A stretch of 64,000 nucleotides of DNA from the NCBI RefSeq assembly GCF_963675165.1, contig NC_087379.1, positions 7,036,339 to 7,100,338 on the forward strand. The letters are read 5' to 3'. The position numbers were made by a program, and so were the translations under genes. Shown here one piece after another: positions 1 to 64,000 of the stretch (positions are counted from its first letter, which is position 1; each line of letters begins with the position of its first letter). This DNA is from Halichondria panicea (Eukaryota; Porifera; Demospongiae; Suberitida; Halichondriidae). Under the pieces are notes generated by a model, which had not been told where the DNA came from, ran no database searches, and worked only from the letters and a program-made list of their open reading frames with translations.

Positions 1-1987
1 ATATGAACAAGTCCCTCGTCCTCAATCCTGTTGTAGCTGATGTCCAGATCACTGAGGGGAGTGTTGTGTTGGAGCAGGACTGACAGGTGGCGGGCACCAT
101 CTCGAGACAGGGAATTGCTACACACATTATAAACTCATATCAGAAGGCCAGATAAGAAAATGTCTATAAAGAAAGTATTTTTAAAAAGTGAAACTGATTT
201 TTTGCCCTGTTTCAACAGGACATAGTGGTACCCACCAGCTGATATTCAGGCAGGTGAGGGTGGTATTCTCCCTGAGCATTCTGCAGAGCCACTCCACTCC
301 AGTGTCAGTCATGGCGTGCTTGCTCAGGTGCAACTCTCTCAGTGTACTGTTCACCTGCATGGAAGAGAGGACAAATGAACGCTAAGCACATTCAGTGGTT
401 TTACAGTCTATGGTACACGGTGAACAGACTAGCTTCTTATTGAACACGGCCCGTACAAGCTAATAGTCCCAAAAATCCCCTATATGCATGTACATACTTA
501 ATATTCACTAAAACATACAATGATAATCGTATAAATTGCATAATTGCTCCACGCAAATAAGTCGTACATCATACCGTATAGCGCGAAATTTTCGAGGCAC
601 TTATATTTCGTGGATTAGCCTCTAAAAGCTATTTCGTTGCACAATGTTCGCGGAATGACTGCTTACCGGAAGCCACGCCTTTAAATCTATGCATGCTATA
701 TCAATTTTCGTGGACTTAATTTTCGTGTAGGATTCTAACCCACGAAATCCGCGAAAATTAAGCCCCTCGAAAATTTCGCGCTATACGGTACGTAGTTAAA
801 ATTGTATATTCAATGAGGTCACTTTTATACTCGCCTGTAGCATTCTACTGATGTGAATAGTGGTCTCCTCCAGTTTACTGTGTAGCAGAGGTCGTGAGAG
901 GTCAATGGAGGTTAGCGACTGGTTCCCTTGCAGCACTGTAGCCAATGCTATCACAGAGTCAGTGTCCAGGTCAGTAGCAGACAGGCTCAACTTTCGCAGG
1001 GATTTGTTTACCTGTAGCATTGACGCTAGGCTAATACCACCTCTGTGCCCAATCTTGCATCCGTCCAAAATGAGAGTAACGAGTGAATCATTGAACTGTG
1101 GTGCATGGGAATTCTTAGAAGAGGTATAATATCTACATGTACTAACCTGTAGCGCTGTTGATAATGTCTCTGCTCCTGCACACTCTATGTCATTGTAGCT
1201 CAGATTGATGGTTTGTAGAGTGGAGTTAGGTGTCTGAAAACCATGGTATTATATCAAGGTTGTTAACGATTATTGAAGTGATCTTGTGAACAATCTGTAC
1301 ATATAGTACATGTAGCTAACGTTTTTACCTTGAGGCATTCTGCCAAATAGTCAGCACTGGTGTCAGTCAGGGAATTGTAGCTCAGATCAATAGAGGTAAT
1401 TTTTGATGGCTGGCAATCTCCAACGGCTTTCATTAAAATATCTATATCCTGCGGCACAAAAAGTGATGGTACAAGCAGTCCAGCAAAAATGGTTACCTCA
1501 TCATGCAGGTGATCTTCAGAGAACGGTGGAAGATTTCCCCTCAGGACTAGTGCAGCACCATCTGTGCTGCAATAAAAGTATAGCTACATGTACCTACCAG
1601 CCTTGAAACAAAAATAACTTTATCCACATGGACACGTAACGCACCTTTGAAAGGATTGTACAAAAGGTAATCCCTATCGAGGTACCTACACCACATGGTT
1701 GCTAATTAACATAGCTAATTAGATTAACGATATGCCCGGATATAGATCACGTGCATGCTATAACAAAAAACAACATAGGGGCAGTTAATTGTCTGATGGG
1801 GTAGACCATAAGTACTCGAGTTTAACTTATTATTATAATACTAGCACTGCTCCAATGCTACTTACCTGTCTATGTCCACCAGTTGAGCAAGAATATCTGT
1901 GTATCTGTCCTTTCTCGAGTATTCAGGTGCCTGGAAAGCAAAGGATTGCCACTTCTCAGTAAGAGCAGACGCTGTCTTGACTTCCAT
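1..1987 (-). CDS. Leucine-rich-repeat protein, 5' part (runs off the left edge)
   Basis: Seven exons read on the minus strand: 1866-1987 (ATG at 1987), 1497-1566, 1329-1448, 1147-1233, 835-1095, 236-354 and 1-117. Phases join cleanly. A non-repeat N-terminus of about 64 residues is followed by ribonuclease-inhibitor-type leucine-rich repeats with the recurring pattern LxxLDLSYNxL / TDxGAxxLAxxL. Most exons hold one repeat or a whole number of repeats, as in NLRC3-like and LRRC74-like genes. No NACHT or other signalling domain is visible, but the 3' end lies outside the window. The exon ending at 835 uses a GC donor (CAG|GCGAGT). Such repeats bind proteins; the partner is unknown. The intron between 354 and 835 carries a MITE. 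The gene is divergent to mS38, with 111 bp between start codons. Confidence 0.8.
572..790. mobile_element. MITE with TACCGTATAGCG inverted ends (intronic)
   Basis: The left end TACCGTATAGCGCGAAATTT is mirrored at the right end, which finishes CGCTATACGGTA. It lies in an intron of the LRR gene. The same ends recur at 26973-27157 and 28281-28491. At 26973 the paralogous empty site shows a TA target, so this is probably a Tc1/mariner-type non-autonomous element. Confidence 0.85.
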
Positions 1988-2098
1988 TGTGCATTACTTT
2001 TTCTATGGTGATAAAAAGGGGGAGGGGCTCAGTAAGCATGGACACGGTGCGCGTTATTTAGAAAACGTTAACAAATAATTTTGCTGGGAAGATCAAGA
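1988..2098. promoter_or_regulatory. Short divergent promoter region, LRR gene / mS38
   Basis: Only 111 bp separate the start codons of the LRR gene (minus) and mS38 (plus), so both 5' UTRs and core promoters must share this stretch. No clear TATA box is visible. The call rests on gene geometry only. Confidence 0.45.
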
Positions 2099-2524
2099 AT
2101 GGCTTTACTGAGGATTGGACTGCTCCATCAAAGATCCTCCTTGAGTATTCTACGCTATACAAGTGGACATACGTATGGGTGGTCTGACAGCCAGCCATCT
2201 TTGCAGTTACTCTCCGTGAGAATGGAACCACAGAAAATAAATTCTATGACCAACGAAACAAGCTTGTTGAATGTTCCCTCAACATTCAGTTGTTTTCGAT
2301 TAAATCATCTTTCCTTCAGAAATCTTGATCTCTCGTACGGTCTTCAAAATCCGATGGAAGAAATTTGTTTGTCTGAACTAGATTCTAATTTTCAGGCGGA
2401 GTCAAACGATGTGAGCTATTCTTGCCTCAGTGTACTAAAGCAGCGGCGAAAGAAAATGAAGAAGCACAAATACAAGAAATGGAGAAAAAGAATGAGATTC
2501 GTCAGAAAAGCACACGGAAGATAA
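2099..2524 (+). CDS. AURKAIP1: Mitochondrial small-ribosomal-subunit protein mS38 (AURKAIP1/COX24 family)
   Basis: Single-exon ORF of 141 residues starting at the ATG at 2099; the open frame extends further 5' but has no earlier ATG. The C-terminal 35 residues are highly basic: LKQRRKKMKKHKYKKW followed by RKRMRFVRKAHGR. This matches the C-terminal signature of the mS38/COX24 family (DUF1713), known in human as Aurora kinase A-interacting protein. The family is a mitoribosomal subunit that contacts 12S rRNA at the decoding region. The N-terminal 20 residues are hydrophobic and basic without acidic residues, consistent with a mitochondrial targeting peptide. The middle of the protein is poorly conserved in this family and gives no further support. 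Recognition rests on the C-terminus. Confidence 0.82.
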   Translation: MALLRIGLLHQRSSLSILRYTSGHTYGWSDSQPSLQLLSVRMEPQKINSMTNETSLLNVPSTFSCFRLNHLSFRNLDLSYGLQNPMEEICLSELDSNFQAESNDVSYSCLSVLKQRRKKMKKHKYKKWRKRMRFVRKAHGR

Positions 2525-2728
2525 AACTTATTAAATTGAATGTTTTATGAATCATAATAATGTTATGGCTTGTAAAAAATGTTTTGTTCGCCAAGTTTGG
2601 CACAATAATGTTTAAAACATAATGATCAGGGCTCGATAGAGTAGCATAGAAAAGAAGTAACATCAACCATCAAGAACTTAGGGAAAAAAAAAAAACATCC
2701 TTGGGATTATCAACTTGGAAAAAAAACA
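2525..2728. other. Spacer between mS38 and tRNA-Arg
   Basis: AT-rich 3' region of mS38 ending in an A-run near 2681-2697. Nothing else is recognisable. Confidence 0.4.
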
Positions 2729-2802
2729 CATCCCAGGTGGGACTCGAACCCACAACCTTTGAATTAGAAGTCCAATGCGCTAATCCATTGCGCCACTGGG
2801 AC
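2729..2802 (-). tRNA. tRNA-Arg (anticodon UCU)
   Basis: A 74-nt cloverleaf can be drawn on the minus strand. The acceptor stem GTCCCAG/CTGGGAT has one terminal G-U pair and the discriminator base is G. The D stem is GCGC/GCGC, the anticodon stem TTGGA/TTCAA surrounds loop CTTCTAA, and the T arm is GTGGG-TTCGAGT-CCCAC. The anticodon TCT reads AGA. A-box and B-box promoter sequences are intact, with no intron. A T-run follows within about 10 nt (the A-run at 2719-2726 on the plus strand) and would serve as a Pol III terminator. Confidence 0.95.
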
Positions 2803-3280
2803 GGTTATGAACTTGGTTCAGTATTTCTTTTATTTATCAGAAAAATTGCTTTTACACAACATTACATCACCAGTAAAGGAATTTTCTGCGCATGTCCATA
2901 TTGCACAACCACGCTGCCTACTCTCACTGACCCCCACCAGATTGGCTGACAACTGACTGAAAAGCTCACCTTATCAAGAAAGCAATACATTGACGAGGTA
3001 ATGTATAGCTTCAATGGAAGATCTACGTATGCACCAACTAGTAGTGGTCCAACTAGAGTGTAGGGTAGCTTGAGCTACGTACCACCCCTGTCATAAAGTT
3101 CTAGGTGTGGTCTGTTTGCCCTATTTTTTAAGGATGGTATATATATATATGGGGAAAAGTGGTTGAGCTCTGTAGTCTATAAAACATACTATATTGCGGT
3201 GTCCCGTACCGTAAGTATTGCATCATTCCGTTTAGTATTGATAAAAAATTATTATCTTGCTGGCCGGCCGTACAGGTGAA
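2803..3280. promoter_or_regulatory. Region upstream of eIF5A
   Basis: No gene is seen here. A TA-repeat TATA-like stretch (TATATATATATA) lies at about 3138-3149, some 130 bp upstream of the eIF5A start codon, and could be its core promoter. A TATA role is inferred from position only. Confidence 0.3.
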
Positions 3281-3849
3281 ATGGCGGATGGGGGTGATGA
3301 TACTTTCCAAGCAACTGATTCTGGATCTTCAAACACCTACCCCATGCAGTGCTCAACGCTGCGTAAGGGTGGGTTTGTTGTGATCAAGGGTCAGCCTTGT
3401 AAGATTGTCGAAATGTCTACTTCCAAGACGGGAAAACATGGCCACGCTAAAGTGCACATGGTGGCTCTCAACATATTTAACCAGAAAAAGTTAGAGGAGC
3501 TGTGTCCTTCCACCCACAATATGGACGTTCCCCACGTGAAACGTTCCGACTACCAGGTAATAATTATATAATGCTTAATGCTAACGTTTGATCAAATTAT
3601 GTGTGTCAATTTCCGTATTAATAGGCAATTTGCTTATTTTGTTAATCTCTGCAGCTTGTGGACATTGACGACGGTTACCTCTCTCTCATGGAAGACGATG
3701 GCACACAAAGGAGTGACATCAAATTACCTGATAGTGATCTTGGAAAAGAGATTCAGACGAAATTTGAAGCCGATGAGCAATTTATGGTCACTATTCTTGG
3801 TGCCATGGGGAAGGAACAGGCTATTGCTGTTAAGGCATTGACAAAGTGA
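3281..3849 (+). CDS. EIF5A: Translation initiation factor eIF5A (hypusine-containing)
   Basis: Two exons, 3281-3556 and 3655-3849, joined in phase 0, give 156 residues, the usual family length. The hypusination loop [12 protein letters not shown] is intact; the lysine in KTGKHG is the one modified by deoxyhypusine synthase and hydroxylase. The N-terminal SH3-like domain is followed by the OB-fold ([16 protein letters not shown] onward). eIF5A binds the ribosomal E site and promotes peptide-bond formation at stalling motifs and termination. The frame is open upstream of 3281 without another ATG, so this start is secure. The last codons are ALTK followed by TGA. An AATAAA signal lies at 4114-4119. 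The gene converges on the PRXL2B-like gene. Confidence 0.97.
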
Positions 3850-4110
3850 ACTGGATTAGGGCTGTTGTTAGTCTATACCACCCGTTTATTATTAGTATGA
3901 TGCATTTGTATTTTGATGTTACTTGTCTGCAATTGACTGAAATCAATGTTACATTGTAGGATAGTTTCATCATGGTTTTCTTGTCGAGAGATTTTTGATT
4001 GAATTATACCGTAAGAATCATTATTTTGTCGTAATTATGGTGTTAGAATTACGGAGTCCTTATACAACATGTATCAGTTAATTGTTAATCAACTATCAGT
4101 CTGTGAAGAA

Positions 4111-4119
4111 TTTAATAAA
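4111..4119. terminator. Overlapping convergent poly(A) signals
   Basis: The nonamer tttaataaa contains AATAAA on the plus strand (4114-4119), suitable for eIF5A. It also contains ATTAAA on the minus strand (4116 down to 4111), suitable for the PRXL2B-like gene about 200 nt after its stop. Both transcripts may use the same few bases. Confidence 0.5.
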
Positions 4120-4163
4120 ACAAGACAGCAGTTCTTATTTGTAAGTAATGAGTGATAAAAACT

Positions 4164-4211
4164 TCAAGAACGACTCACTTCCATTTATAGGAATTAGTGG
4201 GCGGCCATCAT
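4164..4211 (-). promoter_or_regulatory. Candidate SECIS element in the 3' UTR of the PRXL2B-like gene
   Basis: About 105 nt after the stop codon the minus strand reads ATGA (4211-4208). A GC-rich strand GGCCGCCCAC follows, then an unpaired TAA, a mini-stem TTCC/GGAA around a 7-nt loop, then GTG...GTCGTTC and TGA (4166-4164). The layout of ATGA, a stem of about ten pairs, unpaired AA and TGA resembles a form-2 eukaryotic SECIS. The stem as drawn has two mismatches, one bulged A and one G-U pair, so this is a candidate only. Position and spacing fit a SECIS that would recode the TGA at 5197-5199. Confidence 0.42.
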
Positions 4212-4315
4212 TAGTCACACAAAACAAACTTTAAAATGCAAAAAAAAAATTATACTAAACGATATTGTAAGCATACATTTGTAATCACACAAGATTTGAG
4301 GAAGTTTTTTTGTTG

Positions 4316-5486
4316 CTATTCTGTAGCTTGAACATCCTTAGCCGTGGCTTCTTTGTCCACTGGTGTGCCGGGACTATACATATTATGTAGTGTGTGTGAA
4401 AAAAAAAATTAATTATAATACGCAACGCCAACAACATAATAATAGCAACACACGCGTAGATGTACAACCACCAATGCAAGCCAGGCAGCATAATTTACAT
4501 GCTAATTTCTAACAAGTGCTATACTGTTATAGCTCACCTAGTAACTTCAGTGAGGCTGAGGGCGTTGAGGATAGCCTCGTTAGCAACATGATCACCGATG
4601 TCATTCTCGTGGTGATCGAGGAGCACCTGTTCACCACCTTTGGCAACGATGAGAGTGCCTCCATTTTGAAGGCCGTCACCAGAAAGGTTACCCTGGATAC
4701 TCTGTGCTTTCGCAGCAGATATAGCAGATCGAGTGATCTTTGTGAAGAGGGCCACCCAAATACTCAAAAAGTTGTAGCGCTTGTAGCCCAAGTCCTGATA
4801 CGTTTTCTTTCCCTTGTCAACAAAAACATCTGTGTGAGATAAAAACGGTAGGGGAGAGCAAAATAGTGTGAGGTGTGTGTGTGTGTGTGTGTGGGTGCGT
4901 ACGTACGTGTGTGTGTGTGTGTGTACTGATATGGAAGCTTGCCCCATGCAATACTTAGCAAAGATAATTTATTACTCCTGGTTACAGTTATCAAAACAAG
5001 CAACTGTTTTTACACACCATAAACACAAACATGTGAAGCCGCCACTGTAAAACATACCTCCTCCCTCAAAGAAATTCAACTCCACAAACTCTTCTGCCCC
5101 AAATTCTTCCAACCCAATTACCACCAAATCCACCCCATTAGCATCCATTGTCGGCCTGAGGGCATTCAGGTTCCTAGCCCCCAGCCGACACATTACTCAT
5201 CCAAACCGGCGCATGAAGTGGAGCACGACCGGCTTCTCTGTCCACAACGACTCCAGTGAAATAGACTGTAAAAAAAACAGCAGTATATAGTATATAGTAC
5301 GTGTCTCAGAGTTAATTAAATGTATAAACTAACTTCTTTCGTCTTCACATTGAGGAGCATGTTCTTAGAAATCTTAGGCAGAATGCCAGCATCAATCGCA
5401 GGCTCACTTGCTGTAGCCATGGTACAAGTTAGCAGAGAGAGAGGTGCTGGAACCAGGAGAGCTCTTAGTCTGACGGGTGTGAACAT
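4316..5486 (-). CDS. PRXL2B: Peroxiredoxin-like 2B / SelU-family selenoprotein (prostamide/PGF synthase type)
   Basis: Four exons: 5334-5486 (ATG at 5486, or the internal ATG at 5420), 5058-5265, 4538-4829 and 4316-4373. All phases match, giving 236 residues (214 from the later start). The protein is thioredoxin-fold AhpC/TSA-like. Landmarks are VVLHFMRRFG, the redox centre, CRLGARNL, DLGYKRYNFLSIW and IQGNLSGDGLQNGG, all typical of PRXL2B (FAM213B), which reduces prostaglandin H2 ethanolamide. In the family the redox centre is C-x-x-C; here the first Cys codon is an in-frame TGA, giving U-V-M-C. The rest of the frame is intact, which argues for selenocysteine rather than a pseudogene. The stretch before the second Met is hydrophobic and might act as a signal sequence. 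Divergent to LZIC, 207 bp between start codons. Confidence 0.85.
5197..5199 (-). other. In-frame TGA, probable selenocysteine codon
   Basis: The TGA follows RRFG and precedes V-M-C-R in exon 2. It falls exactly where PRXL2 proteins carry the first cysteine of C-x-x-C. Reading is open for 36 codons upstream in this exon and the previous one, and through two further exons downstream. The SelU family (SelU1-3, i.e. FAM213A, FAM213B, AAED1) is known to have Sec at this site in some animals. Confidence 0.82.
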
Positions 5487-6740
<1,254 letters not shown>

Positions 6741-6988
6741 AGCTAACCATGCAGAAATAATATTCAACATTATAATAATTATACATGCTTGTAGCTCTAG
6801 TCTGTGAGTATAATTATTTGTGATACATGATGTGTGTAATAATTATAATTATGTGTGTTCCCTAGCTTCTGATTTTTATACGTTTAACTTCCAATCTGAG
6901 ATAATTTATCATGACTGTGCAAAATAAAGCAATAATTATAGACTGAAGTATGTAACTTGTATAGCAGCTACCTATACACAGTACTAAG
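6741..6988. other. Convergent 3' region, LZIC / MYBBP1A
   Basis: AT-rich, no gene seen. A further AATAAA on the plus strand near 6924 may end longer LZIC transcripts. Confidence 0.4.
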
Positions 6989-9900
6989 TCATTTTTTGTG
7001 TTTTGTTCTTTTTCTCTTCTTGGATTTGCTGGTGAGCGCATCAATGGCTTCCAGATCTTCAGTAGACAGTTTATCAAAGGGGCTTTCCCCGCCGCCCACA
7101 TGTCCTCTCAGCACGGCCAGCATCTCGTACATCTGGGTCTGTAGCACGAGAGAATGGTGGAACATAATAATTAGTGAAATCACTTTTTTTATGAAGAACA
7201 CAGCATTTCCCAGATACATAATTATAATATAATAAAAAAAATAAAAAAAATGCACACACGTAAAAAGCTACGGGTACAACACACACAACGTATTGAACTG
7301 ACTGCATACACATACAGCATCTATTGGCTAGGGGCGTACATGTACTGTCAGTGCTGTTTTGGTTTAGCTCAAAGATATTATTATTGAGCTTTCAAGTACG
7401 TACAATATTGTATGATTATACTAGACACCAGCCGTACCTTCCTGAAGTAGTTGGCTGAGAGTGGCAAAAGTTCTATGAGCTTGGGAGCGAGGTGAACACC
7501 GAGACTCTGTACAGGAGGTTGAGTGTACACATGTGCTGCATGCATACACTCACAGCTGCACACTTACCGGGTACCTCTCAATATAGGTGGAGAAAAACAC
7601 TGGATTGATATTGGAGTTCCTATAAAAAAACAGTCAAAAATGTGGGCAGGCTCAAAAATTAAGCTTAGGGGAGGAGCTATACTGTGTTATATTTATGCTA
7701 CTGCTGTATACTTGCTTATAGTCTAAACGGGTCATAGGTCAGACTCACTTCTTGGTGACAAAGTCCGAGAGTGCACTAGCCAACCAGTCGGTCACCTGAT
7801 CCACATTCAGGTCACCATGCTCTAGTGACTGTGGCTCCTGCTCGACCTTCTTCCTCTTCCGTCCCGAGCGAGTGGTGAGTGGTGAGATGGCAGGGAGAGG
7901 GAGACTCGTAGCATTGCCACGGAGCACTCGTATGAGGAGGAGAAAGCTTTGTGTGAGGAGTGGGGCTGTGAGGGCGTTCGCTGTGTGGAGTGTATGTGGG
8001 GGTGGGAAGATTGAGACCAATTGTAACGATTCTTAGCTGTGTGGGTGTCAGCCGTACAAGGTTAAAATAGTTTAAAATTTTGTTTTAAATGCATAATTAA
8101 ATTTCTAATTACCTTTATTCAGGTGGTCCACCAGCTGGTGAAGATTGTCATGGATGCGCTTCAAGTCAATGTTTGTCTTAGGGTACTGCAAGTGAAAACG
8201 ATACATGTATATAAACTAACTCCAGGCAACATCACATGATCACTAACCTCCTTCATGTGACACAGCCTGTTCTTGAAGATCCCTTTAGCCTTATCAACGA
8301 GTGGGGCATGGTCTTTCTTACTCTGAGCGCCTTGGATCACCTCGTACAGGGGGACCACCACTTCCTGTGTTAAAGGAAGCTATTTATAATCACAGCTATC
8401 AAAAATATAATATCTCAAGCTCACCAGCACAAGAGGGTTGGTTGTCTCCTTGCGGATAAATGCCTCCACTAAACCGAGTACCCTCAACTTAAAATGAACG
8501 ACAGATTTCTCTTCGTCTATATAGTGGAAAAGAGGATATAAGGACAAATCATGTTACATTTTTCACTTGATCTCACCTTTCTTTGCCTTCTTCTGATGCT
8601 TGAGTGCGAACCTTGTCCTGAATACTTCAGCCAGGTCGTTGTCAATGGCTGCCATGACATCATCATCCACAGAGCCCCCACTCTACATACACATTATTAT
8701 AAAGTACAAATGACCAACAGGTTCAACAGGTTCAACTATTGCACCATTACACATACTTATGACATCATCATACACTAGCTTCCACCACTCTCTACACAGT
8801 TTAAGGACAAAGTTGACCACAACAGATTTTAGATAGCCACACCAAAGTACTGTATGTTCTAAGGAATGTATGCTGTCATAAAAACTATTACTGGACTCAC
8901 CTCGACGTCACTATCCATACCAGCTGCTCCGAGCGCCTTCCGTATATCAGCTCTGAACAGCGGGTCCACCACCTCATCACCGCCCACACTAGAGTCCTCA
9001 CCACTGTCACTAGCCTCACCATCATCACCACTGTCACCAGCATCACTACCGTCACCAGCATCACTGCCGTCATCACCAGAGTCACTCCCCTCCTCTCCGT
9101 CCACCTCCATGATGTCATCTTTGGATTGCTTTGGCTCCAGCACCTCTAGGATGAGCTTGAGTGAGTCTGTAGTCACGCAGTGGGTCAGCTGTTTGAACAC
9201 CTGCAAGGAAGCGGCCCTACATGCACTAGTATGGTCTCCTGGGTTTAATTGTGTATTGAGTGGGCATGTGAGAACTACTACACAATAACAAAGCGTGGTA
9301 CTAATAATCATGTTTGGCCCCCCTCTATAAACCACAGTCCTTTCAGCAAAGAATGTCTATAAGGATATCACTCATAATTTATACCTAAACTAAATAGCCT
9401 ATCACACACCCACCCACCCACACCACACACCCACACCACACACACATACACACACCTGCTCCACAACATTCCTCCATAGCTGTGATGAGTGAGAGAGCAG
9501 TCCGAGTAAGACATCAGTGAGCACGGCCATCCAACCAGGACCTTTGACTTTCTTAGGAGTCCTTCTCTTAACCAGCGACTGGCTCATCTCATTGAAGCAA
9601 ATGCTCAACTCCTGCATGTTCAATAGGGCTATATAAGTGGCTGTTTTTTTTTTCTAAATCAGGTGTGTTTTGGGAGCTAACTTTGAAGGGCCATAACTTG
9701 GATTGAGAATGTCCGATTTCAAAAATGTATATTTAGTAGCTTTTCGATATTGCTACTGTAACAATAATAATGTAAAAATCCTGAATGCTCAGTTTTATAA
9801 GAAGCTGTCTTCCATTACCACACAAACATTAGTCACTGACCTGCACAGTTTTACTCATTGAATCTCTCTCCTCTGTTGAAGTGAGTAACTGTAAACCAGT

Positions 9901-10619
9901 GGCAGAGAATAACAATAGGAAGGCCCTCTCCTCAGGAGTCAAACTCTCCTGCAATGGGGGGAGGGGGAGGTCAATACAGGTGGACTGAGACGTGAAACAA
10001 CGCGTAGCTGTACAAACCTTGCTTGTAAGAGAGGCAACGTGTTCGATTGAAGTAGCCCACGCTTCAAGAACCTGGGGGTAAAAACCAATAATGGCAGCAC
10101 ACACAAAGATACACACACACACTCACATCTTCTGCTAGCTCCTCTACCAGACACAATCCATCATTTGTCAACTCATCAACGTACTTAACCAGAGCAGACA
10201 GAAAGTAGCCACCATCTTCCATCACTCCAGGGATACCAGTAGTCCATCGTTTTTGACCCTGTTCCTCGGTAGCGGCCATTTTGTCTTCAGCAACAGAATC
10301 GGAGGAATTTTCGCTATTCGAGAGAGGAGTTTTTGTGAGGGCCAAGCTACTGAGGTCGGATATAGCGCTGGCCAGACGCTGAGAGAGAGTTTGACGTATG
10401 GAGCTTGAGAAGGGAACATCAGGAGAACACTTCAGTAGCTCCTGTGGTAGGGGCTTCTTCGAGGAAGGAGGAAGTTGAAACAGTGAGAACAGGAGCAGGG
10501 TTTTGGTGGCTTTCAGAATCCATGTAGAATGCCGGGGCAGTTTACGCTGTCTGAGAATGAGTAGGATCTCGTCCACGGCCCACAGCTGTACCGAGTGAGT
10601 GTCAGCACCAACACCATTG

Positions 10620-10686
<67 letters not shown>

Positions 10687-13299
10687 GGGGGGGGGGCAAT
10701 TTGTTGAATTTGAAGTTAAAACACAGGTAATTCACCAGCAATTTCCTAAGTAAATGTTAATTTAAAAGGTCTCTGTCTATATGTTTCACAATCAATCTAT
10801 AGTTTCCTGCACGACTGTCCTTACATGGTAGCAGTGTTGAGCTGTGATGGGTGACAGAGAAGGGCAGTCAGTCTATCCAATAACAGCCCTACTCCTTCCA
10901 CTGAGAGCTGAGTCAGCACTTGTTCAGTGAGCTTCACTCCACACAGCTGGTCAAACTTGTTGTGCGTACTGCCAGGAGACATAACATAATTAAGTACACA
11001 TAATATTATTATACTTACCTTATTTTCAGCTGGAGGTACAATGCAATCAGAAGCTCTCTGTCAGTTGAGGAAGTCACAAGAGCAGACATCTCAGTCAGCT
11101 GTAAACGCAAACAAAGGGATAAACTAAGTGTTTAAAATTCCAAGTAAATGTGGATACACAGCTGCATGACTGCTGCTACGTACATGTCCCAGGCGTACAC
11201 AAATTCATTATCAATGGCAATTTTGTCTAGTAACATCATAGTAAAATTAGTTTACCAGAACAAGCTATGGTTACTTGCTCACCAAGTGTTTAGCAGCCAG
11301 ATGGAGGTAGTTATCCTTGGCTGCTGAGTTGTTGAGGAGACAGGAGAGCAGGTTGGGGGAGAGTGTGATGGCCACCTCACCCACTGTTAGTGAGGGGAGG
11401 AGAGACTCTAGCAGCTTGAAACCCAGGTAGCGACGCTCGTGGCTTGAGGAAAACAAAGAGTCTGTGTGTGTGTGTGTGTGCGCATGGACAAAGATGGTGG
11501 CTAATACAGACATATAGTGAAGACAGAGATCATAGAAATGGCATCCACACATCATCTATTGCTTAAATACATGAAAACAGGTACAAAAGGCAACAACACG
11601 ACTTTATGAGTATAATTTGATACATGTACGTGGCGTGCTACAAAGCAACAATCTTACCATCCACCACAGTCCTCCAGAATAGCTCGAAGACCTCTTTCCC
11701 TCTAATCGCCTCCAGGACCAACGCCCACACATTATGTAGTCGAGGGTGAGCAGAGGTTGACTCCATCAGCACAGGAACAAGCTGCTCCATGCATCCCTCA
11801 CTCAGCAAATTCTTACTGCCTAGCTTCTTACTCAAGTACTTACGAAACCACTTCTCCTGTGGAAAATGAGCAAGAATAAAAAATTATCATCATGGTATGA
11901 AATTCAGAACAAAATTACACGCTTCAATTGCTAAATTGTCATAATCTATAAAGTGGAAATTTGATTTACTAAATATTTAATTATTATACTGAAGAACAAA
12001 GAAAACAATATTACATGTATTAAGGATATTCTGCGAACCTTTCCGTAAATGTTGTTCATGTGAAGATATAGGAACAGTTGTTCAGCTGTACACCCGTCCC
12101 ATTCTGTATCCAGGGCAATGGGTATCACTTCATCTTGGACGATGTCATCATTTCCCTGAGAGTGGCACAAGTCCACGAGGTGGGCGATAGAGATATAGCA
12201 AAACTCTCGAAGGTAGTTCTTCTTTAGATAGCAAGTATGCAACTGCTGAGCCACGTTGACAATGTCCTCCTGGGGAATTGAGATACACACTCATGTAAAC
12301 CAAAGGCTTGGAAAAATGTACATTTTGGGTCCGAAAATGACCTCTGAGATTATTGCATACACCATGTGTTAGGAGCTACAGAATGCATGCCTTTAAGTTT
12401 TGGAAATTGACATTTCAATTTACGAGCAATCAAAACTATCAACGACACATAATTTTATAACGAGATCGAGACTAGAGACGTTAAGTGCATACAGTGTAGC
12501 AATGGTTGTGCCTCACCTTGTCGCTGACTCTGCCTGACTTGATGAGTGCTAGGAGAGCAAACAGTTTCCCAAAGTACAAGCCCCTCTCTTCTGCAGCCTT
12601 GTCACCACCAGTGGGCTCCAGGTGGGAGCGTATCAGCTGCAACACTTGAGACACGGGGATAGCGGGGGACACAGACAATAGCTGCGCATGCAAAGGAACA
12701 AATAGTAAAACGTAACCATATAAGCTTTCAGAAAATCCTTGATACATGTACACAGTATTCATGCCAGGGCTGCATTGAGGGGGGTAATTTGCCCCCCCTA
12801 GGATCTGGCAGATTCATTTTTTGTACTGCTATAATTCTGATGACTTCGCCCCCCCCCCCCCTGATCCAAAATCCTGGATGCAGCCCTGCATGCACTCCTG
12901 ATGTACAGTATTTAAACAGGGGGATTATAGACAATAAAATGCAAATAGACGGGGCTAGTGCATATAGTATCATCATTATTCGTACCTCTGTGAGGCTGAT
13001 GAAGTAGCCCTGCCGTGCACCCTTCCTGTTGGACGCTAGCCCTCTGATGAGCCGCTTCACAGTGTACTGAATATCCGAGCACATCTCTTCATCACCACAT
13101 GCCTCCTATAATTATAATTATATCCTGTGCAATCTATTTAATATTTATATCAGACCTGTGATTTCTGCAAGGAGGTGATTAGTTGCTTGGCTGACTGGAG
13201 CTGCTCTTCCTCCTCTAGTGAGGAGAGTCCCCAGAAGGTCTGCAGGATACCACCACCAGAGTCAGCCTGGTTGCCAGTCTCTAGGCTTATAGAATCCAT
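6989..13299 (-). CDS. MYBBP1A: MYB-binding protein 1A (Pol5-like nucleolar protein)
   Basis: Twenty-one exons with matching phases, total 1087 residues. From the 5' end: 13156-13299, 12986-13105, 12517-12681, 12039-12269, 11658-11856, 11283-11461, 11019-11098, 10825-10968, 10127-10619, 10018-10071, 9841-9948, 9456-9611, 8901-9200, 8577-8682, 8425-8516, 8248-8364, 8113-8185, 7749-7980, 7568-7619, 7438-7506 and 6989-7138. The N-terminal FWGLSSLEEEEQLQSAKQLI and YTVKRLIRGLASNRKGARQG fit the start of the Pol5/MYBBP1A family. An all-helical repeat body follows, then a Ser/Asp/Glu-rich acidic stretch (about 9000-9110), VDPLFRADIRKALG, and a basic tail SKSKKRKRTKHKK as a nucleolar signal. The family acts in nucleolar rRNA transcription and ribosome biogenesis and represses transcription factors. 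Human MYBBP1A is longer. Three splice sites lie within CA/GT microsatellites. Confidence 0.9.
9411..9455. repeat. CA-rich microsatellite abutting a splice donor
   Basis: Imperfect CACACC/CACACA repeat on the plus strand. On the minus strand the MYBBP1A exon ends CAG|GTGTGTGTATG, so the repeat itself forms the donor. Confidence 0.8.
10620..10694. repeat. TG microsatellite with G-run, forming a splice acceptor
   Basis: About 32 TG units followed by eleven G. On the minus strand this is a C-run then (CA)n ending CACACAG, directly followed by the MYBBP1A exon 10127-10619. Only this acceptor keeps the frame with the upstream exon. Confidence 0.85.
12765..12888. mobile_element. MITE with CAGGGCTGCAT ends in MYBBP1A intron
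   Basis: Starts CAGGGCTGCAT and ends ATGCAGCCCTG, with G- and C-runs inside. CATGC flanks both sides. CAGGG...CCCTG ends are typical of hAT-type elements, so a hAT MITE is the likely class. A related element with CAGGGTTTCAT ends lies at 29180-29471. Confidence 0.75.
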
Positions 13300-13674
13300 T
13301 ATGATTTTATATGCAGGCTTGAAGACCACGTGGCTCTTTTAGAGCCATGTGGGGAGGTGTGGCAGTAGTCTTATAAATTAGCCGCCCTCATCAGAGTACC
13401 GTAAAATTATCTGGTAATCTGTTTGTTATGGCGCCACTATGTCTACTGTTGGGTGCATGTACACCATCACCATGTATGGGTCAAATTTTTTCATAAAGGA
13501 TAATGATCCCTACACAATAGCTGTGCAAGCAGACCTATTGCACCAAATACAAAAATGCCTGCCAAAAGAGATAGTTAAATTATATGCCATACAAAAAAAT
13601 GTACGTGTGCATACAAAATTTAATTGATGAGATTGCGAGAGTTGATACACAAAAAGTTACACAAGGTTTGCGAG
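13300..13674. other. Spacer upstream of MYBBP1A, downstream of the carrier gene
   Basis: No supported gene. A small hairpin (CCACGTGGCTCTT ... AGAGCCATGTGG, about 13327-13353) containing CACGTG lies just upstream of the MYBBP1A start and could be a binding site for an E-box factor; this is inference. Confidence 0.35.
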
Positions 13675-15843
13675 TCAATTATTCGATTCTTGGACCATCC
13701 GAATGATAGCTTCGTACGTCAGAAACACGATGACAGTATTTGGGACAACCCTACACAGATGCGGGGTCATTCCTCCGTATAAACCTCGAGTGCCCTCCTC
13801 CCTCGAGATCTTGAGGAGAGTTTGGAAAAAGGAATGATATTTTCTGTGTTCTCTTGCGACTTTTTGTCTTAGTCTCGTTCTACACACCTCTGCACGGGAA
13901 TAAAGAGCAAGTTCATAAAATTATGTATGCCACTTACACAATGTTGACATGGGATGGAATCTAGAAATTTAGTCTGTACTCTATACAACTTATGCAATAC
14001 CCAGCATACACGTAGCAGGAAAATCCTGCTGTATTGGGCAGTCTATACAGTCTACCATCAATAGAAGCCAATGCTATAATTCAGTATTGTGTCACTCTAT
14101 AAGCACTATAATGGAGTCATAACAGATACATACTGATAGTAACAACGGAACAGGGCTTACCGTGAGGGTAACATATTGAGGATGCTGTGAGTTTTGATAT
14201 TCCGGCTGCAAGCATACAGTCCTTGAGTTCTAGTGTCTGGTTGTGCGCCTTTATCGTCTTCTTAATATGTTCGTAAATTACAAAGTGAATTGCTGTTTCT
14301 GAGAGACCTGCAAAAAACACAAAAGAAGAGTTTGTTTACAGTAGAGATCTAATTAAGATATTCATTAGATATTGTTACGCAAGAAGCCCTACACAATGCC
14401 CATTCATGCCACAAGGTTTGTGAACTCATGGTTATAAATACATTCAAAGGTCACGCAGATATACACATGCTGAGCACATGCATCAACACAAACAAATCAG
14501 TAGTGTAGTACCCACACTCACCTGCGTACGATGCAGTCAGCCCTCGGTAGAAGCCTCTTATACCATCCATCTTGAATATCTGTTTTACACATCTCTGAGC
14601 AGTCAGTCTGCTGCACTCTAGTTGCATTTGAGTTTTGACTACCCATATTGGACTAGTCACCGTTGATGTCACCACTCCTGCACGAAAATAAAAATGCACA
14701 ATGTCATGTGAATGCACTTAATCACTAACTGTTTACAAATTGGGCAAATTGTTATAAGGACTAGATACACAAGGACTAGATACACAATGCCACTGAGTCT
14801 ATTGTGTTGGGCACGTTGATCAATTAGCACTTAAACGTGGCAAGCATGTGCACTGGGCAGGCGTGTGTGGGTGACCACTAGGTGTTGGGGAACAAAAGAC
14901 ACTATACAAGAGAAATTACAGACAATGGTAGACATACCTGCAGAGACTGCAGAGCAGAGGTGAACGGCTGGACTTTCGTACGAGAATATATTATTAAACA
15001 TCTGCTTGGCTTGTGCATAGGAGGTGAAATATAATGCCCTGTGTGTTGGGAAAAAGAGAAACATTCCTCACATGACTATCTAATGTATGTAACCATGAAA
15101 CCTAACAGTGTCTATGGTAAGCAAAACATAGAGGGGGAAACAAATAATATGAAGTACTAGATGCGTGTACTGAATGATAATATACCTTGTGGGCATGATG
15201 CCAATCAAACTGGGAGAGAGACCTTTGAATAATGCAGACAGTCCTTCTGTTTGCAACATATGTCTGCATGGAAACAATCAATGGTGATGCAAAATCAATA
15301 CTAGTATGAATACTGTACATACAAGTTATTTACACTTGCTATTCAAGTGATAACGGTTAAAATTGGATACATTGGTACCTAGCAGGCAAATATGAAGTAT
15401 GCCTTAAATCTGTACTTAAGGAATTTAAGACACACAGTGCATTCTGATGAACATGCAACACACACCTGAAATAGACAAGAGGAGTTGTACTAGCAATGGC
15501 GACTCCACCACCAGCAGATGCTGTCTGGAGGCTCAGTACACGATACAACTGCACATTCTGTAGAACGTTCTGCCCAACAGACGACTGAAGCCAAAAAAGT
15601 ATAAATTAATAACAATTAATTATTTTTTCCCTCTACAAATGAAAAACAAAACGAATACAATTACTGTCTACGAACGTACCTGTAGCCTTGTCTTGATAAC
15701 TTCTAACGGACAGGTAACCATGGTACCAACAGCTCCGGCAAGCCTGTAATTAAAGGGAGCAAAAAATTGATTTTTCTGCACATTTCTGAGATATGTGTAG
15801 ATACTTACCCTCCAGCTAGTAGATTAATGACTGGATCAGTCAT
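13675..15843 (-). CDS. Mitochondrial carrier, SLC25A33/SLC25A36 type (pyrimidine nucleotide carrier)
   Basis: Eight exons: 15809-15843, 15680-15743, 15466-15584, 15186-15263, 14938-15038, 14522-14677, 14161-14307 and 13675-13889. They give 304 residues with all phases consistent. Three carrier repeats are visible with signature motifs: CPLEVIKTRLQ (repeat 1), SPIWVVKTQMQLE (repeat 2) and CYPHEVCRTRLRQ (repeat 3). The matching G-x-x-x-[YF]-[RK]-G elements are ALFKGLSP, GFYRGLTASYAG and GLYGGMTPHL. The tryptophan in PIWVVKTQMQ and the long loop after repeat 1 match the SLC25A33/36 group, which imports pyrimidine nucleotides for mtDNA and RNA synthesis at the inner membrane. Which of the two it is cannot be told. 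Divergent to PXYLP1, with about 440 bp between start codons. Confidence 0.88.
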
Positions 15844-16282
15844 TTTCTTTCGTTATTCTTTAGTGTTTTGTGCCAACAATAGCAGGTATAGGAATGTGAC
15901 TTGAACTTTAGGTTCTTATGAGACTTGGACGTTGTATACATCAGATATCCACCAGTGATAGTTCCGCAGGAACTGTTTTGCATAACTGCTCCCAAAAGGA
16001 AACGTAGCAGAGCCTGTAGAGGACTTGAAAAACGGCTTGACTTCTTTCACACAAGATCTTTTGCTCGTGTATCTATGCTGCCGCTTTTGTACAGCACAGA
16101 GAATGCTTGCACGTTCTCTGCACATGCACAGTAACGAGGCACGTGGAGATGGGCGTAGCAGTCAGGAAATGATCGCTGACTCAGCAAACACGCAACGTGT
16201 TGACTTGGCTATTGAACAAAATGGGGGCAGGGCTCATGGTCTTTTTGGAGAGTTTGAAGAAACTAAGGTTTTTTATGTGTTG
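15844..16282. promoter_or_regulatory. Divergent promoter region, carrier / PXYLP1
   Basis: Between the carrier start and the preferred PXYLP1 start. The PXYLP1 frame is open from about 16025 with in-frame ATGs at 16025, 16103, 16124 and 16169, so part of it could be coding. Confidence 0.4.
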
Positions 16283-17883
16283 ATGGGACGCTTACTGTCC
16301 AGGAGGACACGCAAAGGAGGATTATTCATACTCTTAGTATTGCTAATTCTAACTGGTAAGCTGGCAATGAGCATTAATGAAGCTAGCTAACATAGATCTA
16401 GTCCTTGAATACTACTTTTTTATCTTTCTCAGTGTGGCTGTACCAGGCTCACAGAGTGAAATCATCTGAGAAGGAAACAAAAAACAATTCGTCCAATGCT
16501 CATCACTCATACGCTGAACTATCGTACTCTGAACCCTCCTCTCCATGCAACGGTGATTGTGAAGCTTATACTAATCGTCTCAAGCGCTACTGCCACAGCT
16601 CATTATTTGATGGAAACGAACAAATCTCTTCGAATGAAGGCAGGCTAACTAATGATGACTATGAGCTGGTACATGTGCACATTGTAGCAAGACATGGAGA
16701 TCGTACCCCAGTCTCCAACCTACGACTTGGTCCCAGAGTGTACTATGAATGTGGCCTGGTCCAGGAATCAATTAATTGGAACGGACTCAACGATTTTACT
16801 CCACATTTTCTAACTCCTTCATCACGTGGAATTGAGCCTCAAATTCAGTTCCATCCCGGAACCCAAAGACACGAGTGTGGGGACGTCAAGGGAATCGGTA
16901 AACTGACGTTACTAGGCTACAAGCAACATGTATACTTGGGCAAACTGATGCGAGACAAATATGACAATTTTGTGGCTCCCATTATTGAGGATGTTCCATC
17001 TCTAAGGAATGGTGTATACGTACAATCCACTCAGGTACTCAGGACAATTCTCAGTCTGTCTGCTTTTATGTTGGGATTTCTACCAGATTCAACCGAGCTT
17101 CGACGAGCTACAACCGTTCACATCTCACACGGTACACTGCTTGAAGCCCCTCCAGTTGGCATTGAGACTGTTTATAAACATTGCCATGGCTACTCTCAAC
17201 TATGGAATGAAGATCGTAGACAAACTGGTTACCTAACGAGTGAAGATAAAAGAAGACACTTGATTACCAATCTCTGTGGCATGTTTGGACTAGTGAGCAA
17301 ATGCCAAAGCCTGTCAGTAGCCAAAGTGTTTGAGCAACTTTCTATCAGAGGCTGCCACCGACCTTTAGACCCACTACCTTGTGTGAAAAACAACGGTCCG
17401 TGTGTTTCGTACCCGCAAGCTTTAGAGCTATTCAAATTTGCTGACTGGGCTTGGAGCAATGGCCATCCTCTGAAGACATCTATCATCGCAACAATGCCGT
17501 TTTTGACTCATTCCATATTGTCTCCAATGCAACGAGTAATTGAGAGTTATCAGAGAAGCATTTCATTGGCTGGTTCTTACAAGTTCATGGTATCGCTGAC
17601 ACACGATGATGCAATCACTAAGATGTTAACGAACCTGGGTGTGCGTGTGAGTGAATGGATACCTTATGCAACTAGAGTTGTGTTTGAACTTTGGAAAAAG
17701 AAAGATGAAGAATTGTATGAGGTTCGAATATTACTGAATGGAGAAGTGGTGACTCCACAGTGTGGTGGTTGGAGAGAGGGGATGAATGATGAACTGATTC
17801 CATACCCAGTCTTGAAGGTGTTCCTCACCTCGGGGACACACAGAGAACTCAAGTATTACAATAACATGTGTACAACTACATAG
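16283..17883 (+). CDS. PXYLP1: 2-phosphoxylose phosphatase 1, histidine acid phosphatase family
   Basis: Two exons, 16283-16355 and 16433-17883, 507 residues from the preferred ATG. The N-terminus MGRLLSRRTRKGG followed by LFILLVLLILT is a short basic tail plus signal-anchor, a type II Golgi membrane topology. The catalytic motif RHGDRTP is at 16690-16710; its His is phosphorylated during the reaction. The C-terminal His-Asp pair is at 17602-17607 (SLTHDDAI). Length and topology match PXYLP1 (ACPL2), which removes the 2-phosphate from xylose in the glycosaminoglycan linker and so licenses proteoglycan chain growth. Many lumenal cysteines suggest disulfides. Longer starts at 16025-16169 are possible; 16283 is chosen because it gives a normal signal-anchor. 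Confidence 0.9.
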
Positions 17884-18104
17884 CTACAGTTGGGCTGTAT
17901 ATTATGTGTGCGTTAAAACCTTGCAGCTCAACAATACTACCATACTCTGACAGTCATTTTTTTACAGTATAATATGTAGTACTAGTATCAACCATATTAG
18001 CACAATGCCATGCACTTACTGGCTCACACTGAGCTAGCTGTGATGTGTATTGATCAAGCATGAATGCTAGTCTCGCGAGCAGACTACATGAATGCATGGC
18101 ATGA
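17884..18104. other. Spacer between PXYLP1 and the receptor array
   Basis: No gene or recognisable repeat. It contains the PXYLP1 3' region. Confidence 0.4.
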
Positions 18105-18163
18105 ATGTCAGTAAGGAGGGGTCCAAACAAAGGGGCGTATAAACGTAGCTACTTTCTAAGAAA
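18105..18163 (+). promoter_or_regulatory. Conserved proximal promoter/5' UTR of array copy A
   Basis: The block ATGTCAGTAAGGAGGGGTCC ... AAACAAAGGGG ... CTAAGAAA directly before the start codon recurs at 35288-35343 and 60034-60087 before copies B and C, with only a few differences. Co-regulation of the three genes is inferred. Confidence 0.6.
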
Positions 18164-18253
18164 ATGGACATACACAGTGCTGCCCTCATTGGTGACTTGA
18201 GTGCTTTAAAAGATGCCATCAAGAGAGGAAAGGATGTCAACAGTGTGAATAAG
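18164..18253 (+). CDS. Copy A ankyrin N-cap exon
   Basis: Encodes MDIHSAALIGDLSALKDAIK plus ten residues, a capping half-repeat (xAAxxGDLxxLKxAIxRGxDVN). The donor is AAG|GTAAGC. Copies B and C have the same exon at 35344-35433 and 60088-60174; that of C is one codon shorter. Confidence 0.85.
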
Positions 18254-21200
18254 GTAAGCTGGTTTGTGGGTATGTAGAGCTGAAGCTGTGAAAGTCTGTT
18301 TTTGCTACTGTCATGCTAATTAATAATAATATACGAATGTACGATATCCCTTGATTCCATGCTTTAGTCTTGTCCCCAAATATTGTCTGTCTATCTCAAA
18401 TGAGAGGTAAGGTCATCGGTTACCATACAGCCGTATTTCAGGCTACATAATTTATAGTAATGAGGGAGCAAACCACTTCAGAACCATACTGTGGTGATAG
18501 ATAGTTGATGCATGTGCTCTGTCACCAGAATAACTGTGGACATGGAAAATTGAATTTGGTGCGACTATTATTTTTGGTCGTGTGTAGATTTTAATCTGCT
18601 GTCGCTCAACTACGAGCTAGCTTGCTGAAAGGTTAGAGTTAGTGTTATGTACTTTCGTGCGTGGGCTAAGTCACTACTGAGCCAATATATCCCATGTGGC
18701 ACTCGTGCATGTGTCACAACTATAACATAAAGTTTTCTAATAACATAGCCGGCATTATATAGATAGTTGCATTTTCATTTTTCGTGTCCAACCTCCTCTG
18801 TAGTTTTATATAGTAGCTGGACGAGCAAGAGTTAGCTAGCTACAGATCTACCGACAGTTAGTGTTCCTACGATGGCCGAGAAGAGTCACCTGCATCCGCC
18901 TACCACCACAATTAACTGTGCACGCTTAAAACCAATGTCAATCTGTGCAAGGTCAAAGGTCAACGAATAATGTCTGCATTCTAATTAACGCAACGTATTA
19001 CTTTTGTTGAAGTGACCATTGATGAGGTGGGTTGGTCCCAGAGGAGGTTGGACACGATTACGTACACCACTTTTTTTGCTGAGCTGACACAAAAATTGGC
19101 AATGAGTTCTATGTAAACTTCTAGCTGATGTTGCACGGTCATTGGAGACTGAAGGCAAACTTTATGTGCCTCTCTGGCTTCTTTTGATATAAAACTTTCA
19201 TTAACCAACCCGATCCCCTCTATTCTGACGAGCATACAGTGTTTTCTAGATTCTTGTCAGCCAGTACAGTGCAAGCTGCATACAGCACCGCTGAACTATA
19301 CCGTACCCTATAGTCTAGCTAATCTTGGTCCAGGCAGATGGACTACAGACACAGCTAGTCCGGTGTTACAAGTCAGCAAAGCAAGAGTATCCATAACTTT
19401 TTTATTACAGTGTTATTCGGTATCTATGGTAACTTTAAGCAGAGACCTTAGGAATGTCACATGATTGATGACGCGTGGCCAACCTCCTCTGGGTTGGTCC
19501 TACTATACTATCCTATAGTGATTCAACACTCTTCAAGAGTAGCTCTAGAACTAAATCCAACCTACCTGCACTGTGCATCGATGTCCATTTCAACAAATTA
19601 ATACGTTGCGTTAATTAGAATGCAGACAACCTTGTGCAGACTGACCTGAAAATTTATTCTTTGTTCCTTTACTTTATTTATGTTTTGTCAATATTTATGA
19701 TGCTCTCACTCTTGTAGGATGGGCGGACTCCACTCTATTGGGCAGCCAGCTATGGTCACACTGACTGTGTTAAAAAGCTGCTCTCCTCAGGAGCTGTAGT
19801 GGACCTGGCTGACATGGTGAGTATCTGATACTAAACTGATGTGTCTATAGTACAGTGGCCCTGAGGTACACACATAGTAGGCTCGAGGCTACAGCAATTC
19901 TCTACATCAATTCAACTGAGGTCAGCTCCATTGAACTGAGGCTATGGCAATTCACTACTTTTGTAAGAAAATGACTAGGGGTCTTTAATATTACAAATTA
20001 AATCAGAAATAAGTCTCCAAGCAAGTTTGTGAAGAACTAAGGGGGTGGATTAGTGTAACGGAATAGTTACCTATAGGCTAGCTAATGACTCTATATACCG
20101 TTGAGGTCTGTAGCCTCTGCTTTAGCCATGACACAGACAGACAGAGTGTGATTTTCTATTTAAAACACACCTGATATAATTATTTCTAGGGAGTTGAATT
20201 GACGTAGAGAATTGTCGTAGCCTCGAGCCTACAATGTGTGTACCTCAGGGCCACCGTACTATAGGCAGCATGTTCGTGACCATGCATGTACTTACAATTA
20301 TGGACGTTGCCGGCATTTTGAATTAAAATTAACCTTATTATGTTTTGCCTATAAGATGTACTTATCTTGCTTATTAATTTTGTGTTTAAGTTGATAAACT
20401 GGGCTACATACATTTTCTTGCATGTTGTACTCTATTACCGATTAAAATCATAGACTATAATTATAGTGATACATTATACAGTATATACTAGCCTCGTTCT
20501 CAGGCCGAGGTGTCTCTAAAATAACGCTAGATTGCCATGCAACTAGGCCTGGGGAAGATTGCATATGGGCGTGGTTTCAATTTGTTTAGATCCAACAAAT
20601 TTCAATGATTTTTCCGTAAAAGCTGCCGTAATCACAAAAATAGCTCCGTGTTACAAAGCTAACCTAGCTAACTAGCTAGCTAGCTATTAGATCTAGGTGG
20701 TAGCTATCAAGTTGTGTCAAACAAGAGGCCCCCCTCAATGAGCGTCAGGTCCAAGCTGTCAACTCCAGTGTGAAGGAAGGGACATTTTGTGTGGTTCCCT
20801 ACTGTGCTACCAGTTGCTGCAGACAATGAACTTGGAAGCCATTAGCTCGATCTACCTGGACATATAGCATAGGTGTATTTTGTGTTGCTAGGGTTATAAA
20901 CTAGTTATGACACGTGCACTCGGGATGCATGGTGTATATTGCACTCAGCCCTCGGGCCAATATCATATTTCTTTGTCATTTCTCTTAAACAATAATTATA
21001 TCAGATACAATCTATCCCAGGCCTAGTTGGCGACCTAGCATTATTTTTGAGACAACTCTGCCTGGGAACGAGGCTAAGTATATACATGCAGTTGTAGATG
21101 TACTGTACAATGTATTATGAACTTACGTGTGCTGACAATTACATTTCCCTGTGGATTTTAGTGCTTTAAACTGACGTACTAGCCGGTTTATTTACATGTA

Positions 21201-23657
21201 CTGTACTAGCTGGCTTAATACGTATGACTGTTGTGCTTGTGTTCTCACTCTAGGATGTGGTTGGAAATGTAGAGCAGTGAATGTCTGTATTGTTCAATGT
21301 ACATTCATATTGTGTTATCACTGTCTCCACTCTTGCAGGATGGGGACACTCCACTCATGAGGGCAGCCAATGGAGGGTACACTGACTGTGTTAAAAAACT
21401 GCTCTCCTCAGGAGCCGTTGTGGACCTGGCTAACAAGGTGAGTATCTGATACTAAACTGATGCGTCTATAGTACAGTGGCCCTGAGGTACACACATAGTA
21501 GGCTCGAGGTTACGGCAATTCTCTACGTCAATTCAACTGGGGTCAGCTCCATTGAACTGAGCAATTCACTACTTTTATAAGAAGATGTCTAATATATTAC
21601 AAAATCAGATATGAGTCTCCAAGCATCTCTAAGCAAGTTTGTGAAGAACTAAGGGGGTGGATTAGTGCTAACGGAATAGTTACCTATAGGCTAGCTAATG
21701 ACTCTATATACCGTTGAGGTCTGTAGCCTCTGCTTTAGCCATGACACAGACAGACAGAGTATGATTTTCTATTTAAAACACACCTGACATAATTATTTCT
21801 AGGGAGTTGAATTGATGTAGAGAATTGCCATAGCCTCGAGCCTACTATGTGTGTACCTCAGGGCCTCCGTACTATAGGCAGCATGTTCGTGACCATGCAT
21901 GTACGTACAATTATGGACGTAGCCGGCATTTAGAATTAAAATTAACCTTATTATGTTTTGCCTATAAGATGTACTTATCTTGCTTATTAATTTTGTGTTT
22001 AAGTTGATAAACTGGGCTACATACATTTTCTTGCATGTTGTACTCTATTACCGATTAAAATCATAGACTATAATTATAGTGATACATTATACAGTATATA
22101 CTAGCCTCGTTCCCAGGCCGAGGTGTCTCTAAAATAACGCTAGATCGCCATGCAACTAGGCCTGGGGAAGATTGCATATGGGCGTGGTTTCAATTTGTTC
22201 AGATCCAACAAATTTCAATGATTTTTCCGTAAAAGCTGCCGTAATCACAAAAATAGCTCCGTGTTACAAAGCTAACCTAGCTAACTAGCTAGCTAGCTAT
22301 TAGATCTAGGTGGTAGCTATCAAGTTGTGTCAAACAAGAGGCCCCCCTCAATGAGCGTCAGGTCCAAGCTGTCAACTCCAGTGTGAAGGAAGGGACATTT
22401 TGTGTGGTTCCCTACTGTGCTACCAGTTGCTGCAGACAATGAACTTGGAAGCCATTAGCTCGATCTACCTGGACATATAGCATAGGTGTATTTTGTGTTG
22501 CTAGGGTTATAAACTAGTTATGACACGTGCACTCGGGATGCATGGTGTATATTGCACTCAGCCCTTGGGCCAATATCATATTTCTTTGTCATTTCTCTTA
22601 AACAATAATTATATCAGATACAATCTATCCCAGGCCTAGTTGGCGACCTAGCATTATTTTTGAGACAACTCTGCCTGGGAACGAGGCTAAGTATATACAT
22701 GCAGTTGTAGATGTACTGTACAATGTATTATGAACTTACGTGTGCTGACAATTACATTTCCCTGTGGATTGTAGTGCTTTAAACTGACGTACTAGCCGGT
22801 TTATTTACATGTACTGTACTAGCTGGCTTAATACGTATGACTGTTGTGCTTGTGTTCTCACTCTAGGATGTGGTTGGAAATGTAGAGCAGTGAATGTCTG
22901 TATTGTTCAATGTACATTCATATTGTGTTGTCACTGTCTCCACTCTTGCAGGATGGGGACACTCCACTCATGAGGGCAGCCTTCTGGGAACACGAAGATA
23001 CTGTGAAGGAGCTTCTCTCATCAGGGGCTTCCCCTCTCTGCACTAATAATGTGAGCACATGTACTTTTAGAGTACATAGTTGCGTAGTTATACTTAACAA
23101 ACAGCTTTACATGTACTGTACACCTATACCTCTTACAGTAGTTAATGACTGAACAGAGCTGTCATTTGTACCTAAACAGATATACCCAACCTCTTAATAT
23201 GCAATTATCGTTGCCAGTATTGCTCTGTCAGAAAAGTACATGTCATACGCATTAGACCACTTTACCTCTTACAATGTACGTCTCATCCCTTCATATGATC
23301 ATCATCACAGGATGGACAGACTGCTCTGATGGTGGCCAAGAGATCACAATTCTCTAACCCTTCAGTAATACAGTTGCTTGAGGAAGCTGCTGAATCACAT
23401 GTGAGTCCATACCTCAATAATGCACACACTGCATGATCATGATGGTGTTTTAGTTTATTGTGCCGAATAATTAAATAGTGCATACATTATTATATGTACA
23501 TCGAATAAACTGTATGTCCTTTCTTTTACGAGTATTTTGCTATTTGGATAATTAAGCTCTAAATACTGTCCATTTAATTGCAATGGAGTGCAAACTAGTA
23601 CAGTTCCAATATTACACACACCTAAACAAGCATGAATACCATTACATGTGCCCCCCC

Positions 23658-23706
<49 letters not shown>

Positions 23707-26700
23707 GCGCGCGCGCACACACACACACACACTACTATCTATTTATTTTGACTAATGCCTTGTGCTAATTCTAAGAACCAAAATTAGAGGTTAATGATTG
23801 TTTTGTGCTTGCCACCTAGAAGAACCACATAGACCCATCCCCATTATCAGATACTACCACCACAAAACCTAGCCCAGACAATACAGGCCTGTACCTTATA
23901 AATTAAGCCTCCCTCAAGGTCAGATTTAGTTTACACAAGTACATAGCCATGCACAAGCTAAGTTAAAGTATTACAGCAGCCAATATCAAGTCTAAGATAA
24001 GTTCTATACTTTATGTCAGCATTACAATGTACCTCAAATGTGAATATAGCTTACAATCAGCATGGCCCCAAGTGAATAGCTTCCAATAATTATTCAGTAT
24101 ACTAGTTGTTCTGAATGCAACAGATGAATGGGGAGGGTTGGTGCACCGTTAAAGACTCTTTAACCCATCATTCTCGACTCTCAAGGTTGGGCATCTGTTT
24201 GCCTTTTCTACCTGTACGATTTTGTGCTGTTTGCTCTTTTGTTCTCCTTTTTTCTTTTGCTTGCCTAACTAGATAGGATAATACAAGGTATCAAGGATCC
24301 ACCACTATAATATTAGAACATCAGATGCCAACCTTTTAAAGATTAATTTAAGTGAGCATTCCGTTTGAGCTATAGTAACGCTAACAGTTGACACAATTTC
24401 TCCCACACAAATGATACTTTTGTATACCCTCAAACACACACACACACACACACTCAGTTATGTCTGCAGTCTGTTCCAGTCCTACCCAAGAACTGGACTG
24501 TCGTCACTGACACAGAAACGTGAGTGACTATTGTACAGTTTAGTCACTAGCTTTTATGAATGTGAGTCAACTTTAGGAAGAAGCCAGTCTACCAGAACAA
24601 GGCAGCAGGGGAAACCCTATCCACACCACCTGGATGTAAGTGTTGTGCTTGTGCTGTATCTAGCACATGGTTCTGTGTGTTTTACCTCCTGTGTACATGT
24701 AGATCCCCTGCACCAAACCTCCGCATACCCTGATGTCACTTTCTACGACATGCCTCAAGAGAAGGAGTTCACCTCCAGTGGTGGCCACGCTGACTTTGAC
24801 AATGGAGTGCAAGTGACTGTTTCAGCTAATGCTGTCCCAGCAGGGACCTCTGTGAGCATTAGTGTCCAACCCAGCCTTGCTTCAAATGACGTGTTTGTGA
24901 TGCCTGAGGGCATTCAGTCTGCCAGTCCGTCCTACTTGATCTCTGGTGAAGGTCTAAACGGAGAGGTGACCCTGAGCATGGAGCATCATGTACGCGTGTC
25001 CACCCAACAAGAAGCTGATGACCTCCTCTTTCTCCAAGCTGACTCGTCTCCCAAGAGATCTGGATCAAAGAGTATATACCAGTACCAGGTACAAGAGGGA
25101 GGGTCGAAGGCAGAGTTCACTCCTGGTGGGAACACTGGGAGACTGACCAGACGTTTGTCAAAGAAGAAGTTTTTCAAAGTTGGGGCTCGAATTAAGAAAT
25201 GGTTTCGAGGTGAGTGTATAAGGAATGTGTTTGTAGTGTGAGTGACATGCTTTTGTTGCAGGTTCATCCCAACTTGCTGCCAGCCAGCCTGATGACCCCC
25301 CAGAGCCTGAGAGTCCACCTAACCTCTACACTGTCAGAGTCTACCGGTCTCCGCCGCACACAACTGAGGACAGAATGGCTCTTGTCATTGTCAGCTACTT
25401 CCACCGGCTGTTTTTCGATGTACGTACATTGCAGAGTAAAGTTTTGTGATTCGTTTAGCACTGTACATAAATAACTGTTTTCCCATTATAGTTCTTGCAG
25501 AGGTTTGAGGTTGTCGTCATTCCCCGAGAGTATCCACACTTGTCAAGTAGCCCTGCTGATAAGACAATCAAACAACCTCTTTGCTTTGTCCAAGTTGATG
25601 CAGTACTGGAGCTAGTCTGTGACCCAGCCTGGAGGAGTGTGCCTGACCAGAGAATGGTGAGTGCTTTCAATAGTTATAGAAAAAAAACCGTTATATCGTA
25701 AGTGACTTTTCCGCACTTTTTTGTGTCTTCTATTAATTAATTTTTGCCGTGTTTACAGATTTCCCAAGATGAAGTAGACTTGCCAGTGATTGGTAAGTTC
25801 TCGCCAGAGGAGCTTCAGTGTTACCCACCCAGGATAGTGTGTCGGTTCTTCCCTGAGCAAGGAGCTGTCTCCTGCACCACATGCAATCTCTCACTGCATG
25901 GCTTTGACAAGCCAGTCAGTGTGGACATGGCACTGCTCACTCCTCAGAGATCAGTGGACACTAAACAACTCAAGGTGTTTCACTAAATCTCTGTTAAAGT
26001 CAATAATTATAATTATGAATGTTAGATACACTTCACTTGTGCCACATCAACCCAATGTTCTGCATCATCCTACACTTGTAAATTTTGGCTAATGAATGTC
26101 CGTAATGTAGTATGTTGCTTCCATAAGACCCACGTCTGTACTGTGTGTACTGCATGTGGACATGTGGACGTTCTCAATTCGTTATAATGCATGTACCGTA
26201 TAGCAGGTTATTTTCGTACGGTAGAAGTTTTCGTATTTTTCGTATTGTATACATAATCAACATTATCATTGGAAAATTAAAACTGCGCTACCGCGATAGG
26301 TTCAACGTCACTATCCTGAGCTGTACGAGTATTTAGAATATGAAATATTTGATTGGGCAGTTCATACGAACATTTACCAGTATGTATGTGATTGTAGGAA
26401 GCCACTGAAGTACTGAGGAGAACAGTTGGTGAGATGACCACCTCACAGCTTGGCTCTACTGTGGAGACTGTACTGTCACTAATGGAAAAAATGACAACTG
26501 CACTTCAGTGAGATGTCTAGTATTTTAATGGTAGCACTTTATTTACAATATCTCCCACCTCAGGTCATCTTCTCTGAGTGAGCTGACAGCCTACACTGAC
26601 TCCATACGGACAGAGATAAAGGCAGTCCTTGTAGTGACCAGGAGGGTTGTCCAGGAGTGCACAGTACAGAGCATCAGTGAGAACATGGGAGCCAGTCTCT

Positions 26701-29700
26701 CTAAGATGGAGACTTTATCTCACCAGCTTTGTCATGTGACCAAGGTCAAACTCAGATACTGTCTAGGTGAGAACGTGTGTTTATGATATCAAGTGTTAGC
26801 TCTCATTCTCAATGGTACAGACCAGTCAGAGGAGACAGCTGCTCTTGTTGACCTGGTGGAGAATGGAGCTAATCTGTTGAGAGCTGTAGACTGTCTACTC
26901 AGGGACATCCACACACTCAGTGGAGTCAGTGGTGAGTGTAGATTGTCAGAGTCTGTGTATCCAGTATCTACCTACCGTATAGCGGGTATATTTCGAGGGT
27001 ATAAATTTTCGCGGAAATGCCTTTAGAAATTAATGTTTTCGCGGATTTGATTTTCGTGGAATAGCAGCCTTTTTGCAACATGCATGCATACGATATTAAA
27101 TTTGCGGTACATGCTTAATCCATGACAACCACGAACATGTATACCCTCTATACGGTATTATGTTTTGATTTTAGATCAATGATACTCTGCTGCTCAACTG
27201 CAACCCCCCTCCCTCCGTTTCTTTCAGCTTCCATAACATGGCAGTTACAGTAGGATACCATGTTTGAATTTTAAATTCCAAGAGGGGGTAAACCAAATCC
27301 AAAGGAGGGTGGCAAAAGCCTCCCTAATTTCCCCCTGCCAATATTCACGTACAGTCTTTTGTCGAAATTTGCTGTTTTTTTTCCTCCCAAAACTTATAGC
27401 CAAAGAATAATTATTTATATCTGGAGGCATAAGTGTTCTATGTACTGCAGATAATTCACATATCCATTATAATGATGTCTCCAACATTGCCACTACAATG
27501 TGGAAGCTGCTTTGGTGTTATGGTAATTGTTCACTCCACTAATCAATGTATAATTATAGGACCATCCGCTAAACGAGTCACTCTTCAAGAACTAGTAGAG
27601 CAATACAATCTGACTGACGAGCAACTCAACAGTGAAATAGAAGACTCTGAAACTCCCGAAATGGCCTCATGTTTTGATGATGTGGACCTTTATTCGAGTT
27701 CAATGGGGCTAGGTATTGCTGATCAAGCCGATGTGAAGAGGTTGTACCATAGTGAAGGTACTCGAGCAGCCATGATGAAGTGTTTGCAAATCTGGAAAGA
27801 ACGTAATCCTTTTCAAGCAACTTACAGAGCTCTACTGGATATCGCACTGAGATTGGGGAAAGGAGACACAGCTCATCAAATCTGTCAGCAATTGATCCAA
27901 CGTAAGTACATGTACACATGTTACTACATGTCAGGTGACAAGCCCCCTCTACTAAGTAGCTATTCAAAATTTGGCTCAAGATTGAAATCGCAACAGAGAA
28001 GGCATTTGCCACAATCCCTATGATTGTGTGTATATACCATCATGCGTGCTTGTACACCTCCCTCCTAGACTGCACTGTTGAGTACTAGTGTATGAGAACC
28101 TCACCAAACTGATATACTGATTGTCTCCATATTGTACAGGAGGTGTGAGAGGTGTGGTCACTGGCTCGGACTGTATACAGGTATCCTGCATGTACTGCTT
28201 GTATACAGTTTAGCTGTACAATAGATACTGAGTGTTCAACTTAAGTTAATTCAACTAGCGAGTATTTACATTTTGCTGTATACCGTATAGCGGGTAATTT
28301 TCGTGGGGTAAAAAATTCGTTCAATTAAAGAAACGGTGATTTGCGTGAGTAAAATTTCGTTTAGTCTCGTTGCTTGCCTGCATTCCTACGTTTGGGTAAG
28401 CCACGCCTACGTTAAAATTTCGTGGAGGCCAGCTTGCCCATGACAATAACGAATATTTACCCCTCAAAAATTACCCGCTATATATACGGTACATGCACTG
28501 AAACACAGTGATTCTCACAGTCTAATTGTACTTGCTTCCTCAGGTTGAGGCTGGCGTTGCACGGAAGGTTCCGACTGTAGCCAGGACTGTGGTGGACATT
28601 GATGTGCGTTTATTTGTTACGTACTTACATTGTAATTATAGCTTTAAGTTAGCACAATTAACCGTGTATATACACTGCTAAATGTTGCTTGGCTTACCTA
28701 CATTGTATGCATATCCATGTTACAGTACTGTATGTTTGCTTAATTATCTTCTGTAGGAAGCCACTGAAGTACTGAGGACAACAGTTGGTGAGATGACCAC
28801 CTCACAGCTTGGCTCTACTTTGGAGACTGTACTGTCACTAATGGAGAAAATTACAACTGCACTTCAGTGAGATGTCTACTATTTTAATGGTAGCACTGTA
28901 TTCATAATATCTCCCACCTCAGGTCATCTTCTCTGAGTGAGCTGACAGGCCACACTGACTCCATACGGACAAATGTTACGTCCGTTCGTCAACTGGCCGG
29001 GAAGATTGTCAAGGAGTGCAACATTGGAGCCAGTCTCTCTAAGATGGAGACTTTATCTCATCAGCTTGGACGGTTGGCCGAGGACAAACTCGAAGACTGT
29101 AAAGGTGAGAATACATTGTACCAGGGTTTAGGGCAGGGGATTAAACTTCCCCTAAAAACATTTTGTGCAATAATGGCATCAGGGTTTCATACAGGATTTT
29201 TAGCTGGGAGAGGGAAACGTTTAATTAAGGGGGGTCTGAGGGTCCTCTCCCGGAAAAATTTTTGAGGAATGGTTATCTGAGGTGCAATTTGGGTTTTTGT
29301 GTGCTTCAAACCATACATTTTACTATAGCCTATAATAAGATTGTAGATATTTTAATGGAGAAAAGTCATACATTTTTATTATGACATCATTAATTTTCAG
29401 ATTTCTAGGGGGGGGGGATTTTGGCTGGGGGTAGGAAATCTCAGGCCCCCCCCCCTCTGTATGAAACCCTGCATTGGCATCATCAACAAAAACCAGTTAC
29501 AAGTAGACTCTACTGTATTAAACACTGTGATATGTACACTATTATCTCTGCCCTACTATAATGCATATAATGGACTCAGGGTTTCATCTAGTGGGGGGGG
29601 GGGGGGGAGGGGGGGTCAGGGGTGAACAATCACACTAATATGCTCAGCTTCCTCCTTGTAGAATAATGACATCATCACATTGGTAATGTAGGTACATGTA

Positions 29701-32700
29701 ACAACAGTCATAAGGTAGAATCTACGTACTGTCTATGATGTGCAATATGCCACTATACACTGTGATGCATTAGCATGTAATAGGGGTGTGGTCAACAGCG
29801 TGGCCAAACATTATGCCATCCCTCCCCCCCAACTTTTGAACCTAGATAAAACCCGGATGGTGAGAGTAGGCCCCAACAATTCAACAATTGTGCAGTGCGC
29901 TCTACCGCACATCCTCACACAAATGTTCATCCTAGATGAAACTCAGTACATGTGTATGTTGTATATCTGTAATATTAACTGTCAGGAGCTTATTTACTCT
30001 GGAGCTCTTTGTTGAACTGCATGCAATCCACGTACACCATTTCCTTTGCTGACCCTCACCCTATCCACACTACAGGCCTGGCAGAGAGTGTTCAAACATT
30101 GCCAAGAACATTTGATGGTAAACTTACATAGTACATGTGTTAGCGTATTATTTGTTTTGTGATGACCTGTATTTTTATCAGTTTGAATGCACGTATAATT
30201 ATTTGTTTTTGGATGATGTAAGCAGACTATGAATAGTCCTATTTGTTTAAGAGCCTGGAATTTTGATTGCTATTTGAACGCCCACTAACTACTTCCTGTA
30301 TAGCTTCCGCAGTAAAATTGTGCTGAGCTGGCACACCCTTTTACATTGAAGTCCAGAGGAGGTACGACACGGTCACATGACCAGCCAAAAGGATTATGAA
30401 TCTCATTAACTTGTGCATGAATATCATTCAAGACTGTACTTTGATAGTGGATTTGGTTTGGCATGTATCTTTCAAGAAATACACTTGACGTTTCTAAGAT
30501 CAGGATGGTTCATTGCTGGGCTTATACTAATATGAAATAGCTTTTCAACCAGTTTCAACCACCACTTAGATTTTGAGATATTATTGTTTTTAGTATAATT
30601 CTGTTTTAGAGTGTTTAATAAGTATTCTGTGCCTGCATTCAGGATAGGATCACTGCCAACATCTGAGCCTTGGTTGTTACAACAAATCTAATCTCTACTT
30701 GTAAAACTCTAGCTACTAGCCAGCAACAAATTCACTGAGTTTTATGCTCTAAACTTGTCTCTTTATGGCGCTCACTTGCCACCAGTTGAATGTCGTCATT
30801 GGAATGCATTTTTAACGACTTCTTTGTCTTTCTTGCCTTCAATCAAGAAATAGCAGCCACGTGAGCTTAACCGCGTGTCGTACCTCCTCTGATTGAAGTC
30901 ATTGTAAAATCAATGTGTTTTGCAGCCTCTGCATTCTGCAATGCATGCGCTATTATTCTAAATAAAGGAAGTTTGTGAAATATTGAAGTAAGAGCTACAC
31001 AATGGTTTTTGTCCCAGAGATCGAGAGTGTTTGTCAACTGTCAGTGAGCTAGCTGGTCTTGAAGATACCTACTATACACACAGTAAGTGCAGTAGTAGTA
31101 GATCTAAGAGGTAGTCTAATGCTCAAGGATGATGGAACATCTTATAGTAGGCATCTGCAGAATTGTGTAGAGGAGATGTTCCACCATCTTGGAGCATTAG
31201 TTTACCTCTTAGATCTACTACTACTGCACTTACTGTGTATATAGTAGGTATCTTCAAGACCAGCTAGCTCACTGATAGTTGACAAACACTCTAGATCTCT
31301 GGGACAAAAACCATTGTGTAGCTCTTACTTCAATATTTCACAAACTTCTTTTATTTAGAATAATAGCGCATGCATGCATTGCAGAATGCAGAGGCTGCAA
31401 AAACGCATTGATGGACTTGTTAGTCACATTGTTATGGTGGTCATGTACTGTCATGCTCCCTCATGATTGTTATGCCTTGATGCGTATGGTCCATGCAGGG
31501 GCACACAGTCATCTGTTTGTGTGTGCATGTGTGTGTGTATTCCAGCTGTAACTGTTCCTTCTATTAGCAGTATACAAGCGTCATATCACCTTCTAGGTAA
31601 AGGGTCGTTGAATAACATTGTGTAACTAGCATTGGTGATCTTTACCAACTCACCAAACCAGCAAAGAAGAGAAGAGACCCTGAGCTGCATGCTGGTGCAA
31701 CTTACAGAGCTCTTGTGAAACTACTCCTAAGAATGAGGAAATATGACATTGCTAACCAAGTGTTCAAACATTGCCAAGAGAATGGTAAACTCACATAGTA
31801 CATGTGTAGCGTAACATAATCTGTTTTGTGATGGATCCATGCATGTGAGTAGAATTTGAATGCTCCTAGTTTATACTAGGGATGCATTTGTGAGTCAGAA
31901 GTATATGATCCTCTACCTGCCTACATTGTACGAGAGCTTAGCTTACAAGCCCCCTCATAACAATGACCTCAAGGACTGATAATGCATTTATCATACACAT
32001 GAATTGTGTCACATGACTATGTGCTACTGTTTCAATGTTACAGTGTTGTACAGTGCGTGAGGTGTGTGCCAAGTTCACCTCCATGCCATTGTCACTGAGG
32101 TGACGAGTACTTAGCCTCGTTCCCAGGCCTTACTTTTTCCTGCTGTTGTCACTGTTCATACAAGAAAGACATAGTGAGGCAGCAAAGAAAGAAATGGGCG
32201 TACAGTTAAGAAAAAGTAAGGCCTGGTTTGGGAAATCGCGTGATCCACAAGGATTTTTATGAACGTGGGCGATATGTAGCCCACAATCGTGACGTAAGGT
32301 ATTCTCCCACGCATTCAGAGTTGATAAAACTGTACTGAGACAACCACCCAAGCTGTGCTGCAAGTCAGATCAGAGAACCAGCGTGGCCAGCTCTGGTGGC
32401 AGTAGCTACCTGCTATATATGATAATGATGACTAAGCTATTCTTGATCTATACTAGCATGTAGAAAGACACAAGAAAAGGTAATAGTCTGATAGAATCTG
32501 AACACACAATCTAGACTAGTAGATCATCTAGCTAAGCCTAAGGTATATAGCTAGCTATAGTGCTTGCAAACTTCCAGTTCCAAGTCCATGTCCAGCTTGC
32601 TGCAGGCAAAGTTTTATTAGTCATAGATATCTGCGTGGGCAGTCCAACATCTCTAGCTCAGCATGCCCACGCTCATTTTCACCCTTCTACCACCCTTCTA

Positions 32701-35124
32701 CCCTCACGCGACTTCTCGATACAGGCTCTCCTTTTTCCTAACTCTACGTCTATTTCTTTCTTTATTCCTCCAATTAATACCGTATTTTATCTCATTGAAC
32801 GATAAGACAGTATTTTATCTTATTGAATGATTGTGATAAAGAACAGAAAAAGGAGAGCCTGTGTGTAGAGGCTAACGAGTACTGTCTCAATACTAGCTCT
32901 TTAAAATGTACACATTTACAATCTGACCACTTTAATTACAAGTGGTTGTTAACGTGAGCTAGTTTTGTAGTAGCTAATAGCAGATTTACTTCTGTTGGAA
33001 GGTCACATTTCATTTCTACCATTTGCTCACTGTACATGCAGGCGTATAAGTCGGTTGTCATTTGAATATTCCTTCTCTTAATTAGAGTGTGTGAGGAGGA
33101 GGTCAAGGTGAGGATGGGATTGGTGGAGTGTGTCAACCACAACCTAGTAGACCCCTACCATCATCTACGAGAAACACGGTGACTATGTACTCTGAACCTT
33201 CATACCTTGGTTACTACACAGCTAACAAGTGTTTAAATCTAGTGCCTGGATAGTCTGTATCAGCAGTTGTATGATATAAAGTGAAACCTCCGAAAATGTG
33301 TGCAGCATTTATTTGTGACGTTTGTTCTCTGTATTGAGTCTGAGGTGGTCCTTTACAGTGGTACCTAGGAAAGTGATTTTGTAGACTGAAGCAATGTCCT
33401 TTGTAGCTACACAGAGAGATGTTTAATTGAGTGTCCCTTATTCAGAGGGTCCTTTATCAGAGGTTCCACTGGTATTCATATTGATGTTGGTACTGTGTTT
33501 CCTGTGTAGGTGAGTATGTTGCACAGATGAAGTTCACTCTGCTGCTAATGCCCAATGGACCACAAAGGTGAACATCTGAAACTCTCCTGCCTGTACAATT
33601 CATGTTGTGTAGTGCAGGCTGTGTGTATGACAGCGTTCTGTAGTGCATGAGGTTTGAGGTGTACGTATGTATGACATCATTGCCATTGTTTGTCTGGTGT
33701 GTTCATGCACTGTATTGGTTTGATTGTGTGTACACTACAACATTCAGTGATTGTCATTCCCCACAGACTCACCAGTGGCTCCTTTGACCCTGCATGAGCT
33801 AGTGTCTTCACAGCTGAAACTGGAAGACCCTCGACTGAATGTGAGTACATACAAATTAGCTCTATTAATTAAGACAGTCAGTTATTTCATGGGAAATTCT
33901 TTAAACCTGTTCCAAGGTCTGTTTCAAAGCTTTCAGAAAATCATAAAAATTGGGAAATTAGATCAATGATACTAGTTACGGCCATTGAAACCCCCCCCCT
34001 CCGTTTAATTGCTCCTAGGAGGGTGAGCCGGACCATGTTTGATGACTGGTTAGGCAGCCCCTCTAATTAATTAGAGGAATGCAACCCGCTAATTAAATAA
34101 TAATCAGGCGTTTCTATTGCTCCCCTAATTAAGTACTTGGGGGTAAAGATGTGGCCTAGCCACCAGTCATAGCTTCAGCTCAGTCATGCCCTAACCACAT
34201 GCAGAGAAGTTTACCCTAACCCTTAACAACAGATATAAAGAGCAAGCATTACTATACAGTATCCTATAACAATTAAATACAGGGAATTCAAGTCCCCAAA
34301 CCATTGAGCTTTTAGAAAATCATTGACAACGATGCTTATTTATAGCAAGAGCACTTATCTACTCTTGGTCACGGCCATTAAACTGCAACCCCCCCCCCAT
34401 CCGTTAATTAATGGTTCGGGGACTCTTTTAGCTGCCATGCAAAACTTGAATTCCCTGTATTGAAAGTCTCTTTAAAAACTCATCAAAATTGGATAAGTTA
34501 CTGCCATTGACAGTTGTTCAACCCTCCCTCTGTTTAATCAATGGTTTGGGACTCTTTTAGCTGCCATATAACTTGAATTCTTAGGTATTTAATTTTTAGA
34601 AAGTATAGAAAACAGCTAATGCTTGCTCTTCATATCTGTTGTTCCATATTCCGTTCCATTCCGCATTCCTCCTTTTACAACATGCCTTTCCACTTCCTCC
34701 TATTGTGTACTACCAGCCATATACAGTGTATTGTACATGTACTGAGTCTATTTGTTCACATTACACGTACTTAGGTCTCCAGTGTGTGGGCGTATCATGC
34801 TCTAACCATTTCCTCTCTCCTGCAGGTAACGCTGGCTACAGTGTGCTGGTGAGCTGCAGTGAGAAGATAGTTCAGTCACTCTCTGAGGACCCGAAGGCCT
34901 TGGCCCTCCACCTCCTGTCAGCTGGGCTCATCACTGTGTCCATTCTTGAGAAAACCAACGAGTATGTGAATGAGACCAAGAGAGAGAAGGCCACCAGACT
35001 GTACACTGCCCTGCTGGGTGTGGTCAAACACCACCCCCACAAGTACCACGAGTTTGTCTCCACTCTCAGACTCAACCCACTACACACTGACTTGGTCACA
35101 CAATTAGATAGCAAGTACACGTAG
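18164..35124 (+). CDS. Array copy A: ankyrin-ZU5-Death-CARD protein
   Basis: Twenty-one exons are joined by phase: ankyrin 18164-18253, 19718-19816, 21339-21437, 22952-23050, 23311-23400; linker and ZU5 24470-24519, 24577-24635, 24703-25209, 25262-25419; beta-rich region 25492-25656, 25759-25974; helical 26398-26507, 26564-26766, 26794-26931; Death 27560-27901; then 28140-28180, 28544-28603, 28757-28866, 28923-29104, a shortened exon 30076-30117 and CARD 34826-35124. Ankyrin repeats then ZU5 then Death is the layout of ankyrins, with UNC5 and PIDD sharing ZU5-UPA-Death; the CARD is an addition. No signal peptide or membrane segment is seen, so a cytosolic adaptor or sensor is likely. If the last splice is not used, a stop at about 30130 ends the protein after the shortened Death exon. 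Function in apoptosis or innate immunity is inferred from domains only. Confidence 0.68.
18972..19626. mobile_element. Inverted-repeat element in first intron of copy A
   Basis: Ends GTCTGCATTCTAATTAACGC ... and the mirror image ending AATTAGAATGCAGAC. It contains a copy of a second repeat end (AGAGGAGGTTGGACACG at about 19040). Related shorter, almost fully palindromic forms lie at about 37371-37473 and 40656-40737 in copy B. Confidence 0.65.
19718..19816 (+). CDS. Ankyrin cassette exon A2
   Basis: 99 nt, phase 0 at both ends, one complete 33-residue ankyrin repeat: [20 protein letters not shown] then [13 protein letters not shown]. Exposed residues R3, Y7-W8, S11-Y12 differ from the other cassettes. 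Confidence 0.88.
19845..20264. mobile_element. Fold-back element next to the ankyrin exon (copy A intron 2)
   Basis: Arms of about 60-70 bp are nearly complementary: CTATAGTACAGTGGCCCTGA at the left end is mirrored by TCAGGGCCACCGTACTATAG at the right. It begins 28 bp after the splice donor of exon A2. Equivalent copies follow most ankyrin exons of A, B and C; several have lost one arm. Confidence 0.8.
20489..21076. mobile_element. TAGCCTCG element, 588 bp, 9-bp target duplication
   Basis: Ends TAGCCTCGTTCTCAGGC and GCCTGGGAACGAGGCTA, flanked on both sides by AGTATATAC. Carried in most ankyrin introns (22102-22689, 38336-38945, 41628-42236, 42888-43499, 44151-44762, 62702-63312), truncated at 36683 and 39976. 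The shared flanks show that the copies arose with the intron duplications, not by separate insertions. A 9-bp duplication points to a Mutator-like source. Confidence 0.85.
21339..21437 (+). CDS. Ankyrin cassette exon A3
   Basis: 99 nt, phase 0: DGDTPLMRAANGGYTDCVKK then [13 protein letters not shown]. Confidence 0.88.
22952..23050 (+). CDS. Ankyrin exon A4 (divergent)
   Basis: 99 nt, phase 0: DGDTPLMRAAFWEHEDTVKE then LLSSGASPLCTNN. Its first 30 nt match A3, while the rest differs from all other cassettes, so it may be a chimera of a recent 5' part and an older 3' part. No counterpart is visible in copy B. Confidence 0.85.
23311..23400 (+). CDS. Ankyrin C-cap exon A5
   Basis: 90 nt, phase 0: DGQTALMVAKRSQFSNPSVI then QLLEEAAESH. 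The same exon in copy B is 45930-46019 (MRAKRSRLSNPSTIQL). It fits a terminal ankyrin capping repeat. Confidence 0.85.
23653..23731. repeat. C-run plus CA/CG microsatellite in copy A intron
   Basis: CCCCCCCCCC then (CA)n, a short CGCG stretch and (CA)n. The matching locus in copy B (about 46275-46302) is much shorter. Confidence 0.85.
23732..24469. other. Intron sequence shared by copies A and B
   Basis: About 740 bp highly similar to 46303-47074, including a second CA repeat at about 24432-24453. No exon is clearly supported; a possible alternative terminal exon starts at 23820. Confidence 0.5.
24470..25419 (+). CDS. ZU5 domain exons of copy A
   Basis: Exons 24470-24519, 24577-24635, 24703-25209 and 25262-25419. 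The large exon has FTSSGGHADFDNGVQVTVSA, then VPAGTSVSISVQPSL and SPSYLISGEGLNGEVTLSMEH. This is the ZU5 pattern (G-G-x-x-x...GVxVxVPxxAVPxGTxxxIxVQ...SPxxxxxGxGLxxxVTLxxxH) of ZO-1, UNC5 and ankyrins. A basic patch LTRRLSKKKFFKVGARIKKW follows. Copy B differs by a handful of bases and one added codon. Confidence 0.85.
25492..25974 (+). CDS. Exons after ZU5 in copy A (UPA-like position)
   Basis: Exons 25492-25656 and 25759-25974, both phase 0. Residues such as FLQRFEVVVIPREYPHL, LCFVQVDAVLELVCDP and ELQCYPPRIVCRFFPEQGAV suggest beta strands. In ankyrin, UNC5 and PIDD a UPA domain sits here, so a UPA-like fold is likely from position; sequence alone does not prove it. Confidence 0.55.
26398..26931 (+). 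CDS. Helical exons before the Death domain, copy A block 1
   Basis: Exons 26398-26507, 26564-26766 and 26794-26931. Heptad-like helices (EVLRRTVGEMTTSQLGSTVE, SLSELTAYTDSIRTEIKAVL) suggest a coiled coil. The last two exons are separated by only 27 nt. The block is partly repeated at 28757-29104 in copy A but occurs once in copy B. Confidence 0.6.
26973..27157. mobile_element. TA-target MITE, present in copy A, absent in copy B
   Basis: Ends TACCGTATAGCGGGTA and CCTCTATACGGTA. Copy B reads CTACCTATTATG where copy A has CTACCTA-element-TATTATG, a clean empty site with a TA target. Confidence 0.92.
27560..27901 (+). CDS. Death domain exon of copy A (DD1)
   Basis: 342 nt, phase 1 to 1, 114 residues. 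Six-helix Death-fold pattern: VTLQELVEQYNL, then MASCFDDVDLYSSSMGLG, ADQADVKRLYHSEGTRAAMM, KCLQIWKERN, ATYRALLDIALRLGKGDTAH and QICQQLIQ. The W in LQIWKER and the ATYRALL helix are typical. Copy B has no equivalent of this exon and carries a different Death exon at 50003. Confidence 0.82.
28140..29104 (+). CDS. Second helical block of copy A
   Basis: Exons 28140-28180, 28544-28603, 28757-28866 and 28923-29104. The last two repeat block 1 nearly word for word at the start (EATEVLRTTVGEMTTSQLGS) and diverge later. An internal duplication in copy A is therefore likely. Confidence 0.6.
28281..28491. mobile_element. TACCGTATAGCGGGTA MITE
   Basis: Inverted ends TACCGTATAGCGGGTAATTT and the mirror image ending ATATACGGTA. 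Same family as 572-790 and 26973-27157. Confidence 0.88.
29180..29471. mobile_element. CAGGGTTTCAT MITE
   Basis: Starts CAGGGTTTCATACAG and ends CTGTATGAAACCCTG, with G- and C-runs inside. TGGCAT lies on both sides. A single related end is at 29577. Likely hAT-type. Confidence 0.78.
30076..30117 (+). pseudogene. Collapsed second Death-domain exon of copy A
   Basis: Copy B has a full Death exon starting at the same point (50003). Copy A keeps only its first 12-15 nt and its last few codons; about 270 nt are deleted between them, across a short GAGAG-like match. The remnant is open (GLAESVQTLPRTFD) and its phase 1 ends still allow splicing to the CARD exon. Confidence 0.78.
30355..30890. mobile_element. 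AGAGGAGGTACGACACG inverted-repeat element
   Basis: Left end AGAGGAGGTACGACACG, right end CGTGTCGTACCTCCTCT. Related ends (CAGAGGAGGTTGG) recur at about 18785, 19040, 19480, 30355, 61031, 61458 and 63925. Confidence 0.8.
30911..31411. repeat. Large hairpin-forming inverted repeat, about 500 bp
   Basis: Arms of about 230 bp (30911-31141 and 31171-31411) are nearly perfectly complementary around a loop of about 30 nt. Copy B lacks it. It may be a fold-back transposon. Confidence 0.88.
31690..31787 (+). pseudogene. Death-domain C-terminal fragment
   Basis: Reads ATYRALVKLLLRMRKYDIAN then QVFKHCQEN, matching the end of the copy B Death exon (ATYRTLLKLLVRMKKHEIAS). No N-terminal half or acceptor is seen. 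Ends with donor-like GAATG|GTAAAC. The equivalent in copy B is 57208-57298. Confidence 0.7.
32044..33840 (+). pseudogene. Partial PA2G4/EBP1-like pseudogene in copy A
   Basis: Four exon-like pieces with splice signals: 32044-32099 (REVCAKFTSMPLSLR), 33086-33178 (EEEVKVRMGLVECVNHNLVD), 33510-33567 (GEYVAQMKFTLLLMPNGPQR) and 33767-33840 (LTSGSFDP, then TGA). They match the C-terminal part of proliferation-associated protein 2G4. Phase breaks at the second junction and a frameshift after FDP destroy the frame. The 5' two thirds are absent. Introns are kept, so it is a segment copy rather than a retrocopy. A 763-bp transposon splits it at 32112. Confidence 0.75.
32112..32874. mobile_element. TAGCCTCG element, 763 bp, with empty site in copy B
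   Basis: Ends TAGCCTCGTTCCCAGGCC and AGAGCCTGTGTGTAGAGGCTA. Flanked by ACGAGTACT twice (32103-32111, 32875-32883). Copy B at about 57613 has one ACGAGTACT and no element. Related copies are at 51371 and 55708. Confidence 0.93.
33841..34825. other. Intron before the copy A CARD exon
   Basis: No coding support. Contains C-runs and AATTAATTAGAGG-type repeats, part of which recur in inverted orientation at about 45,530-45,700 in copy B. Confidence 0.5.
34826..35124 (+). CDS. CARD-like terminal exon of copy A
   Basis: Acceptor CTCCTGCAG at 34825, phase 1, 99 residues to TAG. Helical pattern: IVQSLSEDPKALALHLLSAG, LITVSILEKTNEYVNETKRE, KATRLYTALLGVVKHHPHKY, HEFVSTLRLNPLHTDLVTQL. The arrangement (hydrophobic helix, G-LIT, T-REKA, P-x-x-Y-x-x-F-x-x-LR) is that of CARD domains. 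The phase fits the Death exons of A and B. It could also be expressed separately. The copy B exon is almost identical. Confidence 0.72.
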
Positions 35125-35343
35125 TTTGTCTACACGTACGTACATATACATAATTATGATTATTACGATTGTGCGTACCATCATTCTTTTTGTACTTGAG
35201 ATTAACCTTGAATTTATACATGTACTCACTTAATTGTTGCATGTTTGAGCTGAAGCTGTGAAAGTGTAATTATTATTGCATATTGATCAATGAATGTCAG
35301 TAAGGAGGGTCCAAACAAAGGGGTGTGGCTACTATCCAAGAAA
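35125..35343. promoter_or_regulatory. Intergenic spacer A-B with conserved promoter block
   Basis: 219 bp between the stop of A and the start of B, nearly the same as the 224-bp spacer between B and C. Its last 55 bp are the shared proximal block. Confidence 0.6.
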
Positions 35344-38300
35344 ATGGACATACACTGGGCTACCAGGTTTGGTTACTTGAGTGCTTTAAAAGATGCCATC
35401 AAGAGGGGAGAGGATGTCAACAGTGTGGATGAGGTAAGCTGGTTTGTGGGTATGTAGAGCTGAAGCTGTGAAAGTCTGTTTTTGCTACTGTCATGCTAAT
35501 TAATAATAATATACGAATGTACGATATCCCTTGATTCCATGCTTTAGTCTTGTCCCCAAATATTGTCTGTCTATCTCAAATGAGAGGTAAGGTCATCGGT
35601 CACCATACAGCCGTATTTCGGCTACATAATTTATAGTAATGAGGGAGCAAACCACTTCAGAACCATACTGTGGTGATAGATAGTTGATGCATGTGCTCTG
35701 TCACCAGAATAACTGTGGACATGGAAAATTGAATTTGGTGCGACTATTATTTTTGGTCGTGTGTAGATTTTAATCTGCTGTCGCTCAACTACGAGCTAGC
35801 TTGCTGAAAGGTTAGAGTTAGTGTTATGTACTTTCGTGCGTGGGCTAAGTCACTACTGAGCCAATATATCCCATGTGGCACTCGTGCATGTGTCACAACT
35901 ATAACATAAAGTTTTCTAATAACATAGCCGGCATTATATAGATAGTTGCATTTCATTTTCCGTGTCCAACCTCCTCTGTAGTTTTATATAGTAGCTGGAC
36001 GAGCAAGAGTTAGCTAGCTACAGATCTACCGACAGTTAGTGTTCCTACGATGGCCGAGAAGAGTCACCTGCATCCGCCTACCACCACAATTAACTGTGCA
36101 CGCTTAAAACCAATGTCAATCTGCGCAAGGTCGAAGGTCAACGAATAATGTCTGCATCTAATTAACGCAACGTATTACTTTTGTTGAAGTGACCATTGAT
36201 GAGGTGGGTTGGTCCCAGAGGAGGTTGGACACGATTACGTACACCACTTTTTTTGCTGAGCTGACACAAAAATTGGCAATGAGTTCTATGTAAACTTCTA
36301 GCCGGTCATTGGAGACTGAAGGCAAACTTTATGTGCCTCTCTGGCTTCTTTTGATATAAAACTTTCATTAACCAACCCAATCCCCTCTATTCTGACGAGT
36401 TAGAATTGCCATAGCCTCGAGCCTACTATGTGTGTACCTCAGGGCCTCCGTACTATAGGCAGCATGTTCGTGACCATGCATGTACGTACAATTATGGACG
36501 TTGCCGGCATTTTGAATTAAAATTAACCTTATTATGTTTTGCCTATAAGATGTACTTATCTTGCTTATTAATTTTGTGTTTAAGTTGATAAACTGGGCTA
36601 CATACATTTTCTTGCATGTTGTACTCTATTACCGATTAAAATCATAGACTATAATTATAGTGATACATTGTACAGTATATACTAGCCTCGTTCTCAGGCC
36701 GAGGTGTCTCTAAAATAACGCTAGATCGCCATGCAACTAGGCCTGGGGAAGATTGCATATGGGCGTGGTTTCAATTTGTTCAGATCCAACAAATTTCAAT
36801 GATTTTTCCGTAAAAGCTGCCGTAATCACAAAAATAGCTCCGTGTTACAAAGCTAACCTAGCTAGCTAGCTAGCTAGCTATTAGATCTAGGTGGTAGCTA
36901 TCAAGTTGTGTCAAACGAGAGGCCCCCCTCAATGAGCGTCAGGTCCAAGCTGTCAACTCCAGTGTGAAGGAAGGGACATTTTGTGTGGTTCCCTACTGTG
37001 CTACCAGTTGCTGCAGACAATGAACTTGGAAGCCATTAGCTCGATCTACCTGGACATATAGCATAGGTGTATTTTGTGTTGCTAGGGTTATAAACTAGTT
37101 ATGACACTTGCACTCGGGATGCATGGTGTATATTGCAAGCTAGAAGTTTACATTGTCAATACGCTGTGCCAGCTCAGCAAAAAAGTGGTGCAAGTGATCG
37201 TGTCCAACCTCCTCTGTAGTTTATATTATGTAGTTTTATATAGTAGCTGGACGAGCAAGAGTTAGCTAGCTACAGATCTACCGATAGTTAGTGTTCCTAC
37301 GGTGGCCGAGAAGAGTCACCCGCCTCCGCCTACCACCACAATTAACCGCGCGCACTTAAAACTAATGTGAATCTGCACAAGGTCAATGAATAATGTCTGC
37401 ATTCGAATTAACGCATTAATTAGCTAATGCAGACATTATTCGTTGACCTTGTGCAGACTGACCTGAACACTTGTTGGCGGTTCTTTGTTCCTTTACTTTA
37501 TTTATTGTCTATCACACAGATGTATTGTCACTGCATGCTCTCACTCTTGTAGTATGGGGACACTCCACTCATAGAGGCAGCCAGGAAAGGGAACACTGAC
37601 TGTGTTAGGGAGCTGCTCTCCTCAGGAGCCGTGGTGGACCTGGCTGACAAGGTGAGTATCTGATACTAAACGGATGTGTCTATAGTACGGTGGCCGGCCC
37701 TGAAGTACACACATAGTAGGCTCGAGGCTACGGCAATTCTCTACATCCGCAATTCAATGAGGTCAGCTCCATTGAACTGAAGCTATGGCAATTCACTAAT
37801 TAATGTACTTTTATAAGAAGATGTCTAATATTACAAAATCAAATATGAGTCTCCAAGCATCTCCAAGCAAGTTTGTGAAGAACTAAGGGGGTGGATTAGT
37901 GCTAACGGAATAGTTACCTATAGGCTAGCTAATGACTCTATATACCGTTGAGGTCTGTAGCCTCTGCTTTAGCCATGACACAGACAGACAGAGTGTGATT
38001 TTCTATTTTAAACACACCTGATATAATTGTTTCTAGGGAGTTGATATGACGTAGAGAATTGCCGTAGCCTCGAGCCTACTATGTGTGTACCTCAGGGCCA
38101 CCGTACTATAGGCAGCATGTTCGTGACCATGCATGTACGTACAATTATGGACGTTGACGGCATTTTTAATTAAAATTGACCTTATTATGTTTTGCCTATA
38201 AGATGTACTTATCTTGCTTATTAATTTTGTGTTTAAGTTGACAAACTGGGCTACATACATTTTCTTGCATGTTGTACTCTATTACCGATTAAAATCATAG

Positions 38301-41300
38301 ACTATAATTATAGTGATACATTATACAGTATATACTAGCCTCGTTCTCAGGCAGAGGTGTCTCTAAAATAACGCTAGATCGCCATGCAACTAGGCCTGGG
38401 GAAGATTGCATATGGGCGTGGTTTCAATTTGTTCAGATCCAACAAATTTCAATGATTTTTCCGTAAAAGCTGCCGTAATCACAAAAATAGCTCCGTGTTA
38501 CAAAGCTAACCTAGCTAGCTAGCTAGCTAGCTATTAGATCTAGGTGGTAGCTATCAAGTTGTGTCAAACGAGAGGCCCCCCTCAATGAGCGTCAGGTCCA
38601 AGTTGTCAACTCCAGTGTGAAGGAAGGGACATTTTGTGTGGTTCCCTACTGTGCTACCAGTTGCTGCAGACAATGAACTTGGAAGCCATTAGCTCGATCT
38701 ACCTGGACATATAGCATAGGTGTATTTTGTGTTGCTAGAGTTATAAACTAGTTATGACACGTGCACTCGGGATGCATGGTGTATATTGCACTCAGCCCTC
38801 GGGCCAATATCATATTTCTTTGTCATTTCTCTAGCTGTATTTTCATTATGGACATAATTTTACAATATACCAGATGCAATCTATCCCAGGCCTAGTTGGC
38901 GACCTAGCATTATTTTAGAGACAACTTGGCCTGAGAACGAGGCTAAGTATATACATGCAGTTGTAGATGTACTGTACAATGTATTATGAACTTACATGTG
39001 CTGACAATTACATTTCCCTGTGGATATTAGTGCTTTAAACTGACGTACTAGCCGGTTTATTTACATGTACTGTACTAGCTGGCTTAATACGTATGACTGT
39101 TGTGCTTGTGTTCTCACTCTAGGATGTGGTTGGAAATGTAGAGCAGTGAATGTCTGTATTGTTCAATGTACATTCATATTGTGTTGTCACTGTCTCCACT
39201 CTTGCAGGATGGTAAGACTCCACTCATGAAGGCAGCCAGTGAAGGGCACACTGACTGTATTAGGGAGCTGCTCTCCTCAGGAGCCGTGGTGGACCTGGCT
39301 GACAAGGTGAGTATCTGATACTAAACTGATGTGTCTATAGTACGGTGGCCGGCCCTGAGGTACACACATAGTAGGCTCGAGGTTACGGCAATTCTCTACG
39401 TCAATTCAACTGAGGTCAGCTCCATTGAACTGAGCAATTCACTACTTTTATAAGAAGATGTCTAATATTACAAAATCAGATATGAGTCTCCAAGCATCTC
39501 CAAGCAAGTTTGTGAAGAACTAAGGGGGTGGATTAGTGCTAACGGAATAGTTACATGTACCTATAGGCTGGCTAATGACTCTATATACCGTTGAGGTCTG
39601 TAGCCTCTGCTTTAGCCATGACAGACAGACAGAGTATGAATTTCTATTTAAAACACACCTGATATAATTATTTCTAGGGAGTTGAATTGACGTAGAGAAT
39701 TGCCGTAGCCTTGAGCCTACTATGTGTGTACCTCAGGGCCACTGTACTATAGGCAGCATGTTTGTGACCATGCATGTACGTACAATTATGGACGTTGCCG
39801 GAATTTTGAATTAAAATTAACCTTATTATGTTCTGCCTATAAGATGTACTTATCTTCCTTATTAATTTTGTGTTTAAGTTGACAAACTGGGCTACATACA
39901 TTTTCTTGCATGTTGTACTCTATTACCGATTAAAATCATAGACTATAATTATAGTGATACATTATACAGTATATACTAGCCTCGTTCTCAGGCCGAGGTG
40001 TCTCTAAAATAACGCTAGATCGCCATGCAACTAGGCCTGGGGAAGATTGCATATGGGCGTGGTTTTAATTTGTCAGATCCAACAAATTTCAATGATTTTT
40101 CCGTAAAAGCTGCCGTAACCACAAAAATAGCTCCGTGTTACAAAGCTAACCTAGCTAACTAGCTAGCTAGGTATTAGATCTAGGTGGTATAGCTATCAAG
40201 TTGTGTCAAACAAGAGGCCTCCCTCAATGAGCGTCAGGTCCAAGCTGTCAACTCCAGTGTGAAGGAAGGACATTTTGTGTGGTTCCCTACTGTGCTACCA
40301 GTTGCTGCAGACAATGAACTTGGAAGCCATTAGCTTGATCTACCTGGACATATAGCATAGGTGTATTTTTGTGTTGCTAGGGTTATAAACTAGTTATGAC
40401 ACGTGCACTCGGGATGCATGGTGTATATTGCAAGCCAGAAGTTTACATTGTCAATAAGCTGTGCCAGCTCAGCAAAAAGTGGTGCAAGTGATTGTGTCCA
40501 ACCTCCTCTGTAGTTTTATATAGTAGCTGGACGAGCAAGAGTTAGCTAGCTACAGATCTACCGACAGTTAGTGTTCCTACGGTGGCCGAGAAGAGTCACC
40601 CGCCTCCGCCTACCACCACAATTAACCGCGCGCACTTAAAACTAATGTGAATCTGCACAAGGTCAATGAATAATGTCTGCATTTGAATTAACCCATTAAC
40701 TAGCTAATGCAGACATTATTCGTTGACCTTGTGCAGACTGACCTGAACACTTGTTGGCGGTTCTTTGTTCCTTTACTTTATTTATGGTCTATCACACAGA
40801 TGTATTGTCACTGCATGCTCTCACTCTTGTAGCATGGGGAAACTCCACTCTATGGGGCAGCCAGTGGAGGTCACACTGACTGTGTTAAAAAGCTGCTCTC
40901 CTCAGGAGCCGTGGTGGACCTGGCTAACAAGGTGAGTATCTGATACTAAACTGATGTGTCTATAGTACGGTGACCCTGAGGTACACACATAGTAGGCTCG
41001 AGGTTACGGCAATTCTCTACATCAATTCAACTGAGGTCAGCTCCATTGAACTGAGGCTATGGCAATTCACTAATTAATGTACTTTTATAAGAAGATGTCT
41101 AATATTACAAAATCAGATATGAGTCTCCAAGCATCTCCAAGCAAGTTTGTGAACAACTAAGGGGGTGGATTAGTGCTAACAGAATAGTTACCTATAGGCT
41201 AGCTAATGACTCTATATACCGTTGAGGTCTGTAGCCTCTGCTTTAGCCATGACAGGCAGACAGACAGAGTGTGATTTTCTATTTAAAACACACCTGATAT

Positions 41301-44300
41301 AATTATTTCTAGGGAGTTGAATTGACGTAGAGAATTGCCGTAGCCTCGAGCCTACTATGTGTGTACCTCAGGGCCACCGTACTATAGGCAGCATGTTCGT
41401 GACCATCACATCATTTGCATTATTTGCATGTACGTACAAATATGGACATTGCCGGCATTTGAAAACCCTTACTATGTTTTGCCTATAAGATATACTATCT
41501 TGCTTATTTGTGTTTAAGTTGACAAACTGGGCTACATACATTTTCTTGCATGTTGTACACTGTATTACCGGCATTTTCAATTAAAATCATAGACTATAAT
41601 TATAGTGATACATTATACAGTATATACTAGCCTCGTTCCTAGGCCGAGGTGTCTCTAAAATAACGCTAGGTCGCCATGCAACTAGGCCTGGGGAAGATTA
41701 CATTTGGGCGTGGTTTCAATTTATTCAGATCCAACAAATTTCAATGATTTTTCCGTAAAAGCTGCCGTAATCACAAAAATAGCTTCGTGTTACATAGCTA
41801 ACCTAGCTAACTAGCTAGCTAGGTATTAGATCTTGGTGGTAGCTATCAAGTTGTGTCAAACAAGAGGCCCCCCTCAATGAGCGTCAGGTCCAAGCTGTCA
41901 ACTCCAGTGTGAAGGAAGGGACATTTTGTGTGGTTCCCTACTGTGCTACCAGTTGCTGCAGACAATGAACTTGGAAGCCATTAGCTCGATCTACCTGGAC
42001 ATATAGCATAGGTGTATTTTGTGTTGCTAGGGTTATAAACTAGTTATGACACGTGCACTCGGGATGCATGGTGTATATTGCACTCAGCCCTCGGGCCAAT
42101 ATCATATTCTTTGTCATTTCTCTAGCTGTATTTTCATTATGGACATAATTTTACAATATACCAGATACAATCTATCCCAGGCCTAGTTGGTGACCTAGCA
42201 TTATTTTAGAGACAACTCTGCCTGGGAACGAGGCTAAGTATATACATGCAGTTGTAGATGTACTGTACAATGTATTATGAACTTACATGTGCTGACAATT
42301 ACATTTCCCTGTGGATTTTAAACTGACGTACTAGCCGGTTTATTTACATGTACTGTACTAGCTGGCTTAATACGTATGACTGTTGTGCTTGTGTTCTCAC
42401 TCTAGGATGTGGTTGGAAATGTAGAGCAGTGAATGTCTGTATTGTTCAATGTACATTCATATTGTGTTGTCACTGTCTCCACTCTTGCAGGATGGGAACA
42501 CTCCACTCATGGTGGCAGTCTTTGGAGGTCACACTGACTGTATTAAAAAGCTGCTCTCCTCAGGAGCAGTGGTGGACCTGGTTAACAAGGTGAGTATCTG
42601 ATAGAGTATGATTTAAATTGACGTAGAGAATTGCCGTAGCCTCGAGCCTACTATGTGTGTACCTCAGGGCCACCGTACTATAGGCAGCATGTTTGTGACC
42701 ATCACATCATTTGAATTATGTTCATGTACGTACAAATATGGACATTGCCGGCACTTTAAAACTTACCTTATCTTGCTTATTAGACAAACTGGGCTACATA
42801 CATTTTCTTGCATGTTGTACACTATTACCGGCATTTTCAATTAAAATCATAGACTATAATTATAGTGATACATTGTACAGTATATACTAGCCTCGTTCCC
42901 AGGCCGAGGTGTCTCTAAAATAACGCTAGATCGCCATGCAACTAGGTCTGGGGAAGAGTACATATGGGCATGATTTCAGATCCAATGATTTCTCCGTAAA
43001 AGCTACCGTAATAACAAAAATAGCTCCGTGTTACAAAATATCTCTTGAAGAAAGCTAACCTAGCCAACTAGCTAACTAGGTATTAGATCTAGGTGGTAGC
43101 TATCAAGTTGTGTCAAACAAGAGGCCCCCCTCAATGAGCGTCAGGTCCAAGCTGTCAACTCCAGTGTGAAGGAAGGGATATTTTGTGTGGTTCCCTACTG
43201 TGCTACCAGTTGCTGCAGACAATGAACTTGGAAGCCATTAGCTCGATCTACCTGGACATATAGCATAGGTGTATTTTGTGTTGCTAGGGTTATAAACTAG
43301 TTATGACACGTGCACTCGGGATGCATGGTGTATATTGCACTCAGCCCTCGGGCCAACATCGTAATTATTTCTTTGTCATTTCTCTAGCTGTATTTTCATT
43401 ACGGGCAATAATTTTACAATATACTAGATACAATCTATCCCAGGCCTAGTTGGCGACCTAGTATTATTTTAGAGACAACTCTGCCTGGGAACGAGGCTAA
43501 GTATATACATGCAGTTGTAGATGTACTGTACAATGTATTATGAACTTACATGTGCTGACAATTACATTTCCCTGTGGATTTTAAACTGACGTACTAGCCG
43601 GTTTATTTACATGTACTGTACTAGCTGGCTTAATATGTATGACTGTTGTGCTTGTGTTCTCACTCTAGGATGTGGTTGGAAATGTAGAGCAGTGAATGTC
43701 TGTATTGTTCAATGTACATTCATATTGTGTTGTCACTGTCTCCACTCTTGCAGGATGGGAACACTCCACTCATGATGGCAGCCAGTAGAGGTCACACTGA
43801 CTGTATTAAAAAGCTGCTCTCCTCAGGAGCAGTGGTGGACCTGGTTAACAAGGTGAGTATCTGATAGAGTATGATTTAAATTGACGTAGAGAATTACCGT
43901 AGCCTCGAGCCTACTATGTGTGTACCTCAGGGCCACCGTACTATAGGCAGCATGTTTGTGACCATCACATCATTTGAATTATGTTCATGTACGTACAAAT
44001 ATGGACATTGCCGGCACTTTAAAACTTACCTTATCTTGCTTATTAGACAAACTGGGCTACATACATTTTCTTGCATGTTGTACACTATTACCGGCATTTT
44101 CAATTAAAATCATAGACTATAATTATAGTGATACATTGTACAGTATATACTAGCCTCGTTCCCAGGCCGAGGTGTCTCTAAAATAACGCTAGATCGCCAT
44201 GCAACTAGGCCTGGGGAAGAGTACATATGGGCATGATTTCAGATCCAATGATTTCTCCGTAAAAGCTACCGTAATAACAAAAATAGCTCCGTGTTACAAA

Positions 44301-46999
44301 ATATCTCTTGAAGAAAGCTAACCTAGCCAACTAGCTAACTAGGTATTAGATCTAGGTGGTAGCTATCAAGTTGTGTCAAACAAGAGGCCCCCCTCAATGA
44401 GCGTCAGGTCCAAGCTGTCAACTCCAGTGTGAAGGAAGGGATATTTTGTGTGGTTCCCTACTGTGCTACCAGTTGCTGCAGACAATGAACTTGGAAGCCA
44501 TTAGCTCGATCTACCTGGACATATAGCATAGGTGTATTTTGTGTTGCTAGGGTTATAAACTAGTTATGACACGTGCACTCGGGATGCATGGTGTATATTG
44601 CACTCAGCCCTCGGGCCAACATCGTAATTATTTCTTTGTCATTTCTCTAGCTGTATTTTCATTACGGGCAATAATTTTACAATATACTAGATACAATCTA
44701 TCCCAGGCCTAGTTGGCGACCTAGTATTATTTTAGAGACAACTATGACTGGGAACGAGGCTAAGTATATACATGCAGTTGTAGATGTACTGTACAATGTA
44801 TTATGAACTTACATGTGCTGACAATTACATTTCCCTGTGGATTTTAGAGCTTTAAACTGACGTACTAGCCGGTTTATTTACATGTACTGTACTAGCTGGC
44901 TTAATATGTATGACTGTTGTGCTTGTGTTCTCACTCTAGGATGTGGTTGGAAATGTAGAGCAGTGAATGTCTGTATTGTTCAATGTACATTCATATTGTG
45001 TTGTCACTGTCTCCACTCTTGCAGTATGGGGACACTCCACTCATGACGGCAGCCAGTAGAGGTCACACTGACTGTATTAAAAAGCTGCTCTCCTCAGGAG
45101 CAGTGGTGGACCTGGTTAACAAGGTGAGTATCTGATAGAGTATGATTTTCTATTTAAAACACACCTGATATAATTATTTCTAGGGAGTTGAATTGACGTA
45201 CAGAATTGCCGTAGCCTCGAGCCTACTATGTATGTACCTCTTACAGTAGTTAATGACTGAACAGAGCTGTCATTTGTACCTAAACAGATATACCCAACCT
45301 CTTAAATGATGTTTAAGGTAGTTAAACAAGGTTTATCGATGTACTCCGCTTGCCCCGCCTACTGCATTATGTACTGCCCAGCATCTACGCGCATGCGTAA
45401 TTATTATCTCTACACCTACCTCGTGCCCGATTATAGCTACCTGAGTTTAAAGCCCCACACCCAACCCTCCCTTGGTTTCTATACATTTCTCTGTCAGTAC
45501 GACATGACTGAGCCGTGGCTATGACTGTTGGCTAGGCCACCTCTTTACCCCCAAGTACTTAATTAGGGGAGCAACATAATTATTAGAAACGCTTCATCAC
45601 TATCTAATTAGCGAGGTTGCACCCCTCTAATTAATTAGAGGGGCTTCCTAACTATATTAACGGCCCTCAGTCATGGTCCGGCTCACCCTCCAAGGAGCGT
45701 TGCGGTAATGGGTAGCTGTACTCATCGCTTGCAGCAGTACCTAGAGTGACATAACTTCGTAGTGGTAATGGTATCTAATTGGGTGCATATTTATTACTTG
45801 ACGTACAGTAGATTAATATGCAATTATCGTTGCCAGTATTGCTCTGTCAGCAAAGTACATGTCATACGCATTAGACCACTTTACCTCTTACAATGTACGT
45901 CTCATCCCTTCATATGATCATCATCACAGGATGGACAGACTGCTCTGATGAGAGCCAAGAGATCACGTCTCTCTAACCCTTCAACAATACAGTTGCTTGA
46001 GGAAGCTGCTGAATCACATGTGAGTCCATACCTCAATAATGCACACACTGCATGATCATGATGGTGTTTTAGTTTATTGTGCCAAATAATTAAATAGTGC
46101 ATACATTATTATATGTACATCGAATAAACTGTATGTCCCCTCTTTTACGAGTATTTTGCTATTTGGAAAATTAAGCTCATACTTTTAAATACTGTCCATT
46201 TAATTGCAATGGAGTGCAAACTACAGTTCCAATATTACACCCTCCTAAACAAGCATGAATACCATTACATGTGCCCCCCCCACACACACACACACACACA
46301 CACTACTATCTATTTATTTTGACTAATGCCTTGTGCTAATTCTAAGAACCAAAATTAGAGGTTAATGATTGTTTTGTGCTTGCCACCTAGAAGAACCACA
46401 TAGACCCATCCCCATTATCAGATACTACCACCACAAAACCTAGCCCAGACAATACAGGCCTGTACCTTATAAATTAAGCCTCCCTCAAGGTCAGATTTAG
46501 TTTACACAAGTACATAGCTATAGCCATGCACAAGCTAAGTTGAAGTATTACAGCAGCCAATATCAAGTCTAAGATAAGTTCAATACTTTATGTCAGCATT
46601 ACCTCAAATGTGAATATAGCTTACAATCAGCATGGCCCCAAGTGAATAGCTTCCAATAATTATTCAGTATACTAGTTGTTCTGAATGCAACAGATGAATG
46701 GGGAGGGTTGGTGCACCGTTAAAGACTCTTTAACCCATCATTCTCGACTCTCAAGGTTGGGCATCTGTTTGCCTTTTCTACCTGTACGGTTTTGTGCTGT
46801 TTGCTCTTTTGTTCTCCTTTTTTCTTTTGCTTGCCTAACTAGATAGGATAATACAAGGTATCAAGGATCCACCACTATAATATTAGGACATCAGATGCCA
46901 ACCTTTTAAAGATTAATTTAAGTGAGCATTCCGTTTGAGCTAGTAACGCGAACAGTTGACACAATTTCTCCCACACAAATGATACTTTTTGTATACCCT

Positions 47000-47060
<61 letters not shown>

Positions 47061-50000
47061 AGTTATGTCCGCAGTCTGTTCCAGTCCTACCCAAGAACTG
47101 GACTGTCGTCACTGACACAGAAACGTGAGTGACTATTGCACAGTTTAGTCACTAGCTTTTATGAATGTGAGTCAACTTTAGGAAGAAGCCAGTCTACCAG
47201 AACAAGGCAGCAGGGGAAACCCTATCCACACCACCTGGATGTAAGTGTTGTGCTTGTGCTGTATCTAGCACATGGTTCTGTGTGTTTTACCTCCTGTGTA
47301 GATCCCCTGCACCAAACCTCCGCATACCCTGATGTCACTTTCTACGACATGCCTCAAGAGAAGGAGTTTACCTCCAGTGGTGGCCACGCTGACTTTGACA
47401 ATGGAGTGCAAGTGACTGTTTCAGCTAATGCTGTCCCAGCAGGGACCTCTGTGAGCATTAAAGTCCAACCCAGCCTTGCTTCAAATGACGTGTTTGTGAT
47501 GCCTGAGGGCATTCAGTCTGCCAGTCCGTCCTACTTGATCTCTGGTGAAGGTCTAAACGGAGAGGTGACCCTGAGCATGGAGCATCATGTACGCGTGTCC
47601 ACCCAACAAGAAGCTGATGACCTCCTCTTTCTCCAAGCTGACTCGTCTCCCAAGAGATCTGGATCAAAGAGTATATACCAGTACCAGGAGGTACAAGAGG
47701 GAGGGTCGAAGGCAGAGTTCACTCCTGGTGGGAACACTGGGAGACTGACCAGACGTTTGTCAAAGAAGAAGTTCTTCAAAGTTGGGGCTCGAATAAAGAA
47801 ATGGTTTCGAGGTGAGTGTATAAGGAATGTGTTTGTAGTGTGAGTGACATGCTTTTGTTGCAGGTTCATCCCAACTTGCTGCCAGCCAGCCTGATGACCC
47901 CCCAGAGCCTGAGAGTCCACCTAACCTCTACACTGTCAGAGTCTACCGGTCTCCGCCACACACAACTGAGGACAGAATGGCTCTTGTCATTGTCAGCTAC
48001 TTCCACCGTCTGTTTTTCGATGTACGTACATTGCAGAGTAAAGTTTTGTGATTCGTTTAGCACTGTACATAAATAACTGTTTTCCCATTATAGTTCTTGC
48101 AGAGGTTTGAGGTTGTCGTCATTCCCCGAGATTATCCACACTTGTCAAGTAGCCCTGCTGATAAGACAATCAAACAACCTCTTTGCTTTGTCCAAGTTGA
48201 TGCAGTACTGGAGCTAGTCTGTGACCCAGCCTGGAGGAGTGTGCCTGACCAGAGAATGGTGAGTGCTTTCAATAGTTATAGAAAAAAAACCGTTTATATC
48301 GTAAGTGACTTTTCCGCACTTTTTTGTGTCTTCTATTAATTAATTTTTGCCGTGTTTACAGATTTCCCAAGATGAAGTAGACTTGCCAGTGATTGGTAAG
48401 TTCTCGCCAGAGGAGCTTCAGTGTTACCCACCCAGGATAGTGTGTCGGTTCTTCCCTGAGCAAGGAGCTGTCTCCTGCACCACATGCAATCTCTCACTGC
48501 ATGGCTTTGACAAACCAGTCAGTGTGGACATGGCACTGCTCACTCCTCAGAGATCAGTGGACACTAAACAACTCAAGGTGTCTCACTCAATCTCTGTTAA
48601 AGTCAATAATTATAATTATGAATGTTAGATACACTTCACTTGTGCCATATCAACCCAATGTTCTGCATCATCCTACACTTGTTAAATTTTGGTTAATGAA
48701 TGTCCGTAATGTAGTATGTTGCTTCCATAAGACCTACGTCTGTACTGTGTGTACTGCATGTGGACGTTCTCAATTCGTTATAATGCATGTACCGTATAGC
48801 AGGTTATTTTCGTACGGTAGAAGTTTTCGTATTTTTCGTATTGTATACATAATCAACATTATCATTGGAAAATTAAAACTGCGCCACCACGATAGGTTCA
48901 ACGTCACTATCCTGAGCTGTACGAGTATTTAGAATACGAAATATTTGATTGGGCAGTTCATACGAACATTTACCAGTATGTATGTGATTGTAGGAAGCCA
49001 CTGAAGTACTGAGGAGAACAGTTGGTGAGATGACCACCTCACAGCTTGGCTCTACTGTGGAGACTGTACTGTCACTAATGGAGAAAATGACAACTGCACT
49101 TCAGTGAGATGTCTAGTATTTTAATGGTAGCACTGTATTCACAATAATTTTATGTCCCACCTCAGGTCATCTTCTCTGAGTGAGCTGACAGGCCACACTG
49201 ACTCCATACGGACAGAGATAAAGGCTGTCTTTGTAGCGACCAGGAGGGTTGTCCAGGAGTGCACAGTACAGAGCATCAGTGAGAACATGGGAGCCAGTCT
49301 CTCCAAGATGGAGACTTTATCTCACCAGCTTTATATGGTGGCTAAGGTCAAACTGAGAAACTGTCTAGGTAAGAACGTGTGTTTATGATGTCAAGTGTTA
49401 GCTCTCGTACTCAATGGTACAGACCAGTCAGAGGAGACAGCTGCTCTTGTTGACCTGGTGGAGAATGGAGCTAATCTGTTGAGAGCTGTGGACTGTCTAC
49501 TCAGGGACATCCACACACTCAGTGGAGTCAGTGGTAAGTGTACATTGTCAGAGCCGTGCCGTGTATTGAGTATAAAGGTACCTACCTATTATGTTTTGAT
49601 TTTAGATCAATGATACTATTATAATAGTTACTGCTGCTCAACTGCAACCCTCCTCCCCCTGAGATTAAATATTCACGTACAGTCTTTTGTCGAAATTTGC
49701 TGTTTTTTTTCCTCCCAAAACTTATAGCCAATGTATGTAGAGCTACAAAATGCATCTTTTAGTTTTGATGTAGTTAAGTTATGACCTCCTGAAAGAAGCT
49801 AGCGTAATAGCTAGGTGCCATATTCCTTTCCACTTCCACTGTATTGTACATACTACATGTACTGTACTTAGTGCTCCAGTGTGTGGGCGTATCATGCTCT
49901 AACCATTTCCTCTTTCACACAGATGTATTGTCATTGTATTGAACTGCATGCAATCCACGTACACCATTTCCTTTGCTGACCCTCACCCTATCCACACTAC

Positions 50001-53000
50001 AGGCCTGGCAGAGAGGATAGACATTGAACACCCTCTACTCAACAACGAGATTGAGACAACAGAGTTCGTATATTTGGCTGCATATTTCGACAACGTGATA
50101 TTGTACTCTCAGATGTTGGGACTCAATCGTTCTCAGCAAGCTAGTGTGAGGCAGCTTCTAGGTTCATATGACATGCAAACGGCCATGATGGAGTGCTTGT
50201 CCCTATGGCAGAGGAGTAACCCAGCTGCTGCAACATATAGAACTCTTCTGAAACTACTCGTAAGAATGAAGAAACATGAAATTGCGAGTGATGTGTTCAA
50301 ACATTGCCTAGAGAATAGTAAACTAACATAGTACATGTGTAGCGTATTATTTGTTTTGTGATAGACCTTTTTTTTATCAGTTTGAATGCACGTAACATTA
50401 TTTTTGTAGTGTTTATTGTTTGGATGACAATGAATTGTTAGTCACATTGTTATTGTGGTCATGTACTGTCATGCTCCCTCATGATTGTTATGCCTTGATG
50501 CGTATGGTCCATGCAGGGGCACACAGTCATCTGTTTGTGTGTGCATGTGTGTGTGTGTATTCCAGCTGTAACTGTTCCTTCTATTAGCAGTATACAAGCG
50601 TCATATCACCTTCTAGGTAAAGGGTCCTTGAATAACATTGGTAAAGATCGCCAATGCTATTATTGCTAGTTACACAAATTGTGTAACTAGCAATAATAGC
50701 ATTGGCGATCTTTACCAAATCACCAAACCAGCAAAGAAGAGAAGAGACCAGAGGAGGCTGGAACCACTTGACCTTAGCTAATTAAGGTCACTAATTGGAT
50801 TTATCCAAACTTCTCTTGCAGACTACTTCAAGCCTAGTTTTTAGTGTCTATCAGTTTAAAACCTTATTTTTCAGGGGGGGTCAAATTTTATTTTCGCCAA
50901 TTTTGCTCAGAAGCAGAGATACAAGTCTCAAAGCCAGTATGCAGTGACCTCGAGAACAAGCCGCTCATGATATCGAGGCTAGTGCAAGAGCAAGACTTTT
51001 GATTGTATCTCTGCTTCTGAGCAAAATTGGCGAAAACATAATTTGACCCCCCCTAAAAAATAACGTTTTAAACTGATAGACACTAAAAACTAGGCTTGAA
51101 GTAGTCTGCAAGAGAGGTTTGGATAAATCCAATTAGTGACCTTAATTAGCTAAGGTCAAGTGCATGTTTAGTCTCGAATACCCGCCTCAACCTAAAAGCT
51201 TGAGTCTGGTCAAACCATAGATGTAGGAGAGAGGGATTGGAAACGGAAGTAGATTTCAATGTACTTCACATATGACCTCCATAAACATCCGCGCCTCGCT
51301 TAATGAGGGCTAAATCTATTCCCCAGGAACTTCGCGGGTAACTGAGATTATTGCAAATCTAGGATTTTATTAGCCTCGTTCCCAGGCCTTACTTTTTCTT
51401 GCTGTTGTCACTGTTCATCCATAAATCACTAGAAAGACATAGTGAGGCAGCAAAGAAAGAAATGGGCATACAGTTAAGAAAAAGTAAGGCCTGGTTTGGG
51501 AAATCGCGTGATCCACAAGGATTTTTATGAACGTGGGAGATATGTAGCCCACAATCGTGACGTAAGGTATTCTCCCACGCATTCAGAGTTAATAAGACTG
51601 TACATGTACTGAGACAACCACCAAGATGTGCTGCAAGTCAGATCAGAGAACCAGCGTGGCCAGCTCTGGTGGCAGTAGCTACCTGCTATATATGATAATG
51701 ATGACTAACTTAAGCTATCTTGATCTATACTAGCATGTAGAAAGACACAAGAAAAGGTAATAGTCTGATAGAATCTGAACACACAATCTAGACTAGTAGA
51801 TCATCTAAGGTATATAGCTAGCTATAGTGCTTGCAAACTTCCAGTTCCAAGTCCATGTCCAGCTTGCTGCAGGCAAAGTTTTATTAGTCATAGATATCTG
51901 TGTGGGCAGTCCAACATCTCTAGCTCAGCATGCCCACGCTCATTTTCACCCTTCTACCCTTCTACCCTCACGCGACTTCCCGATACAGGCTCTCCTTTTT
52001 CCTAACTCTACGTAGGGTTTCCACACAAAAATCTGATCTCTACAAATGGTGTTTTGAGTGATTGTGCATACAAAGCAACTAAAATAAAGCAGGCAGCCAC
52101 AATTTCGCGTTGAAATACCTTTTCTTTCTTGCACAATAGCACCCGTTAACTCTCACCACAACTATGCGCTTGCATGCAATATTTCCACTCTAAAGAAAGC
52201 ACACTTCAAAGTTAAATTTCAAAACTTTTGTTGAAGCATAGATAAAGGAATTTTGTGCTGCAATTCTACACTTCAAGGTAAGTAGTTTAGAGCAGAATTG
52301 AACAAATTGTATTTAGTTGTCAAAGCCTGGTGTATTTTTTACAACTACAACCAAAAATTGAAAATGTTGTTTTGATACTGTAAAAATAGAAGTGTCAGTG
52401 CATTTGCTTTCCTCACCATATTTTTATGAAGTAGGTTGGTGCATGTATCTATGATAATAATTAAAAGTAGAATCGTCCCATGTAACCACCAAACTACATC
52501 CGATGTATTTCTACTCCGTAACAACGTAACAAACATTACAAAATGTCAGTGATCATCATAATATGTATTATACACAGGCTGTTGAGTCAACAGAAGCCTT
52601 TAATGTCTGAAATGAAAATTTCAGCCACCCAAGGTGATAATTTAATATAATATTATAGAAACTTTGTTGTTCTTCACTGCAGTGCGTGCGTGGCCTTGTT
52701 AACAATAACAAGTGAACAATTTGGTGGAACTTGTCCAAAAAAGACTGCTCATGTTGGAAAAAGTAGACGCTGAAGAAAGCTATAATTATAATCATTGTCA
52801 ATTTATAGTATAATGGAACAGTTATAAGCTTAAGACTATCAACTTTCCAACAATGCATTACGATGAGAACAGAAAGTGTCTATTTTGACCTGACTATTGT
52901 GACTTTTTACTGGAGACAAAAAATCAGAATAATTATTGTGAACAAAAACGCAATTTTAAGTCAGAAGAGACTACATAGAAATGTGTGTAGTATACACATG

Positions 53001-56000
53001 CAATTGTTGTATTAAGTGTTCACTCCTGTTATGTCCTTTAAAATGTCACAAATTCCATCAACGTCTACTTGTGACTCTTCCAACTGCGTTTTTACCTCTC
53101 TAAACTCAGTTCTTAGTTTTTGGACAAGTTCCACCAAATTTTTCACCTGTTGTTGTAGTTCATACAAGGCCACTGCAGTGAGGAACACAAAATTTGTGAA
53201 TCTAACTTGCATATAATACAGTAGTATAGTACAAATCGTCACCTTGGCCTTGGGTGGCTGAAATTTTCATTTCAGACATTGAGGGGAGGGCTTCTGTTGA
53301 CTCAACAGCCTGTGTATAATGCATATGATGATCACTGACATTTCGTAATGTTTGTTACTTTGTTAGGCCACTCCAAGTGATACTCTGGTTTCTGGTCCAC
53401 CCCCCGCATCAGATTTTATTCTATCTCATTATTGGATTTCTATCTCATTATTTCTACTACGCATGCGCGCAGAATGGTCCATGTGGTTACAAAATAGTGT
53501 GATAATGATATTCATTTGCAAAATAATGAGATTCATAAGGTGAAATTGATAATGACATAATGAGAAAAGCCGCCCGCCCGCATGCAATTAGAAAAACTTC
53601 AGGACCAGAAACCAGAGTGTCACTTGGAGTGGCCTTACGGAGTAGAATCTAGAAAATATTGAAAATAAACAAAACTAAAAATACATCGGATGTAGTTTGG
53701 TGGTTACATGGGACAATTCTCCTTTTAATTATTATCATAGATACATGCACCAATCTACTTCACAAAAATATGGTGAGGAAAGCAAATGCACTGACACTTT
53801 TATTTTTACAGCATCAAAACAACATTTTCAATTTTTGGTTGTAGTTGTAAAAAATACACCAGGCTTTGACAACTAAATACAATTTGTTCAATTCTGCTCT
53901 AAACTACTTACCTTGAAGTGTAGAATTGCAGCACAAAATTCCTTTATCTATGCTTCAAAAAAAGTTTTGAAATTTAACTTTGAAGTGTGCTTTCTTTAGA
54001 GTGGAAATATTGCATGCAAGCGCATAGTTGTGGTGAGAGTTAACGGGTGCTATTGTGCAAGAAAGAAAAGGTATTTCAACGCGAAATTTTGGCTGCCTGC
54101 TTTATTTTAGTTGCTTTGTATGCACAATCACTCAAAACACCATTTTTCAGAAATCAGATTTTTTTTGTGGAAACAACCCTACTCTACGTCTATTTCTTTC
54201 TTTATTCCTCCAATTAATACCGTATTTTATCTCATTGAACGATAAGACAGTATTTTATCTTATTGAAAGATGTGATAAAGAACAGAAAAAGGAGAGCCTG
54301 TGTAGAGGCTAGGATTTTATGAGTTGTCACTAGTAGATCTATTCTGTCAAGTTTTCCAGTATCCAGTGCAACTGTGCTTTATATAGATAGTGAATAACCA
54401 TTATTCAAGCTCTATTTACCGTTGCAACTATCTTCTTCATTGAATTTAGGTAAGTTTAATCTTGTATTGTACACATTTATCCCTTTTTCTCTGAAATGAT
54501 TAATGTTTAGGTAGTATACTTCAATATGCTTGTTGGTAAATCATGTGGTATCACCCCAAGCCAAAGAAAATTAGTCATACATCAGCTGGTAGAATTTAGT
54601 GCTAGAAAAAAGTTGAATTAAAGAGCACCACTAAAGATCCCTTTTTTGGGAATATGCTAAGCGTTACAGAAATTTTAATTTTAGGCATACATTCCCTTAT
54701 GATTGGTGATCACCACAAGAGCATTAGTTTTGGATTAGGTGGATGTATAGCTTTTGTGTGCATGAATGTGTAGTCACCTATTTTTACCTCATAATTGTTA
54801 TTGGCCCGGTAGTTAGATTGTGGTGAAGGGCCTGTAGGCCCGAGATATTTAACTACTACAAATGCTGTTTCATCTATATTTTATATAGCAATACCTCGCA
54901 AGCCAAAACTTACTGAGTACGCTGAAGAAAAGAAGACAGAAGAATACCCCTCCTCTCTACACCCTATACGTCACCGCCCTCGTAAATGTTATCGGCTGTT
55001 CCGGCTATATATACACCCTTGTATACCTCACCAGCTTCTCTCCATCTAAGACTGTCTGATTAGAGTGCTAAACTAATCATAATTATAGCTGTAATAATCA
55101 TTTTTATCGTGTATGTTTTTGTTAATGTTGTTTGGTTTGATCCCACTCGTTTTACACTTAGAAAGCAACTGGCAGTGCTGTGGAGTGTTTTGCTGTCTCC
55201 AAGTGTATGTAATTATACTTAATGAATTGGAAATTGAAATGTACGCTCACCAGCCTAGTATTATTATATAGAAACTTCGTACAATTGATTCATCAAAAGT
55301 GAAAACAATAATTAAGAAAGTTACATGGTGTATTATGTATCTTGTCGTATGAATGATCATGGTTATTGCCTCAAACTAGTGGACTTCTTGATGGTTTTTT
55401 TTTTCATTTAATTAAGTTGGCAGCAAAAGAGAAGCCTCTGACAGTCACAAATACATTCACAATTTCAGGGAACTAAGCATCCTCTGATGATTTTATATCT
55501 ACTGTGAAAAAAGTATCCAATACCACTAGCTCTGCACATTCTCCTTACTATTACCATGTACCAATGCACTGTTGATTGTGTCTCTTTCCCTATTCTTTCA
55601 CCGCTTATGCAATGAGTTTTCCTCATTTGAGGCAAGAAAAGAAGACAAGAAAGCGAGGCGCGGATGTTTTCCGAGGCCCACTTCCGTTTCCAATCCCTCT
55701 CTCCTACTAGCCTCGTTCCCAGGCCTTACTTTTTCTTGCTGTTGTCACTGTTCATCCATAAACATAAGAAAGACATAGTGAGGCAGCAAAGAAAGAAATG
55801 GGCGTACAGTTAAGAAAAAGTAAGGCCTGGTTTGGGAAATCGCGTGATCCACAAGGATTTTTATGAACGTGGGAGATATGTAGCCCACAATCGTGACGTA
55901 AGGTATTCTCCCACGCATTCCGAGTAAGACTGTACTGTACTGCACTGAGACAACCACCGGCACCAAGCTGTGCTGCAAGTCAGATCAGAGAACCAGCGTG

Positions 56001-59000
56001 GCCAGCTCTGGTGGCAGTAGCTACCTGCTATGATAATGATGACTAAGCTATTCTACTATAGCATGTAGAAAGACACAAGAAAAGGTAATAGTGATAGAAT
56101 CTAAGCACACAATCTAGACTAGTAGATCATCTAGCTAAGCTTAAGGTATAGCTAGCTATAGTGCTTGCAAACTTCCAGTTCCAAGTCCATGTCCAGCTTG
56201 CTGCAGGCAAAGTTTTACTACAGTTCATTTAGTCTAGAGAGTAGATTACCACAAATGTGTGAGTAGTTGAACTTAAATGTAAATATCTTTTGATTGGAGC
56301 ATTTCTAAGAAATGGTGTTGATACCTGTGTGTAGATGAATGACTGAACTATAACATATCCAAAAATGTTCCATAGAAACATAAGATGGTGGGTTTGTGAT
56401 GATTAACATAAGATGGTGGGTTTGTGATGATTAATAGAACAACAGCAAATTGTTATAGTGGGTAATCGGTTAGAGTAATAAAACACTAACTTTAAACAGC
56501 TAAGGTCTTAGACTTTTATCACGCAATAGTTTAATGGTTTAGGTATCCTGACCATCCCTTTATGGGTCTTACATATGCTCACAGTGTCTATAATTCATGA
56601 TTTACCGGTTTTTAGGTACACTTTTGGTTAGAGTAATATCTTCTGAAAATTTTATAGCTTAGCTTTAAAAGTTCTCTGGTAAGTTTACAAATAAATGGGC
56701 TACATTTTGATACCAAGAACATCCTCTATGCTTATTCCATTGTTGAGATATCACTGAAAAACTACATATTCTACTATTTTCTACTGTTTTGATGACATCA
56801 CAAGTGCTAACCACAAATTGATGACACTTAAATTAACCACGTAAGTGGGCGTACAATAACTGTACGCCCACTTTTAATTACGTTTGTGGTAGACCTCTGC
56901 GTGGGCAGTCCAACATCTCTAGCTCAGTATGCCCACGCTCATTTTCACCCTTCTACCACCCTTCTACCCTCACGTGACTTCCCGATACAGGCTCTCCTTT
57001 TTCCTAACTTTACGTCTATTTCTTTCTTTATTCCTCCAATTAATACCGTATTTTATCTCATTGAATGAATAATACAGTATTTTATCTTATTGAACGATTG
57101 TGATAAAGAACAGAAAAAGGAGAGCCTGTGTAGAGGCTACTCTCCTACATCTATGACCAGACTCAAGCTTTTAGGTTGAGGCGGGTATTCGAGACTACTG
57201 CATGTTGGTGCAACTTACAGAGCTCTTGTGAAACTACTCCTAAGAAGGAAATATGACATTTCTAGTAAAGTGTTTCAAACATTGCCAAGAGAATGGTAAA
57301 CTTACATAGTACATGTGTAGCGTAACATAATCTGTTTTGTGGTGGATCCATGCTTGTGAGTAGAATTTGAATGCTCCTAATTTATACTAGGGATGCATTT
57401 GTGAGTCAGAAGTATGTGATCCTCTATCTGCCTACATTGTACGAGAGCTTAGCTTACAAGCCCCCTCATAACAATGACCTCAAGGACTGATAATGCATTT
57501 ATCATACACATGAGTTGTGTCACATGACTATGTGCTACTGTTTCAATGTTACAGTGTTGTACAGTGCGTGAGGTGTATGCCAAGTTCACCTCCATGCCAT
57601 TGTCACTGAGGTGACGAGTACTGTCTCAATACTAGCCCTTTAAAATGTACACATTTACAATCTGGCCACTTTAATTACAAGTGGTTGTTAACGTGAGCTA
57701 GTTTTGTAGTAGCTAATAGCAGATTTACTTCTGTTGGAGAGTCACATTTCATTTCTACCATTTGCTCACTGTACATGCAGGCGTATAAGTCGGTTGTCAT
57801 TTGAATATTCCTTCTCTTAATTAGAGTGTGTGAGGAGGAGGTCAAGGCGAGGATGGGATTGGTGGAGTGTGTCAACCACAACCTAGTGGAGCCCTACCAT
57901 CATCTACGAGAAACACGGTGACTATGTACTCTGAACCTTCATACCTTGGTTACTACACAGCTAACAAGTGTTTAAATCTAGTGCCTGGATAGTCTGTATC
58001 AGCAGTTGTATTATATAAAGTGAAACCTCCGAAAATGTGTGCAGCATTTATTTGTGACGTTTGTTCTCTGTATTGAGTCTGAGGTGGTCCTTTACAGTGG
58101 TACCTAGGAAAGTGATCTTGTAGACTGAAGCAATGTCCTTTGTAGCTACACAGAGAGATGTTTAATTGAGTGTCCTTTATTCAGAGGGTCCTTTATCAGA
58201 GGTTCCACTGGTATTCATATTGATGTTGGTACTGTGTTTCCTGTGTAGGTGAGTATGTTGCACAGATGAAGTTCACTCTGCTGCTAATGCCCAATGGACC
58301 ACAAAGGTGAACATCTGAAACTCTCCTGCCTGTACAATTCATGTTGTGTAGTGCAGGCTGTGTGTATGACAGCGTTCTGTAGTGCATGAGGTTTGAGGTG
58401 TACGTACGTATGACATCATTGCCATTGTTTGTCTGGTGTGTTCATGCACTGTATTGGTTTGATTGTGTGTACACTACAACATTCAGTGATTGTCATTCCC
58501 CACAGACTCACCAGTGGCTCCTTTGACCCTGCATGAGCTAGTGTCTTCACAGCTGAAACTGGAAGACCCTCGACTGAATGTGAGTACATACAAATTAGCT
58601 CTATTGATTAGGACAGTGTGTTATTTCATGGGAAATTCTCTAAACCTGTTCCAAGGTCTGTTTCAAAGCTTTTAGAAAATCATAAAAATTGGGAAATTAG
58701 ATCAATGATACTAGTTACGTCCATTGAAACCCTCCCTCCGTTTAATTGCTCCTTGGAGGGTGAGCCGGACCATGTTTGATGACTGGTTAGGCAGCCCCTC
58801 TAATTAATTAGAGGAATGCAACCCGCTAATTAAATAATAATCAGGCGTTTCTATTTCTCCCCTAATTAAGTACTTGGGGGTAAAGACATGGCCTAGCCAC
58901 CAGTCATAGCTTCAGCTCAGTCATGCCCTAACCACATGCAGAGAAGTTTACCCTAACCCTTAACAACAGATATAAAGAGCAAGCATTACTATACAGTATC

Positions 59001-59863
59001 CTATAACAATTAAATACAGGGAATTCAAGTCCCCAAACCATTGAGCTTTTAGAAAATCATTGACAACGATGCTTATTTATAGCAAGAGCACTTATCTACT
59101 CTTGGTCACGGCCATTAAACTGCAACCCCCCCCCCCCCCATCCGTTAATTAATGGTTCGGGGACTCTTTTAGCTGCCATGCAAAACTTGAATTCCCTGTA
59201 TTGAAAGTCTCTTTAAAAACTCATCAAAATTGGATAAGTTACTGCCATTGACAGTTGTTCAACCCTCCCTCTGTTTAATCAATGGTTTGGGACTCTTTTA
59301 GCTGCCATATAACTTGAATCCTTAGGTATTTAATTTTTAGTGTATAGAAAATAGCTAATGCTTGCTCTTCATATCTGTTGTTCCATATTCCGTTCCATTC
59401 CGCATTCCTCCTTTTACAACATGCCTTTCCACTTCCTCCTATTGTGTACTACCAGCCATATACAGTGTATTGTACATGTACTGAGTCTATTTGTTCACAT
59501 TACACGTACTTAGGTCTCCAGTGTGTGGGCGTATCATGCTCTAACCATTTCCTCTCTCCTGCAGGTAACGCTGGCTACAGTGTGCTGGTGAGCTGCAGTG
59601 AGAAGATAGTCCAGTCACTCTCTGAGGACCCGAAGGCCTTGGCCCTCCACCTCCTGTCAGCTGGGCTCATCACTGTGTCCATTCTTGAGAAAACCAACGA
59701 GTATGTGAATGAGACCAAGAGAGAGAAGGCCACCAGACTGTACACTGCCCTGCTGGGTGTGGTCAAACACCACCCCCACAAGTACCACGAGTTTGTCTCC
59801 ACTCTCAGACTCAACCCACTACACACTGACTTGGTCACACAATTAGATAGCAAGTACACGTAG
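35344..59863 (+). CDS. Array copy B: ankyrin-ZU5-Death-CARD protein
   Basis: Exons by phase: ankyrin 35344-35433, 37553-37651, 39208-39306, 40833-40931, 42491-42589, 43754-43852, 45025-45123, 45930-46019; linker and ZU5 47075-47124, 47182-47240, 47302-47811, 47864-48021; then 48094-48258, 48362-48577; helical 48994-49103, 49166-49368, 49396-49533; Death 50003-50317; CARD 59565-59863. It has six 99-nt ankyrin cassettes against three in copy A, only one helical block, and a different Death exon. If the donor AATA|GTAAAC at 50317 is not used, the protein ends with the Death domain at the TAG at 50329. The intron before the CARD exon holds more than 9 kb of nested transposons. No disabling change was seen in the listed exons. 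Confidence 0.68.
37553..37651 (+). CDS. Ankyrin cassette exon B2
   Basis: 99 nt, phase 0: YGDTPLIEAARKGNTDCVRE then [13 protein letters not shown]. Confidence 0.88.
39208..39306 (+). CDS. Ankyrin cassette exon B3
   Basis: 99 nt, phase 0: [20 protein letters not shown] then [13 protein letters not shown]. Differs from C4 only at repeat positions 1 and 3 at the protein level. Confidence 0.88.
40833..40931 (+). CDS. Ankyrin cassette exon B4
   Basis: 99 nt, phase 0: [20 protein letters not shown] then [13 protein letters not shown]. Confidence 0.88.
42491..42589 (+). CDS. Ankyrin cassette exon B5
   Basis: 99 nt, phase 0: DGNTPLMVAVFGGHTDCIKK then [13 protein letters not shown]. The following intron is almost identical to that after B6. 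Confidence 0.88.
42590..45024. repeat. Two nearly identical tandem exon-plus-intron units
   Basis: Introns 42590-43753 (1164 nt) and 43853-45024 (1172 nt) differ by four substitutions and one 8-nt indel by my count. They are the youngest duplication in the array. Confidence 0.92.
43754..43852 (+). CDS. Ankyrin cassette exon B6
   Basis: 99 nt, phase 0: DGNTPLMMAASRGHTDCIKK then [13 protein letters not shown]. Five bases differ from B5, all replacements. Confidence 0.88.
45025..45123 (+). CDS. Ankyrin cassette exon B7
   Basis: 99 nt, phase 0: YGDTPLMTAASRGHTDCIKK then [13 protein letters not shown]. Three bases differ from B6, all replacements. Confidence 0.88.
45135..45929. other. Composite intron before exon B8
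   Basis: The ankyrin-type intron is cut short near 45,235 and joined to sequence like the intron before A5. An inserted piece at about 45,306-45,800 contains the AATTAATTAGAGG repeat inverted relative to 34,010-34,160. No gene supported. Confidence 0.5.
45930..46019 (+). CDS. Ankyrin C-cap exon B8
   Basis: 90 nt, phase 0: DGQTALMRAKRSRLSNPSTI then QLLEEAAESH. Confidence 0.85.
47003..47058. repeat. CA microsatellite, expanded in copy B
   Basis: About 28 or more CA units just before the exon at 47075. The same site in copy A (24432-24453) has about ten, showing rapid repeat growth between paralogues. Confidence 0.85.
47075..48577 (+). CDS. ZU5 and following exons of copy B
   Basis: Six exons (47075-47124, 47182-47240, 47302-47811, 47864-48021, 48094-48258, 48362-48577) matching copy A almost base for base. 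Protein differences seen include an added Glu (QYQEVQ), S to K in VSIKVQ and E to D in PRDYPH. Confidence 0.82.
48994..49533 (+). CDS. Helical exons of copy B
   Basis: Exons 48994-49103, 49166-49368 and 49396-49533, equivalent to block 1 of copy A. The same 27-nt gap (49369-49395) separates the last two. Confidence 0.6.
50003..50331 (+). CDS. Death domain exon of copy B (DD2)
   Basis: Phase 1 start; encodes GLAERIDIEHPLLNNEIETT, FVYLAAYFDNVILYSQMLGL, RSQQASVRQLLGSYDMQTAM, ECLSLWQRSN, AATYRTLLKLLVRMKKHEIA and SDVFKHCLENS. This is a six-helix Death-fold pattern with the W in LSLWQRS. It ends in TAG at 50329-50331, or splices at 50317 in phase 1 to the CARD exon. Confidence 0.82.
50638..50718. 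repeat. Perfect 81-nt palindrome, copy B only
   Basis: 40-nt arms (50638-50677 and 50679-50718) are exact reverse complements around one A. The same place in copy A (about 31615-31660) holds only one arm. Confidence 0.95.
50765..51162. mobile_element. Fold-back element with arms of about 170 bp
   Basis: Starts CACTTGACCTTAGCTAATTA and ends with its mirror image TAATTAGCTAAGGTCAAGTG. The arms are nearly complementary over about 170 bp. Absent from copy A. Confidence 0.88.
52014..54180. mobile_element. 2.17-kb element with very long inverted repeats and a 9-bp target duplication
   Basis: Starts AGGGTTTCCAC and ends GTGGAAACAACCCT. Flanked by ACTCTACGT on both sides (52005-52013, 54181-54189); uninterrupted copies at about 32745 and 57003 have the site once. 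Arms of about 700 bp. The centre carries a small minus-strand ORF with a coiled-coil pattern (53012-53242). A 9-bp duplication suggests a Mutator-like element, non-autonomous. Confidence 0.88.
53366..53634. mobile_element. 269-bp MITE nested in one arm of the 2.17-kb element
   Basis: Ends GGCCACTCCAAGTGATACTC and the mirror image finishing CACTTGGAGTGGCC, flanked by TTA. The opposite arm (around 52510) reads through without it, giving an internal empty site. TTA targets are typical of PIF/Harbinger MITEs. Confidence 0.9.
54321..55707. other. Internal region of the outer element
   Basis: About 1.4 kb without a recognised gene. Short open stretches only. It may be a remnant of the autonomous part. 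Confidence 0.35.
55708..57139. mobile_element. TAGCCTCG element with a further insertion
   Basis: Ends TAGCCTCGTTCCCAGGCC and GCCTGTGTAGAGGCTA, target duplication CTCTCCTAC on both sides. Relative to 32112-32874 it has an extra 670 bp or so (about 56,220-56,895) bounded by weak inverted ends. Confidence 0.88.
57208..57298 (+). pseudogene. Death-domain C-terminal fragment, copy B
   Basis: Equivalent to 31690-31787 but with a deletion and an added T, so ATYRALVKLLLRRKYDISSK is followed by a frameshift. Confidence 0.65.
57555..58579 (+). pseudogene. Partial PA2G4/EBP1-like pseudogene in copy B
   Basis: Same four pieces as in copy A (57555-57610, 57825-57917, 58249-58306, 58506-58579) without the 763-bp transposon. 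The same frame breaks are shared, so decay predates the A/B duplication. Confidence 0.75.
58580..59564. other. Intron before the copy B CARD exon
   Basis: Closely similar to 33841-34825. No gene supported. Confidence 0.5.
59565..59863 (+). CDS. CARD-like terminal exon of copy B
   Basis: 99 residues, apparently identical in protein to the copy A exon. Phase 1 acceptor CTCCTGCAG. Confidence 0.72.
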
Positions 59864-60033
59864 TTTGTCTACACGTACGTACATATACATAATTTATGAT
59901 TATTACGATTGTGCGTACCATCATTCTTTTTGTACTTGAGATTGACCTTGAATTTATACATGTACTCACTTAATTGTTGCATGTTTGAGCTGAAGCTGTG
60001 AAAGTGTAATTATTATTGCATATTAATCAAACA

Positions 60034-60087
60034 TGAATGTCAGTAAGGAGGGGTCCAAACAAAGGGGCGTGGCTACTATCCAAGAAA
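60034..60087 (+). promoter_or_regulatory. Conserved proximal promoter block of copy C
   Basis: Third copy of the block seen before A and B. Confidence 0.55.
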
Positions 60088-63000
60088 ATGGACGTACACA
60101 ATGCTGCCAGTGTTGGTGATTTGAGTGCTTTAAAATATGCCATCAAGAGAGGAGAGGATGTCAACAGTGTGAAGGTAAGCTGGTTTGTGGGTATGTAGAG
60201 TTGAAGCTGTGAAAGTCTGTTTTTGCTACTGTCATGCTAATTAATAATAATATACGAATGTACGATATCCCTTGATTCCATGCTTTAGTCTTGTCCCCAA
60301 ATATTGTCTGTCTACCTCAAATGAGAGGTAAGGTCATCGGTCACCATACAGCTGTATTTCAGGCTACATAATTTATAGTAATGAGGGAGCAAACCACTTC
60401 AGAACCATACTGTGGTGATAGATAGTTGATGCATGTGCTCTGTCACCAGAATAACTGTAGACATGGAAAATTGAATTTGGTGCGACTATTATTTTTGGTC
60501 GTGTGTAGATTTTAATCTGCTGTCGCTCAACTACGAGCTAGCTTGCTGAAAGGTTAGAGTTAGTGTTATGTACTTTTGTGCGTGGATGGATGATGTCAGA
60601 TGCAACCACTCTTTATTATGCTAATCCCTTTCCTTTATGGTCTATCACACAGATGTGTTATCTTGTATGCTCTAACTCTTGTAGGATGGGCAGACTCCAC
60701 TCTGTTGGGCAGCCTATAAAGGGCACACTGACTGTGTTAAAAAACTGCTCTCCTCAGGAGCCGTGGTGGACCTGGCTGACAAGGTTAGTGTCTGATACTA
60801 AACTGATGTGTTTATATAGGCAGCATGTTTGTGACCATCACATCATTAAGAATTATTTACATGTACCGTACTCACCTGAAAATACACCCCCTTCGAATTT
60901 ACGCCCCCCTAGCCAGAGCAGGAAATGTATTGCAGAGGTATTTTCTACCTCAATAATACGCCCCCTAACCCCATCTAATTATGGCAGGTTCAATAATAGC
61001 TCCTGTTAGATCTAAACATAGTTTTATCAGAGGAGGTTGGCCACGTGTCATCATTTATGTGACGTCTCTGCTCACGTTACCATAGATACTGAACAACTAT
61101 AAAGAAAATTATGGCTACTCTTGTTTTGCTGAGCTTATAACACCTGACTAGCTGTGTATGTTGTCTGGTTGGACCAGGATTAGCTAGACTATAGGGTAGA
61201 GTGTAGTTCAGCGGTGCTGTATGCAGCTTGCACTGTACTGGCTGGCAAGAATCTAGTAAACACTGTATGCACTGATAACTCGTCAGAATGGAGGGGATCG
61301 CTGGGGATCGGGTTGGTTAATGAAAGCTCAAAGTAGCCAGAGTTGTGTAAATTTTGCCTTCAGTCTCCAATGACCGTGCAACACCAGCTAGAAGTTTACA
61401 TAGAAATCATTGTCAATAAGCTGTGCCCACTCAGCAAAAAGTGGTGCACGTGATCGTGTCCAACCTCCTCTGTAGTTTTATAGTAGCTGGACGAGCAAGA
61501 GTTAGCTAGCTACAGATCTACCGACAGTTAGTGTGGCCGAGAAGAGTCACCCACCTCCACCTACCACCACGATTAACCGCGTGCACTTAAAACTAATGTC
61601 AATCTGTGCAAGGTCAAAGGTAAACAAGTAATGTCTGCATTCTAACTAAGGCAACGTATTAATTACTTTAGTTGAAGTGACCATTGATGAGGTGGGTTGG
61701 TCCTACTATACTATCCTATAGTGATTCTAGACACTCTTCAAGAGTAGCTCTAGGACCAAATCCAACCTACCTGCACTGTGCATCGATGGCCATTTCAGCA
61801 AAATTAAATACGTTGCGTTATATAAGTAGTCGTTGACCTTGTGCAGACTGACCTGAACACTTGTTGGCGGTTCTTTGTTCCTTTACTTTATTTATGGTCT
61901 ATCACACGATGTGTTGTAACTGCATGCTCTCACTCTTGTAGAATGGGGACACTCCACTCTATTGGGCAGCCAGGAGAGGGAACACTGACTGTGTTATGGA
62001 GCTGCTCTCCTCAGGAGCCATGGTAGACCTGGCTAACAAAGTGAGTACCTGATACTAAACTGATGTGTCTATAGTACGGTGGTCCTGAGGTACACACATA
62101 GTAGGCTCGAGGTTACGGCAATTCTCTACGTCAATTCAACTGAGGTCAGCTCCATTGAACTGAGGCTATGGCAATTCACTAATTAATAAGAAGAGGTTTT
62201 CAATATTGCAAAATTAGAAATGAGTGTCCAATTATCTCCAAACAAGTTTGTGAAGAACTAAGGTGGTGGATTAGTGCTAACGGAATAGTTACCTATAGGC
62301 TAGCTAATGACTCTATATACCGTTGAGGTCTGTAGCCTCTGCTTTAGCCATGACACAGACAGACAGAGTATGATTTTCTATTTAAAACACACCTGATATA
62401 ATTATTTCTAGGGAGTTAAATTGACGTAGAGAATTGCCGTAGCCTCGAGCCTACTATGTGTGTACCTCAGGGCCACCGTACTATAGGCAGCATGTTCGTG
62501 ACCATGCATGTACATACAATTATGGACGTTGCCGGCATTTTGAATTAAAATTAACCTTATTATGTTTTGCCTATAAGATATACTTATCTTGCTTGTGTTT
62601 AAGTTGATAAACTGGGCTACATACATTTTCTTGCATGTTGTACTCTATTACCGATTAAAATCATAGACTATAATTATAGTGATACATTGTACAGTATATA
62701 CTAGCCTCGTTCTCAGGCCGAGGTGTCTCTAAAATAACGCTAGATCGCCATGCAACTAGGCCTAGGGAAGATTGCATATGGGCGTGGTTTCAATTTGTTC
62801 AGATCCAACAAATTTTGATGATTTTTCCGTAAAAGCTGCCGTAATCACAAAAATAGCTCCATGTTACAAAGCTAACCTAGCTAACTAGCTAGCTATAGGT
62901 ATTAGATCTAGGTGGTAGCTATCAAGTTGTGTCAAACAAGAGGCCCCCCTCAATGAGCGTCAGGTCCAAGCTGTCAACTCCAGTGTGAAGGAAGGGACAT

Positions 63001-64000
63001 TTTGTGTGGTTCCCTACTGTGCTACCAGTTGCTGCAGACAATGAACTTGGAAGCCATTAGCTCGATCTATCTGGACATATAGCATAGGTGTATTTTGTGT
63101 TGCTAGGGTTATAAACTAGTTATGACACGTTCACTCGGGATGCATGGTGTATATTGCACTCAGCCCTCAGGCCAATATCATATTCTTTGTCATTTCTCTA
63201 GCTGTATTTTCATTATGGACATAATTTTACAATATACCAGATACAATCTATCCCAGGCCTAGTTGGTGACCTAGCATTATTTTAGAGACAACTCTGCCTG
63301 GGAACGAGGCTAAGTATATACATGCAGTTGTAGATGTACTGTACAATGTATTATGAACTTACGTGTGCTGACAATTATATTTCCTTGTGGATTGTATAGT
63401 GCTTTAAACTGACGTACTAGCCGGTTTATTTACATGTACTGTACTAGCTGGCTTAATATGTATGACTGTTGTGCTTGTGTTCTCACTCTAGGATGTGGTT
63501 GGAAATGTAGAGCAGTGAATGTCTGTATTGTTCAATGTACATTCATATTGTGTTGTCACTGTCTCTACTCTTGCAGTATGGGAACACTCCACTCATGAAG
63601 GCAGCCAGTGAAGGTCACACTGACTGTATTAGGGAGCTGCTCTCCTCAGGAGCCGTGGTGGACCTGGCTGACAAGGTGAGTATCTGATACTAAACTGATG
63701 TGTCTATATAGACAGCATGTTCGTGACCATCACATCATTAGGAATTATTTACATGTACCGTACTCACCCGAAAATATACACCCCCTTTGAATTTACGCCC
63801 CCCACTAGCCAGAGCAGGAAATGTATTGCAGAGGTATTTTCTATCTCAATAATACGCCCCCTAACCCCATCTAATTATGGCAGGTTCAATAATAGCTCCT
63901 GTTAGATCTAAACATAGTTTTATCAGAGGAGGTTGGCCACGTGTCATCATTTATGTGACGTCTCTGCTCACGTTACCATAGATACTGAACAACTATAAAG
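60088..64000 (+). CDS. Array copy C, 5' part: ankyrin cap and three cassettes
   Basis: Exons 60088-60174 ([20 protein letters not shown] plus nine residues), 60685-60783 ([20 protein letters not shown]...), 61942-62040 ([20 protein letters not shown]...) and 63577-63675 ([20 protein letters not shown]...). All three cassettes are 99 nt and phase 0. The cap exon is one codon shorter than in A and B. The first cassette uses donor AAG|GTTAGT instead of GTGAGT. The gene continues beyond the window, so ZU5, Death and CARD parts cannot be assessed. Confidence 0.75.
60784..61941. other. Intron of copy C with transposon remnants
   Basis: Contains an element with CAGAGGAGGTTGG ends at about 61031-61475 and a shortened form of the copy A first-intron repeat at about 61,610-61,830. 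The segment 60,815-61,110 recurs almost unchanged at 63,705-64,000. Confidence 0.55.

What the first reader, a model, noticed from the sequence alone, without database searches (positions are those of the whole stretch)
18164..63675. Ankyrin exon cassettes vary far more than the introns around them
Twelve 99-nt phase-0 ankyrin exons in copies A, B and C lie in introns that are close to identical. In the youngest pair (B5/B6) I count four substitutions and one 8-nt indel in about 1165 intron bases, but five substitutions in 99 exon bases, all five replacing amino acids. B6 to B7 adds three exon changes, again all replacements. B3 versus C4 and A3 versus B3 look similar. Neutral duplication predicts the reverse. 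This suggests diversifying selection on the exons, or homogenisation of the introns by gene conversion.
Basis: seen in the sequence. Interest (0 to 1): 0.93.

Follow-up and report, generated by a model that had tools for sequence, protein, structure and literature searches.

The report
Hypervariable ankyrin exons in uniform introns
In many copies of a large gene family, ankyrin exons differ at a handful of codons that probably face a binding partner while the introns beside them are almost identical, a pattern that suggests a natural library of binders kept diverse by selection.

Summary
All twelve 99-nt ankyrin exons exist. The youngest pair is exact: 4 substitutions plus one 8-nt indel in 1,164 intron bases against 5 replacement changes in 99 exon bases. 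In the window, exon exceeds intron divergence in 36 of 36 comparable pairs, but whole-exon pN exceeds pS in only 15 of 36. Among 115 exons from the window and 22 further loci, 34 disjoint pairs outside array Y give intron 1.2%, exon synonymous 8.4%, replacement 13.1%. Change piles up in six codons (pN 0.41); five are intermediate; 22 others have pN 0.025. Four of the six vary between repeats of a designed ankyrin binder. The first-repeat exon behaves alike; the ZU5 exon and a C-terminal helical exon do not. Of 98 non-Y pairs with near-identical introns, 94 differ at 6-20 exon bases, so exon distance does not track intron distance. Best reading: a ligand-binding repeat repertoire kept diverse by selection while recombination homogenises the rest, as in fungal NLR repeats, here in ANK-ZU5-Death-like genes.

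The parts
18164..18253 (+). Copy A first-repeat (N-cap) ankyrin exon, starts with ATG
   Evidence: in five copies the exon differs at 9-11/81 in all 10 pairs against 1-5/~248 in the downstream intron; the 60 nt upstream differ at 1/59 to 6/56
19718..19816 (+). Copy A ankyrin exon A1 (99 nt)
21339..21437 (+). Copy A ankyrin exon A2; upstream intron and first 30 nt match A3, the rest is of the ordinary type (apparent hybrid)
22952..23050 (+). Copy A terminal-type ankyrin exon A3 (ends SGASPLCTNN)
23311..23433 (+). Copy A C-cap ankyrin exon (3' splice site not determined)
24528..25241 (+). Copy A open frame with ZU5 match (control, not hypervariable)
   Evidence: Pfam ZU5 E=0.0008, 20.1 bits against cut-off 21
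27433..28023 (+). Copy A open frame with weak Death-domain match
   Evidence: Pfam Death E=0.011, 16.2 bits against cut-off 22.6
34828..35124 (+). C-terminal helical exon with stop codon (5' splice site not determined), no family match; presumably the end of the copy A gene (control)
   Evidence: 1/294 different from 59567-59860, protein identical
35344..35433 (+). Copy B N-cap ankyrin exon
37553..37651 (+). Copy B ankyrin exon B1
39208..39306 (+). Copy B ankyrin exon B2 (reader B3)
40833..40931 (+). Copy B ankyrin exon B3
42491..42589 (+). Copy B ankyrin exon B4 (reader B5)
43754..43852 (+). Copy B ankyrin exon B5 (reader B6)
45025..45123 (+). Copy B ankyrin exon B6 (reader B7)
45930..46052 (+). 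Copy B C-cap ankyrin exon (3' splice site not determined)
47133..47843 (+). Copy B open frame with ZU5 match
   Evidence: Pfam ZU5 E=0.00047, 20.8 bits against cut-off 21
49903..50331 (+). Copy B open frame with weak Death-domain match
   Evidence: Pfam Death E=0.0011, 19.5 bits against cut-off 22.6
59567..59863 (+). Second copy of the C-terminal helical exon with stop codon, presumably the end of the copy B gene
60088..60174 (+). Copy C N-cap ankyrin exon
60685..60783 (+). Copy C ankyrin exon C1
61942..62040 (+). Copy C ankyrin exon C2
63577..63675 (+). Copy C ankyrin exon C3 (reader C4); further ankyrin exons follow beyond the window in L001

Best explanation
The window holds two apparently complete copies and the start of a third copy of a member of a large ANK-ZU5-Death-like gene family. 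Each 33-residue ankyrin repeat is one symmetric 99-nt phase-0 exon, so repeats can be added, lost or swapped without breaking the frame (read from the sequence). Recombination among these look-alike units (unequal crossing-over in introns, gene conversion, crossovers within exons) homogenises introns and framework codons (inferred from the pattern; one apparent within-exon breakpoint seen). Selection for new binding surfaces resists homogenisation at about six codons per repeat and in the first-repeat exon, so exon variants persist as a shared pool that is shuffled from unit to unit (inferred). The product is most likely an intracellular receptor or adaptor whose ankyrin array recognises variable ligands (pathogen, symbiont or self/non-self) and signals through a Death-type domain (inferred from architecture only).
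For: Exon > intron divergence in 36 of 36 comparable window pairs, and in 32 of 34 disjoint non-Y pairs, 1 lower and 1 tie, sign test p=8e-9. Pooled over those 34: intron 207/16,742 = 1.24%, pS 8.4%, pN 13.1%. Profile: intron bins 0.6-3.2% on both sides; exon nt 1-9 23%, 10-18 0.65%, 19-24 41%, 25-30 2%, 31-36 37%, 61-90 about 3%, 91-99 12%. Codons 1, 3, 7, 8, 11, 12: pN 0.409, pS 0.164; codons 18-20, 32, 33: pN 0.177, pS 0.104; 22 other codons: pN 0.025, pS 0.072. Count that needs no tree: extra alleles per site 2.58 at first/second bases of the six codons against 0.83 at 18 fourfold sites of other codons, Mann-Whitney p=1.5e-5, optimistic because the six codons were picked from the same data. 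81 distinct six-residue combinations among 89 unique non-terminal exons; divergence at the six codons 0.417 within and 0.436 between ten arrays. Of 98 non-Y pairs (not independent) whose flanks differ at 0-1 of ~500 bases, exon differences are 0 (2), 1 (1), 4 (1), the other 94 at 6-20. Same-gene controls: N-cap exon 9-11/81 in 10 of 10 pairs against 1-5/~248 in the downstream intron; C-terminal helical exon 1/294, protein identical; ZU5 cores of 12 copies pN 0-0.048, pS 0-0.225. In the alignment codons 1, 3, 11 and 12 are among the positions that differ between three DARPin R12 repeats; overlap of the six codons with the six library positions (recalled) is 4, p=0.005. 106 of 106 cassettes found by both flanks are 99 nt without stops.
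Against: Whole-exon pN > pS in only 15 of 36 window pairs. Synonymous divergence exceeds intron divergence, so part of the excess is age of the exon pool, not selection on each change. Gene conversion is inferred; no GENECONV-type test was run. Array Y: 6 of 8 disjoint pairs have zero exon and zero intron differences. Three of 34 non-Y pairs keep the exon nearly unchanged: K39208/K68925 (exon 0, intron 1/500), T4426/T5998 (0 and 0/500), E671/I619 (1 synonymous, 2/500). The 60 nt before the N-cap exon differ by 1/59 to 6/56, so the sharp boundary holds there only on the intron side. C-cap exons vary (8-16/81) but their flanks do too (4/248 to 26/197). Local homogenisation shows for loci D/E but hardly for E/M. 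Death and ZU5 matches lie below Pfam cut-offs; both structure models are of low confidence.
Confidence: 0.76

Rival explanations
1. Recent unit duplication followed only by rapid positive selection on new point mutations, without conversion or exchange.
For: The youngest window pairs carry replacement changes only: 5:0 and 3:0.
Against: Synonymous divergence 8.4% against 1.2% in introns. With near-identical introns, 94 of 98 non-Y pairs sit at 6-20 exon differences instead of forming a gradient. Some intron-identical pairs (0 of about 500) lie in arrays about 80 to 400 kb apart, one of them on opposite strands (G/H).
Confidence: 0.07
2. Homogenisation of introns alone: conversion tracts for mechanical reasons do not enter exons, and exons are simply old; no diversifying selection.
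For: Exon synonymous sites are also more divergent than introns.
Against: Within one exon, six codons have pN 0.41 while codons 4-6 and 9-10 lying between them show 2 synonymous differences over about 170 synonymous sites. Replacement exceeds synonymous change at the six codons (0.409 vs 0.164). The N-cap exon behaves alike, while ZU5 and the C-terminal helical exon of the same genes do not.
Confidence: 0.08
3. A targeted mutator or template-switch system diversifies ankyrin exons directly.
For: Sharp exon/intron boundary in the divergence profile; nearly fixed third bases at codon 1 (88 of 89 T) and codon 8 (87 of 89 G).
Against: Array Y copies exons unchanged in 6 of 8 disjoint pairs, but its introns are identical too, so this has little power. 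Third-base changes in minimal mutation trees number 14 to 24 of 74 against 13.9 expected, so no codon-position bias. Synonymous sites of codons 4-6 and 9-10 are not raised; no stops in 106 flank-defined cassettes.
Confidence: 0.06
4. Assembly or alignment artefact.
For: Highly repetitive loci are hard to assemble.
Against: Collapsing would make exons alike too. Length and frame are kept in 106 of 106 flank-defined cassettes, and the same codons vary in separate arrays while framework codons do not.
Confidence: 0.03

Closest known systems
Fungal NLR (STAND) proteins with WD40, TPR or ANK repeats (Podospora HNWD family; ANK gene Pa_3_8560)
   Same: Highly alike repeats, proposed concerted evolution, and positive selection at a few positions per repeat; for the ANK gene five positions, and with one exception the selected and polymorphic sites map to the concave surface of inner helices and the beta-hairpin region (PMC4986451, passages seen).
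   Different: No NACHT or NB-ARC match in the 8 window frames scanned; partners are ZU5 and weak Death matches. Here each repeat is its own exon, so introns give a neutral ruler.
Zebrafish NLR-B30.2 family
   Same: Multigene family in which gene conversion acts differently on different domains and the presumed recognition domain shows high dN/dS (PMC4852459, passages seen).
   Different: The variable part there is one B30.2 domain, not a row of repeat exons; different domains.
Snake three-finger toxin genes (ASSET: segment switching in exons)
   Same: Intron segments highly alike while some exon segments differ (PMC2474615, passages seen).
   Different: Secreted toxins with short segments replaced by unrelated ones; here change is codon-sized inside a constant framework.
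DARPin synthetic libraries
   Same: Constant ankyrin framework with a few randomised surface positions that form the binding site (PMC8683736, passages seen, which do not list the positions); codons 1, 3, 11 and 12 differ between DARPin R12 repeats.
   Different: Engineered; here codons 7 and 8 also vary, and codon 31 (library position 33) hardly does. The list of six library positions is recalled.
Ankyrin/UNC5-type ZU5-Death proteins
   Same: ANK plus ZU5 plus weak Death matches.
   Different: Classical ankyrins are few and conserved (recalled); here 41 ZU5 matches at E<=1e-15 (two of them look like halves at one place on C16) and at least 150 ankyrin exon matches in one genome, with variable surfaces.

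Membership tests
Ankyrin repeat (Pfam PF00023) | 33-residue repeat with G-x-TPL-x-x-AA-x-x-G-H core | tested here: met
   E=3.6e-30, 102.8 bits against cut-off 21.1 for three joined exon translations
ANK-ZU5-Death proteins | ZU5 domain | tested here: inconclusive
   E=0.0008 and 0.00047, 20.1 and 20.8 bits against cut-off 21
ANK-ZU5-Death proteins | Death domain | tested here: inconclusive
   E=0.011 and 0.0011, 16.2 and 19.5 bits against cut-off 22.6; low-confidence model (pLDDT 48) whose first PDB match is a FAS/FADD death-domain assembly at E=1.1, no match at E<=0.001
ANK-ZU5-Death proteins | Exons joined in one transcript | not testable with these tools
   no RNA data; gene order and splice sites only
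NLR / STAND receptors | NACHT or NB-ARC domain | tested here: inconclusive
   none at E<=0.1 in 8 window open frames scanned against Pfam; spliced proteins not available
Highly alike repeats under concerted evolution and diversifying selection (fungal NLR type) | Repeats alike except at a few positions with replacement excess | tested here: met
Highly alike repeats under concerted evolution and diversifying selection (fungal NLR type) | Variable positions on the binding surface | tested here: inconclusive
   4 of 6 coincide with positions that differ between DARPin R12 repeats; no structure of this ankyrin array was made
Highly alike repeats under concerted evolution and diversifying selection (fungal NLR type) | Exchange between repeats of different genes | tested here: inconclusive
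   indirect: introns identical over about 500 bases between separate arrays, exon distance equal within and between arrays, one apparent within-exon breakpoint; no formal conversion test
Highly alike repeats under concerted evolution and diversifying selection (fungal NLR type) | Repeat number polymorphism between individuals | not testable with these tools
   one assembly only; copies A and B of this genome have 3 and 6 of the 99-nt exons

The most novel reading that the evidence does not exclude
An animal carries a germline, exon-encoded library of natural ankyrin binders: at least 150 one-repeat exons with a shared framework and about six contact codons that combine almost freely, in a Death-type signalling family, acting as an innate or self/non-self recognition repertoire with perhaps individual-specific combinations.
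Probability: 0.42. Interest if true: 0.92.

Novelty: new variant of a known kind. Interest (0 to 1): 0.8.

Why it matters
It would show in what is probably an animal gene family the regime known from fungal NLR repeats, with each repeat isolated as an exon so that introns serve as an internal neutral ruler. That makes it possible to measure selection and recombination codon by codon, and to test whether an organism without adaptive immunity keeps a combinatorial germline library of intracellular binders. The six codons name the residues to test.

Tried and rejected
Uniform exon-wide hypermutation: rejected because synonymous sites in codons 4-6 and 9-10 stay low (2 differences over about 170 sites) between codons with about 40% replacement divergence.

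Codon-position-limited mutagenesis, suggested by nearly fixed third bases at codons 1 and 8: minimal mutation trees give 14 to 24 third-base changes of 74 against 13.9 expected, so not supported.

A CARD assignment for the C-terminal helical exon (34828-35121), my first guess by eye: no Pfam match listed up to E=10, no meaningful PDB sequence match (best E=0.12, a nitrile hydratase), low-confidence fold (pLDDT 60) with no PDB match at E<=0.001. I call it only a helical exon. It ends in a stop about 220 nt before the next ATG, so I read it as the end of the preceding gene.

Donor search for the B4/B5/B6 changes as single short conversion tracts: partial only. The first 21 nt of B6 are shared with one exon on C6, its first 9 nt also with B1; codons 8-13 of B5 with one exon of array E; no donor was found for the B4 tract among the 115 exons.

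Literature: ten searches; several listings were capped (for example 15 of 96, 15 of 30, 8 of 22, 8 of 27). Searches found 0 papers, one search found 1 and one search found 2, none on this family to judge from title and start of abstract. Only open-licence PMC papers are held. Four papers were opened, by found passages only (PMC4986451, PMC8683736, PMC4852459, PMC2474615); the others were seen as listings.
Full report
WHAT IS THERE. The window is G000:C3:7036339-7100338 in a 131 Mb genome of 39 contigs. The window carries two apparently complete copies and the start of a third copy of a gene whose ankyrin repeats are single exons of exactly 99 nt between AG and GT. Each copy begins with an ATG-bearing first-repeat exon at 18164, 35344 and 60088. 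Then come three 99-nt exons in copy A, six in copy B and three within the window in copy C. A last capping repeat, a ZU5 frame and a weak Death-domain frame follow in A and B. A helical exon ending in a stop lies about 220 nt before the next ATG, so I read it as the end of the preceding gene. No RNA evidence was available, so the joining of these exons is inferred.

Not all introns are alike. Of 66 window pairs 36 share at least one homologous 250-nt flank; in 36 of 36 of these the exon is more divergent than the intron, but pN exceeds pS in only 15. The introns before 42491 and before 43754 are also less alike (35 of 1,142 aligned, indels up to 321 nt).

A LARGER SAMPLE. The exon family has 150 scored matches out of 555 candidates in the genome, a lower bound, nearly all on C3 5.3-8.4 Mb and C6 1.6 Mb. 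I fetched 22 loci, which with the window gave 115 open 99-nt ankyrin exons; open frames were a condition of this list. Of 6,555 possible pairs 6,328 had full 250-nt flanks and 574 had both flanks homologous; from these 42 disjoint nearest-intron pairs were drawn, 8 of them in array Y. The 34 others pool to intron 207/16,742 (1.24%), pS 8.4%, pN 13.1%. The exon is higher in 32 of 34, with 1 lower and 1 tie. Three of the 34 keep the exon at 0 or 1 difference (K39208/K68925, T4426/T5998, E671/I619). Array Y behaves differently: blocks are copied with their exons, 6 ties and 2 higher of 8. The ten-unit array on C3 at 8.05 Mb shows the effect most plainly: unit spacing is 786 nt in nearly every step, and 29 of 99 exon columns vary over the ten units while few intron columns vary between the inner units.

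WHERE THE CHANGE SITS. Averaged over the 34 pairs, intron bins stay between 0.6% and 3.2% up to both splice sites, while the exon alternates between nearly frozen and strongly variable stretches. Six codons (1, 3, 7, 8, 11, 12) have pN 0.409 and pS 0.164. Five (18-20, 32, 33) are intermediate (pN 0.177, pS 0.104). The other 22 have pN 0.025 and pS 0.072; their synonymous differences are uneven, most of them in codons 13, 15, 16, 21, 26 and 27. A count that needs no tree gives 2.58 extra alleles per first or second base in the six codons against 0.83 per fourfold site of other codons (Mann-Whitney p=1.5e-5). The six codons were picked from the same data, so this p-value is optimistic; an outside yardstick is the DARPin comparison. 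In the alignment printed three DARPin R12 repeats differ at the equivalents of codons 1, 3, 11 and 12, among others. With the six library positions taken from recall, overlap is 4 of 6, p=0.005. Codons 7 and 8 are extra, and codon 31 (library position 33) hardly varies here.

CONTROLS IN THE SAME GENES. The N-cap exon differs at 9-11 of 81 nt in all 10 pairs of five copies while its downstream intron differs at 1-5 of about 248; the 60 nt upstream of its ATG differ at 1/59 to 6/56, so on that side the contrast is weaker. C-cap exons of three copies differ at 8, 14 and 16 of 81 nt, but their flanks differ too (4/248 to 26/197), so they are only weak support. The ZU5 core of 12 copies (7 fetched) shows pN 0-0.048 and pS 0-0.225; pN is below pS in 60 of 66 pairs, above it in 5 (all with pS 0 and 2 replacements) and equal in 1 (counted). 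The helical C-terminal exon differs at 1 of 294 with the same protein, flanks 5/596 and 2/195. The effect is therefore a property of the ankyrin exons, not of exons in general in these genes.

SELECTION AND RECOMBINATION TOGETHER. If exons had diverged by point mutation since each duplication, pairs with near-identical introns should form a gradient from zero. Instead, of 98 non-Y pairs with 0-1 flank differences in about 500 bases, exon differences are 0 in 2, 1 in 1, 4 in 1 and 6-20 in 94; these pairs share units and are not independent. In array Y the 27 such pairs show 0 in 21, 1 in 2 and 5 in 4. Divergence at the six codons is alike within and between ten arrays of one intron type, 0.417 over 134 pairs and 0.436 over 1,244. 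Of 89 unique non-terminal exons 81 have distinct six-residue combinations; association with z above 3 was seen for 10 of 91 codon pairs, strongest between neighbours 19 and 20. Exon synonymous sites are more divergent than introns. Together these suggest that exon variants are an old, shuffled pool while introns have coalesced recently. One apparent shuffling event is visible: exons 21339 and 22952 agree over the upstream intron (2/300) and the first 30 exon bases, then differ at 36 of 69. Local homogenisation has partial support: between loci D and E the ankyrin introns differ by a median 0.4% (13 pairs, 0 to 4.6%), while two ZU5-side stretches differ by 2.4% and 9.2%. For E and M the contrast is absent on one side (1.2% over 3 pairs against 0.8% and 2.8%).

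FUNCTION. All 106 cassettes found by both flanks are 99 nt without a stop; decayed cassettes that lost these flanks would have been missed. Ten further acceptor-like sites lacked the donor pattern; two of these are open ankyrin exons with another donor context and eight are not ankyrin. The reading frame is thus maintained. Variable surface plus Death-type partner suggests recognition and signalling, but this is inferred from architecture; Death and ZU5 matches lie under the Pfam cut-offs, and both structure models were poor.

COMPARISON. The nearest precedent is the fungal NLR repeat regime, where ANK repeats show positive selection mostly on the concave surface and possible concerted evolution (PMC4986451, passages). 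Zebrafish NLR-B30.2 genes combine domain-specific conversion with selection (PMC4852459, passages). Three-finger toxin genes show variable exon segments in similar introns (PMC2474615, passages). I saw no paper on such an ankyrin-exon family in the rows listed, which cover open-licence papers only and were capped in part.

VERDICT. A new variant of a known kind, of high interest because introns give an internal ruler and because the six codons make a recognition hypothesis directly testable.

Noticed in passing
window 20192-20267 and 19842-19917: A 76-nt segment occurs in both orientations in the intron after exon A1; the same segment appears in the opposite orientation near many other ankyrin exons of the family. 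It may be part of an inverted-repeat mobile element.
   Followed up: partly
L011-L012 (G000:C3:5417000-5436999): Multi-exon blocks are repeated (for example exon spacings of 3,880 nt) with introns and exons mostly unchanged, unlike the other arrays.
   Followed up: partly
ankyrin exon codons 1 and 8, all arrays sampled: Third bases are nearly fixed (88 of 89 T; 87 of 89 G) although the first two bases vary widely; minimal mutation trees over the six variable codons show no overall bias.
   Followed up: yes
16402-17883: Open frame with a histidine phosphatase (branch 2) match, E=1.1e-21, directly upstream of copy A.
   Followed up: no
G000:C6:6265631-6265957 and G000:C27:1703-2029: Two ZU5 matches with the same score, both with one in-frame TGA; C27 may be an uncollapsed haplotype or duplicate of the C6 locus.
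   Followed up: no
G000:C2:7.74-7.86 Mb: A second, distant cluster of 14 matches to the C-terminal helical exon (42-49% identity) on contig C2, perhaps another tandem gene family.
   Followed up: no
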